From contig NZ_JACSQQ010000026.1 in assembly GCF_014836555.1 (NCBI RefSeq), positions 7,049 to 54,987 of the forward strand: 47,939 nucleotides of DNA. The letters run 5' to 3'. Under the pieces are notes generated by a model. It was not told the DNA's origin and did not search any database. It was given only the letters and a program-made list of their open reading frames with translations. Of this stretch, positions 1-47,939 are shown in pieces. A program made the translations under genes and the position numbers. This stretch comes from Oerskovia rustica (GTDB lineage Bacteria > Actinomycetota > Actinomycetes > Actinomycetales > Cellulomonadaceae). The stretch's first letter is position 1. The number at the start of each line of letters is the position of its first letter.

Positions 1-50
<50 letters not shown>

Positions 51-69
51 GCCGTGCGCTCGGGGCCGC

Positions 70-741
70 TCAGGCGGGGACGTCGACGACCCGGCTGTCG
101 CCGAGGGCGGGGGAGATCGTCCCGCTCGACGCCGACGCGAGGTCTGCGTCGAGCTCGACGAGACGTCCCGGCGGGACCAGGAGCCGGAACCTGGCCGCGG
201 CCGCGTAGTCGGCGCCCTCGAGCACTGCGCCGTGGGTCTGGCACCACTCGTGGAGGGTGTTCCCGATCCGGCCGGCCTCCGCGTGCGGGACCTCGACCGT
301 GACCTCGACCATGACCTCGCGGCGCAGCACGGGCGCGAGGTCGAGGGTCTCGCTCACGGCGTTCGAGTAGGCGCGGACGAGCCCGCCCGCCCCGAGCAGC
401 ACCCCGCCGAAGTAGCGCGTGACGACCGCGACCAGGTCGGTCACGTGGCGGTGGCGCAGGACCTCGAGCATGGGGATGCCGGCCGTGCCCGAGGGCTCGC
501 CGTCGTCGCTCGAGCGCTGCTGGTCGGCGTGCGTGCCGACGACGAGCGCCGTGCAGTGGTGCCGCGCGTCCCAGTGCTCCTTGCGGGTCCGTGCGATCAC
601 GGACTCCGCTTCGGCGACCGACTCGACGGGGTGCAGGAGCGTGAGGAAGCGGGACTTCTTGACCACGAGCTCGTGCTCGACAGGGCGGGCGATCGTCGAC
701 GGGAGCGGCACGCTCCGGGGGGAGTGCTGGAGGGAGGCCAT
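70..741 (-). CDS. YigZ/IMPACT family protein
   Basis: A 223-residue protein of the UPF0029/IMPACT family, often annotated YigZ. The family has an N-terminal Impact domain (about residues 20-130) and a C-terminal DUF1949-like domain (about 140-200). The family signature is visible: SDDGEPSGTAG at 78-88 and RYFGGVLLGAGGLVRAYS near 109-126. Eukaryotic IMPACT affects the GCN2 translation stress pathway; the bacterial role is not settled. The ATG at 741 was chosen because TAGGCT (750-755, minus strand) ends 8 nt upstream, which fits a leaderless transcript, and the protein then has normal family length. The longer reading frame upstream has no family similarity. Confidence 0.88.
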   Translation of the reverse strand: MASLQHSPRSVPLPSTIARPVEHELVVKKSRFLTLLHPVESVAEAESVIARTRKEHWDARHHCTALVVGTHADQQRSSDDGEPSGTAGIPMLEVLRHRHVTDLVAVVTRYFGGVLLGAGGLVRAYSNAVSETLDLAPVLRREVMVEVTVEVPHAEAGRIGNTLHEWCQTHGAVLEGADYAAAARFRLLVPPGRLVELDADLASASSGTISPALGDSRVVDVPA

Positions 742-749
742 CGACGCCC

Positions 750-755
750 AGCCTA
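750..755 (-). promoter_or_regulatory. -10 box for the YigZ gene
   Basis: TAGGCT on the minus strand ends 8 nt before the ATG at 741, the spacing of a leaderless actinobacterial transcript. No convincing -35 box. Confidence 0.5.
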
Positions 756-821
756 GCCAACGGGCGGGACGTGCTGGTCTCGAGCGGGATGGCGTCGAGG
801 GCGGCACGCCGTTCACGACGA

Positions 822-850
822 TTGAAAATAGTGTGCCAAGCGGATAGGTT
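822..850 (+). promoter_or_regulatory. promoter of recombinase-like gene
   Basis: TTGAAA (822-827), a 17-nt spacer and TAGGTT (845-850) form a good SigA-type promoter. The ATG at 857 starts 6 nt after the -10 box, so the mRNA is probably leaderless. The left copy of the 18-bp direct repeat (825-842) fills the spacer, so a protein bound there would control this promoter. Confidence 0.7.
825..842 (+). repeat. 18-bp direct repeat, copy 1
   Basis: AAAATAGTGTGCCAAGCG occurs here and again at 2073-2090, identical and in the same orientation. The two copies bracket the recombinase-like gene (857-1531) and the VOC gene (1557-2009). This copy overlaps the -35/spacer region of the recombinase-like gene. 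It may be an operator or a recombination site. Confidence 0.85.
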
Positions 851-856
851 TCCGCC

Positions 857-1531
857 ATGGCCACCGACCCTTCCGACTCACCGCTCAACGCCTCGACGGA
901 CAAGGAACGCCCGGACGCCGACCCCGCCCAGCCGCTCGCGCCGCGCTACCCGCGCCCACCCGTCACGCGCGACGAGGCCGAGTGGGTCTGGCGTGAGCTG
1001 TCGGTCGGCGCCATGTACGCGTCGACCAAGCCGGAGATGGTACGCCTGGCGGTCATCGTCGGCCTGACCCGCGCGACGGGGGCCAGGTACTCGGACCTGC
1101 TGCGCTGCACCGTCGACTCGCTCGACCTGGGGCCCACCGGCGCCCAGGCGGGGGAGGGGAGCGTCGTCGTGCAGCACGGCAAGCACCGCACCGTGCGCGT
1201 GCACCGCCTCGAACCGGGTGCGGTCATGGTCCTGCGTCGCTGGATGGAGGTCCGGGAGGAGCTGTGCTCCGAGCTGGAGGGGTCGGTGCCGCGCGCCCTG
1301 CTCCTGACGGTCCACCACACGCACGACAACGGCATCACCGTCGCGAGCGGGCTGCCCATCACGAAGCAGGGCCTGGTGCTGTCCTGGCGGCGGTTCGTGC
1401 AGCGCACCAACGCGCGGTACGGCGGGGTGCGGCCGCCGCTGCCGACGCGCTTCGAGCAGGTCCGTCGGGCGTGGCACGCGGAGGCCGCCGACGGTCCGGC
1501 CGAGCAGGTCGGGCAGGTCGAGCAGGAGTAG
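857..1531 (+). CDS. truncated tyrosine-recombinase-like protein
   Basis: A 224-residue protein resembling only part of a tyrosine recombinase catalytic domain. Residues 70-90 match the box I region (TGARYSDLL, Arg77 in the catalytic position) and VVVQHGKHRTVRVH (103-116) matches the beta-hairpin lysine region (Lys109). A degenerate box II may lie at 197-205 (Arg203/204 without the usual His). The box II HxLRH motif, the H/W box and the nucleophilic Tyr are not visible, so it is unlikely to recombine DNA unaided. It could be a DNA-binding regulator derived from an integrase, or a stable remnant. It has its own leaderless promoter and faces the VOC gene 25 bp away. The 18-bp repeat over its promoter suggests it may bind there, which is inference. 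Confidence 0.7.
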   Translation: MATDPSDSPLNASTDKERPDADPAQPLAPRYPRPPVTRDEAEWVWRELSVGAMYASTKPEMVRLAVIVGLTRATGARYSDLLRCTVDSLDLGPTGAQAGEGSVVVQHGKHRTVRVHRLEPGAVMVLRRWMEVREELCSELEGSVPRALLLTVHHTHDNGITVASGLPITKQGLVLSWRRFVQRTNARYGGVRPPLPTRFEQVRRAWHAEAADGPAEQVGQVEQE

Positions 1532-1556
1532 CCTCGGGGCCGCCCGACGGTGGAGG

Positions 1557-2009
1557 TCACTCCTCGCGTGGATCGTCCGCGGGGGAGGGGGCGGCCTTCC
1601 CGTCGAGCTCCTGGAACACCGTGACGTGGAGGCCGGCCGGAGCGTCGAGGCGTGCGTTGAGCGAGTCCCACGGGGTGCGGACGGGCGGCGCCACGAGCGA
1701 CGCCCCCGCGTCGACCAGGTCGGCCGTGACGGCCGCTGCGTCGGTCACCTCGAACGCGACGCGCAACCGGGGAGCGACCTGCCGGCCCACCTCGACGTCG
1801 TCGATCATGCGTTTCTGCGCGGGGTTGGCGATCTCGAGCGTGGCGCGCCCGGCATCGAGGATCGCGACCCGCGAGTCGCCGTCGCCGGTGAACGCCTCGA
1901 GTTGGGGGAGGCCCAGGGCGTCACGGTAGAAGGCGAGGGCTGCCTCGTAGTCCTGCGCCTCGACGACCAGGCGCAGCTGTAGGACGGGGCGGGCGGGGGT
2001 GTCGGCCAT
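1557..2009 (-). CDS. VOC (glyoxalase/bleomycin-resistance fold) protein
   Basis: A 150-residue single-domain VOC superfamily protein, showing LRLVVEAQDYEAALAFYRDA at 17-36 and the paired beta-alpha-beta-beta-beta pattern ending in HVTVFQE. VOC proteins are metal-dependent glyoxalases, dioxygenases or ligand-binding resistance proteins; the substrate cannot be told from sequence. The ATG at 2009 is 6 nt after TACCGT (2016-2021, minus), which fits a leaderless start. An in-frame upstream extension to 2087 lacks family similarity and would read through the promoter. The second 18-bp repeat lies about 50 bp upstream of this promoter. Confidence 0.85.
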   Translation of the reverse strand: MADTPARPVLQLRLVVEAQDYEAALAFYRDALGLPQLEAFTGDGDSRVAILDAGRATLEIANPAQKRMIDDVEVGRQVAPRLRVAFEVTDAAAVTADLVDAGASLVAPPVRTPWDSLNARLDAPAGLHVTVFQELDGKAAPSPADDPREE

Positions 2010-2015
2010 CCGGCC

Positions 2016-2021
2016 ACGGTA
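2016..2021 (-). promoter_or_regulatory. -10 box for the VOC gene
   Basis: TACCGT on the minus strand ends 6 nt before the ATG at 2009, which is typical leaderless spacing. Confidence 0.5.
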
Positions 2022-2072
2022 GGTCAGAGGCTCGGATGCTGCGCGCCGACCCCCTTCGCCTCCCTTCTGGAC

Positions 2073-2090
2073 AAAATAGTGTGCCAAGCG
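2073..2090 (+). repeat. 18-bp direct repeat, copy 2
   Basis: An identical copy of the 825-842 repeat in the same orientation. It sits upstream of the VOC promoter, and no promoter boxes on the plus strand match those at the first copy. Confidence 0.85.
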
Positions 2091-2176
2091 TCCCGACGAC
2101 GCGACTCACCCACACATTCGGCTCACCAAAAAAGCCCTGACGAGCCGTGGCGGGCCTCGCGGGCCCTCCGCACGAC

Positions 2177-2216
2177 GACGGCCCCCTTGCTCCAGCCGGG
2201 GGAGCAGGGGGCCGTC
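2177..2216 (-). terminator. long GC hairpin ending the MoxR/DUF58 operon
   Basis: Arms 2177-2193 and 2201-2216 pair over about 16 bp with a single bulge, 20 nt past the stop of the membrane gene at 2238. A T6 run (A6 at 2128-2133 on the plus strand) follows further downstream on the minus strand after additional GC-rich inverted sequence. Probable rho-independent terminator. Confidence 0.65.
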
Positions 2217-2237
2217 GCGCCGTGTCGCGAGGTCGTC

Positions 2238-2795
2238 TCAGCGCCACCAGGTCCGCGGGACGGCGAGGACGACGAGCCCGATCAGCGCGACAGCGGCCAC
2301 GACGACGAAGAGCCCATTCCTGTCCAGGGTCGAGGCCGCGAAGCCGACGAGCGCCAGCCCTTGGCACGCGAGCTGGATCACGGCTGCGCGGCGCAGCTCC
2401 GGGACGAGCACCGCGCGCTCGACGCGGCCCTTCCGCGGTACGCGCGCAGCCCACCAGGAGGAACGCAGCACGAGGTGGGCGAGCGGGAGGAGCAGGAAGA
2501 CGACCGGGTCGAACGACGTGTCGGCCCCGAGCGTCGCGAGGGCGCCGCCGAACAGCACCGCGTGCGGCACCGGGATGTGCGGGCGCGCCACGACGACGGC
2601 GGCCAGGACCAGGGCGACGGCCACGCTCCCCAGCAGCGAGGGGACCAGCTGGACCACGGCGAGGACGCCGAACACGAACGTCGCCCCGATCAGCACCGCA
2701 CGCAGGACGTCGCCCGAGACGGTCGGGCCGGTGCTCACCTCGGTCGCCGGCGGTCCCGCTGGTTTCTCGGGCGGGGCGGTGGGGTGCACGCTCAT
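2238..2795 (-). CDS. membrane protein of the MoxR/DUF58 operon
   Basis: A 185-residue protein I cannot place in a named family. The first 30 residues are Pro-rich, followed by about four to five hydrophobic segments: a long pair from about 32 to 73, one around 80-110, one near 143-158 and a C-terminal one near 165-180. The ATG at 2795 overlaps the stop of the DUF58 gene by 4 bp, so it is translationally coupled and last in the operon. A role as a membrane partner of the DUF58/MoxR system is inferred from position only. Confidence 0.7.
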   Translation of the reverse strand: MSVHPTAPPEKPAGPPATEVSTGPTVSGDVLRAVLIGATFVFGVLAVVQLVPSLLGSVAVALVLAAVVVARPHIPVPHAVLFGGALATLGADTSFDPVVFLLLPLAHLVLRSSWWAARVPRKGRVERAVLVPELRRAAVIQLACQGLALVGFAASTLDRNGLFVVVAAVALIGLVVLAVPRTWWR

Positions 2796-4125
2796 CGGGT
2801 CGTCCCTCGCTGGCTGTGGCGTTGACGGCGGGCCGCGAGCTCGAGCGCGGCACGGGCTCCACCCCTGTCGTTCGTCGAGGAGGTCCAGGGGACCACCAGG
2901 ACGCCCTCGCGTCGGATCGCCTCGAGTCGCTGCTCGCGTTCGAGTCGCGTGATGCGCCACGCGAGCACCACTCCCGGTTCGTCCCGGGGGACGTCGACGG
3001 TCGGCAGGATGTCGACCGCGACCACGGGGTGTCCCGTCGCTCGCCAGGTCTGGGCGATCATGGCGCTCTCGTCGTCGAGGAAGGTCGAGAACATGTACAC
3101 CAGCGCCGACGCCGGGATCTGCGGCGGGCGCGTGCGCCGTCGAGGCTCACCGATCGGGTGGGCGAGGGCGAGGGCGTGGACGATCCGCTGGAGCTGACGC
3201 TTGCCCGCAGCCGGCGGGAGCGGGCGACGGATCCACCCGAGGTCCTCGAACCCCACCCGGTCCCCGCCGTCTAGCGCGGTCTGGGCGACCGACGCCGCGG
3301 CGTGCCGGGCGATGTCCAGGGACGTCGGCCGGTCCATCGGCAGCGGGCCGCGCCCTCGCCACGTCGTGACGTCGGGACCCACCTCGTCCCGCGAGTCCAG
3401 GACCAGGACGATCGTCGCCTCGGCCGTCGCCTGGGTACGCCGGACGTACAACGTCTCGAGCCCGGGGGACCGGCGTGCGGTCGCCCGCCAGTCGATGCGG
3501 CGCAGGCGGTCCCCGGGGGCGAACGGGTGCACGTCCCGGAGCTCGGTGCCGTCTCCGAGGCGACGGGTCGTGTGCGGACCCGTGAGCCCGGCGAGCTGGC
3601 GCGGCAGGGGGAGGAGACCGAGCGGTTGGGCGGTCGGCAGGACCAACGTCCCCGGGGACCGGACCGCGTCCGGGACCGACTCGACGACGCCCTCGGGCCC
3701 CGACGCGACGTGGTCGACCCGGAACATCCGGTGCGGTCCGGTCCTCGCCGAGTGCGTCGTGAGGTCGAGGGTCCGGGACCGGTCGACCAGCACCGTGACG
3801 TCCGCGTCCTCGTTCCCGGGGCTGGTGACGCGCAGGCGGACCGGTGTGGCGCCGTCGGGCACGTCGAGGCGGAGCCGCGACCTGAGCTCCCCGGGACGCG
3901 CGTCGACGTCCACCGCCGGCTCGAACGTCGCGACCACGGCCTCGCCCCGCGGTCTGGCGCTCCACCCCCACACCGCACCGAGCAGCGCAGGAGCGCCCAG
4001 GACGGCGATGTCCGCGCGACCCGCGAGGAGACCCGTGCCGAGGAGCGCCAGACCGAGAACCACGCCCGCGGCGAGGCTCGTCGTCTGCTGCCAGCGCGTC
4101 GGACGCGAGCCCGTGGCGAGGGAGG

Positions 4126-4129
<4 letters not shown>
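2792..4129 (-). CDS. DUF58 domain protein
   Basis: A 445-residue protein with two membrane segments at the N terminus (about 17-37 and 40-55) and a DUF58 domain. The diagnostic motif is clear at 197-219 (LRDVHPFAPGDRLRRIDWRATAR), and a von Willebrand A-like strand with VLVLDSRDE begins near 241. DUF58 proteins accompany MoxR AAA ATPases, which are thought to act as chaperones for them or insert metals. Functions reported in the family range from enzyme maturation to cell-envelope stress. Start ATG 4129 overlaps the MoxR stop by 4 bp (ATGA), so expression is coupled. Confidence 0.88.
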
Positions 4130-5115
<986 letters not shown>

Positions 5116-5186
5116 CGGGTTCGCCTCTCGGTGCGGGTGTCTACGGGTGCTGGGGATGTGGGCAGCGGTGCCGACGGTCGTGCTGG

Positions 5187-5726
5187 TCAGGCGTCGCTGC
5201 GGGTCTGCTGCCGGCCGGCGCTGCGGCCGCCCTCGCCGACGGGCTGGCCGTCGGCGAGGTGCTCGATCGCGCTGACCCACGAGCGCAGGACCTTCATGGT
5301 CGGGGGGCGCGGGTCGGAGGTCATCTGCTGGTGGACCTGCGTGCCGAGCCTCGCCGCGGCCGCGCGCACCTGAGCCGGGTCGGTGCTGTGGAGGTCGATG
5401 CCCTCGTCGGCGAGAGCCGTGGCCGCGAGCGCCCGCACGCGTTGGTGTGCGCGTTCGCTGACGCGTCCGTGGCTTCCGTGCATGGCCCAGGTGAGGTCGG
5501 AGAGGTCGCGGCGTGCGCCGTCGCGGTTGGTGTCGGGCAGTGCGCGGTGCTGGGGGTCGTGTCCGGCGTCGATGCGTCGGGAGAGGACGAGGGCGATGAG
5601 GAGGGCGACGGTGAGGGCGATGGTGTGGGGGAGGTCGAGGCCGAGGTACGCGAGGGCGATGCCGGTGACGACGAGGAGTGCGGCCTGGGTGAGGATCTTC
5701 TTGTCGGTGGGGACCCGGAGCTTCAT
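5187..5726 (-). CDS. small membrane protein between DUF4129 and MoxR genes
   Basis: A 179-residue protein of unknown family. Residues 1-50 hold two short transmembrane helices (about 12-28 and 32-47); the rest is a soluble, mostly helical, Arg/Ala/Asp-rich region with no recognisable motif. It starts at ATG 5726, overlapping the upstream gene stop by 4 bp, so it belongs to the operon. Proteins in this position often accompany MoxR/DUF58/DUF4129 genes in Actinobacteria, but I infer no reaction for it. Confidence 0.75.
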   Translation of the reverse strand: MKLRVPTDKKILTQAALLVVTGIALAYLGLDLPHTIALTVALLIALVLSRRIDAGHDPQHRALPDTNRDGARRDLSDLTWAMHGSHGRVSERAHQRVRALAATALADEGIDLHSTDPAQVRAAAARLGTQVHQQMTSDPRPPTMKVLRSWVSAIEHLADGQPVGEGGRSAGRQQTRSDA

Positions 5727-6487
5727 CGCGTCTGCCCTCGGGGGGCCTGTGTGCCGGGGGTTGCTTGGTGCTGGGGTTCGTCGCTGTCGTCCGTGTCGGG
5801 TGGTGCGAAGGCGATGGCGAGGCGTTCGAGGCAGTCGCGGGCTGCGTCGACGTCCTGGGGGGTGAGGGGGTGGGTGGTGAAGCGTGCCCGCTGGTAGAGC
5901 TTCAGGAGCGTGGTGACGGCGTCGGGGTCGGCGGGGGTGGCGTCGAGGACGGTCCTGGTGAACTCGGTGGGGGTCTGTGCGGGGTGTCGGCGGTGGCCGG
6001 TGTCGGCGGTGGCGTCCTCGAGCGCTATCCAGGCGGCGGTGACGGCGTCGCGGGGGGTGGCGGCGGTGTCGAGGAGGTGCCGGGCGTGCCGGACGCCGCG
6101 GCGTAGTTCGGGGAGCTGGACCGTGAGGGTGGGGGTGGCGATGCTGGCGCCGACCGTGACGTGGTCGTGGGGGGTGGGGGCCTCGGGGGCGGGTTCGCGG
6201 GTGCGACGGCGCAGGCGCACGATCGCGATGACGGTGAGGACGACGGCGACCAGGATGGCCAGGTAGGTCATGTACTCGCCGATGCTGAGGCCGGAGGCGC
6301 GTTCGTCGAGGCCTTCGAGGAAGAGCGCGGTCTCTTCGGTGCGTTGCACGGGTGGGGTGGGGGCGACGGTGCTGGGTCTGGTGGTGACGGGCTCGAGCCG
6401 GAAGCTCCAGCGGTTTCCGGCGGCGGCGCCGACGAGGACGAGGGCGATCAGGACGACGACACCCCCTAGTCGCGTCCGGTTGCTCAT
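5723..6487 (-). CDS. DUF4129-like membrane protein
   Basis: A 254-residue protein with an N-terminal helix (about 7-25), an external segment rich in Thr/Pro, a second helix (about 71-91) and a cytoplasmic C-terminal helical domain of DUF4129 type (about 125-225: RDAVTAAWIALEDA, then TPTEFTRTVLD and a segment of regularly spaced acidic and Leu residues). DUF4129 proteins are typical members of MoxR/DUF58 clusters, often fused to transglutaminase domains; here the domain is alone. ATG 6487 overlaps the DUF3866 stop by 4 bp. The DUF4129 assignment rests on pattern and context. Confidence 0.78.
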   Translation of the reverse strand: MSNRTRLGGVVVLIALVLVGAAAGNRWSFRLEPVTTRPSTVAPTPPVQRTEETALFLEGLDERASGLSIGEYMTYLAILVAVVLTVIAIVRLRRRTREPAPEAPTPHDHVTVGASIATPTLTVQLPELRRGVRHARHLLDTAATPRDAVTAAWIALEDATADTGHRRHPAQTPTEFTRTVLDATPADPDAVTTLLKLYQRARFTTHPLTPQDVDAARDCLERLAIAFAPPDTDDSDEPQHQATPGTQAPRGQTR

Positions 6488-7656
6488 GCGGGTCGGTTCC
6501 TCTCGGCGTACAGGCCGGCTGCGGCGGCTGTCAGGAAGGCGGCGGGGTCGTCGTCGAGCCCGCGGCCCATGGTGGAGAGTCCGACGGGTGTGGCGCGCAG
6601 GGCTCCGAGGAGCGGGGCGTCGGCGTCGGCGTGGACGAGGTGGTGGCGCCCGTGGGGTGCGGCGAGGTGCGCGGCTTGCTCGGTGATGCGTGCGGTGAGT
6701 GCGGCCCCCCACCCGGGGAGGGCTTCGACGTCGGCGCTGGGGCGGGGGACGACGACGTCGCTGGCCGCGAGCGCCACCCGGCCGTAGGCGGTCAGGGAGT
6801 GGTGGGAGATGCCGAGGTGGCGGTCGCGGGGGTCTGCGCCGGAGACGCGCAGGGATGCGATGGGGCGTCCGCCGAGGGTTGCGGCGGCGTTGAGGGCTTC
6901 GCCGGCGGCGACGCCGGAGAAGCCCCAGCGGGTGCCGGTGCCGAGGTTGCCGGGGCCTTGGGTGACGATGGCGAGGTCGGCGCCGGTGACGTGGCGGGCG
7001 GCGAGGAGCCCGGTGTGGACGGTGACGGCTTCGTGGTCTCCGCCGTAGGCCTGGCCGACGGTGAGGCAGGTGTGGAGCCAGTCGGCGTCGCGCAGTGCGG
7101 CGATGGTGCGGGAGAACGCGGCGGGCAGGGCGCCGCCGTCGGTCATGACGTAGGCGATGCGGGGGGCGGGGCGTCCGTCCTGGGCGGCGGCGAGGCGGGC
7201 GCCGGCGGCGATCGCGGGCAGGGCGGAGTGGAGGTCGGCGACGACGACGGGCATGCCGTGGAGGTCGTCGGCGTCGCGCAGGGTGTCGTGGTGGGGGGAC
7301 TCCTGCTCGTCGACGCCCAGCACGAGGGCCTGCAGGGGGGTGTAGCGGGCCTTGACGAGGTGCCCTGGCCCGGGGGCCGGGTCGGGGGGCAGTGCGCCGG
7401 GCAGGGCGACGACGAGGGCGTATCCGCCGGTGCCGAGGCCGCGGGCGAGCGCGGAGACGTTGAGGAGGGCCTGGTCGCCGACCTGGGGTTCTCCGACGAG
7501 CTGCGGGTAGGCGAGGGCGCGCACGGTGCGGGGGCGTTCCTCGGCGCCGGGGGCGGTGCTGGCGGGCAGGGGCTCGTCGAGCTCGACGGTCACTTCTTGC
7601 GCGCCTTGCCAGGCCCGGCCGCGGGAGATCACCCTTGCACTACGCCACGTCATCAC
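6484..7656 (-). CDS. DUF3866 family protein
   Basis: A 390-residue protein matching the actinobacterial DUF3866 family. Recognisable stretches are GDQALLNVSALARGLGTGG (about 60-79), MPVVVADLHSALPAIAAGAR near 135-154 and the glycine-rich VTQGPGNLGTGTRWGFSGVA near 231-250. The family has no established activity. The GTG at 7656 is 7 nt after TATCCT (7664-7669, minus strand), so the message is probably leaderless; an in-frame ATG follows immediately at 7653. It heads a six-gene minus-strand operon with 4-bp overlaps and is divergent from pafB across only 35 bp. Confidence 0.85.
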   Translation of the reverse strand: MMTWRSARVISRGRAWQGAQEVTVELDEPLPASTAPGAEERPRTVRALAYPQLVGEPQVGDQALLNVSALARGLGTGGYALVVALPGALPPDPAPGPGHLVKARYTPLQALVLGVDEQESPHHDTLRDADDLHGMPVVVADLHSALPAIAAGARLAAAQDGRPAPRIAYVMTDGGALPAAFSRTIAALRDADWLHTCLTVGQAYGGDHEAVTVHTGLLAARHVTGADLAIVTQGPGNLGTGTRWGFSGVAAGEALNAAATLGGRPIASLRVSGADPRDRHLGISHHSLTAYGRVALAASDVVVPRPSADVEALPGWGAALTARITEQAAHLAAPHGRHHLVHADADAPLLGALRATPVGLSTMGRGLDDDPAAFLTAAAAGLYAERNRPA

Positions 7657-7663
7657 ACGGGTG

Positions 7664-7683
7664 AGGATAGCGTTCGTTAGCGT
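7664..7683. promoter_or_regulatory. divergent leaderless promoters DUF3866/pafB
   Basis: In the 35-bp divergent gap, TATCCT (7664-7669, minus) serves the DUF3866 GTG at 7656 and TAGCGT (7678-7683, plus) serves the pafB ATG at 7692. The two -10 boxes are so close that polymerases would compete, so the genes may be reciprocally regulated. Confidence 0.55.
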
Positions 7684-7691
7684 GGGTGCCG

Positions 7692-8750
7692 ATGCCTGAT
7701 CAGACGAGTCAACCAGTCAACCCTGCCACGAGGCTCTTGAACCTCGTGATCGCCCTCGTGAACACGAGCGTGTCGATGACGAAGCAGCAGATCCGTACGA
7801 GTGTCGCGGGGTATGCCGACGCGCCGTCTCCGGAGGCGTTCGAGCGGATGTTCGAGCGCGACAAGGACTCGTTGCGCGACCTCGGGATACCGATCGTGAC
7901 GGTCGACGCCGGGGGACACAGCGACGACGTCGGGTACCGGATCGACCAGGACGCGTACGCGTTGCCTGCGGTCGACCTGACCCCGGCGGAGTTCGGGGTG
8001 CTGTCCTTGGCGGCGCAGTTCTGGCAGGACAAGACGTTGCGCACGGACATCTCGCGCGCCTTGACGAAGCTGCGGGCGGCGGGGGCGGGCGAGGTCGCGA
8101 ACGACGCGGTCGCGGGGCTCGCCCCGCGGGTGCGGGCGGTGGGCGACGCGTACGGTCCCCTCTTGGACGCGATCGAGGCGCTGCGTCCGGTGTCGTTCAC
8201 GTACCGGGCGGCCTCCACGGGCGAGGTGCGGGACCGCACGGTCGAGCCGTGGCGCATCGCGGCACGCCGCGGCGGGTGGTACCTCCTCGGGTTCGACCGC
8301 GAGCGCCAGGCACCGCGGGCCTACCGGTTGAGCCGTATCGAGGGCCGGGTGCGTCTCCTGGGGCGCGCGGGGGCGTTCGCCATCCCGGACGGCGTGGACG
8401 TGGACGCGCTCCTGGGGGCGCGGGCCGGGCAGGAGCAGCTGGCGGCCCTGGCGATCGGACCGGAGCGGGCCGAGGCGTTGCGGGCGCGCGGTCGCAGCGA
8501 CGGCGACGGGCCGGGCTCGGGGCCGCGCGCGGACGGGCGCGACGTGGTGCACGTGTCGTTCACGAACCCGCACGCGTTCGCGGACGAGATCGCGGGGTAC
8601 GGGGACGCGGTCGTGGTCCTGAGCCCCGCGGGGCTGCGGGACGCGGTGGTGCGCCGGCTGGCGGCCGCGGCGGGCCTGGGGCAGGCACCGGGCACGACGT
8701 CGCAGGACCACCCGAACGGCACGACGAGCACGGAGGAGCAGCGTGGCTGA
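7692..8750 (+). CDS. pafB: PafB, WYL-domain DNA-damage regulator subunit
   Basis: A 352-residue WYL-domain transcription regulator, the PafB half of PafBC, which activates RecA-NDp promoters in the LexA-independent mycobacterial DNA-damage response. An N-terminal winged-helix region (about 10-90) is followed by the WYL domain; the WYL residues are at 196-198 in GGWYLLGFDRER. The ATG at 7692 is preferred over an in-frame GTG at 7686 because it is 8 nt after TAGCGT. It overlaps pafC by 8 bp, so the two subunits are made together. No proteasome or Pup-ligase genes flank it in this window, unlike the mycobacterial locus. A promoter of the type it should recognise occurs at 24892-24914. Confidence 0.9.
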   Translation: MPDQTSQPVNPATRLLNLVIALVNTSVSMTKQQIRTSVAGYADAPSPEAFERMFERDKDSLRDLGIPIVTVDAGGHSDDVGYRIDQDAYALPAVDLTPAEFGVLSLAAQFWQDKTLRTDISRALTKLRAAGAGEVANDAVAGLAPRVRAVGDAYGPLLDAIEALRPVSFTYRAASTGEVRDRTVEPWRIAARRGGWYLLGFDRERQAPRAYRLSRIEGRVRLLGRAGAFAIPDGVDVDALLGARAGQEQLAALAIGPERAEALRARGRSDGDGPGSGPRADGRDVVHVSFTNPHAFADEIAGYGDAVVVLSPAGLRDAVVRRLAAAAGLGQAPGTTSQDHPNGTTSTEEQRG

Positions 8751-9783
8751 GCGCGCGGACGACCGGTTGGTGCGCCTGCTGGGCATCGTCAGCTACCTGG
8801 ACGGCGCGGGCGGGGTCCCGGTCGAGGAGCTCGCGACCCGCTTCGGGGTGACGACCCGGCAGATCGTGGAGGACGTCGACGCCCTGTGGGTGTCCGGCAC
8901 CCCGGGGTACTGGCCCGACGACCTGATCGACTTCGACGCGGACTCCCTCGAGCGGGGCGTGGTGCGGCTCACGGAGGCGCGCGGCATGACGAGGCCCCTG
9001 CGCCTGGGCACGCGCGAGGCGGTCGCGCTCATCGCGGCCCTGCGTGCCATGGGGGAGACCCCGGCGGTGCGTTCGGACCGGGCACGGGCCGACGTCGTCG
9101 CGTCCGTCCTGGACAAGCTCACCGGGGCGACGGGCGAGGCCGCCGCGGCCCTGGACGTGCGCCTGTCTCCCGACGGCGCCCCCGAGGTCGTCGCCGCGGT
9201 GTCCTCGGCGCTGGCGAACCGGCACCGGCTGCGCGTGCGGTACGTGACGAGCTCCGACGTCGTGTCCGAGCGCGAGATCGACCCCGTCGCCCTGCACACC
9301 CAGGACGCGTACTCCTACCTCCTCGCGTGGTGCCACCGCGCACAGGGGCAGCGCACGTTCCGCCTCGACCGGCTCCTGGCCGCGACCGAGCTCGACGTCC
9401 CCACGAGCGACCACGACCTGCCGACGGAGGTCGACTTCACGCCCACGGGCGACGCACCGCTCGCGACGATCACGTTCGCGAGCCCGGCCCGCTGGGTCGC
9501 GGAGCAGGTCCCCGTCGAGAAGGTCCGCAACCTGCCCGACGGCGCGTTCGAGGTCTCCCTGCGCGTCACCAACCCCGTGTGGTTGCGCCGCCTGCTCCTC
9601 GAGCACGCCCGCCACGTCCTGGCCGTGGCCCCCCAGGAGGTCGCCGACGACGTGGCGCAGGCCGCGAGCGCCGCCCTGGCCGCGTACGGGGCCGAGGGCG
9701 GTGGCCCGTACGAGCCGGGCGACCCGTCAGCGACGGCGGGGACGACCGGGACGACCGGGCCCGCCGGCGGCCCGGCGAACTAG
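8743..9783 (+). CDS. pafC: PafC, WYL-domain DNA-damage regulator subunit
   Basis: A 346-residue partner of PafB. It has an N-terminal winged helix (VEELATRFGVTTRQIVEDVD at about 27-46) and a C-terminal WYL domain. The WYL tripeptide is replaced by YSYLLAWC at 190-197, a change from the strict motif kept in the PafB copy. The start is GTG 8743, inside the end of pafB. In mycobacteria PafB and PafC form a heterodimer sensing DNA-damage signals, probably single-stranded DNA, through the WYL domains. The stop codon overlaps the TAGGCT -10 box of the next gene. Confidence 0.9.
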   Translation: MAERADDRLVRLLGIVSYLDGAGGVPVEELATRFGVTTRQIVEDVDALWVSGTPGYWPDDLIDFDADSLERGVVRLTEARGMTRPLRLGTREAVALIAALRAMGETPAVRSDRARADVVASVLDKLTGATGEAAAALDVRLSPDGAPEVVAAVSSALANRHRLRVRYVTSSDVVSEREIDPVALHTQDAYSYLLAWCHRAQGQRTFRLDRLLAATELDVPTSDHDLPTEVDFTPTGDAPLATITFASPARWVAEQVPVEKVRNLPDGAFEVSLRVTNPVWLRRLLLEHARHVLAVAPQEVADDVAQAASAALAAYGAEGGGPYEPGDPSATAGTTGTTGPAGGPAN

Positions 9784-9786
9784 GCT
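9781..9786 (+). promoter_or_regulatory. -10 box overlapping the pafC stop codon
   Basis: TAGGCT begins with the TAG stop of pafC and ends 7 nt before the ATG at 9794, giving the small membrane-protein gene its own leaderless promoter inside the pafBC-tat cluster. Confidence 0.5.
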
Positions 9787-9793
9787 GGGTCGT

Positions 9794-10120
9794 ATGTGGT
9801 TCACCATCTGGTCCGTCCTGGTCGTCGGTACGCTCGTCGGCGCCTTCTTCCTGGGGCGCGACCTGTGGCGCAAGGCCAGGGCGCTGTTCGCGCAGATGTC
9901 GGAGTCGGCGCTCGTGATGGACCGGTTCGCGCAGCGCACGGACGAGGTCACCGCGGCGCTGGCGACGTCGCAGCCCAGCACGGCGCCCACCCTGTTCGAC
10001 GACCCGGTCCTCCTGCACGAGCGGGTCGAGGAACTGCGCGCGCAGCGGGCCGAGCGCCGTGTGGAGCGCAGGACCCGCAACAAGGTGACGTGGGACCGGT
10101 GGCGTCGATTCAACGCGTAG
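9794..10120 (+). CDS. small single-helix membrane protein
   Basis: A 108-residue protein with one transmembrane helix at about residues 3-22 and a cytoplasmic tail containing a probable coiled coil (VEELRAQRAERRVERRTRN near 78-96). It belongs to no family I can name. It lies between pafC and tatA in the plus-strand cluster, has its own leaderless -10 box, and sits 46 bp upstream of tatA. The topology resembles TatA/TatB-like proteins, but the TatB motifs are absent, so a role in Tat transport is only a possibility. Confidence 0.75.
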   Translation: MWFTIWSVLVVGTLVGAFFLGRDLWRKARALFAQMSESALVMDRFAQRTDEVTAALATSQPSTAPTLFDDPVLLHERVEELRAQRAERRVERRTRNKVTWDRWRRFNA

Positions 10121-10166
10121 GATCTGCGACAACAAGACTTGCGTCCGACTCCAAGGGAGCCATCTC

Positions 10167-10364
10167 ATGGGCATGCTGAAGCCCTGGCACATCATCGTTC
10201 TTGTCGTCGTCGTCCTGCTCCTGTTCGGGGCGAAGCGACTTCCCGACCTGGCCCGCAGCGTGGGCCAGTCCCTCAAGATCTTCAAGAGCGAGGTCAAGGA
10301 CCTGCGCGACGACGACAAGCCCGCGGAGCCTGCCGTCAAGGATGACGACGCCCCCAAGGCCTGA
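10167..10364 (+). CDS. tatA: TatA, twin-arginine translocase subunit
   Basis: A 65-residue TatA/E family protein: a short N terminus, a membrane helix (about 8-21), the hinge FGAKRLPDLARSVGQS (about 20-35) and an amphipathic helix followed by a charged tail. TatA oligomerises to form the channel through which folded proteins with RR signal peptides cross the cytoplasmic membrane. It is 3 bp upstream of tatC and certainly co-transcribed. No tatB is seen in the window, which is normal where TatB lies elsewhere. Confidence 0.95.
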   Translation: MGMLKPWHIIVLVVVVLLLFGAKRLPDLARSVGQSLKIFKSEVKDLRDDDKPAEPAVKDDDAPKA

Positions 10365-10367
10365 TCC

Positions 10368-11156
10368 GTGGCCGGTTCGACGAAGACGGCCAGGTCCTCC
10401 GAAGGGCGCATGCCGCTGCGCGAGCACCTGCTCGAGATCCGCAAGCGACTGTTCCTGGTCTCGTGCGGGCTCGTCGTGGGCGCGATCGGCGGCTGGTTCC
10501 TCTACGAGCCGCTGCTGGCCGCGCTCCAGGCGCCCCTCGAGGCGGCGGCGGCCGCGCAGAACAAGGTCATCAACCTGAACTACTCGGGCATGGCGACCGC
10601 GCTCGACATGAAGATCAAGGTCTCCCTGTTCCTCGGGGTGCTCGTGACCTGCCCGTGGTGGCTGTACCAGCTGTGGGCGTTCATCACCCCGGGCCTGACC
10701 CGCAAGGAACGCCGCTACGCCGTGGGCTTCCTCGGGGCGTCGGTGCCCCTGTTCCTCGGCGGCGTCGCCCTGGCCTGGTGGGTCCTGCCGCACGCGGTCG
10801 ACATCCTCGCGGCGTTCGTCCCCGAGGGCGCGACCAACCTCACGGACGCGCAGGGCTACCTGAGCTTCGTGATGCGCCTCGTCCTGGCGTTCGGGCTCGC
10901 GTTCGTCCTGCCCGTCGTCCTGGTCGCCCTGAACTTCGCGGGCCTGGTCCGGTCCACGGCCCTGCTCGCCGGGTGGCGCTGGGCCGTCCTCATCGCGTTC
11001 GTCTTCGCGGCCGTCATGACCCCCACACCCGACGCGCTCACGATGATCTTCGTCGCGCTGCCCATCTGCGTCCTGTACTTCGGCGCCGTCGGGATCGCGA
11101 TCCTGCGCGACCGCAGCACCGACAAGCGCGCCGCCGCCGCGCTCTCCGGTGCCTGA
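10368..11156 (+). CDS. tatC: TatC, twin-arginine translocase receptor
   Basis: A 262-residue TatC with six predicted helices. The N-terminal signature MPLREHLLEIRKRL (15-28) and the conserved FITPGLTRKERRYA (about 105-118) are present. TatC recognises the twin-arginine signal and recruits TatA. The GTG at 10368 follows the tatA stop by 3 nt. The gene overlaps the following diacylglycerol-kinase-like gene by 8 bp. Confidence 0.95.
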   Translation: MAGSTKTARSSEGRMPLREHLLEIRKRLFLVSCGLVVGAIGGWFLYEPLLAALQAPLEAAAAAQNKVINLNYSGMATALDMKIKVSLFLGVLVTCPWWLYQLWAFITPGLTRKERRYAVGFLGASVPLFLGGVALAWWVLPHAVDILAAFVPEGATNLTDAQGYLSFVMRLVLAFGLAFVLPVVLVALNFAGLVRSTALLAGWRWAVLIAFVFAAVMTPTPDALTMIFVALPICVLYFGAVGIAILRDRSTDKRAAAALSGA

Positions 11157-12225
11157 CCGGGCACAGCCCCGCCCCGCCCGCCTCGCCGTCGTCGTCAACC
11201 CGACGGCAGACCGCGGGCGCGGGCGAGGCGACGGCGTGCGCACCCTCGCGCTCCTGCGCGAGGCCGGGCACCACGTCCTGGACCTGAGCGCCCCCAACGC
11301 GCCCCTCGCCCTCGAGAACGCCCGCGACGCCGTCGCCTCGGGCATGCAGGTCGACGCGCTCGTGGTCGTCGGCGGGGACGGCATGGTCCACCTCGGTGTC
11401 AACGCGGTCGCCGGGACCGGGATCCCCCTCGGCGTCGTCGCCGCCGGCACGGGCAACGACTTCGCCGCGGCCCTCGACCTGCCCGTGCACGACGTCCCCG
11501 CCGCCGTCGGGATCCTCCTCGACGCCCTGTCGGCCCGCCGCGCCGGCACCGGGGGAGTGCGGGTCGTCGCCGCCCCCCCCGCCGCACCCCACGACCCCCC
11601 CCACCCCCCCCGCCCCCGCCCCCCGGGGGGGGGCCGCTGGTTCTGCGGCGTCCTGTCCGCAGGCCTCGACGCCGCCGTCAACGCCCACGCCAACGCGTTG
11701 ACGTGGCCGCGGGGCAGCGCCAAGTACGTGCGCGCCGTCGCGAGCGAGCTCGCCCGGTTCCGCCCCTACGGGTACCGCATCACCGCCGACCTCGCCCCGG
11801 GCACGGCGCCTGACATGCCCGACATGCCCAACATGCCCGACGACGTCGCGCACCCCTTCGTGTGGACCTCGCCCGGGACGCTGGTCGCCGTGGCCAACGG
11901 GCACCGCTTCGGCGGCGGCGTCCAGATCGCGCCCGACGCCCGGATCGACGACGGCCTCCTCGACCTCGTCACCGCCGGGCCCCTGACCCGGCTCGGTGCC
12001 GCTCGCATCTTCCCCGGCATGTACCAGGGCAAGCACGTGCACCACCCCGCCGTCGACCTGCGGAAGGTCACGTCCGTCCTCCTCGAGGCCACCGACGCCG
12101 GTCGCCCACCGCCCCCGGCCTTCGCCGACGGGGAACGCATCTCCCACCTGCCCGTGCGCGTCACGGTCGTCCCCGGCGCCCTGCACGTCCTCGACGGCCG
12201 CGTCACCGGGTCTCCGCCCGCCTGA
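11149..12225 (+). CDS. diacylglycerol kinase catalytic-domain protein
   Basis: A 358-residue lipid kinase of the DAGK/YegS type. VVNPTA (15-20), GGDGMVH (75-81) and AAGTGNDFA (98-106) are the nucleotide-binding motifs. Such enzymes phosphorylate diacylglycerol or related lipids at the membrane. The GTG start lies in the end of tatC (8-bp overlap). Two low-complexity insertions are unusual: a Pro/His-rich loop at about residues 142-162 encoded by extreme C and G runs (about 11573-11633), and a triple MPD/MPN repeat at about 222-230 encoded by three 9-bp units (11812-11838). Both are likely surface loops that vary by slippage. Confidence 0.85.
   Translation: MPDRAQPRPARLAVVVNPTADRGRGRGDGVRTLALLREAGHHVLDLSAPNAPLALENARDAVASGMQVDALVVVGGDGMVHLGVNAVAGTGIPLGVVAAGTGNDFAAALDLPVHDVPAAVGILLDALSARRAGTGGVRVVAAPPAAPHDPPHPPRPRPPGGGRWFCGVLSAGLDAAVNAHANALTWPRGSAKYVRAVASELARFRPYGYRITADLAPGTAPDMPDMPNMPDDVAHPFVWTSPGTLVAVANGHRFGGGVQIAPDARIDDGLLDLVTAGPLTRLGAARIFPGMYQGKHVHHPAVDLRKVTSVLLEATDAGRPPPPAFADGERISHLPVRVTVVPGALHVLDGRVTGSPPA
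11573..11633. repeat. C-rich then G-rich homopolymer tract inside lipid kinase gene
   Basis: Runs of 8 C (11573-11580), 8 C (11595-11602), 8 C (11604-11611), and C6 (11619-11624) joined to G9 (11625-11633). They encode a Pro-rich loop ending in Gly. They form a fold-back hairpin and are prone to slippage, which would cause frameshifts. Confidence 0.85.
11812..11838 (+). repeat. three 9-bp tandem repeats
   Basis: GACATGCCC, GACATGCCC and AACATGCCC in tandem, in frame, encoding the Asp/Asn-Met-Pro repeats in the lipid kinase. Confidence 0.85.
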
Positions 12226-12261
12226 CGACGAAAAGCCCCCCGGACCGACACACCCGGACCG

Positions 12262-12267
12262 TAGGGT
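12262..12267 (+). promoter_or_regulatory. -10 box of the HelY-type helicase
   Basis: TAGGGT ends exactly 6 nt before the ATG at 12274, so the helicase message is probably leaderless and independent of the lipid kinase upstream. Confidence 0.55.
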
Positions 12268-12273
12268 GGTGGC

Positions 12274-15200
12274 ATGACCGCAGCACCCCGCACCGCCGGC
12301 AACGCAGGACACGACGACACAGCCGGCACAGCCGGCCAGGCGAGCCCCGCGGAGCGGTACGCGGCCTCGCGCGCCCTCCAGGCATCCTCCCGCACCCAGC
12401 TCGCCGCGTTCCGCGAGGTCGTCGGCTTCCCGTTCGACGACTTCCAGGTCCGCGCCTGCCAGGCCCTCGAAGAAGGGCGCGGCGTCCTCGTCGCCGCGCC
12501 CACCGGGGCCGGCAAGACCGTCGTGGGGGAGTTCGCCGTCCACCTCGCGCTCGCCGGCGGCCGCAAGGCCTTCTACACGACGCCCATCAAGGCCCTGTCC
12601 AACCAGAAGTACGCCGACCTCGCGCGCCGCCACGGACCCGACCAGGTAGGCCTGCTCACGGGCGACACCTCCATCAACGGCGACGCCCCGATCGTCGTCA
12701 TGACCACCGAGGTCCTGCGCAACATGCTCTACGCGGGCTCGCGCGCCCTCGACGGCCTCGCGTTCGTCGTCATGGACGAGGTCCACTACCTCGCCGACCG
12801 CTTCCGGGGACCCGTCTGGGAAGAGGTCATCATCCACCTCGACGACGACGTCCAGCTCGTGTCCCTGTCCGCGACGGTGTCCAACGCCGAGGAGTTCGGC
12901 GACTGGCTCGAGATGGTGCGCGGCGACACCGCCGTCATCGTCAGCGAGCGCCGCCCCGTCCCGCTGTGGCAGCACGTCCTCGTCGGCTCCCGCCATCGCG
13001 GCCCCCGCACCCCCGGGGAGGTCGTGCGCCCCGGCACCGGTGCGGACCTGATCGACCTCTACGCGGGGCACGTCGACCCGACCGACCCGGGCGTCAACCC
13101 GCCCATCAACCCCGACCTGCTCGCGGCGTTCCGCAGCGGCGCCCGCGACGGCGGCTACCCGGGCCGGGGCGGACGCGGCGGGGACCGCGGCTACCGAGGG
13201 CGCGGCGGACGCCAGCCCTCGGGCGGGTTCCGGGGAGGATCGGGCGACGGGGGCGGGCGCCGCACCCCGCCACGCTTCGCCGTGGTCGACGCCCTGGACG
13301 CCGACGGGCTGCTGCCCGCGATCTTCTTCATCTTCTCCCGCGCCGGGTGCGAGGCCGCCGTGACCCAGTGCCTGGCCGCCGGGCTGCGCCTGACCACGCC
13401 CGCGCAGGAGGCCGAGATCCGTGCGACCGTCGAGGCGCGCAGCGCGACCCTGCCCGCCGAGGACCTCGACGTCCTCGGGTACTGGACGTGGAGCGAGTCC
13501 CTCGCGCGCGGCGTCGCCGCCCACCACGCGGGCATGCTGCCCATCTTCAAGGAGATCGTCGAGGACCTGTTCAGCCGGGGCCTGGTCAAGGTCGTGTTCG
13601 CGACCGAGACCCTCGCCCTGGGCATCAACATGCCCGCCCGGTCCGTCGTGCTGGAGAAGCTCGTCAAGTGGGACGGGACCTCGCACGTCGACATGACCCC
13701 GGGGGAGTACACCCAGCTCACGGGCCGCGCCGGGCGCCGCGGCATCGACGTCGAGGGGCACGCCGTCGTCGTCGACCACCCCGGGCTCGACCCCGTCGCC
13801 CTCGCGGGCCTCGCGTCCAAGCGCCTGTACCCGCTCAAGTCCTCGTTCCGTCCCACCTACAACATGGCCGTCAACCTCGTCGCGCAGGTGGGCCGCGAGC
13901 GCGCCCGCGACGTCCTGGAGACGTCGTTCGCGCAGTTCCAGGCGGACCGGGGCGTCGTGGGTCTCGCCAAGCAGGCGCAGGCGCACGCGGAGGCCCTCGA
14001 GGGGTACGCGCAGGCCATGACGTGCGACCGGGGCGACTTCGGCGAGTACGCCAGGCTCCGGCGGGCGATCGCGACCCGTGAGGCCGACCTGTCGAAGTCG
14101 GCGCAGCGGGCCCGGCGCGCCCAGATCGTCGCGGACTTCGAGAACCTGCGCGTCGGCGACGTCGTCGAGCTGCCCACGGGCCGACGCGCCGGGTACGTCG
14201 TGGTGCTCGACCCCGGCAAGGACGGCGGCTTCGACGGCCCCCGCCCCACCGTCCTCACCGAGGACAAGCACGTCAAGAAGCTCACGGTCGCCGACGCCCC
14301 CTCCGGGATCCGCACGGTCGGCACGGTCCGCATCCCCAAGACCTTCAACCCGCGCGTGCCCGCCGCCCGCCGCGACCTGGCCTCCTCGCTGCGCAACGCG
14401 CTCGGCGCCTTCGTCGACACCCCCGGCGCCCCGTCGCGGGGCAAGGCGCCCACCGTGCGGTCGGCTGCGGCCGACGACAAGGAGCTCAGCCGCCTGCGAG
14501 CAGCCCTGCGCGCCCACCCCTGCCACGACTGCCCCGAGCGGGAGGACCACGCGCGCTGGTCCGAGCGGTGGGCCAAGCTCAAGAAGGAGCACGACGCCCT
14601 CGTGCGGCGCGTCGAAGGACGCACCGGCTCGATCGCGCGCGTCTTCGACCGCATCTGCGACATCCTCACCGGCCTCGGGTACCTGGAGGTCGACCCCCAC
14701 CCGGCCGGCGGAGGCGAGCTCGTGGACGCCCCGGTGGACGGTGCGCCGCCCGCCACCACGCGCCCCCGGCCCGGGCGTACCCCTGCCCCCGACGTCAGGA
14801 TCACCGACGCCGGGCAGTGGTTGCGCAGGCTGTACGCAGAGAACGACCTGCTGCTCGCCGAGTGCCTGCGCCGCGGCGTGTGGGACGACCTCGACCCCGC
14901 CGGGCTCGCCGCGGTCGTCTCGACGCTCGTCTTCTCGGCCCGCCGCGACGAGGCGGGGGAGCCGTACGTGCCCGGCGGCCCCCAGGGAAAGCTCGCGCGC
15001 GCCCTCGACGCGACCGTCGTCGTGTGGTCCGAGGTCGACGACCTCGAGGAGGCCCACCGCATCGACGCGACCGGCACCCTCGACCTCGGCATCGTCGCCG
15101 CCGTGCACCGGTGGGCCAGCGGCCGCAGCCTCGACGCCGTCCTGCGCGGCTCCGAGCTCGCCGCCGGGGACTTCGTGCGCTGGTGCAAGCAGATCATCGA

Positions 15201-15309
15201 CGTCCTCGACCAGCTCGCGACCGCAGCCCCCACCCCGGCGATGCGCAAGACCGCGGTCCGGGCCATCGAGGCCGTCCGCCGGGGGGTCGTGGCCTACTCC
15301 AGCGTGTGA
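12274..15309 (+). CDS. helY: HelY/Ski2-like DEVH-box helicase
   Basis: A 1011-residue superfamily 2 helicase of the Ski2/Mtr4 type, the HelY protein usually found after tatC in Actinobacteria. Walker A APTGAGKT is at 75-82, the DEVH box at 168-171, SATVSNA at 189-195, and motif VI (QLTGRAGRRGID) near 484-495. The C-terminal half carries the helicase-associated DSHCT-like region. Between the two RecA domains (about 290-332) is a Gly/Arg-rich insertion full of RGG-like repeats, not required by the fold and typical of RNA-binding tails. It probably unwinds RNA or RNA/DNA structures in the cytoplasm. The start is fixed by the TAGGGT box 6 nt upstream. Confidence 0.9.
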   Translation: MTAAPRTAGNAGHDDTAGTAGQASPAERYAASRALQASSRTQLAAFREVVGFPFDDFQVRACQALEEGRGVLVAAPTGAGKTVVGEFAVHLALAGGRKAFYTTPIKALSNQKYADLARRHGPDQVGLLTGDTSINGDAPIVVMTTEVLRNMLYAGSRALDGLAFVVMDEVHYLADRFRGPVWEEVIIHLDDDVQLVSLSATVSNAEEFGDWLEMVRGDTAVIVSERRPVPLWQHVLVGSRHRGPRTPGEVVRPGTGADLIDLYAGHVDPTDPGVNPPINPDLLAAFRSGARDGGYPGRGGRGGDRGYRGRGGRQPSGGFRGGSGDGGGRRTPPRFAVVDALDADGLLPAIFFIFSRAGCEAAVTQCLAAGLRLTTPAQEAEIRATVEARSATLPAEDLDVLGYWTWSESLARGVAAHHAGMLPIFKEIVEDLFSRGLVKVVFATETLALGINMPARSVVLEKLVKWDGTSHVDMTPGEYTQLTGRAGRRGIDVEGHAVVVDHPGLDPVALAGLASKRLYPLKSSFRPTYNMAVNLVAQVGRERARDVLETSFAQFQADRGVVGLAKQAQAHAEALEGYAQAMTCDRGDFGEYARLRRAIATREADLSKSAQRARRAQIVADFENLRVGDVVELPTGRRAGYVVVLDPGKDGGFDGPRPTVLTEDKHVKKLTVADAPSGIRTVGTVRIPKTFNPRVPAARRDLASSLRNALGAFVDTPGAPSRGKAPTVRSAAADDKELSRLRAALRAHPCHDCPEREDHARWSERWAKLKKEHDALVRRVEGRTGSIARVFDRICDILTGLGYLEVDPHPAGGGELVDAPVDGAPPATTRPRPGRTPAPDVRITDAGQWLRRLYAENDLLLAECLRRGVWDDLDPAGLAAVVSTLVFSARRDEAGEPYVPGGPQGKLARALDATVVVWSEVDDLEEAHRIDATGTLDLGIVAAVHRWASGRSLDAVLRGSELAAGDFVRWCKQIIDVLDQLATAAPTPAMRKTAVRAIEAVRRGVVAYSSV

Positions 15310-15370
15310 CCTTCGCGTCACGCACGCCCGGCGCACCCCGCGAAAGGGGCGCGCCGGGCACGGCGTGGCA

Positions 15371-15376
15371 TATCGT
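15371..15376 (+). promoter_or_regulatory. -10 box of the amidohydrolase gene
   Basis: TATCGT ends 8 nt before the GTG at 15385; leaderless start likely. Confidence 0.45.
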
Positions 15377-15384
15377 GTGGTTTC

Positions 15385-17049
15385 GTGGCCTCCACCCTGT
15401 ACCGCAACGGTGTCATTCACTCCTCGACCGACCCCTTCGCCGAGGCGATGCTCGTCGACGGCGGGGTGATCACCTGGATCGGCGCCGACGACACAGCCGC
15501 CGGGCTCGCCGCCCGAGCCGACCGCGTCGTCGACCTCGACGGCGCCCTCGTCGCCCCCGGGTTCGTCGACTCCCACGTCCACGTCCTCGAGACCGGTCTC
15601 GCCCTCGCGGGTGTCGACCTGTCCGCGAGCGCCGGCGTCACGTCCCTGGCCGACGCGCTCGACGCGCTGCACGCCGCGGTCGAGGCCCGCCCGGCCGCCG
15701 AGGCGGACGACGTGGTGCTCGCGTTCGGGTGGGACGAGCAGGAGTGGCCCGAGCACCGCGCCCCGACGCGCCACGAGCTCGACGCGGCGTGCGGGGGAGC
15801 GCTCGTGTACGCGGCGCGCGTCGACGTGCACTCCGCCGTGGTCTCGACGTCCCTCGCGCAGCGGGCGGGCCTCGAGGGGCGCCCGGGCTGGACGGAGAGC
15901 GGCTGGGTCACGCTGGACGCCCACCACGCCGCCCGGGACGCGGCCCGTGCGATGACCCCCGAGCGGCGCACCGCGGTCTACCGTGCGGCGCTGGACGCGG
16001 CCGCGCGGCGGGGCATCGTGTCGGTGCACGAGAACAGCGCCCCCTCGATCGACACCCGGGACGGGCTGCGCGAGCTCATGGACCTCACGGGGGACCCGCA
16101 GGGCGCCCTGCCGCACCTCGTCGCGTACCGGGGCGAGCTGTGCGCCACCCCCGACGACGCGCGCGCCCTCCTGGCCGACCTGCCCGGCCTGGCCGGCATC
16201 GCGGGAGACCTGAACGTCGACGGGTCGCTCGGCTCGCGCACCGCGGCGCTGCGGCACCCGTACTCCGACCTCACGGGCACCCCCGGCGAGGCCGGGCCCG
16301 ACGGGCGCGGCAACCAGTACCTGTCCGCCGAGCAGATCGCGGCCCACCTGTCCGCCGTCGCCGCGGCGGGCACCCAGGGCGGGTTCCACGTCATCGGGGA
16401 CCGGGCCATGGACGAGTTCCTCGTGGGGCTGCGCGCCGCCGCCGAGGCGGACGGGGCGGCGGCGCACCGCCGTGCCGCGCACCGCGTCGAGCACGCCCTG
16501 TTCGTCGACACCAACGCCCTCTCGACGCTCCTGCTGTTCGGGGTGTCGCTGTCCATCCAGCCGGTGTTCGACGCCGCCTGGGGTGGCCCCGACGGCATGT
16601 ACGCCTCACGCCTGGGTCCCACGCGCGTGGCCGGGCTCTCGCCCTTCGCCGACCTTGCCGGGGCGGGGGTCCCGCTCGCCTTCGGTTCCGACTCTCCCGT
16701 GACCGCGATGGACCCCTGGTCCGCGGTCCGGGCCGCGATGTCGCACGCCGACCCCGACCAGCGCGTCTCCGCGCGGGCCGCGTTCCGGGCGCACACGCGC
16801 GGGGGCTGGCGCATCGCCGGGCTCGACCACACGGGCGCGGGCCAGCTGCGCGTCGGCGCGCCCGCCCACCTCGCGGTCTGGCGTGCCGAGCACCTCGCCG
16901 TGCAGGGCACGGGGACCTCGGTGTCCTCCTGGAGCACCGACGCCCGCTCCGGCACGCCGCTGCTGCCCGACCTCACCGACGACGCACCCGACCCGACGTG
17001 CCTGCAGACGGTGCGCGACGGCGTCGTGCTGTACGACACGTTCGACTGA
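15385..17049 (+). CDS. amidohydrolase family protein (YtcJ-like)
   Basis: A 554-residue metal-dependent hydrolase of the amidohydrolase_3/YtcJ type. The N-terminal beta-sandwich leads to the metal-binding VDSHVH at 61-66, and the late catalytic Asp sits in AFGSDSPVTAMDPW at about 432-445, both typical. His residues of the second metal-binding set are likely in GGFHVIGDRAMDEF (about 332-345) and AAHRVEHALF. The substrate (an amide, imide or carbamate bond) cannot be predicted. Start is GTG 15385 behind TATCGT. It is 76 bp downstream of the helicase and seems a separate unit. Confidence 0.85.
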   Translation: MASTLYRNGVIHSSTDPFAEAMLVDGGVITWIGADDTAAGLAARADRVVDLDGALVAPGFVDSHVHVLETGLALAGVDLSASAGVTSLADALDALHAAVEARPAAEADDVVLAFGWDEQEWPEHRAPTRHELDAACGGALVYAARVDVHSAVVSTSLAQRAGLEGRPGWTESGWVTLDAHHAARDAARAMTPERRTAVYRAALDAAARRGIVSVHENSAPSIDTRDGLRELMDLTGDPQGALPHLVAYRGELCATPDDARALLADLPGLAGIAGDLNVDGSLGSRTAALRHPYSDLTGTPGEAGPDGRGNQYLSAEQIAAHLSAVAAAGTQGGFHVIGDRAMDEFLVGLRAAAEADGAAAHRRAAHRVEHALFVDTNALSTLLLFGVSLSIQPVFDAAWGGPDGMYASRLGPTRVAGLSPFADLAGAGVPLAFGSDSPVTAMDPWSAVRAAMSHADPDQRVSARAAFRAHTRGGWRIAGLDHTGAGQLRVGAPAHLAVWRAEHLAVQGTGTSVSSWSTDARSGTPLLPDLTDDAPDPTCLQTVRDGVVLYDTFD

Positions 17050-17178
17050 GCCCCGGTTCGACCCGGCCGGGCCACCGGCGGGTCGTCCGCCGCGCCCTCG
17101 CGCGGGTGAGGCCGGTCGCGCCGCCGCAGGTCACCGGGGCGCGACCGGCGGCACCGCCTGCCAGGGCGCGCGTTCGGA

Positions 17179-17206
17179 TTGACACCTCCGTGAGGGGCGG
17201 TAAGTT
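17179..17206 (+). promoter_or_regulatory. strong promoter upstream of a small ORF
   Basis: TTGACA (17179-17184), 16-nt spacer, TAAGTT (17201-17206). The -35 is the perfect consensus, rare in this window. It points to lnt, 200 bp downstream, and to a GTG 7 nt after the -10 box. Confidence 0.65.
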
Positions 17207-17213
17207 CGATGAC

Positions 17214-17279
17214 GTGTTCCGGCCGTCAGCGCCGCAGGGGTTCGAGCCACCATCTCACCGTCCGTCCTGCGTGCTCTGA
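17214..17279 (+). CDS. possible leaderless 21-residue small protein
   Basis: A GTG 7 nt after a strong -10 box opens a 21-codon frame ending TGA at 17277-17279. The peptide starts MFRPSAPQGF and ends RPSCVL, with no transmembrane segment and no family I know. The evidence is the promoter spacing alone, so it may be a leader peptide, a small protein or chance. A hairpin (17360-17385) lies between it and lnt, a layout that would suit attenuation. Confidence 0.3.
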   Translation: MFRPSAPQGFEPPSHRPSCVL

Positions 17280-17359
17280 CGTGCATCGGCTCGACCCGCG
17301 CGTTCAGTAGACAACACGGCCTCACCGGTGGCGGTGCGACGTGGTCCGAAGGACGCGCG

Positions 17360-17385
17360 GGTCGGCCCACATCTCCCGGCCGACC
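17360..17385 (+). terminator. hairpin between small ORF and lnt
   Basis: GGTCGGCC (17360-17367) pairs perfectly with GGCCGACC (17378-17385) over a 10-nt loop. No T run follows. It overlaps the expected -35 area of the lnt promoter and could be an attenuator or an operator. Confidence 0.4.
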
Positions 17386-17400
17386 TGCAGGTACGTGGCG

Positions 17401-17406
17401 TACCCT
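17401..17406 (+). promoter_or_regulatory. -10 box of lnt
   Basis: TACCCT ends 6 nt before GTG 17413, supporting that codon as a leaderless start. Confidence 0.5.
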
Positions 17407-17412
17407 GCACTG

Positions 17413-19020
17413 GTGTCGACCCGTGAGCCGAGCCGCTGGCTGCTGATCCTTCTCGCCGCCGGTGGTGGCTTCCTGACGAACACCGCCTTCCCCGACCGTG
17501 GGTGGTGGCCCATGGCGTTCGTCGGGGTCGCAGCCCTCTTCCTGGCCCTGCGTCGTGACCGCGTCTGGTGGAACGCCCTCGTCGGGCTCGTGTGGGGCCT
17601 CGCGTTCTTCCTCCCGCACATCCAGTGGGCTCAGATCGCGACCGACACCGTGCCCTGGCTCGCCTTGAGCGTCCTCGAAGCGGTCTTCCTCGCGCTGTTC
17701 GGCGCGATGTGGACCTGGGCCCGGCGGATCGGGGCCGTCGCCCGCAACCTCGCGTGGCAGGTCGTGACGTTCTCCGTGCTGTGGGTCGCGGTCGAGCAGT
17801 GGCGCTCCGAGTTCCCGTTCGGCGGGTTCCCCTGGGGGCGGCTCGCGTTCTCCCAGGTCGACTCCCTGCTGGGGCGCACCGCCTGGCTCGGCGGAGGACT
17901 GCTCGTCTCCCTGCTGACCGCCGCGATCGGGGTCCTGCTCGCCGTGTTCGTGCTCGAGGCCCGGAAGGTGCGCGCCCTGCCCGCCCTGTGCGCACTGGGT
18001 ACGGCCGCCGTGCTCCTCGGCGCGGGCCTCGTCGTCCCGCTCGACACCCGCGCCGAGACCGGGACCCTGAAGATCGGCGCGGTCCAGGGGAACGTCGGGG
18101 AACCGGGCCTCGGGTCCTTCGCCAACCGTGGCGAGGTCCTGCAGAACCACGTCGACGGCACGCTCGCCCTGCTCGACGAGGTCGACCCCGGCGAGCTCGA
18201 CGTCGTCCTGTGGCCCGAGAACGGCTCCGACCTCGACCCGCAGACCACCCCCGACGTCGCCGCCGACATCGACGCGGCCGCGACGACCGTCGGCGCGCCC
18301 ATCCTCGTCGGGGCGCAGGAGTTCCCCGAGACCGGCGGGCGGTACAACGTGTCGCTGCTGTGGGCCCCCGGGCAGGGTGTCATCGACCGGTACGCCAAGC
18401 AGCACCCCGCACCGTTCGGCGAGTACATCCCGATGCGCAGCTTCGTGCGCATCTTCTCCGACCAGGTGGACCGCGTGACCACGGACATGATCGCGGGCGA
18501 CGAGGTCGCGGTCGTCGACCTGCCCTCCGAACGCCTCGGGCGCACCGTCCCGCTCGGCACCGTCATCTGCTTCGAGGTCGCGTACGAGGAGCTCATCCGC
18601 GACGCCGTGAACGCCGGCGCGGAGCTCCTCGTCGTGCCCACCAACAACGCGTCCTTCGGGTACAGCGCCGAGTCCACCCAGCAGCTCGCCATGTCTCGCC
18701 TGCGCGCCGTCGAGACCGGGCGCGCGACCGTGCAGATCTCGACCGTCGGCGTCAGCGGCATCATCGCCCCCAACGGCGCGCTCCTGCAGAGCACCGAGCT
18801 CTTCACGGCCGACCAGATGGTCGCGACCTTGCCCCTGCGCGACTCCCTGACCCCGGCCGTACGGCTGGGGTACTGGCCCGGGTGGATCGCGGGCGGGCTC
18901 ACGGTCCTGCTCGTCGTCGCGGGCGTCGTCGCCCACGTCTCCCGTCCGGCCGCGAGCGCCAAGGCCCCTGCGCGCAAGCCCACCGCCAAGCGCCCGACGT
19001 CCAAGCCTGCACGCCGCTAG
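17413..19020 (+). CDS. lnt: apolipoprotein N-acyltransferase
   Basis: A 535-residue Lnt with about six N-terminal membrane helices, a C-terminal carbon-nitrogen hydrolase (nitrilase) domain and a last helix near 500-520. The catalytic triad is in place: Glu269 in WPENGS, Lys329 in RYAKQHPAPFGEY and Cys386 in VICFEVAYEEL. Lnt N-acylates the lipoprotein N-terminal diacylglyceryl-cysteine. The GTG at 17413 was chosen over an in-frame GTG at 17341 because TACCCT precedes it by 6 nt and the protein starts just before the first helix. The tail is Lys/Ala/Pro-rich. In many relatives a polyprenol-phosphate mannosyltransferase (Ppm) gene or domain follows; none is present before rbpA here. Confidence 0.9.
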   Translation: MSTREPSRWLLILLAAGGGFLTNTAFPDRGWWPMAFVGVAALFLALRRDRVWWNALVGLVWGLAFFLPHIQWAQIATDTVPWLALSVLEAVFLALFGAMWTWARRIGAVARNLAWQVVTFSVLWVAVEQWRSEFPFGGFPWGRLAFSQVDSLLGRTAWLGGGLLVSLLTAAIGVLLAVFVLEARKVRALPALCALGTAAVLLGAGLVVPLDTRAETGTLKIGAVQGNVGEPGLGSFANRGEVLQNHVDGTLALLDEVDPGELDVVLWPENGSDLDPQTTPDVAADIDAAATTVGAPILVGAQEFPETGGRYNVSLLWAPGQGVIDRYAKQHPAPFGEYIPMRSFVRIFSDQVDRVTTDMIAGDEVAVVDLPSERLGRTVPLGTVICFEVAYEELIRDAVNAGAELLVVPTNNASFGYSAESTQQLAMSRLRAVETGRATVQISTVGVSGIIAPNGALLQSTELFTADQMVATLPLRDSLTPAVRLGYWPGWIAGGLTVLLVVAGVVAHVSRPAASAKAPARKPTAKRPTSKPARR

Positions 19021-19180
19021 TCGTCCGACCGCGCGGTGCGCACCCCGGGAAGGCCCGTCCTGCCCGACGGCGAGGTTCGCCCGGGTGCGACGGCCCCGGT
19101 GGGTGCGCGGCGCCGTCGGGCGGACCGGACACCTGTCGGTGAGCGGGGGAGAGCCCGGCCGAGGCCCCAGGGACGACGAA

Positions 19181-19210
19181 GGGCCCGGAGCTCCGAGGAG
19201 TTCCGGGCCC
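19181..19210 (-). terminator. hairpin after rbpA
   Basis: GGGCCCGGA (19181-19189) pairs with TCCGGGCCC (19202-19210), 14 bp beyond the rbpA stop, between two converging genes (lnt and rbpA). It could serve both; no strong T run. Confidence 0.6.
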
Positions 19211-19224
19211 GACGCGTCAGACGA

Positions 19225-19569
19225 TCAGGCGCTGCGGCGCAGCTTGCCGGCACGCAGGAGACCGAGGCGCTCGTCGAGCAGCTCCTCGAGCTCCTTGATC
19301 GTGCGACGCTCGAGCAGCATGTCCCAGTGCGTACGGGCGGGCTTGCCGGCCTTGGGCTCGGGGCGCTCCGCGTCACGCAGGAGGGCCTCCTCACCGCAGC
19401 GACACTCCCACACCGCGGGCACCTCGGCCTCGGTCGAGAACGGCAGGATGATGGTGTGACCGTTGGGGCAGTCGTAGTGCGCCTGGAAACGAGGGGCGAA
19501 GTCGACGCCCGCGTCGGACTCCATGCTCTTCGCACCGATGCTCATTCCACGTAGGGACCGGTCTGGCAT
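19225..19569 (-). CDS. rbpA: RNA polymerase-binding protein RbpA
   Basis: A 114-residue RbpA, the actinobacterial protein that binds the sigma A/RNA polymerase complex and stabilises open promoters. The N-terminal tail MPDRSLRGMSIGAKSMESD, the central RbpA core with Cys pairs (YDCPNGH and WECRCGE) that may bind zinc as in Streptomyces, and the sigma-interaction segment THWDMLLERRTIKELEELLD are all present. ATG 19569 has a GGAGG ribosome site 6 nt upstream and restores the conserved start; the next ATG inside would remove the tail. A sigma-R-like promoter lies at 19613-19638. Confidence 0.95.
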   Translation of the reverse strand: MPDRSLRGMSIGAKSMESDAGVDFAPRFQAHYDCPNGHTIILPFSTEAEVPAVWECRCGEEALLRDAERPEPKAGKPARTHWDMLLERRTIKELEELLDERLGLLRAGKLRRSA

Positions 19570-19997
19570 GTCGTCCTCCAAGGGGTAGCGGCAGGGGTTG
19601 TCTATGGGGGTCAACGTCCGACCGGATGCGCGTGTTCCGGCGGGGCGTGAAGGTCCGGTGAACGCACGTGGCACGCCGAACCCACCCGTCGAGGCTGCCC
19701 AGCAGACCGCACGCATCGGGGAGGACGCGCACACCCGCGAGACCACCGACCAGGTTTCCGGTTTTCGCAGGTCGGCGCAACTCCACACGCACGATCGACG
19801 GTGTGATGTTGCCCGGGGCACTGCCTGTACCGCACGTCAGGGGACCGGCCAGAGCCCACCGGTGGGACGCGGACGTGACCGTCGATCCGCCGGTGCCGCC
19901 GCTCGACGACCTGTCCGGATCGTCGCTGATGCGACGGATCGCGGTACCGTTCGTGCTGTGAGGAACCAGGCAGACCACGCACAGTGGACGGATCGTC
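19570..19997. other. 428-bp intergenic region between rbpA and integrase
   Basis: Divergent, non-coding. It carries the rbpA leader and sigma-R-like promoter at its left end. I find no tRNA and no convincing integrase promoter; TACCGT near 19943-19948 is the best -10 candidate on the plus strand. Confidence 0.55.
19613..19638 (-). promoter_or_regulatory. sigma-R (SigR/SigH)-like promoter of rbpA
   Basis: On the minus strand GGAAC (19634-19638), exactly 18 nt, then GTT (19613-19615). This matches the GGAAT-N18/19-GTT consensus of the thiol-oxidative-stress ECF sigma factor SigR. The Streptomyces rbpA gene is a known SigR target, so the site is plausible by homology. Confidence 0.65.
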
Positions 19998-21083
19998 ATG
20001 GCGACCGTTGAGGCGTACGAGACGACGGCCGGGCGACGGTACATGGTTCGTTACCGCACCCCCGAGCGCAAGCAGACCAAGAAGCGTGGCTTCAAGACCA
20101 AGCGCAGCGCCGAGGCCTTCGCGTCCTCGCTCGAGGTGTCCATCCTGCGCGGCGAGTTCATCGACCCGACGGCAGCCCGGTCGACCGTGCACGAGCTCGG
20201 GGGAGCGTGGCTCGGGCGCCAGACCCACCTCAAACCGTCGACCGCCCGCGCGATCGAGAGCTCGTGGCGGCTGCACGTCACGCCCCGGTGGGGGAGCGTG
20301 CCCGTCGCGGAGATCCGGCGCACCGCGGTGCAGGCCTGGGTCTCCGACCTGAGTGCCACCTACAGCGCGACGACGGTCGCCCGCGCGCACGGCGCCCTCG
20401 CGTCGCTGCTCGACGACGCCGTCGACGACCGACGCATCCTCACCAACCCGGCCCGCGGGGTCAACCTGCCCCGCAAGGTCCGGCGCGAGCACACCTACCT
20501 CGACCACCAGCAGGTCGCCGCGCTCGCCACCGCGGCCGGCCGGCACGAGACCCTCGTCCTGGTCCTCGCCTACTGCGGGCTGCGCTGGGGCGAGGCCGCG
20601 GGCCTCCGTGTCCGGGACCTCGACATGCTCCGCCAGCGCCTGCGCATCAACCAAAACGCGGTCGAGGTCGGCTCCGAGATCGTCGTCGGGACGCCCAAGA
20701 CCCACGAGCGGCGCTCCGTCCCGTTCCCCGCGTTCCTCTCGCTGCCCCTCGCCGCAGCGTGCGAGGGCAAGGGGCGCGACGACGTCGTCTTCCACGGCGA
20801 CCGCGGCACCTACCTCAAGCGGTCCAAGTCGGGCACCGGCTGGTTCTCCCGCGCGGCTCGCGTCGCGGGCATCGACGACCACCTCACTCCGCACGACCTC
20901 CGCCACAGCGCCGCGAGCCTCGCGGTGTCCGCGGGGGCGAACGTCAAGGCCGTCCAGCGCATGCTGGGACATGCCTCCGCGAGCATGACCCTCGACGTCT
21001 ACGCGGACCTCTTCGAGAAGGATCTCGACGGTGTCGCGGTCGCGCTGGAGACGGCGCGACTGCGTGCGGTCTCGCCCGGCTAG
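19998..21083 (+). CDS. tyrosine-type integrase
   Basis: A complete 361-residue phage/ICE-type integrase. An N-terminal arm-binding region (RRYMVRYRTPERKQTKKRGF, about 13-32), a core-binding SAM-like domain (about 60-160) and a catalytic domain are seen. Catalytic residues are intact: Arg196, Lys234, His299-x-x-Arg302, His325 and Tyr335. It should catalyse site-specific integration or excision of an element. No excisionase, phage structural genes, tRNA target or clear att repeat is visible nearby, so it may be the survivor of a decayed element. It lies about 4.2 kb left of dif. ATG 19998 is the natural start. Confidence 0.92.
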   Translation: MATVEAYETTAGRRYMVRYRTPERKQTKKRGFKTKRSAEAFASSLEVSILRGEFIDPTAARSTVHELGGAWLGRQTHLKPSTARAIESSWRLHVTPRWGSVPVAEIRRTAVQAWVSDLSATYSATTVARAHGALASLLDDAVDDRRILTNPARGVNLPRKVRREHTYLDHQQVAALATAAGRHETLVLVLAYCGLRWGEAAGLRVRDLDMLRQRLRINQNAVEVGSEIVVGTPKTHERRSVPFPAFLSLPLAAACEGKGRDDVVFHGDRGTYLKRSKSGTGWFSRAARVAGIDDHLTPHDLRHSAASLAVSAGANVKAVQRMLGHASASMTLDVYADLFEKDLDGVAVALETARLRAVSPG

Positions 21084-21161
21084 TGCCCAGGGTGTGCCCA
21101 CGAGGTTCGATCGAGCCGCGGGCAGACGTGCTCGATCGTTGATGTTGCAACGGTTCATGGG

Positions 21162-21175
21162 GGAGTGGTGACTCC
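21162..21175 (+). other. small hairpin next to the integrase terminator
   Basis: GGAGT (21162-21166), 4-nt loop, ACTCC (21171-21175). With the following 10-bp hairpin it makes a tandem structure that might be part of an attachment site or only a terminator pair. Confidence 0.4.
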
Positions 21176-21177
21176 TG

Positions 21178-21202
21178 CCCCGTGGGTCTAGAACTCACGG
21201 GG
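21178..21202 (+). terminator. 10-bp hairpin downstream of the integrase
   Basis: CCCCGTGGGT (21178-21187) and ACTCACGGGG (21193-21202) pair with one G-T pair around loop CTAGA. It stands 95 bp after the integrase stop. No T run. Confidence 0.5.
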
Positions 21203-21436
21203 CATCGACCTTCCAGGCGCACGACGGACAATCACGACCGGTTCCGTACCTGCGGCGACGTGTCCGAGATGCGCCGAGCGCGACAAGGACGCCGACGCTC
21301 TCAGGGCTTCCTGGAGAAGTCTGTCGACATCAAGAGACTTCGCTCCGGCGAGGGCGGGCGCGTGCCCGGCGCCGCTCGATAGAGTCGGACGACGCACGAC
21401 GGACGCACACGGCGCCGTCGACGACGAGGGGGTCAC

Positions 21437-21727
21437 GTGGTGAGCACGAGTCCAGGTCCGATGGACGTCACATTCTCTGCGCCGATCGGCGTGACGGTGC
21501 GCGACGACGTCTGGTCGTGCGTCGAGGTGCCCGACTCGGTGGAGCTCCTGGGCACGGGGAAGGCCGTACGCGTGGTCGCGACCGTGGACGGCCACGACCT
21601 CACGGCCGGGCTCATGCCGACCGGGTCCGGTGGCCACATGCTCTCGATCAGCACAAAGCTCCGTAAGAAGCTCGGCAAGGACATCGGAGACACGGTAACG
21701 GTCCATCTTTCGGAACGACTGACCTGA
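21437..21727 (+). CDS. DUF1905 domain protein
   Basis: A 96-residue protein matching the small beta-barrel DUF1905 family: VTFSAPIGV, DDVWSCVEVPDSV, the central VRVVATVDGHDLTAGLMPTG and the C-terminal LRKKLGKDIGDTVTVHLSER. DUF1905 proteins are often linked to YdeI/DUF1801-like domains; function is unknown. A GAGGGGG ribosome site precedes GTG 21437; a second GTG at 21440 could also be used. It is a single gene in the accessory region, convergent with the patatin-like gene. Confidence 0.82.
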   Translation: MVSTSPGPMDVTFSAPIGVTVRDDVWSCVEVPDSVELLGTGKAVRVVATVDGHDLTAGLMPTGSGGHMLSISTKLRKKLGKDIGDTVTVHLSERLT

Positions 21728-21811
21728 ATTCCTGACGACTGCTCCGCATTCCCCGGTCGCGTGGCGCGAAAAGCACCACACGACCGGGGAGGTGACATTC
21801 TTGTCGCGGGG

Positions 21812-22750
21812 TCAGCGCCAGAACTCGGTCAGGCGATCGGCCACAGCCAGGCCCTGCTCGTACCCGGTTCGAGCGGCCGTCGGGCGGAGCGAGAGATCCA
21901 TCGCGTTGGCACCGAACAGGTGCTCGGAGTCGGCGTCCGGGAAGATCGACACGACCTCGCTGCCACGCGCGCGGAGCTCGTCGGCCTGCGTCGCCAGCTG
22001 CTGTCCCCATGTCGGCGGGGTGAGGGACCGGCCGCCGAACGGGGACAGCACGAGCACCCGCCCGTACCCCGCGGCGAGGTCGGCGTTCTCGTTGCGCCGG
22101 TAGCCCCCGTCGATGTACCGGCGACCGGCGATCGCGTAGGGAAGACCGCTCGAACAGCTCGCGGCGACGGCGTCCACCAGGTCGACCCCGCTGTCGCGGT
22201 CGAAGACCGTCGGCTCCCCGGTCTCGGCATCGACAGCCGTGAGGAGGACCCGTCGCAGCAGCGGCCACGTCTGACCCGGAAGCCGTGACGCGACCGTGGA
22301 CCGCCACCGTTCCTGCCAGGAACCGTCCGACGTCGACTCCCGCTCGAGCGCTGCGGCGCCCACACGTCTGCGCAGGTCAGCCTGGTCGTGGGCCGAGGCG
22401 ATGAGGGCGCGCATCCGTTCGAGGTGGTCGTCGACAGGCCTGCGGGCAGCTCCCTCCGGAGCGCGTCGCCCCGGAGGGGTCGAGGCAAGGGCCGCCGCCA
22501 GCAGGTCGGCCGGGGCCGCACCCGCCAGCTGGGCGGCAGCGGTCGAGCCAGCCGACGTCCCGACGGTCACGTCGGGGGTGGTCACGTCCACACCGGCCTC
22601 GAACAGGCCGGCGACGACGCCGATCAGCCAGGCGTTTCCGGTCGAGCCCCCTCCACCGAGGACCACGGCCCGGCCACCGGCAGGTCGTTCCTGCGGGCCG
22701 GGGTCGGGCGTCACGGGGGAGTGCGCGGGAGAAGAGGGTGAGGTGTTCAT
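21812..22750 (-). CDS. patatin-like phospholipase
   Basis: A 312-residue patatin-family lipid acyl hydrolase. The oxyanion loop GGGGSTGNA (about 32-40), the nucleophile elbow GTSAGS (about 63-68) and the catalytic Asp in YIDGGYRRNEN (about 218-228) form the Ser-Asp dyad. No signal peptide, so it is probably cytosolic or membrane-peripheral. No cyclic-nucleotide synthase or other defence gene is next to it, so a CBASS role is not supported. A short ORF (22797-22856) with a strong ribosome site and a hairpin covering the region before ATG 22750 suggest regulated translation. Confidence 0.85.
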   Translation of the reverse strand: MNTSPSSPAHSPVTPDPGPQERPAGGRAVVLGGGGSTGNAWLIGVVAGLFEAGVDVTTPDVTVGTSAGSTAAAQLAGAAPADLLAAALASTPPGRRAPEGAARRPVDDHLERMRALIASAHDQADLRRRVGAAALERESTSDGSWQERWRSTVASRLPGQTWPLLRRVLLTAVDAETGEPTVFDRDSGVDLVDAVAASCSSGLPYAIAGRRYIDGGYRRNENADLAAGYGRVLVLSPFGGRSLTPPTWGQQLATQADELRARGSEVVSIFPDADSEHLFGANAMDLSLRPTAARTGYEQGLAVADRLTEFWR

Positions 22751-22753
22751 GGG

Positions 22754-22798
22754 AGTCGCCTTTCGCGAAGTAGCTGGCAAGCGCTCCCGGTGGCGACT
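22754..22798 (-). promoter_or_regulatory. hairpin in front of the patatin start
   Basis: GGCGACT (22792-22798, plus strand) pairs with AGTCGCC (22754-22760). The downstream arm lies 3 nt before the patatin ATG and covers its likely ribosome site; the upstream arm begins within the stop codon of the 19-codon leader ORF. This arrangement suits translational attenuation. Confidence 0.45.
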
Positions 22799-22856
22799 AG
22801 CGCCGTCGCGTGATCGTGGGCTGCGGGGGAGCGCCCGGTACGGATGCTGCGTTCAC
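22797..22856 (-). CDS. putative 19-residue leader peptide
   Basis: The frame encodes MNAASVPGAPPQPTITRRR and stops TAG. Its GTG start (22856) has a GGAGG ribosome site 8 nt upstream, better than that of the patatin gene itself. A -10 box TAGCGT (22892-22897) with TTGCTC 19 nt further upstream forms a promoter. Three Arg codons precede the stop and the following hairpin may occlude the patatin ribosome site, so ribosome stalling here could control the downstream gene. There is no homologue I recognise. Confidence 0.4.
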   Translation of the reverse strand: MNAASVPGAPPQPTITRRR

Positions 22857-22891
22857 GGGTCTCACCTCCTCGACGGGTCGCGATCACCGCG

Positions 22892-22922
22892 ACGCTAGCA
22901 CGACGCCACCGAGCATGAGCAA
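22892..22922 (-). promoter_or_regulatory. promoter of leader peptide/patatin unit
   Basis: Minus strand: TTGCTC (22917-22922), 19-nt spacer, TAGCGT (22892-22897). The spacer is long but both boxes are reasonable. Confidence 0.45.
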
Positions 22923-23226
22923 GGGAATTTGCCGAACGTCGCTCCGCCGCCGCGTCCTCGGCATGGACGACCCGCTCGGCACGGCGATCCGAAGAATCCG
23001 GGAGCGGATGTGTTGCGGCATTCCGAACGGCGCACCGTGGATTCCTCGGCGACCTTCTTCTCCGTTCACCGACGCTCTCGAAAAAGACCGACGGCACGAT
23101 TCTCCCGCCGCCGGGAACAGGCCGCTGCGTCACCCCGGCAAGATCGAGCAGGTCTGGAGAAGCGCGCACTGTCGCCCCTCAGTAGCGTCGAACCCGACGG
23201 CAGACACACCACGAAGGGGAATCGCG

Positions 23227-23673
23227 ATGACCGGCACCACGAAGTCGACGACAACCAGCAAGGCCTACGAAGGCTTCTCGGCCGAGGAACGTGCGGCGAT
23301 GAAGGAGCGCGCCAAGGAGCTCAAGGCGTCCGCGAACCGGGCCGAGGCGGAGAAGGCCCAGCTCGAGAAGATCGCGGAGCTCTCCGAGCCGGACCGTTCG
23401 ATGGCCTCGCGGATCCACGAGCTCGTCGCCGAGCACGCGCCCGCGCTCGCGCCGAAGACCTGGTACGGGATGCCCGGCTGGGCCAAGGACGGCAAGATCC
23501 TCTGCTTCTTCCAGCCCGCGGAGAAGTTCGGTGCGCGCTATCCGACCTTCGGCTTCAACGACGTGGCACAGCTCGACGACGGCACCCTGTGGCCCGTCGC
23601 GTACGCGCTCACGGTGCTGACGCCGGAGAACGAGGCGACGATCACGGACCTCGTCAAGAGGGCGGCGGGCTGA
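23227..23673 (+). CDS. DUF1801 domain protein
   Basis: A 148-residue DUF1801 protein. Residues 20-45 form a Lys/Glu/Ala-rich helix; the domain signature follows, with LSEPDRSMASRIHELV (52-67), KTWYGMPGWAKDGKILCFFQ (77-96), TFGFNDVAQLDDG and VAYALTVLTPENEATI. The family includes proteins annotated as iron chaperone/YdhG-like, but bacterial function is open. ATG 23227 has AAGGGG upstream and is preferred to the much longer in-frame extension to 22810, which lacks similarity. Confidence 0.85.
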   Translation: MTGTTKSTTTSKAYEGFSAEERAAMKERAKELKASANRAEAEKAQLEKIAELSEPDRSMASRIHELVAEHAPALAPKTWYGMPGWAKDGKILCFFQPAEKFGARYPTFGFNDVAQLDDGTLWPVAYALTVLTPENEATITDLVKRAAG

Positions 23674-23710
23674 GTCGAACGGTCACGGGCGCCGCGGCGA
23701 GGGCATCGGT

Positions 23711-23746
23711 GCAGGTCAGGAGCCTCAGAAATGGCCTCTGACCTGC
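23711..23746 (+). terminator. hairpin after the DUF1801 gene
   Basis: Arms 23711-23724 and 23733-23746 pair at 12 of 14 positions (the outer nine are GCAGGTCAG/CTGACCTGC) around an 8-nt loop, 37 bp past the stop. No T run. Confidence 0.5.
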
Positions 23747-23973
23747 AACGATGTCCTCAACGAGCGGTTGGTCCGGGGGAGTGGCAGGCAGGATTCGGGC
23801 GACGGGCGCGCACCGTACGGGCCTGCTGCAAAGCCTCCATACCTCTCGATATCGCTCTGGTCGAGGTGTCGCAGCAAGGAACGAGCTCGTGCCACACGAC
23901 CCGGACGGCCTTGGCCACGGCCTGCGGCGATGGCAGCGGGCCCGTCCGGCGGTGCGTGGCGAGCCGACGACCG

Positions 23974-24118
23974 ATGCAGGCCGAGGTCGACCCGTACGGA
24001 GATCTCGTGCTGACGCCGTCGGAGACGGAGCATCTGAGCGACGAGCTGCGTTCGTCGTACGCGGCGCGGCGCCGCATGTCACACCATCGACGAGATCCTC
24101 GGGCGCGCTGCCCGCTGA
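23974..24118 (+). pseudogene. possible frameshifted coding remnant
   Basis: A short stretch reads like protein (VDPYGDLVLTPSETEHLSDE at about 23985-24044). Then, after a frame change, HTIDEILGRAAR and a stop at 24116-24118. No start or upstream domain can be joined in one frame. It may be a decayed gene or chance. Confidence 0.22.
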
Positions 24119-24199
24119 GCGGCAGAACCGACGACGGAGCCGTGCTTCGCGGGTGGCCAGCACGCGGGTGCACCAGCGCGTCCTCAGCCCCTCCGAAGC

Positions 24200-24227
24200 A
24201 ACGCCGATAATGTACATTATGTCATTA
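24200..24227 (+). other. dif: dif chromosome dimer resolution site
   Basis: A 28-bp Xer site: left arm AACGCCGATAA (24200-24210), 6-bp centre TGTACA (24211-24216), right arm TTATGTCATTA (24217-24227). It follows the E. coli dif layout (arm ending in ATAA, centre TGTAYA, arm starting TTATGT) and the actinobacterial consensus containing CCGATAAT and ACATTATGTCA. It is an AT-rich island in GC-rich DNA. XerC/XerD would resolve chromosome dimers here with FtsK. Gene strand and the GGGGGAG heptamer switch orientation around it. Confidence 0.9.
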
Positions 24228-24419
24228 CGACGTTCGGACCACACCCCTCTCGACTGCGCACGGCCCGTCGGAAGCGGCTGATCTCGCGCAGATTCGGAGT
24301 CGTCACGCCACCCCAGAGCCGCCCAGGTCTCGCCGGCGCTGCATCACAGGAGCCGGTCGCAGGCTCCCTCCATCGCAAGGGCGTCAGCCAGGAGCGCCCG
24401 CCGAGACCTGGAGTCGAGA

Positions 24420-24752
24420 ATGAGCTCAGGACCGTTCGTGGCGACGCGTCCCGTAAATCCTGCAGGAACCTTCGGTTCGCCCAGACGCCCTGTACGCAGC
24501 TCGGGCGCCTCGGCCGCTGCCCGTGCGGCATGTGCTGCGCTCGTGGTGACGCTCCTGGCGACCGTCCTCGCAGTCACGGCACTGACGGCCGTCCTCACGG
24601 CAGTCGTCGCTGTCGTCACGGCGCCGTGGTGGGCGTATCGCTTGTGGTTGGCCCCGCTTCTCGACCGGTCCCCCTCCAGGGCCGGCGCCCTGCGGCCCGC
24701 CATGACAAGGCGAGCCGAGCAGCGGGCCGTCGCGTCGCCGTCGGGCATCTGA
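24420..24752 (+). CDS. hypothetical small membrane protein near dif
   Basis: A 110-residue frame with a long hydrophobic stretch (about residues 32-68, rich in Ala/Val/Leu/Thr, enough for one long or two short helices) followed by PWWAYRLWLAPLLDR and a basic tail. No family is recognised. Third codon positions in the hydrophobic part are GC-rich like real genes here, but there is no clear ribosome site before ATG 24420. It could be a real small gene or a by-product of the terminus region. Confidence 0.4.
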   Translation: MSSGPFVATRPVNPAGTFGSPRRPVRSSGASAAARAACAALVVTLLATVLAVTALTAVLTAVVAVVTAPWWAYRLWLAPLLDRSPSRAGALRPAMTRRAEQRAVASPSGI

Positions 24753-24830
24753 GGACACGCGGCACGACCTCTTTCGTGATGCCGCAGCACTGCGGTACGC
24801 TCCTTCAATTGGGACATACACGACAAACCA

Positions 24831-24845
24831 TTGTGTTTAGCACAA
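24831..24845. repeat. AT-rich inverted repeat upstream of the dif-side recombinase
   Basis: TTGTG (24831-24835), spacer TTTAG, CACAA (24841-24845), inside a low-GC patch (about 24800-24848). It lies about 47 bp before the recombinase promoter and could be an operator. Confidence 0.45.
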
Positions 24846-24891
24846 CACCGTGGTGAGACCTCGTGACCTCGACCCTCGACCGCTCGCGGTC

Positions 24892-24914
24892 CTGTCAGTG
24901 GCGCCCCCTATGCT
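24892..24914 (+). promoter_or_regulatory. PafBC-type (RecA-NDp) promoter
   Basis: TGTCAGTGGC (24893-24902), 6 nt, TATGCT (24909-24914). The mycobacterial recA P1 promoter has TTGTCAGTGGC, 6 nt, TAGTGT, so motif and spacing agree; only the first T is C here. PafBC activates such promoters after DNA damage, independent of LexA. It is the only good match I noticed in the window. Confidence 0.72.
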
Positions 24915-24953
24915 CCGGATGTCCGGTCTCGTCCCGTCCTCAGGAGCTGTTCG

Positions 24954-26099
24954 GTGGTCGCCCCTCCCCGCCTACGCCGCGTCACCGTCGCCGAGGCGGT
25001 CTCCACGTACCTCTCCTCCGTCTCGGCGGAGACGCTCCGTGGCGTCCTCTCCCCCACGACCCAGCGCAACTACGAGCGTGACCTGCGGGAGTTCTCCTCC
25101 CTCGCGGGCCCCGAGACCGTCCTCGACGACATCACCGGTGCCGACATCGACGACTTCCTCCTGCGGTACCAGATCACTCCGGACGGGCGATACACCGACC
25201 CGCGGACCAAGCCCGACGGCCCGGGACGGTCGGCTGCGACCGTCAACCGGTTCCGCCAGTCGGTCTCCCGGTTCTTCACGCACGCGGCCCGCGACGGGTG
25301 GGTCCAGGCCGACCCGATGCAGTGGGCCGCTCCCCCGGCCCGGCTCCGCGGCGGCCTGCGCGTCGCCCGCACCGCGCTGTCGGCGACGGCCGCGCAGGCG
25401 CTCCTCGTGACCGCGAGCACCAAGCCGCGACCGGCCGGCGCCTCGGCATCCACCGCGACGGGCAGCGCCGGGCACCCGCGTCCCGACCACGACCTCGCCG
25501 TGCGGGACCGCCTCATCATCGCGCTCCTGCTGATCCTTGGCCCACGAGTCTCGGAGGTCGCCCGCGCGGACGTCGACGACTTCGTCCGCGAACCCGACCA
25601 GACCCGCTGGCGCATCAAGGGCAAGGGCGGCACGGTGCGCACCGTCAGCCTGTCCGAGCCCCTCGCACGGGCGCTCGACGAGTACCTCGCTGCGCTCCGG
25701 CCCTCGCTCCTGGCACGCAGGCCGGGCGACGCCGATGCCGCCCGGGCCCTCCTGCTCACCTGGCGGGGCCGACGCATCGACGCCCAGGCGATCCGCGCGC
25801 TGCTCAACCGGTGCGTCGCCCGCATGCCCGAGGAGTACCGCCGGGCAGCGACCCCCCACGCCCTGCGGCACACGACCGCCACGCTCCTCGTCGCGCAGGG
25901 CTGGGACGTGAAGGTCATCGCCGAGCTGCTGGGGCACGCGTCGATCGCCACGACGGGCGTCTACCTCGACCGGATCGAGGGTGAGCTCGCGGCCGCGATC
26001 CGTTCCCACCCCCTGTCGACCGGGCTGCCCGCGGAGATGGGCAGCGAAGGACTCCTCGAAACGGACATAGACGGAGAAAACGTCGCTCCTAGGGCGTGA
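24954..26099 (+). CDS. XerC/D-like tyrosine recombinase next to dif
   Basis: A 381-residue tyrosine recombinase. The N-terminal core-binding domain (about 10-120, with SPTTQRNYERDLREF at 33-47) carries an extra loop of about 25 residues (about 73-95) and there is a second Ala/Ser/Pro-rich insertion (about 155-178). The catalytic set is complete: Arg198 (in LGPRVSE), Lys224 (in KGKGGTVRTV), His302-x-x-Arg305, His328 and Tyr337. The GTG start at 24954 lies 40 bp after a PafBC-type promoter. It is 726 bp from dif, so it may act on dif or a related site under DNA damage. Ordinary XerC/XerD genes normally lie elsewhere, and the insertions make this an atypical member. Confidence 0.85.
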   Translation: MVAPPRLRRVTVAEAVSTYLSSVSAETLRGVLSPTTQRNYERDLREFSSLAGPETVLDDITGADIDDFLLRYQITPDGRYTDPRTKPDGPGRSAATVNRFRQSVSRFFTHAARDGWVQADPMQWAAPPARLRGGLRVARTALSATAAQALLVTASTKPRPAGASASTATGSAGHPRPDHDLAVRDRLIIALLLILGPRVSEVARADVDDFVREPDQTRWRIKGKGGTVRTVSLSEPLARALDEYLAALRPSLLARRPGDADAARALLLTWRGRRIDAQAIRALLNRCVARMPEEYRRAATPHALRHTTATLLVAQGWDVKVIAELLGHASIATTGVYLDRIEGELAAAIRSHPLSTGLPAEMGSEGLLETDIDGENVAPRA

Positions 26100-26168
26100 C
26101 GTGACGGCCTGGTGACCGCAACGGGCAAAGTCACCCCATTTCTCCGGGTGCTCTCGGCGACCTGAGGC

Positions 26169-26174
26169 TACGGT
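26169..26174 (+). promoter_or_regulatory. -10 box of the phospholipase D gene
   Basis: TACGGT ends 6 nt before GTG 26181; leaderless start. Confidence 0.55.
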
Positions 26175-26180
26175 GAGCAG

Positions 26181-27434
26181 GTGCGCCCCTCGAAGACCTC
26201 TCCCGTCCAGCTCGCCCGAACGGTGATGGCCCGCGCAGCAGTGCTCGCGGTCGCGGTCCCCGTGACCGTCGCGACCGGGCTGGTGATCGCCGACGCCATC
26301 CGCAAGCGACGCGTCACCGACCCCAGCAAGTTCCCCCGCTCCGCCCCGGCCGAGGCGAGCATCGGCGAGACGACGACGACGATCTTCACCTACGGTGACG
26401 ACCTCTACCGTGAGATGCTCGCGGCGATCCGCGGGGCCAAGCGGCGCATCATGCTCGAGACGTACATCTGGAAGGGTGACGACCTCGGCAAGGAGTTCAA
26501 GGACGCGCTCGTCGAGGCGACCGAGCGCGGCGTCGAGGTCTTCGTGATCTACGACGGCTTCGCGAACCTCGTCGTCCCCCGCGAGTTCCTGACGTTCCCC
26601 GAGCCGATCCACGTGATCCGCTACCCGGTCTTCCGCCCCGGGGTCCTGGTGCTCAACGTCCGCAAGTCGGGCCGTGACCACCGCAAGATCCTCGTGGTCG
26701 ACGACGAGATCGGGTTCGTCGGCGGGTACAACATCGGCGCCATGTACGCGACGCAGTGGCGCGACACCCACATCCGGCTCGCGGGGCCGTCGACCTGGGA
26801 GCTGCGCAACGCGTTCGTCGACTTCTGGAACTCGAACCGCAAGCCGGGCCAGCCGCGCCTCGAGGACCCGGGGTCACGGCTGTGGCTGCCCGAGCTCCGC
26901 GCGGCCCGCAACGCCCCCGCCCACCTGGTCTTCCCGATCCGTGGCATCTACCTGGACGCGATCGACCGGGCGTCCGACCACATCTACATCACGCAGGCCT
27001 ACTTCATCCCCGACCGCGAGATCCTCGACGCCCTGCTCATGGCTGCCCAGCGCGGTGTCGACGTCCGCGTCCTGGTCCCCGAGCGCTCCAACCACGTCGT
27101 GGCGGACTGGCTCTCCAAGGGCCTCTACACGACCCTGCTGCGCGGCGGTGTGACCATCTGGCTCTACAAGGACGCCATGGTCCACGCGAAGACGGCGACG
27201 ATCGACGGTCGGTGGACCACGATCGGCACGGCCAACATCGACCGTCTCAGCCTGACCGGGAACTACGAGGTCAACCTCGAGATCGTCGACGCCGGCATCG
27301 CGGCGCAGATGGAGAAGGTCTACGACGTCGACCTCAGCAACTGCCGCGAGCTCACGCTCGAGGAGTGGTCCGGACGGTCGCTCGCGGCGAAGCTCGGCGA
27401 GGTCGCGCTCGCGCCGCTGCGGCCGCTGCTGTAG
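26181..27434 (+). CDS. phospholipase D-type cardiolipin synthase
   Basis: A 417-residue enzyme with one N-terminal membrane helix (about 16-38) and two HKD domains. The first is DHRKILVVDDEIGFVGG (His167, Lys169, Asp175 region); the second is MVHAKTATIDGRWTTIGTAN (His335, Lys337). This fits bacterial cardiolipin synthases of the ClsB type and other membrane PLD-family proteins; substrate is inferred. The GTG at 26181 is set by TACGGT 6 nt upstream. It converges with the MBL-fold gene after 17 bp without a clear terminator between them. Confidence 0.88.
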   Translation: MRPSKTSPVQLARTVMARAAVLAVAVPVTVATGLVIADAIRKRRVTDPSKFPRSAPAEASIGETTTTIFTYGDDLYREMLAAIRGAKRRIMLETYIWKGDDLGKEFKDALVEATERGVEVFVIYDGFANLVVPREFLTFPEPIHVIRYPVFRPGVLVLNVRKSGRDHRKILVVDDEIGFVGGYNIGAMYATQWRDTHIRLAGPSTWELRNAFVDFWNSNRKPGQPRLEDPGSRLWLPELRAARNAPAHLVFPIRGIYLDAIDRASDHIYITQAYFIPDREILDALLMAAQRGVDVRVLVPERSNHVVADWLSKGLYTTLLRGGVTIWLYKDAMVHAKTATIDGRWTTIGTANIDRLSLTGNYEVNLEIVDAGIAAQMEKVYDVDLSNCRELTLEEWSGRSLAAKLGEVALAPLRPLL

Positions 27435-27451
27435 GTCGGCTCCCGCAGCAC

Positions 27452-28291
27452 CTACTCCCGCGTGGCGTCCGCGACCTCCTCCTCGGGGCGCGGAGGGACG
27501 GTCTCGTCGACCTCGATGGTGGGCACCTCGTCGAACTCGGGGTGCTCGCGCAGGATCGCGTCGGCGACCGCCTCCGGGTCGCGGTGCGGGACGGGCTCGT
27601 GGGTCATGGTCTGCTCCTCGCCTCTCGGGGTGACGTCGAGATGCCCGCCCACCTCGAGCGGGCGGTAGTCGTAGGTGCCGCCGGTGCGCCCCTCGCCGAA
27701 CAACCGGTGGACCAGGGTGAGGCCTGCCGGGGACAGGATCGCGTCGTGGATCGGGATCATGGTCCGAGGGTCGAGCGAGCGGACGAAGTCGATGCCCTCG
27801 GCGATCTTCATCCACGGTGCGGCCACCGGTGCGAGGAGGACGTCGAGGCGGTCGTCGGTCAGGGGCGGGCTGAACGAGTCACCCGGGTGGTACGTACGTA
27901 CCCCGTCGCCGGCCACCAGGTAGGTGACGTTGGTGACCCGTGGCACGTCCGGGTGGATGAGCGCGTGCTGCCCTCCCCCGACCAGCACCGAGAACGGCCC
28001 GATCGTCAGGACGTCGCCTGGCTCGACGACCTGGAACCGTTCGCCGTCGGGCGTCTCCCCCAGCCGGTCGAACGCTGCCTCCGGTCCGACGACGCGCAGC
28101 TCGGGGTGCATCCCGAGTGCGGCGCGGACGGCGCCGACGTCGAGGTGGTCGGGGTGCGCGTGCGTCACGAGCAGCGTCCCGGGGGTGACGAGCGCCGCGG
28201 CGGTGTCCGCGAATGTCCCAGGATCGAAGGTCAGGGTGGTCGCCGCGTGCTCGAGCGCGACGCAGGAGTGGCCGTGGAACGTGATGCGCAT
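27452..28291 (-). CDS. MBL-fold metallohydrolase (UlaG/UPF0173-like)
   Basis: A 279-residue metallo-beta-lactamase-fold protein starting MRITFHGHSCVALE, typical of the UlaG/UPF0173 branch. The metal motif THAHPDHLD gives His44, His46, Asp48, His49; further ligands are probably in GGGQHAL (about 110-116) and YHPGDSF (about 134-140). The last 55 residues are acidic and not part of the core. Substrate unknown. It is separated by 66 bp from the TetR gene on the same strand and could share its transcript. Confidence 0.85.
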   Translation of the reverse strand: MRITFHGHSCVALEHAATTLTFDPGTFADTAAALVTPGTLLVTHAHPDHLDVGAVRAALGMHPELRVVGPEAAFDRLGETPDGERFQVVEPGDVLTIGPFSVLVGGGQHALIHPDVPRVTNVTYLVAGDGVRTYHPGDSFSPPLTDDRLDVLLAPVAAPWMKIAEGIDFVRSLDPRTMIPIHDAILSPAGLTLVHRLFGEGRTGGTYDYRPLEVGGHLDVTPRGEEQTMTHEPVPHRDPEAVADAILREHPEFDEVPTIEVDETVPPRPEEEVADATRE

Positions 28292-28357
28292 CTGTCGCCT
28301 TCGGTGGGGTGGCTGAGGGTGGTTCCAGTGTGCCGCGCGGCGGGGCGTCGCGCCGGG

Positions 28358-28918
28358 TCAGGGGGCGAGCAGGAGGTCGACCAGACGCTGGGCGGCCGCG
28401 TCCGTCCGCTCCAGGTCACCCGTGACGAGGCGGTCGAGCAGGAGCCCCTTGAGGCCGGACGTGAGGAGCGTGGCGTCGATGCGGGCGCCGTCGGGCGCTC
28501 GCCCGACGGCGACCAGGAGGCGCTCGACGTGCTCGACCCACGTGGTCACGGCGTCCTGGGCGATCGCGTGGTGCGGGCTGCCGTCCTCGAGGGACGTCGT
28601 GAGCACCTGGAGCATGAGCGTGAAGTGTCCGGTGTGGGCGGGGTCGGTCATGCCGACCCACGCCGATCGCGCGGTGATGCGCGGGTCGGTGGTCTGGACG
28701 GCGTCGAGCGCCGCGATCATGCGTCGACGGTGCTCGACGAGCACGGCCTCGAGCAGGGCGTCCCGGGTCCCGAAGTAGTGCACGAGCATCCGGGCGCTCG
28801 TGCCGAGCGACGGAGCGAGGGATCTCAGCGTGAAGCCGCTGAGGCCCGTGGCCTGGAGGTGGTCGAGCGTGCCGGAGACGAGCTGGGCGCGTCGCTCTTC
28901 GTCGGGGGTGCGTGACAC
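28358..28918 (-). CDS. TetR-family repressor
   Basis: A 186-residue TetR-type regulator: N-terminal helix-turn-helix (about 10-55, with GFTLRSLAPSLGTSARMLVHYF), and a ligand-binding C-terminal domain. It diverges from an SDR gene across 53 bp. The palindrome 28977-28992 lies between and inside the start of the SDR gene, and a TAGGCT (28956-28961) -10 box for this gene has its -35 region under that palindrome, so the protein likely represses both genes. GTG 28918 has GGAG upstream. Confidence 0.87.
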   Translation of the reverse strand: MSRTPDEERRAQLVSGTLDHLQATGLSGFTLRSLAPSLGTSARMLVHYFGTRDALLEAVLVEHRRRMIAALDAVQTTDPRITARSAWVGMTDPAHTGHFTLMLQVLTTSLEDGSPHHAIAQDAVTTWVEHVERLLVAVGRAPDGARIDATLLTSGLKGLLLDRLVTGDLERTDAAAQRLVDLLLAP

Positions 28919-28936
28919 GGTGACTCCGGCTGGGGG

Positions 28937-28965
28937 TTGACGACGGGACGGTGCGAGCCTACGTT
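28937..28965 (+). promoter_or_regulatory. consensus promoter of the SDR gene
   Basis: TTGACG (28937-28942), 17-nt spacer, TACGTT (28960-28965), then 6 nt to ATG 28972. Both boxes and spacing are near ideal, and the message is leaderless. Confidence 0.75.
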
Positions 28966-28971
28966 GACCAC

Positions 28972-29784
28972 ATGAGTGTAACGCGTGTTACAGGTAAGGT
29001 GGACGCCTCGACCCGCACCAGGCACGGCTCCCCCGCCCCCCGCTGGACCGCAGCCCTCGTGACTGGCGGAAGCTCCGGCGTCGGGCTGGCGCTGGCCCGC
29101 CGCCTCGTCGCGGACGGCACGACCGTGCTCGTGTGCGGGCGCGATCCCGGCCGCCTCGCGGACGCTGCGGCCCAGGTCCCCGGCCTGCGCACCCTGGTCG
29201 CCGACCTCTCCCACCCCGACGACGTCGCCCGCCTCGCACGCACGGCGGTCGACCTGCCCGGCCTGGACCTCGTCGTGCACAACGCGGCCGTCCAGCTCGA
29301 CCGCGACTGGGTCGTCACGCAGCGTCCCGGGGCGACGGGCCCCCTCGTGCGGGATGCTGCCGCCGAGCTCGCCGCCGACCTCGGTGCCCCGCTGCACCTG
29401 ACTGCGTACCTCCTGCCGGTTCTCGCCGAGGCCCCGCGCGCGGCGGTCGTCGCCGTCACGTCGGCGCTCGGGACCGTCCCCAAGCGCTCCGCGCCCGTCT
29501 ACTGCGCGGCCAAGGCCGGACTGAGCGCCTTCACCACGTCGCTCGGGTACCAGCTCCGTGCCACGGCCCCGCACGTCCGCGCGATCGAGGTCGCGCTCCC
29601 CCTCGTCGACACCGCGATGACAGCGGGCCGCGGGGCACGCAAGATCACGCCCGACGCCGCCGCTACCGCCATCCTGTCCGCCCTCGCCGGGCGCAGGGAC
29701 AGGGTCCACGTCGGGGCCGTGAGGCACCTGCTCGCCATCCATCGCGTGGCACCCCGCCTTGCGGCGCGGATCGTCGCCGACTGA
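28972..29784 (+). CDS. short-chain dehydrogenase/reductase
   Basis: A 270-residue SDR. TGGSSGVG (31-38) binds the cofactor, NAA sits at 104-106, and the catalytic Ser164, Tyr177, Lys181 (YCAAK) are in place. The substrate is unknown. ATG 28972 is favoured by the promoter at 28937-28965 (6-nt spacing); an in-frame GTG at 28951 lies upstream of the predicted transcription start. The TetR-type palindrome covers codons 2 to 7, so the first residues (SVTRVT) double as operator DNA. A strong terminator follows at 29804-29846. Confidence 0.87.
   Translation: MSVTRVTGKVDASTRTRHGSPAPRWTAALVTGGSSGVGLALARRLVADGTTVLVCGRDPGRLADAAAQVPGLRTLVADLSHPDDVARLARTAVDLPGLDLVVHNAAVQLDRDWVVTQRPGATGPLVRDAAAELAADLGAPLHLTAYLLPVLAEAPRAAVVAVTSALGTVPKRSAPVYCAAKAGLSAFTTSLGYQLRATAPHVRAIEVALPLVDTAMTAGRGARKITPDAAATAILSALAGRRDRVHVGAVRHLLAIHRVAPRLAARIVAD
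28977..28992. promoter_or_regulatory. TetR-type palindromic operator
   Basis: TGTAAC-GCGT-GTTACA: the six-base outer arms are perfect inverted repeats. It overlaps codons 2-7 of the SDR gene, just after the predicted start of its transcript, and the -35 region of the divergent TetR gene, so one bound dimer could block both. Confidence 0.75.
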
Positions 29785-29803
29785 CGACTCGCCCACGGAC
29801 GAC

Positions 29804-29846
29804 GGCGGTCCGGGTGGGAGGCTCAGAGCCTCCCACCCGGCCCGCC
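29804..29846. terminator. bidirectional terminator, SDR and pyc
   Basis: A 15-bp perfect stem (29810-29824 with 29826-29840), extended by GGCGG/CCGCC on the outside, lies between the converging SDR and pyruvate carboxylase genes. Confidence 0.85.
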
Positions 29847-29884
29847 GACTGCTGCGCCTCCAGGCCGTCGCCCGGGCACGTTCG

Positions 29885-33295
<3,411 letters not shown>

Positions 33296-33498
33296 CCGTC
33301 ATCGTGGGTCGGGCACGGGACACTCGCGAGAAGAGGTCCACGCACCCGCTCGTCACGGGCGCCGCTCCGGCGCGAGCCGGGGACGTCCAGAGGCGATCTT
33401 CGCACGGCCACCCGCGCAGGACGTCACCGGAAGGGGGCGAGCGGGAGAAAAGGTGCTCATCGCCACGGGCCGGCCGGCCGCGAGCCCGGACAGGAGAA

Positions 33499-33519
33499 GA
33501 CCCCGCTGAGGGCGGGGTC
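33499..33519 (-). terminator. terminator after MerR gene
   Basis: GACCCCGC (33499-33506) pairs with GCGGGGTC (33512-33519) around TGAGG; on the minus strand it is followed by TTCTCC. It lies 36 bp past the stop at 33555. Confidence 0.65.
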
Positions 33520-33554
33520 CTGGGGTCTCGGGCGCCTCTGCGGCGCGGGGTGCG

Positions 33555-34145
33555 TCAGCCTGCGCTTCGTGCCCGACGGCGGAGCTCGAGCTCGTCCTCG
33601 GTCGGGACCCCCGGGGTCTCGTCGTCACCCAGGGACTCTGCCGGCATGTCGCTCAGCGTCCCCTCGACCTCGCGCCAGACACGGCCGACCGCGATGCCGA
33701 ACACTCCCTGGCCACCCTGGACCAGGTCGACGACCTCGTCCGGGGACGTGCACTCGTACACGCTCGCGCCGTCGCTCATGAGCGTGATCTGCGCGAGGTC
33801 GTTCACGCCGCGCTCACGCAGGTGCTCGACCGCAGTGCGGATCTGCTGCAGGGAGACCCCGGTGTCGAGCAGTCGCTTGACGATCTTGAGGACGAGGATG
33901 TCCCGGAAGCCGTAGAGCCGGTGCGTCCCCGAGCCGGAGGCGGAGCGGACGGTCGGCTCGACGAGGCCGGTGCGGGCCCAGTAGTCCAGCTGCCGGTAGG
34001 TGATGCCCGCGACGCGGCACGCCGTGGGGCCACGGTAGCCGGTGGTGGTGTCGTGCTCGGTGATGTCCTCGCCGAACAGCAGTCCCTGGGCCGCGTGGGA
34101 AACAGGAGCCCCCGGCTCCGCTCCAGCTCTGCCGCTGCTGTTCAC
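33555..34145 (-). CDS. MerR-family regulator (Rv1830-like)
   Basis: A 196-residue MerR-type regulator close to mycobacterial Rv1830. The winged helix spans about 38-110 (GYRGPTACRVAGITYRQLDY, THRLYGFRDILVLKIVKRLL) and the tail carries VYECTSPDEVVDLVQGGQGVFG, the conserved C-terminal motif of this group. Members of this block influence growth and division in Actinobacteria; the exact regulon is not known. GTG 34145 has a GGAGG ribosome site and a full SigA promoter upstream (34173-34201), so it is a separate transcript from the genes upstream. Confidence 0.9.
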   Translation of the reverse strand: MNSSGRAGAEPGAPVSHAAQGLLFGEDITEHDTTTGYRGPTACRVAGITYRQLDYWARTGLVEPTVRSASGSGTHRLYGFRDILVLKIVKRLLDTGVSLQQIRTAVEHLRERGVNDLAQITLMSDGASVYECTSPDEVVDLVQGGQGVFGIAVGRVWREVEGTLSDMPAESLGDDETPGVPTEDELELRRRARSAG

Positions 34146-34172
34146 TGTGCCTCCAAGGATGATGTGGACTCC

Positions 34173-34201
34173 ACGCTAGGCCCGGGGCCGGGGAGCGTCA
34201 A
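34173..34201 (-). promoter_or_regulatory. SigA promoter of MerR gene
   Basis: Minus strand: TTGACG (34196-34201), 17-nt spacer, TAGCGT (34173-34178). Transcription would start near 34166 and give a short leader with GGAGG before GTG 34145. Confidence 0.72.
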
Positions 34202-34388
34202 CGACCGGGACCTCGGGAGGGTGAGCGTGTCGCGTGAACCACCCGCCGTCGTCCCCTGCGGCCCCCCTGACAACGGCGCCCGACCACTTGTCCCAGTTTA
34301 GTCCGAGATGACCCCTTTGCCATCATGGGCGACGGGCACGCACGACCTGCGTCCGTGACACGGCACTGCTCGGAGCATGGCCGCACGG

Positions 34389-34907
34389 CTACCGCTCCCC
34401 CGGTCCCTCGCCGGGTTCCGGCGGCCCGAAGTCCTCGGGCGAGACATGCTCGAGGAAGTCACGAAACTCTGCCACCTCCCGCTGCTGCTCGGGGTCGACG
34501 ATCTCCACCCCTGCGAGGGCGATGATCTCCGCCGAGCACATGACGGGACTGTCCGTGCGCACAGCCACGGCGATCGCGTCCGACGCCCTGGCATCGACCC
34601 GGACCCCCGTGCTCAGGACCATCTCGGCGAAGAAGATCCCGTCGTCCAGTGCCACGATCTCCACCCGCAGCAGGCCCACGTGCACCGCTTCGAGGACATC
34701 TCGGAGCAGGTCGTGCGTCATCGGCCGGGGTGCCGTCAGGTGCGCCTGAGCCATCGCGATCGCGCTCGCCTCACGAGGGCCGATGATGATCGGGACGACC
34801 AGCTCGGCCGCGGGATCGAGGAGCAGCACGACGATCTCCTGCCCTGCTCCCTGCTGCTGGCGCACGCCGAGCACCTCGACCGGGACCATCGGCACCTCGT
34901 TGCTCAC
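34389..34907 (-). CDS. DUF151 bifunctional-nuclease family protein
   Basis: A 172-residue DUF151 protein, orthologous by position and sequence to mycobacterial Rv1829. The conserved core is visible: LLLDPAAELVVPIIIGPREA (about 26-45), RPMTHDLLRDVLEAV, FFAEMVLSTGVRVDARASDAIAVAVR and the C-terminal FRDFLEHVSPEDFG. Family members show nuclease activity in plants; the bacterial role is unclear. GTG 34907 is 6 nt after TACGGT (34914-34919, minus), a leaderless start, and is preferred over ATG 34889. Confidence 0.9.
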   Translation of the reverse strand: MSNEVPMVPVEVLGVRQQQGAGQEIVVLLLDPAAELVVPIIIGPREASAIAMAQAHLTAPRPMTHDLLRDVLEAVHVGLLRVEIVALDDGIFFAEMVLSTGVRVDARASDAIAVAVRTDSPVMCSAEIIALAGVEIVDPEQQREVAEFRDFLEHVSPEDFGPPEPGEGPGER

Positions 34908-34913
34908 CCGTCC

Positions 34914-34919
34914 ACCGTA
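34914..34919 (-). promoter_or_regulatory. -10 box of the DUF151 gene
   Basis: TACGGT on the minus strand ends 6 nt before GTG 34907. Confidence 0.55.
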
Positions 34920-35014
34920 CGACGGCGGGCGCCGTCCGTCAGGAGGAGGCGCACGGAGGGTCCCGCACCACCTGTCCGCAGGGCCGAGCCGTCCAAGGGA
35001 CGTGCGGGCGCGAC

Positions 35015-35824
35015 TCAGGTCGTGAGGTCTCCCACGCCCTGGCGGAGCCACACGGTGTGCAGCTTCGCGAAGAGCTCCCCGACCTCACCGGCGAGGGCTC
35101 CCGCATGGGCGCGCGCCGACGAGGACTGCTGGCTGCGCCACGGGGCGACGACCTGCTCGACCAGGCCCACGTGGCGGTCCGCCGACGTGCGCAGCAGGCG
35201 AAGGTGGCGCGGCTCGATCCCGTACTCGCCGAGCGCTGCCGCGAGCTGGACGACCTCGAGGGACCACGCGTCGAGCTGTCCTCCCGGGGCCTGACGAAGG
35301 ACGCCGGCCGAGATCAGCCCCTCGACCAGCGAGACGTCCACCCCCGCAGCGCTCGCGAGCGACTCGACGGTGTATCGCTGCCGAACCGTCGTGGTCTCGG
35401 TCTCGCCGTCGCTCGCAGCCAGCCGGAGGGCCGGGTTCTCGACCACCTCGCCCGCGTCGAGCGCCGCGAGGTTCTCCTTGATGACCTTGAGCGGGAGGTA
35501 TCGGTCGCGCTGCTCGAGCAGGACGTACCGCAGCCTCTCGACGTCCGCCGGGCAGTACTGCCGGTACCCGGACGGCGTCCGCTCGGGGTCGATGAGCCCC
35601 TGCTCCTCGAGGAACCTGAGCTTCGAGTGGCTCACGCTGGGGAACTCCGTGCGCAAGGCACGCAGGACGTCCGAGATGCGCATCGTCGCGCGCCGCGAGA
35701 TGCCCTGAGGCCAGGGTTCGGCGGACTGCTCGACGTCGTCCTCGTCGGTCGATCGTGCGGTCAGCGCACCTGTGCCGTCGAACCGGTTCTCGTGCCCCCA
35801 CGGGGAGCGTGCCGGCTGGTTCAC
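35015..35824 (-). CDS. ftsR: FtsR-like MerR regulator (Rv1828-like)
   Basis: A 269-residue MerR-family regulator. The DNA-binding domain (about 48-115) reads RISDVLRALRTEFPSVSHSK, then LRFLEEQGLIDPERTPSGYR and DVERLRYVLLEQRDRYLPLK, closely matching Rv1828 and the Corynebacterium FtsR, which activates ftsZ. A C-terminal ligand or dimer domain follows. The first 45 residues are variable. The GTG start overlaps the FHA gene stop (GTGA), so FHA protein and regulator are co-translated. Control of division here is by homology only. Confidence 0.88.
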   Translation of the reverse strand: MNQPARSPWGHENRFDGTGALTARSTDEDDVEQSAEPWPQGISRRATMRISDVLRALRTEFPSVSHSKLRFLEEQGLIDPERTPSGYRQYCPADVERLRYVLLEQRDRYLPLKVIKENLAALDAGEVVENPALRLAASDGETETTTVRQRYTVESLASAAGVDVSLVEGLISAGVLRQAPGGQLDAWSLEVVQLAAALGEYGIEPRHLRLLRTSADRHVGLVEQVVAPWRSQQSSSARAHAGALAGEVGELFAKLHTVWLRQGVGDLTT

Positions 35825-36312
35825 GGGTGCTCTGCCGCGCCTTCCGCCGACCCCACGGTCTGCCCGAGGACCGGGCTCGTGTAGAAGGTGAGGCGGTACT
35901 TGCCGATCTGCACCTCGTCGCCGGTGACCAGGGCCACGGCGTCCACGCGGTTGCGGTTGACATAGGTCCCGTTGAGCGAGCCGATGTCACGCACGACGAA
36001 CTGGTCGTTGTCCCGGACGAACTCCGCGTGCTTGCGCGAGACCGTGACGTCGTCGAGGAAGATGTCCGCGTGCTCGCTCCGGCCGGCGACGGTCCGCTCG
36101 GCGTCGAGGAGGAAGCGCGAGCCGACCGAGGGGCCACGCTGCATCACGAGCAGCGCCGAGTGGCGGGGCAGTGCCGAGATCGCTGCCTGTTCCTCGGCGG
36201 TCAGACCACCGGGCTGCGCACCCTCTTCGATCGGCAGCTCGATCCGCCCGAACGTGACGGTCGTGTCGCTGCCTCCCCGGCGTGGCTCCGCAGATTCACC
36301 TGGAGTGGTCAT
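35821..36312 (-). CDS. garA: GarA-like FHA protein
   Basis: A 163-residue protein with an N-terminal regulatory tail and a C-terminal forkhead-associated domain (about 60-145: VGSRFLLDAERTVAGRSEHA, DDVTVSRKHAEF, DIGSLNGTYVNRNRV). The tail contains DTTVTF (Thr17/Thr18), the place of the ETT phospho-switch in mycobacterial GarA/OdhI. Those proteins inhibit 2-oxoglutarate dehydrogenase when unphosphorylated and are released by Ser/Thr kinases. ATG 36312. It overlaps ftsR; a gcvH gene that usually precedes it in mycobacteria is absent. Confidence 0.9.
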   Translation of the reverse strand: MTTPGESAEPRRGGSDTTVTFGRIELPIEEGAQPGGLTAEEQAAISALPRHSALLVMQRGPSVGSRFLLDAERTVAGRSEHADIFLDDVTVSRKHAEFVRDNDQFVVRDIGSLNGTYVNRNRVDAVALVTGDEVQIGKYRLTFYTSPVLGQTVGSAEGAAEHP

Positions 36313-36495
36313 CTCGCCTCCTCGGGAGTTCTTTGACGCATTCAGAGCAAAATGCGTGGGTACGGAAAGGTGCTGCACGCTCTCCCGCGCCCTCTTGAGG
36401 GTGGGGGATGCGGGCAATACCCGTCCAACCCGTCCAACCTACCCCGCCGGGTGGCTCGGAGAAAAGTATCCGCCCACGTCACGAGCCCCGAAGGG

Positions 36496-37932
36496 TCAGT
36501 TTCCGCCCTCCGCGGGCACGGGCGTCGCGAACTCGGGGGCCTCCGGCTCGCGCGTCGACGAGATCGTGATCAGGTCCTCCTGGGTGATCTTCGGATTCGC
36601 GCCCTCGTTGCGGACCGACGACATCGCACCGCCGGGAATCTCGAGCGCGGTCTCGAGAGTCGACGGGTCACCGATGGCCTGCCACTGGTAGGGGGACGAG
36701 ATCTTCTGCCCGTCGACCACCATCCCCCGACTCGTCTCCTCGAAGTAGCTGCTCGTGACCAGGCGGATCCCGTTGACCTCGACGACCTCCACGCCGGCGT
36801 TGCGGAGCTCCTCGAGGATGTTGAAGAGCTTGCTCGCGGGGATCCGCTGGTCGGTCTCGGTGATCGTCAGGGTGATCCCCGGCCCCTCGGCGGGCAGTCG
36901 ACCCGAGAGGATCCCCTGCGTCTGCGACTGACGTTGCGCGAGCTCGAGGGCGGCGCGCTGCTGTCCTGACCCCGAGCTCAGCTCGTCACGAGTGTCCTGG
37001 AGCCCCTGCACGCGGGACTCGAGATCGTTCGCGCGCTGGGTGACGTCGTCCAGGAGGCGGACCAGGTCGCTCTGGCGCAGCGACGAGAGCTGCTGCTCCT
37101 GCGTCTGGCTCACCTGCACGGCCAGTGCGAACCCGAGCAGGGCGCACAGGAGACCGGCGAGGAGCTGGGAACGGGTGACCGTCGGCCTCATGGCGCGACC
37201 GAGCTTCGCCCAGCCGCCCGAGGAGTCGGTGCTCGCCCCCGTGGGGATGGCGGGAGCGCCTCCGGTCGCCTCGTGGCGCCCGTGCGGCCGGTCCGGGTCC
37301 GGGAGCGGAGGCGTCGCGGTCGGGGAAGGAGCAGAGGTCTCGGTTCCGGCACCAGCGCCGAGACCGACGTCCGTGGCCGTGGGTGTGCCTTGCGGCTGGC
37401 CCTCGGTCGGGGTCGCACCCGCTGCCGACGCGTCCGTCACCGTTGCAGGCTCGCCGCTGTCGCCCGGCTCGTCGGCGACGTCCCACGGCACGTCGGACGC
37501 GGTCCGGCTGTCACCGCTGTCGGCCGTGGCGGATGCCGTGTCGGCCGTCTCGCCGGCCTCGGGCGTCTCGACCGTCGCGTCGACGGTCAACGGTCTGCCG
37601 TCCAGCGTGCCCTCTGCGCGTCCCGCCTCAGGAGCGGCGTCGTCAGTGTCGTCGTGTGCCTCGGGATCCACCGGAGGGGCGACAGGCGCAGGAGGCGCGT
37701 CGGGCCGGGCAGCATCGGGCGCGCCGGGCACCTCGGCCACGGCGTCGACGGCGCCAGGCTCGGCCGGGTCGCCGGGAGAGGTCTCGTCCGCGTCCGCGGT
37801 GGGTCCGGTCGGCACCGCGGCGTCCTCGTCGGGACGCTCCGTCTCCCCGGCGGCGACGTCGGCCTCATGGGGTGGAGCGGTTTCAGGGTTCTCGGGGTCC
37901 ACGGGACCGGTGGGGGTCGAGTCCGTCGTCAT
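36496..37932 (-). CDS. DUF881 protein with long disordered N terminus
   Basis: A 478-residue protein. Residues 1-245 are a low-complexity Pro/Ala/Thr/Asp/Glu-rich region without hydrophobic segments, so cytoplasmic and disordered. One membrane helix follows (about 262-281), then a coiled coil (about 283-335) and the extracellular DUF881 domain (about 340-450, with GPGITLTITETDQRIPASKL, LRNAGVEVVEVNGIRLVTSS and YQWQAIGDPSTLETAL). DUF881 genes flank sbp across Gram-positives and are linked to the envelope or division, without known activity. The N-terminal extension is much longer than in the sister protein at 38270. Confidence 0.85.
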   Translation of the reverse strand: MTTDSTPTGPVDPENPETAPPHEADVAAGETERPDEDAAVPTGPTADADETSPGDPAEPGAVDAVAEVPGAPDAARPDAPPAPVAPPVDPEAHDDTDDAAPEAGRAEGTLDGRPLTVDATVETPEAGETADTASATADSGDSRTASDVPWDVADEPGDSGEPATVTDASAAGATPTEGQPQGTPTATDVGLGAGAGTETSAPSPTATPPLPDPDRPHGRHEATGGAPAIPTGASTDSSGGWAKLGRAMRPTVTRSQLLAGLLCALLGFALAVQVSQTQEQQLSSLRQSDLVRLLDDVTQRANDLESRVQGLQDTRDELSSGSGQQRAALELAQRQSQTQGILSGRLPAEGPGITLTITETDQRIPASKLFNILEELRNAGVEVVEVNGIRLVTSSYFEETSRGMVVDGQKISSPYQWQAIGDPSTLETALEIPGGAMSSVRNEGANPKITQEDLITISSTREPEAPEFATPVPAEGGN

Positions 37933-37940
37933 CGCTTCAC

Positions 37941-38273
37941 CTAGGCCTTGAACAGGTGCCGACGAATGGCGGCGGCGTTGGAGAAGATGCGGATCCCGAG
38001 GACGACGACGACGCCGGTCGAGAGCTGCGTGCCCACTCCGAGCTGGTCTCCGAGGAACACGATAAGGGCCGCGACGACCACGTTCGAGAGGAACGAGACG
38101 AGGAAGACCTTGTCGTTGAAGAGCCCGTCGAGCATGGCGCGCAGACCGCCGAAGAGTGCATCGAGCGCCGCGACGACCGCGATGGGCAGGTAGGGCTGCA
38201 GGGCGACGGGGACGGTGGGTTGGAGCACGAGCCCCGCCACGACTCCGAGGACCAGTCCGACGACTGCGATCAT
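37941..38273 (-). CDS. sbp: small basic protein Sbp (DUF1290)
   Basis: A 110-residue membrane protein of the Sbp/DUF1290 family with three predicted helices: 1-16, 28-50 region and 60-75, plus LSTGVVVVLGIRIFSNAAAI near the end. It is always found with DUF881 genes, here one on each side. Its first codon overlaps the stop of the upstream DUF881 gene by 4 bp. Function unknown; probable partner of the DUF881 proteins in the membrane. Confidence 0.9.
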   Translation of the reverse strand: MIAVVGLVLGVVAGLVLQPTVPVALQPYLPIAVVAALDALFGGLRAMLDGLFNDKVFLVSFLSNVVVAALIVFLGDQLGVGTQLSTGVVVVLGIRIFSNAAAIRRHLFKA

Positions 38274-39271
38274 TCCGTGCTCTCCTGCCCTGCGAGTGAA
38301 CTGTCGGCTCCGGTGGGACCGGTCGTCGACGCGGGGCTCTCCGTCTCCCCCGTCGACGCGCCGTCCTGACCGGTCGGCGCCTCAGGCTCGTCACCTGTGG
38401 CTGCCGTGGAGTCTACGGCGTGCGCGTAGAACAGACGTTGGATCCCGTTGCCCGGCAACGAGAGCTTGCTCTGCGCGATCCGGCTGTACTGGATCCCCCA
38501 CGTCGAGCTGATGGTGCTCAGGTACCCGGGGGCCGCCGAGCGGGCGAACTCGGTCTCGAGCGTGGCTGGGTCCCCGATCGCCTCGACCCTGTAGGGGGCG
38601 ATCAAGGGCTGGAGGTCCACGAGGATCGCCTCGCCCGCGCTCCGGACGGCGCTGAGCGGCGTGAGGCGCTGCCCGTTGATCGCGATGGCCTCCGCGCCGG
38701 AGGCCCAGAGCGAGTTCACCACGCGCTGCAGGTCACCGTCCTGCACCTTCTTGTTGTGGGACTGGTCGTCCGCGCCCACCCCCTCCGCGGCGTCGTTGAG
38801 CGTGATCACGAGCCCCGGACCGGTGACCGCGATCGACCCGTTGGAGACGCCGTCGGTCTGGAGCGTCTCGAGCAGGAGGGGGTCGACGTCGGCGAGGGCG
38901 TCCGTCTGCAGGGTCTCGATCTCCTCGCTCAGGGCCGTGGCCTGCGCGGACAGCGCGTCGACGTCGTCCCGCCGGCTCACGATCTCCTTCTCGAGCACCT
39001 TGCGCGCCTCGATCGCGGCACCCTGAGGCGCGCGCAGGTCGATCGTCGCGGCGGCCGTCACGAACCCCAGCAGGATCGCGAGCGCGGCGACGAGGATCCA
39101 GGTGCGGGTCTTGCGGGGTGGTTCGTCCCCGGCCGCGCGCCGTGCGGCGGCCTCGGCGTATCCGGCGTCGAGCGGGCGGTCCATGACCTCGGTGAGGAGG
39201 GTCATGGAGGCGTCGAGGGCCGGCTTCCCGTGTCGGGAGCCGTGCGCGTCGTTGCGGGGGGCGGAGGTCAT
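38270..39271 (-). CDS. DUF881 protein
   Basis: A 333-residue protein with a short cytoplasmic N terminus, one membrane helix (about 57-76), a coiled-coil segment (about 85-125) and an extracellular DUF881 domain (about 145-275: GPGLVITLNDAAEG, LQRVVNSLWASGAEAIAING, YRVEAIGDPATLETEF). The tail is Thr/Gly/Glu-rich. ATG 39271 overlaps the stop of the phosphatidyltransferase gene by 4 bp and its own end overlaps sbp by 4 bp, so this is a tightly coupled operon. Confidence 0.9.
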   Translation of the reverse strand: MTSAPRNDAHGSRHGKPALDASMTLLTEVMDRPLDAGYAEAAARRAAGDEPPRKTRTWILVAALAILLGFVTAAATIDLRAPQGAAIEARKVLEKEIVSRRDDVDALSAQATALSEEIETLQTDALADVDPLLLETLQTDGVSNGSIAVTGPGLVITLNDAAEGVGADDQSHNKKVQDGDLQRVVNSLWASGAEAIAINGQRLTPLSAVRSAGEAILVDLQPLIAPYRVEAIGDPATLETEFARSAAPGYLSTISSTWGIQYSRIAQSKLSLPGNGIQRLFYAHAVDSTAATGDEPEAPTGQDGASTGETESPASTTGPTGADSSLAGQESTE

Positions 39272-39867
39272 CCTGCGGCCGTCTCCTGGGGGTCGGTGCG
39301 GGGTGCGACGAGCTGACGGGTCTGGCGGATGTACTGGACGCCCGCGAGCCAGTAGAGGCCGACGCCCCATCCGGTGAAGGCCCAGCCGATGATGGAGGCG
39401 GTCGCGCCCAGGGCGCCGGGGGCCTCGGCCAGCAGGAGGAGCGGGAAGGCGTAGAGGAGTGCGAAGGTCGCCGCCTTGCCGACGAAGCTCACGGGGAGCG
39501 GGCCGTACCCGTGACGGGTGAGGACGGGCAGGAGGCACAGGAGGGTGACGTCGCGGAGGAGGATCACGACGAGGACCCAGAGGGGGACGACGTCCCTCCA
39601 GGCGAGGCCGACGAGGGTGACCAGGATGAAGAGCCGGTCGGCCGCCGGGTCGAGCATCTGGCCGAGCTTGGTGACCTGGTCCAGGCGTCGGGCGAGGATG
39701 CCGTCGAGCCAGTCGGAGGCTCCGGAGATCGCGAGGACAGCAAGCGCCCATTCGTCGTTGCCGCGGACGATGAGGACCGCGAAGACGGGGACGAGGGCGA
39801 GCCGGAGCAGGCTGATGACGTTGGGGATCGTGAGGATGCGTGAGCTGACCTCTTGATCTGCTGCCAC
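39268..39867 (-). CDS. CDP-alcohol phosphatidyltransferase
   Basis: A 199-residue membrane enzyme with about six helices and the CDP-alcohol phosphotransferase signature DWLDGILARRLDQVTKLGQM followed by LDPAADR (about 52-77), all aspartates present. It is the position and type of mycobacterial PgsA2 (Rv1822), a phosphatidylglycerophosphate synthase-like enzyme; the head-group alcohol is not proven. GTG 39867 is the first possible start near the conserved region; an in-frame GTG at 39873 with GGAG upstream is an equal candidate. Confidence 0.87.
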   Translation of the reverse strand: MAADQEVSSRILTIPNVISLLRLALVPVFAVLIVRGNDEWALAVLAISGASDWLDGILARRLDQVTKLGQMLDPAADRLFILVTLVGLAWRDVVPLWVLVVILLRDVTLLCLLPVLTRHGYGPLPVSFVGKAATFALLYAFPLLLLAEAPGALGATASIIGWAFTGWGVGLYWLAGVQYIRQTRQLVAPRTDPQETAAG

Positions 39868-40344
39868 GCCCACCGTCCGTTGCTCCGTGCGTCTCGCGCG
39901 TCCTGTTGCCGTCTTCATCCTACGGTGGGCCATCCTAGGGCCGGGCGGGTGCGGGGCGCTGGCATTTCGCGGTCCCGGCGGGGCGTTGTGGCCGGTTCTT
40001 CCGGTTCGTGCGGTATGGCCGGTGGGTGGCGTGCGCGACAGGTGCCATGGGGAACCTGGTGGGGAGCCGGAGCGTTCGGTTCTGCGCTCCCCCGTCAGGC
40101 AGGGGCGCGAGGCCTCTGTGCTCGACGTCACCGGGTGCCCGTTCCCCCTCGGGGGCGGGCGTCGCGTAGACTGGCGGCACAATCTGGAGTTCGTCGCTGT
40201 TCCCGCGTGTTCGTGTGAGTGTGGCCCGCCGCTGTTTTTGCGCGGGCGAGTCACCGGTGTGTGTTCGGGAGTGCGGCCAGTGGAGAGCCGACTTGGCGAC
40301 CACGCGTAACTCCCACCCTCAGCGAAACGGTTGAACACATCTCC
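39868..40344 (+). other. 477-bp divergent region with deaD leader
   Basis: Lower GC and T-richer than its surroundings. TAGACT (40167-40172) is the best -10 box for the RNA helicase gene, giving an untranslated leader of about 165 nt. The leader contains the hairpin 40224-40247. Nothing else recognised. Confidence 0.5.
40224..40247 (+). promoter_or_regulatory. hairpin in the RNA helicase leader
   Basis: GCCCGC (40224-40229) pairs with GCGGGC (40242-40247); the loop contains T5. Long structured leaders are common on deaD/csdA genes and can mediate autoregulation or cold response. Confidence 0.5.
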
Positions 40345-42267
40345 ATGTCTCTTGACACCTCTGCGCCCTCGCACGCCCTCGACCAGGTCGAGGCCGCCCA
40401 GACGCCGGCTCCCGCCGAGCAGTCGGGTCCCACGTTCGCAGACCTGGGTCTGCCCTCGAACATCCTGAAGGCCGTGACGGACCTCGGCTTCACGATCCCC
40501 TCCGCGATCCAGGAGCGCGCGATCCCCGCGCTGCTCTCCGGGCGCGACATCACGGGCGTCGCCCAGACCGGTACGGGCAAGACCGCCGCGTTCGGTCTGC
40601 CGATGCTCGCCGCGATCGACCCGAACCTGGGTCGCGTCCAGGGCCTGGTCCTCGCTCCGACCCGTGAGCTCGCGATGCAGGTGGCCGAGGCCATCGAGTC
40701 GTTCGCCAAGCACGTGCCGGGCATCGAGGTCGTCGCGGTCTACGGCGGTTCCCCGTACCAGCCCCAGCAGCGCGCGCTGCAGCGCGGCGCCCAGATCGTC
40801 GTCGGTACCCCCGGTCGCGTGATGGACCACCTGGAGCGTCGCAGCCTCGTGCTCGACGACATCCGCTACCTGGTCCTGGACGAGGCGGACGAGATGCTGC
40901 GCATGGGCTTCGCCGAGGACGTCGAGAAGATCTTCGGCCAGGCACCCAAGGAGCGTCAGGTCGCGCTGTTCTCCGCGACGATGCCGGCCCCGATCCGTCG
41001 GGTCGCCGCCCAGCACCTGAACGACCCGGTCGAGATCGCGGTGACGCGCCAGTCCTCGACGGTCACCTCGGTGCGCCAGACGTACTCCGTCGTGCCGTTC
41101 CGTCACAAGACCGGCGCGCTGGTGCGTGTTCTCGCGACCTCGGACGCCGATGCGGCGATCGTGTTCACCCGTACCCGTGGTGCGGCCGAGGAGGTCGGGT
41201 CGGCTCTCGTCGAGCGCGGCATCTCGGCGGCCACGATCTCTGGTGACGTGGCGCAGAAGGACCGCGAGAAGATCGTCGAGCGTCTGCGCTCGGGCGCTCT
41301 GGACGTCCTGGTCGCGACCGACGTCGCGGCGCGTGGCCTGGACGTGGACCGCATCGGCCTGGTCGTGAACTTCGACCTGCCGGGCGAGCCGGAGGCGTAC
41401 GTTCACCGCATCGGCCGCACGGGTCGTGCCGGTCGTACGGGCGAGGCCCTGAGCTTCGTGACCCCGGGCGAGCGCAACCGTCTGAAGTTCATCGAGAAGA
41501 CCATCCGCGCGAGCCTCGAGGAGGTCGACGTGCCCTCCCCCGCGGACGTCTCCGCGCACAAGGCTCGTCGCATCCTCGGGCAGGTCGCCGAGCGCCAGGC
41601 CGCCGGTCGCCTGTCGATGTACCGCGACCTGGTCGCGGCGCACGTCGCGGAGTCGGGCATCGACCCGATCGACCTCGCGGCCGTCCTGGTCGCCCTGTCG
41701 GTCGGTGACGACGGCCCCAAGGCGCGCGAGGAGCAGGAGCTCTTCGAGGCTCAGCGTGCCGAGGCGAAGAACGCGCGCCGTGAGCGCGAGTCCCGCCCCT
41801 ACGGCGACCGCGACTCGCGTGGCCCTCGTGAGGGTGGTCGTGGCGGTGAGCGCGGCATCCGTCGTGACGCCGTCGGGACCCGCTACCGTCTCGCCGTCGG
41901 GCACACGCACGGCGCCCAGCCGTCGGGCATCGTCGGCGCGCTGACGAACGAGGGTGGCCTGAACGGCAAGGACCTGGGCAAGATCGACATCTTCCCGAGC
42001 TTCTCGCTGGTCGACATCGCCACGCCGCTCGATGCCGCCACGATCGACCGCATCTCGCGCGCCCGGGTCGCGGGCAAGTCCTTGCGGATCCAGGTGGACC
42101 AGGGTGCGCCCCAGGGTGCCCGTGGCCCCCGTGCGGGTGGTTCGGCGCCTCGTTCGGGCGGCTACTCCGGTGGTCACTCGGGCCACGGCCCGGCCGGTCG
42201 CTACGACGAGCGTGGCGAGCGCGGCGGCGAGCGCAAGGCTCCCCGGTTCCGCGCCGGCGAGCGCTGA
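40345..42267 (+). CDS. deaD: DEAD-box RNA helicase (DeaD/CsdA type)
   Basis: A 640-residue DEAD-box RNA helicase. Q motif and AQTGTGKT (73-80), PTRELAMQV, TPGRVMDH, DEAD (179-182), SATMP, and RIGRTGRAGR are all seen; a DbpA-type RNA-binding domain (about 500-590, with IFPSFSLVDI) and an RGG-rich tail follow. It remodels rRNA and mRNA, notably in the cold. Codons use more T in third position (for example CGT and GGT) than neighbours, a sign of high expression. ATG 40345 starts the conserved protein; the leader is long. Confidence 0.93.
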   Translation: MSLDTSAPSHALDQVEAAQTPAPAEQSGPTFADLGLPSNILKAVTDLGFTIPSAIQERAIPALLSGRDITGVAQTGTGKTAAFGLPMLAAIDPNLGRVQGLVLAPTRELAMQVAEAIESFAKHVPGIEVVAVYGGSPYQPQQRALQRGAQIVVGTPGRVMDHLERRSLVLDDIRYLVLDEADEMLRMGFAEDVEKIFGQAPKERQVALFSATMPAPIRRVAAQHLNDPVEIAVTRQSSTVTSVRQTYSVVPFRHKTGALVRVLATSDADAAIVFTRTRGAAEEVGSALVERGISAATISGDVAQKDREKIVERLRSGALDVLVATDVAARGLDVDRIGLVVNFDLPGEPEAYVHRIGRTGRAGRTGEALSFVTPGERNRLKFIEKTIRASLEEVDVPSPADVSAHKARRILGQVAERQAAGRLSMYRDLVAAHVAESGIDPIDLAAVLVALSVGDDGPKAREEQELFEAQRAEAKNARRERESRPYGDRDSRGPREGGRGGERGIRRDAVGTRYRLAVGHTHGAQPSGIVGALTNEGGLNGKDLGKIDIFPSFSLVDIATPLDAATIDRISRARVAGKSLRIQVDQGAPQGARGPRAGGSAPRSGGYSGGHSGHGPAGRYDERGERGGERKAPRFRAGER

Positions 42268-42308
42268 GCGCACCGACGGGTCCTGAGCAGGACCGCTGAG
42301 CACGACGT

Positions 42309-42344
42309 GAGGGCCCCCGGAACCCCCAGGTTCCGGGGGCCCTC
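42309..42344. terminator. terminator after deaD
   Basis: A 16-bp perfect stem (42309-42324 and 42329-42344) around loop CCCA, 41 bp after the helicase stop and facing the end of the PH-domain gene. Confidence 0.88.
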
Positions 42345-42412
42345 CCTCGTTGCGGGGTCGGGCCCCTGGTGGGCGCTGGCCCGAGCAGGGCCCGGTGCCC
42401 GACGGCGCCGCG

Positions 42413-42889
42413 TCAGTCCTCGTGCGCCTCGCCGTGGGCCGCGACGAGTGCCGCCAGGCGCGCCGCCTCGCTCTCGCTGCGACGGGCCCCGTCCGCACGC
42501 TGGATGCCCATGACCGCGAGCGCCTTGCCGTCCGACAGGTCGAGGCGTACCCAGGGGTCGCCGGGGCCGAAGCGCACGGAGACGACCTGGGGCCAGTCGA
42601 GGCGGCGGGTGAAGACGATGTTGTGCACGGTGAGGTGTTCGGGGGTGACGGTGGCTCGTACCTGGCCGAGGCGCCACAGGATGAGGGCGCAGAAGGCGCC
42701 GACGCCGATCGTGGCTGCCTTGTTCCAGCCGGAGTCGGTGCCGGGTCCGGTGGCGACGAGGGCGACGAAGGTGCATCCGGTGAGGATCACGAGGGCGGCG
42801 GTGTAGGCGACGGCGGTGCCCCAGCGGGGGCGGAAGGGCGCGTAGGGGTCGCCGGGCAGGTGTTCGGGGGGTGCGACGTTGCTGCTCAC
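42413..42889 (-). CDS. PH-domain membrane protein
   Basis: A 158-residue protein with two helices (about 24-46 and 57-72) and a bacterial PH domain (about 75-130: ATVTPEHLTVHNIVFTRRLD, WPQVVSVRFG, VRLDLSDGKALAVMGIQ). Proteins of this kind sit next to hisG in many Actinobacteria (Rv2120c in M. tuberculosis). Function unknown. It is separated from hisG by strong hairpins, so it has its own transcript. Confidence 0.85.
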   Translation of the reverse strand: MSSNVAPPEHLPGDPYAPFRPRWGTAVAYTAALVILTGCTFVALVATGPGTDSGWNKAATIGVGAFCALILWRLGQVRATVTPEHLTVHNIVFTRRLDWPQVVSVRFGPGDPWVRLDLSDGKALAVMGIQRADGARRSESEAARLAALVAAHGEAHED

Positions 42890-42947
42890 GTTCCTATCCT
42901 CCCCCTGTCTGTCCTGCGGACGGCGTCGGCCGGTGCCGGGAGACGGC

Positions 42948-42990
42948 GCTGCCCGGGTGCCGGCGCGGTGGTGCGCGGCACCCGGGCAGC
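42948..42990. terminator. hairpin between PH gene and hisG
   Basis: A 15-bp perfect stem (42948-42962 with 42976-42990) in the 191-bp gap. A second long-range stem pairs 43008-43016 with 43065-43073 just after the hisG stop. Together they should end hisG transcription. Confidence 0.75.
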
Positions 42991-43080
42991 GTGGTGCTGT
43001 GTCCGGCTCCAGGGGCGTGCGGGGCTGCTCGGGTGGGTCTCCCCGGGCCTCCGGGCCTTCGGGTGCCCCTGGAGGGGGGC

Positions 43081-43935
43081 TCAGAGGCGGCAGGCGTGGA
43101 TCGAGGTGACGAGGATGGCGCGCGCCCCGACCTCGTAGAGGGCGTCCATGAGCTTGTTGGTCTGGTCGCGGCGCACCATGGCGCGCACGGCTGCCCAGTC
43201 CCGGTCGTGCAGCGGCGAGACGGTCGGGGACTCGAGGCCGGGCGTGAGGGCCACTGCGGCCTCGACGAGGTGCGCGGGCACGTCGTAGTCCATGAGGACG
43301 TACTGGCGGGCTGTGAGGACGCCCAGCAGGCGGCGGGTGAGCGTCTCCAGGCCGGCTGAGACCTCGTCGTCGGTCACGGAGGCCGGGCGGATCAGGACGG
43401 CCTCGGACTTGAGGATGGGGTCGCCGAAGACCTCGAGGCCTGCGCCGCGCAGGGTCGTGCCGGTGGACACGACGTCCGCGACGACGTCGGCGATGCCGAG
43501 CTGGACCGCGGACTCGACCGCGCCGTCCAGGTGCACCACGGAGGCCGTGACGCCGTGGGTGCGCAGGTGGTTCTCCACCAGCACCTCGTAGGACGTGGCC
43601 ACGCGCAGTCCTTCGACCTGGTCGAGGGATGTGATGGTGCCCACGGGGGCGGCGTAGCGGAACGTGGAGCCGGCGAAGCCGAGCTGCATGTGCTCGACGG
43701 CCTCGGCCCCCGAGTCGAGCAGGAGGTCGCGGCCCGTGATGCCGGCGTCGACCGTGCCGGTGCCGACGTACACGGCGATGTCGCGGGGGCGCAGGAAGAA
43801 GAACTCGACGTCGTTGTCCGGGTCCGCGAGCACGAGCTCACGGGTGTCGCGGCGCTGGCGGTAGCCGGCCTCGCGGAGCATGTCGACGGCGGGCTCGGAC
43901 AGGGAGCCCTTGTTGGGAACGGCGATACGGAGCAC
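43081..43935 (-). CDS. hisG: ATP phosphoribosyltransferase HisG (long form)
   Basis: A 284-residue long-form HisG, first step of histidine synthesis (ATP plus PRPP). It starts [20 protein letters not shown]; the PRPP loop region [14 protein letters not shown] lies near 159-172 and the C-terminal regulatory ACT-like domain (about 212-284) mediates histidine feedback. The GTG at 43935 has GAGG upstream. It is 193 bp downstream of hisE and probably in the same transcript. Confidence 0.95.
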
Positions 43936-44128
43936 GGGGTCCTCGCGTTTCTTGGGGGAGTTCGGGGACGGGGCGGTCAGGGTGACCGATCACCCGGTCG
44001 GCGCGCCGGCGACGGCGGGCGCGCAGGGACGGACGGTGGACGACTGCGGACGACGGACATGCGTGAGGGAAGCGACCCGGTGGCCTGAGCCTCCGTGCGC
44101 CTCCCCCTGGACCCGGACCTGGCCGGGT

Positions 44129-44392
44129 TCACAGATGCTTGTACACGTCCTGCAGGGTCAGGCCCTTGGCCAGGAGCAGCACCTGCACGTGGTAGAGGAG
44201 CTGGGAGACCTCCTCGGCCGTCTTGTCGTCACCCTCGTACTCGGCCGCCATCCATACCTCGGCGGCCTCCTCGACGATCTTCTTCCCGATCGCATGGACA
44301 CCGGCATCCAGCTCCGCGACCGTGCCGGAACCGGCGGGTCGGGTGGTGGCCTTCTCGGTGAGCTCGGCGAACAGCCCTTCGAACGTCTTCAC
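44129..44392 (-). CDS. hisE: phosphoribosyl-ATP pyrophosphatase HisE
   Basis: An 87-residue HisE of the MazG-like fold; it hydrolyses phosphoribosyl-ATP, the second step of histidine synthesis. [14 protein letters not shown] (37-50) carries the metal-binding acidic residues and [19 protein letters not shown] follows. GTG 44392 is 6 nt after TACCCT (44399-44404, minus), so it heads the his unit with a leaderless mRNA. Longer in-frame extension has no similarity. Confidence 0.93.
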
Positions 44393-44398
44393 CCGACC

Positions 44399-44404
44399 AG
44401 GGTA
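44399..44404 (-). promoter_or_regulatory. -10 box of hisE
   Basis: TACCCT on the minus strand ends 6 nt before GTG 44392. Confidence 0.55.
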
Positions 44405-44462
44405 GTCGCCCGGCGGTGGGTGGGCGGACCTGTCCCGCCCACCGGTCACCGCGCGACCGCGG

Positions 44463-44500
44463 CCCCCCCCCCGGGGGGGGGGGGGGGGGGGGGGGCCCCC
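44463..44500. repeat. C10-G23-C5 homopolymer fold-back
   Basis: C at 44463-44472, G at 44473-44495, C at 44496-44500, between ribH and hisE. The C and G runs can pair, giving a terminator-like hairpin for the riboflavin operon, but the length suggests slippage or a base-calling problem. Confidence 0.8.
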
Positions 44501-44525
44501 GCGCCGTCGGGCCGTCAGCGGGTGC

Positions 44526-44993
44526 TCACAGGTCGCGCAGCGCCACGACCGTCGCGATGGCCGCCTCGGCGGCCTCCGCGCCCTTGTCCTCCCGGGAGCC
44601 GGGCAGCCCGGCCCGGTCGAGGGCCTGCTGCTCGTCGTCGCACGTGAGCACCCCGAAGCCGACCGGGACCCCGGTGCGCACCGAGACGTCCGTCAGGCCG
44701 GTCGTGGCGGCCGAGCACACGTACTCGAAGTGCGGGGTCCCGCCGCGGATCACGACGCCCAGCGCGACGACGGCGTCCGCGCCGTGCTCGGCGGCGCGTG
44801 CGGCCGCGACGGGCAGCTCGAACGAGCCCGGCACGCGGATCTCGGTGACGTGCGAGACGTGCGCGGCCGCGAGCGCCCGACGGGCGCCCGCGAGGAGGCC
44901 GTCCATGACCTCGGTGTGCCAGCTGGCGGCCACGACGGTGATCCGCAGCCCGGTGCCGTCGACGGTGATCTGGGGTGCTCCTGCGCCGCTCAT
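44526..44993 (-). CDS. ribH: 6,7-dimethyl-8-ribityllumazine synthase
   Basis: A 155-residue lumazine synthase, the penultimate step of riboflavin synthesis, forming icosahedral or pentameric assemblies. Signatures: [18 protein letters not shown] (20-37), [11 protein letters not shown] (54-64), [18 protein letters not shown] and [21 protein letters not shown] 44993 overlaps the ribBA stop by 4 bp. It is the last gene of the rib operon, followed by the C/G homopolymer. Confidence 0.95.
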
Positions 44994-46396
44994 CGGTCGC
45001 TCTCCTTCGTGGTGGGGGTGGTGTCGGGGGTGATCTCGAGGCTGTCGAGGAGGTGGCCCATGGCGACCTTCTTCGTCATGAGGTAGCCGTGGTTGTGCTG
45101 GCCGTGCCCGACCTCGAGCCGGTGGGCGTCGGCGACGTCGATGCCGTGCGCGGCGAGCCCGGTGACCTTGGCGGGGTTGTTCGTGAGGAGCGTGACGCGG
45201 TGGAGGCCGAGGTCGTGCAGGATCGCGGCCGCGGCCCCGTACTCGCGCCGGTCGACGGGCCAGCCGAGCTCGAGGTTGGCCTGGACGGTGTCGAACCCGG
45301 CGTCCTGGAGCTCGTACGCGCCGATCTTGGCGAGCAGGCCGATGCCGCGTCCTTCGTGCCCGCGCAGGTACACCACGGCGCCGCCCTGGGCGGCGACGCG
45401 TTCCATGGACGCCTGGAGCTGGGGGCCGCAGTCGCAGCGCAGCGACCCGAACGCGTCCCCGGTCAGGCACTCGGAGTGCACGCGCACGAGGGGCGCGACG
45501 GGGGCGCCGTCCGGCCCGGTGCCGGCGGGGGCGCCTCCTCCCGCCGGGACGGCGACGGGCACGAGGGCCACGTGCTCCGCCCCGGTGCGCAGGTCGCGGT
45601 ACCCGTGGACGCGGAAGTGGCCGTGCGCGGTGGGCAGGTCGGCCACGCTCGTGGCCTGCACACGGGGCACGAGCGTGGGCTGCGTGTCCTGCTCGGGGAC
45701 GGCGGGGTCGTGCTCGCGGCGCCACGCGATGAGGTCGGCGATCGTGATGAGCACCAGCCCGGCGTCCTCGGCCGCACGGGCCGCGTCGTCGAGCCGCATC
45801 ATGGTGCCGTCGTCGTTGACGAGCTCGGCGATGCCCCCGACCTCCCCCGCCCCGGCCAGGCGCACCAGGTCGACCGCCGCCTCGGTGTGCCCGGCACGGT
45901 GCAGCACCCCTCCCGGGACGGCACGCAGGGGCAGGACGTGCCCGGGGCGGATGAGGTCGACCGCGCCCGAGGCCGGGTCGGCCAGGACGTGCAGGGTCCT
46001 GGCGCGGTCCGCGGCGGAAATCCCCGTCGTGACGCCCGTGGCGGCGTCGACCGTGACCGTGTACGCCGTGCGCCGGGGGTCCTGGCTGTGGGGGACCATG
46101 AGCGGCAGGTCCAGGGCGTCGGCCCGCGCTGCCGGCATGGGTGCGCACAGGTAGCCCGAGGAGTGCCGGATGGTCCACGCGACCCACTCGGGGGTCACGG
46201 TCCCGGCCGCGAAGACCACGTCGGCCTCGTTCTCGCGGTCCGGGGAGTCGGCGACCAGGACGGGACGCCCGGCACGGATCGCGTCGAGGGCCTCCTCGAT
46301 GGTGCCGGTCCGCACGCGCCCGGGGTGCTCGGGAGGGTGGGGGGTGGCGTCGCCGGGACGGTCGGCGTCGGGCTGGGAGGTCATGGCGGTGCTCAT
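44990..46396 (-). CDS. ribBA: RibBA: DHBP synthase / GTP cyclohydrolase II
   Basis: A 468-residue bifunctional enzyme. The N-terminal DHBP synthase (about 30-235) shows DRENEADV (53-60) and RPGHVLPL; the C-terminal GTP cyclohydrolase II (about 245-445) has [20 protein letters not shown] with the three zinc Cys, [10 protein letters not shown] and a final TNNPAKV. It supplies both precursors of riboflavin. ATG 46396 overlaps the ribE stop by 4 bp. Confidence 0.95.
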
Positions 46397-47103
46397 TCCT
46401 TCGCTGCGCTGGTCCGGAGGGCGTCCGCCGGGCCGGCGGCGACCGCGGGCGCGTCGGTGCCCGCGAGCGCCCGACCGTCCGGGTCTGCCAGGTGGGTGGC
46501 GGCACCGGTCGTGAGGAGTCGCTCGACGTACTTCGCGAGGACGTCGACCTCGAGGTTGACCCGGTCACCAGGGGCCAGGGAGCCGAGGATCGTGGCCTCG
46601 AGCGTCGTGGGGATCAGGGACACGCCGAACGAGGCGTCGTCCACGTGGGTCACCGTGAGGGACACGCCGCTGACGGTGATCGAGCCCTTCTCCGCGACGT
46701 AGCGCGTCAGGCCCGGGGGCGCGGACACGACGAGGTCGTCCCACCGCTCCCCCGGGGCCCTGCTCACGAGGGACCCGACGCCGTCGACGTGGCCCTGCAC
46801 GATGTGCCCACCCAGGCGCGTGTCGGCGCGCACCGCCCGTTCGAGGTTCACGGGCGACCCGGGGCGCAGGTCGCCCAGGGCGGTGCGGCGCAGCGACTCG
46901 GGCATGACGTCGGCCGTGAAGGTGCCGTCCTGCCCCACGCCCGTGACTGTCAGGCACACCCCGTCGACCGCGATCGAGTCGCCCAGGTGAGCGTCCGAGG
47001 TGGCGAGGGGGCCGTGCACGGTCAGGACGGCGTCGGAGGTCTCACCCCCGGGGAACGCGATCTCGCGGACCGTGCCGATCTCTTCGACGATTCCGGTGAA
47101 CAT
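46393..47103 (-). CDS. ribE: riboflavin synthase alpha chain
   Basis: A 236-residue riboflavin synthase with two lumazine-binding repeats: [12 protein letters not shown] (1-12) with [11 protein letters not shown] (43-53), and [13 protein letters not shown] (98-110) with [12 protein letters not shown]. It dismutates two lumazines into riboflavin. The last about 35 residues (Ala/Asp-rich) extend beyond the usual end. ATG 47103 shares its first base with the ribD stop. Confidence 0.94.
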
Positions 47104-47939
47104 CAGCTCTCCTGTTCGGGGGTGGTGCGGTGGGTGGTGCCGTGGGTGCGGGTCGGGCCGTCGGGCGTCGGCGGCCCCGGCGCGGGGACGTCCGGGGCGC
47201 GGGGGCCGGGTGCGGGAGGCGTCGACGACACGGCGGGAACGGTCCGGGCCACGACCAGGACGTCCTCCCCCAGTCGACGCACGTCGTGCGTGGCGAAGCG
47301 GGGGGCGCCCGCGAGCGTCGTCACGCCCAGGTCGCCCACGGCCCCCAGGCCCGCCCCCAGGAGAACGGGCGCGAGGTACGCGTGGACCTCGTCGACCGCG
47401 CCTGCCGCGAGGAACGCCGTCGCCAGCCCCGGGCCGCCCTCGACCAGGACGTGGCGCACCTCGCGCGCGGCCAGCTCCGCCAGGACCGCGCGGACGTCGT
47501 GCGTGCGCACCTGCAGCACCGGCCCGCCCCCGTCGGTCGTCCAGGTGCCCCCCGGCGCGAGCCGCACGTGCGGGGGAAGGTCGCGGAGCCCGACGACGAC
47601 ACGCAGGGGCTGGTGCTCGGCAAGCCCGGGCTCCCGCCCGACCACCCCACCAGCGACACGCAGGGGCTGGTGCTCGGCAAGCCCGGGCTCCCGCTCCTCT
47701 GCGGCGTTCGCAGGAGACGTCGTGCGCGCCGTGAGCGACGGGTCGTCCGCGACGACGGTCCCGGTGCCCACGAGGATCGCGTCGACCTGCGCCCGCACCC
47801 GGTGGGCGTGCTCGCGCGCAGCGGGCCCCGTGATCCACTGCGAGGTGCCGTCGGCGGCCGCCACGCGCCCGTCGAGGGTCGAGGCGAGCTTGAGGGTCAC
47901 GTAGGGCCTCCCGCGCCGCACCGCGACCAGCCACGGCCC
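47103..47939 (-). CDS. ribD: RibD, reductase domain (5' end outside window)
   Basis: The reading frame runs off the right edge; the 278 visible codons are the C-terminal reductase domain of RibD, starting RRGRPYVTLKLASTLDGRVA, with HVLVEGGPGLATAF later. The deaminase domain must lie beyond 47939. A 57-bp in-frame tandem duplication (41-bp identical repeats at 47597-47637 and 47654-47694) doubles the peptide REPGLAEHQPLRV in a region between beta strands, which may add an unneeded loop. The tail is Pro/Thr-rich. Any FMN riboswitch would be upstream, outside the window. Confidence 0.9.
   Translation of the reverse strand, partial: GPWLVAVRRGRPYVTLKLASTLDGRVAAADGTSQWITGPAAREHAHRVRAQVDAILVGTGTVVADDPSLTARTTSPANAAEEREPGLAEHQPLRVAGGVVGREPGLAEHQPLRVVVGLRDLPPHVRLAPGGTWTTDGGGPVLQVRTHDVRAVLAELAAREVRHVLVEGGPGLATAFLAAGAVDEVHAYLAPVLLGAGLGAVGDLGVTTLAGAPRFATHDVRRLGEDVLVVARTVPAVSSTPPAPGPRAPDVPAPGPPTPDGPTRTHGTTHRTTPEQES
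47597..47637. repeat. 41-bp repeat in ribD, copy 1
   Basis: Identical to 47654-47694, period 57 bp (19 codons), in frame. Confidence 0.9.
47654..47694. repeat. 41-bp repeat in ribD, copy 2
   Basis: Second copy of the 41-bp unit, 57 bp to the right of the first. Confidence 0.9.

What the first reader, a model, noticed from the sequence alone, without database searches (positions are those of the whole stretch)
105..47271. Heptamer GGGGGAG switches strand exactly at dif
Reading by eye, GGGGGAG occurs on the plus strand at 109, 1150, 1581, 2198, 9051, 11551, 12525, 13701, 14955, 15793, 19145, 20199, 20290, 21159, 22715, 22825 and 23775, and I see none on the minus strand left of dif. Right of dif the complement CTCCCCC is at 25049, 25330, 27973, 28055, 29028, 29596, 32435, 34395, 38345, 40087, 41535, 42899, 44101, 45842, 46747 and 47265, with one opposite copy at 43954. 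The flip lies between 23.8 and 25.0 kb, bracketing dif. The motif points to dif from both sides, as expected for an FtsK-orienting (KOPS-like) or architecture-imparting sequence. It is present in genes on either strand, so codon use alone does not explain it.
Basis: partly seen in the sequence, partly recalled or inferred. Interest (0 to 1): 0.87.

Follow-up and report, generated by a model that had tools for sequence, protein, structure and literature searches.

The report
DNA signposts pointing to chromosome terminus
A short G-rich word (best form YGGGGGAG) points at the dif site from both chromosome arms in this Oerskovia-like genome and in its sampled relatives, most likely as a direction sign for the FtsK DNA pump; the word was already in print as an actinobacterial architecture-imparting sequence.

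Summary
In 40 stretches of a complete same-genus chromosome it is 234:21 leading:lagging while leading GC skew is 0.008. Synonymous shuffles predict 156:109 in genes against 181:18 observed, so polarity comes mainly from missing wrong-way copies. Around dif it is 346:4 in 20 further family genomes and 409:8 in 119 named dif loci, still 165:2 in the 43 loci whose GC skew opposes it. The best form is YGGGGGAG; canonical KOPS GGGNAGGG is less polar. (T/C)GGGGGAG is already published as an actinobacterial AIMS in Corynebacterium papers. Added here: codon and substitution tests, persistence in dif-less Streptomyces-like chromosomes (151:49), and an FtsK gamma domain with its backbone contacts kept but Ala at the KOPS-reading Asn. 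FtsK binding is untested.

The parts
109..23781 (+). Left arm: 21 copies of GGGGGAG, all on the plus strand, pointing to dif (109, 718, 1150, 1581, 1904, 2198, 3607, 5627, 9051, 11551, 12525, 13701, 14955, 15793, 19145, 20199, 20290, 21159, 22715, 22825, 23775)
   Evidence: ranking
24200..24227 (+). dif site, about 28 bp, AACGCCGATAATGTACATTATGTCATTA
   Evidence: read; core 24205-24224 single in the genome; similar by eye to the Frankia alni dif quoted in PMC3025954 (passage)
25049..47271 (-). Right arm: 16 copies of GGGGGAG on the minus strand, pointing to dif (25049, 25330, 27973, 28055, 29028, 29596, 32435, 34395, 38345, 40087, 41535, 42899, 44101, 45842, 46747, 47265)
43954..43960 (+). The single wrong-way copy of GGGGGAG right of dif
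   Evidence: by subtraction it is the one plus-strand copy that did not align to the relative G095
24954..26099 (+). Xer-like tyrosine recombinase gene beside dif (context; role in the system not shown)
   Evidence: 130 bits to XerC and 118 to XerD models, below their cut-offs of 335 and 330; Phage_integrase domain; a 66-73% identical gene near dif in 11 of 20 other family genomes and a 94% one in G095

Best explanation
YGGGGGAG is the actinobacterial AIMS, most likely acting as the FtsK-orienting polar sequence of this lineage. The FtsK gamma domain would read it at the division septum, load the motor in one orientation, and so drive both chromosome arms toward dif, where XerCD resolves dimers. 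Selection keeps it mainly by purging wrong-way copies over the chromosome, and near dif also by accumulating right-way copies. SHOWN: sequence-specific polarity, its switches around dnaA and at dif, independence from GC skew and codon use, depletion of wrong-way copies, extra conservation of right-way copies, conservation around dif in the class, presence of an FtsK gamma domain.
For: Polarity 234:21 in 800 kb of a complete same-genus chromosome with leading GC skew 0.008; best heptamer by z, best octamer CGGGGGAG 148:8. Mostly minus before dnaA (173 kb), mostly plus after it, plus-to-minus at dif (2359 kb). 14 of 21 single changes of the core lower the toward-dif fraction from 0.99 to 0.49-0.60, as a sequence-specific reader would (similar). 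Leading-strand density rises toward dif (rho -0.39, p 0.013, 39 of 40 stretches). In coding DNA within 5% of dif: 29 right-way against 16.6 +/- 3.1 expected. Same word, opposite fate by replication strand: sense GGGGGAG 115 in leading genes and 5 in lagging genes, sense CTCCCCC 13 and 66. Right-way copies retained in the relative 27 of 34 against 145 of 301 one-substitution neighbours (Fisher p 0.0005). 20 further family genomes 346:4, each toward dif; 119 named dif loci 409:8, 165:2 in the 43 loci whose GC skew opposes it. FtsK gamma in 40 of 41 family genomes.
Against: No binding or translocation data. The residue tied to specific KOPS reading, Asn777 in P. aeruginosa (PMC6466248, passages), is Ala here, so the contact must differ. 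That Asn is also absent from 20 of 20 gamma domains read outside the class (A, S or T), where the motif could not be counted, so it is not a motif-specific co-change. The polarity persists without dif in Streptomyces-like chromosomes, so it cannot serve dimer resolution alone. Other words also carry strand bias in G095, some with larger z at shorter length (CAAG 2112:1274, CTAC 1936:1156). In pooled dif loci of Pseudonocardiales and Micromonosporales C-rich words, not GGGGGAG, rank first, and in Corynebacterium GGGGAGA and AGGGGAG rank above it. In G095 itself the bias is lower in the four stretches nearest dif (0.84-0.92) than in mid-arm (0.95-0.98).
Confidence: 0.72

Rival explanations
1. 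YGGGGGAG is a strand-polar word read by another machine that follows the replication strand, for example a Chi-like regulator of AdnAB/RecBCD-type end resection, or a replisome or primase signal; FtsK does not read it.
For: Leading-strand polarity extends over the whole chromosome and persists in dif-less Streptomyces-like chromosomes (151:49). E. coli Chi is also G-rich and leading-strand biased (general knowledge). [quoted passage not shown]
Against: The switch brackets dif within 1.3 kb in the window, and within 20 kb of dif the word is 346:4 in 20 genomes. Density rises toward dif, which PMC5993296 contrasts with simple strand-biased words such as Chi. No other reader was tested.
Confidence: 0.22
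2. The pattern is a by-product of GC skew, gene orientation or codon use.
For: 65% of called coding bases are on the leading strand, and codon shuffles alone give a mild excess of 156:109. The reversed control word GAGGGGG is mildly biased, 131:72.
Against: Observed 181:18 in genes; 200 of 200 shuffles have more lagging copies (minimum 86). The same word as read in the gene goes opposite ways in leading and lagging genes, and intergenic copies are 53:3. In the 43 of 119 loci whose GC skew opposes it the word is 165:2. 14 of 21 single-base neighbours have fractions of 0.49-0.60.
Confidence: 0.02
3. The canonical KOPS GGGNAGGG is the working signal and GGGGGAG is seen only because it overlaps it.
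For: GGGNAGGG is itself polar, 138:56 near dif in the family and 135:95 in G095. Some polarity remains near dif when the 5' G is excluded (HGGGGAGGG 28:10, GGGHAGGG 84:46).
Against: In G095 HGGGGAGGG is 18:14 and GGGHAGGG 94:80, far below GGGGGAG. GGGGGAG keeps a fraction of 0.98-1.00 whatever base follows it, and the base in the place of the KOPS N must be G (0.49-0.58 otherwise). In E. coli the roles reverse: GGGNAGGG 9:0, GGGGGAG 2:1.
Confidence: 0.04

Closest known systems
Actinobacterial AIMS octamers G(A/T/C)GGGGGA and (T/C)GGGGGAG, printed for Corynebacterium (C. aurimucosum PMC2830990, C. variabile PMC3219685, C. ulcerans PMC3164646; credited in PMC2830990 to Hendrickson and Lawrence 2006)
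   Same: The same word with the same preceding pyrimidine, leading-strand bias (856:61 for both octamer classes in C. aurimucosum) and switch at dif; PMC3164646 calls them the actinobacterial AIMS (passages). The second octamer class is polar here too: GHGGGGGA 203:32.
   Different: Shown here in an Oerskovia-like genome and 19 further genera of its family, with codon, GC-skew, substitution and conservation tests and a dif-less contrast. In the passages read those papers use it to find dif and name no reader protein.
KOPS of E. coli, GGGNAGGG
   Same: G-rich, on the leading strand, points to dif, switches there, denser near dif; FtsK with a gamma domain is present.
   Different: The base in the place of the KOPS N must be G, the last GG is not needed, an extra 5' purine is needed (G best, A less) and polarity is highest after a pyrimidine. 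No FtsK binding shown. The Asn that reads KOPS is Ala.
SRS of B. subtilis SpoIIIE/SftA (GAGAAGGG) and the L. lactis KOPS (GAAGAAG)
   Same: Lineage-specific polar words of FtsK-family pumps, showing that the word differs between lineages (PMC5357621 and PMC6466248, passages).
   Different: Different words; GAGAAGGG is 23:10 and GAAGAAG 92:109 in G095.

Membership tests
AIMS (architecture-imparting sequences) | Octamer over-represented on leading strands, switching near ori and at dif | tested here: met
   YGGGGGAG 201:10; switches around dnaA and at dif
AIMS (architecture-imparting sequences) | Abundance rises toward the terminus | tested here: met
   rho -0.39, p 0.013; 6.0 leading copies per 10 kb next to dif, 4.0 in the next bin, 2.2-3.4 in the others
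AIMS (architecture-imparting sequences) | Degree of strand bias rises toward the terminus | tested here: inconclusive
   In G095 0.80 near ori, 0.95-0.98 in mid-arm, but 0.84-0.92 in the four stretches nearest dif; 0.99 within 20 kb of dif in 20 other family genomes
AIMS (architecture-imparting sequences) | Bias not explained by base skew or coding strand | tested here: met
KOPS (FtsK-orienting polar sequences) | Polar distribution converging on dif | tested here: met
KOPS (FtsK-orienting polar sequences) | FtsK with a gamma domain encoded by the same genome | tested here: met
   G000:C80, 83.2 bits to PF09397; 40 of 41 family genomes
KOPS (FtsK-orienting polar sequences) | Sequence GGGNAGGG (E. 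coli form) | tested here: not met
   Weakly polar once the 5' G is excluded: 18:14 in G095, 28:10 near dif. KOPS words are lineage-specific, so this excludes only the E. coli form
KOPS (FtsK-orienting polar sequences) | Binds FtsK gamma and orients translocation | not testable with these tools
   needs binding and translocation assays

The most novel reading that the evidence does not exclude
Actinobacteria use their own FtsK address code. It is kept chiefly by strong selection against wrong-way copies over the whole chromosome.
Probability: 0.5. Interest if true: 0.55.

Novelty: new member of a known kind. Interest (0 to 1): 0.38.

Why it matters
The word has been used since at least 2010 to locate dif in Corynebacterium, and in the passages read here no reader was named for it. 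The data make the question directly testable: one 7-8 bp word with a sharp substitution profile, a nearly invariant gamma helix in the class, and a natural contrast between chromosomes with and without dif. It also offers a practical tool: motif polarity orients contigs of draft actinobacterial genomes and exposes joins between replichores, as on contig C2 of this assembly.

Tried and rejected
Codon use and gene strand: rejected. GC skew: rejected. Canonical KOPS, SRS, L. lactis KOPS, E. coli Chi (GCTGGTGG, recalled) and the Streptomyces TraB word GACCCGGA (recalled): fractions 0.59, 0.70, 0.46, 0.47 and 0.51 in G095 against 0.92 for GGGGGAG. Raw whole-genome counts by strand (638:652) say nothing because contigs are randomly oriented; they were replaced by a complete relative. 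In oriented own-genome samples (18 stretches, 94:8 against control 45:30) the orientation was set by the motif itself, so this count is partly circular and is not relied on; L165, which holds the C2 junction, was left out of it. L121 (GC 0.605) was dropped from the gradient test and kept elsewhere. Gene calls for searches came from a GC-by-codon-position caller written in the script (84.8% coding), not a standard gene finder. The 20 family genomes were picked from the 88 other genomes with a dif match, for long contigs and different genera. The Streptomyces identity and linearity of family f24 are inferred (5.8-11 Mb; 45 of 46 listed genomes without a dif match by my count; dnaA at the middle of the contig in the three sampled; 14 of 22 plasmid matches are Streptomyces). 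A test of the motif against gamma-helix variants outside the class was begun, but the DNA needed was not available.

Literature searches: GGGGGAG with FtsK gave two papers, unrelated by title and abstract; GGGGGAG with dif and chromosome gave 861, of which the 15 listed are unrelated by title; some searches were used as listings, with passages read in PMC2830990, PMC3219685, PMC3164646, PMC5993296, PMC11898615, PMC13342612, PMC3025954, PMC5357621, PMC6466248, PMC13277299, PMC11537254 and PMC3317982. Two further Corynebacterium papers with the string (PMC3022926, PMC3350403) were seen as listings only. Hendrickson and Lawrence 2006, Nolivos 2012, Sivanathan 2006 and Loewe 2008 were not read (PMC3384302 and PMC2556771 not held; the others seen only as citations).
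Full report
WHAT WAS CHECKED. The window is G000:C18:7049-54987 of a 4.35-Mb, 80-contig draft genome. Its dif region aligns at about 90% identity to that of Oerskovia turbata (L119), 88% to O. douganii (L006) and 83% to O. enterophila (L104), so the organism is taken as an Oerskovia or very close to it. GGGGGAG occurs 38 times: left of dif 21 plus and 0 minus, right of dif 16 minus and 1 plus. 0 of 100 dinucleotide shuffles reach 38 (mean 20.0). It is the most polar heptamer about dif (37:1); runs of C come second (CCCCCCC 49:7) and lead the octamers (44:5), followed by CGGGGGAG (22:0). The dif core at 24205-24224 is single in the genome within three mismatches.

CHROMOSOME SCALE. G095 is an unnamed complete chromosome of the same genus (4,326,429 bp; dif at 2,359,006; dnaA at 173,492). 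In 40 stretches of 20 kb (18% of it) the word is mostly minus before dnaA, mixed just after it (8:6 at 220-240 kb), mostly plus from 330 kb on, and minus after dif. Summed by replication strand it is 234:21, with leading-strand GC skew 0.008 and AT skew -0.003. It is the top heptamer by z and CGGGGGAG (148:8) the top octamer; shorter words such as CAAG (2112:1274) and CTAC (1936:1156) have larger z but far smaller ratios. Leading-strand density rises toward dif (rho -0.39, p 0.013, 39 stretches, one odd-composition stretch dropped); the reversed control word does not rise (rho 0.16). The fraction on the leading strand is 0.80 near ori, 0.95-0.98 in mid-arm and 0.84-0.92 in the four stretches within 5% of dif, where this genome carries a few wrong-way copies. 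In the window's own draft genome the 100 places listed show the same long runs: C1 36 minus and 4 plus; C3 22 plus and 3 minus; C2 is treated below.

THE WORD. Near dif in 20 family genomes the substitution profile is sharp. GGGGGAG is 346:4. Changing the second G, the fifth G or the A gives fractions of 0.49-0.58; 14 of 21 single changes give 0.49-0.60. Tolerated in part are A at G1 (84:9), A at G4 (91:20), A at G3 (147:60), and C or T in place of the last G (113:25, 48:9). YGGGGGAG is 305:1, and the base after the word does not matter. G095 gives a similar picture: YGGGGGAG 201:10. The E. coli KOPS GGGNAGGG is weaker: 135:95 in G095 and 18:14 without the 5' G; 138:56 near dif in the family, and 28:10 without the 5' G, so some polarity remains there. 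In E. coli MG1655, over 49.9 kb around dif, GGGNAGGG is 9:0 and GGGGGAG 2:1.

NOT CODON USE, NOT GC SKEW. Genes were called in G095 with a simple GC-by-codon-position script (84.8% coding; 65% of coding bases on the leading strand). Sense GGGGGAG occurs 115 times in leading-strand genes and 5 times in lagging-strand genes; sense CTCCCCC occurs 13 and 66 times; intergenic copies are 53:3. Synonymous shuffling within genes predicts 156 +/- 11 leading and 109 +/- 10 lagging; observed 181 and 18. 200 of 200 shuffles have more lagging copies (minimum 86), while the leading count is within their range (maximum 194). So the polarity in genes comes mainly from the absence of wrong-way copies, about sixfold. 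Near dif there is also enrichment: 29 against 16.6 +/- 3.1 expected (60 shuffles). In the window against G095 (92% identity over the aligned part), 27 of 34 alignable right-way copies are intact in both, against 145 of 301 one-substitution neighbours (Fisher p 0.0005) and 31 of 60 other words of six G and one A.

RELATIVES. 89 of 101 family genomes have a dif match. dif flanks of 20 kb on each side were taken from 20 of the 88 others, in 19 genera: 346 toward and 4 away, every genome toward dif; reversed control 68:38. 119 named dif loci of up to 8 kb, found by an exact dif core: 409 toward and 8 away; reversed control 70:57. 116 bear actinobacterial labels, among them 32 Corynebacterium, 11 Actinomyces, 11 Amycolatopsis, 3 Micromonospora, 3 Cryobacterium and 1 Bifidobacterium; a single Mycobacteriaceae locus has no copy. 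GGGGGAG is the first heptamer in the pooled Actinomycetaceae, Streptosporangiales and Microbacteriaceae loci, third in Corynebacterium, and behind C-rich words in Pseudonocardiales and Micromonosporales. In the 43 loci where GC skew runs the opposite way it is still 165:2.

A NATURAL EXPERIMENT WITHOUT DIF. Among 394 class genomes, family f24 stands out: by my count 45 of its 46 genomes have no dif match. They are 5.8-11 Mb; the three sampled carry dnaA at the middle of a single contig; one stretch matches 22 plasmids, 14 of them of Streptomyces. They are taken to be Streptomyces with linear chromosomes, which is inference. In 40 stretches of three such chromosomes the word is 151:49 (74:27, 41:12, 36:10), rank 2 of 14,887 heptamers, and YGGGGGAG is 109:25. 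Polarity thus survives without dif but is weaker, and in G115 it is mixed at the right end. The word cannot serve dimer resolution alone; directional pumping toward the chromosome ends at septa would fit.

THE LIKELY READER. The own genome has one FtsK gamma domain, matched by sequence to the gamma structures 2j5o, 2ve8 and 2j5p (the last recalled as the E. coli domain). PMC6466248 (passages) gives the P. aeruginosa DNA contacts as R770, K771, R778 and R781 on the backbone and N777 for KOPS. Placing these numbers on the QRKLKIGYNRAAR by their spacing (my mapping), the residues here are R, K, K, R and A. The stretch after G-F/Y is AKAGR in 30 of 30 family domains read and 25 of 26 class domains read (the exception is a second copy in G440); in 20 domains read outside the class it varies, but the Asn position is A, S or T in 20 of 20. 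Backbone grip is kept and the specific contact has changed, which fits a changed word. But this is one contrast, and the word could not be counted outside the class, so co-evolution is a proposal, not a result.

CONTIG C2. On own contig C2 the word runs 26:0 plus and then 0:9 minus, with no dif. The 1.8 kb just left of the change maps to G095 at 0.88 Mb and the DNA right of it to 3.10 Mb, with the join inside a multi-copy hairpin repeat. Each side keeps the polarity of its replichore in G095, so this is a misjoin or a recent rearrangement, not a second terminus.

PRIOR WORK. (T/C)GGGGGAG and G(A/T/C)GGGGGA are published AIMS in Corynebacterium, 856:61 in C. aurimucosum, used to find dif (PMC2830990, PMC3219685; passages); PMC3164646 calls them the actinobacterial AIMS, over-represented on leading and under-represented on lagging strands (passage). 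[quoted passage not shown] Passages read in two actinobacterial FtsK papers (PMC11898615, PMC13277299) describe KOPS in general or from E. coli. In the searches for GGGGGAG with FtsK and for KOPS with Actinobacteria or Mycobacterium I saw no listing or passage naming a reader for the word, but I opened only some of the papers and only in passages.

VERDICT. The finding is correct and the AIMS interpretation holds under the tests made. The KOPS interpretation is the best mechanism (0.72) but unproven. The word was known in Corynebacterium as an actinobacterial AIMS, so what is new is the instance, the sharp specificity, depletion as the main mode in genes, and the contrasts with canonical KOPS and with dif-less chromosomes.

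Noticed in passing
G000 contig C2, about 101.8 kb (L165:1820-1915): The word switches from plus (26:0) to minus (0:9) with no dif. The 1.8 kb left of the join maps to G095 at 0.88 Mb and the right side to 3.10 Mb, with the join inside a multi-copy hairpin repeat of about 90 bp: a misjoin or a recent rearrangement between replichores.
   Followed up: partly
window 24954-26099 (+): A Xer-like tyrosine recombinase lies about 730 bp from dif, scores far below the XerC and XerD cut-offs, and has a 66-73% identical counterpart within a few kb of dif in 11 of 20 other family genomes, besides G095 and named Oerskovia and Cellulosimicrobium loci. It may be a third, dif-associated Xer paralogue; whether XerC and XerD lie elsewhere was not checked.
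   Followed up: partly
window, both arms: Runs of C are also polar about dif: CCCCCCC 49 toward and 7 away, CCCCCCCC 44 and 5 (overlapping counts). Not pursued.
   Followed up: no
L165:1836-1893 and many places in G095: A hairpin repeat (GGGGTTGGGGTCGTCATCC...GGATGACGACCTCAACCCC) with dozens of imperfect matches on both strands of G095; none found in the window with 3 mismatches.
   Followed up: no
L060 (record titled Sphaerisporangium cinnabarinum): Its dif-adjacent recombinase is 71% identical to that of the window, closer than expected for that order, so the record may be mislabelled or the gene transferred.
   Followed up: no
L061 (record titled Tissierella sp., GC 0.50): Carries the actinobacterial dif core and two right-way copies of the word, so it may be a mislabelled or mixed assembly.
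   Followed up: no
G055 and G069 (family genomes): Each has a second dif-like match CAATAATGTACAATATGTCA besides the main one; in G069 it lies about 7 kb away on the opposite strand, possibly a mobile element using dif.
   Followed up: no
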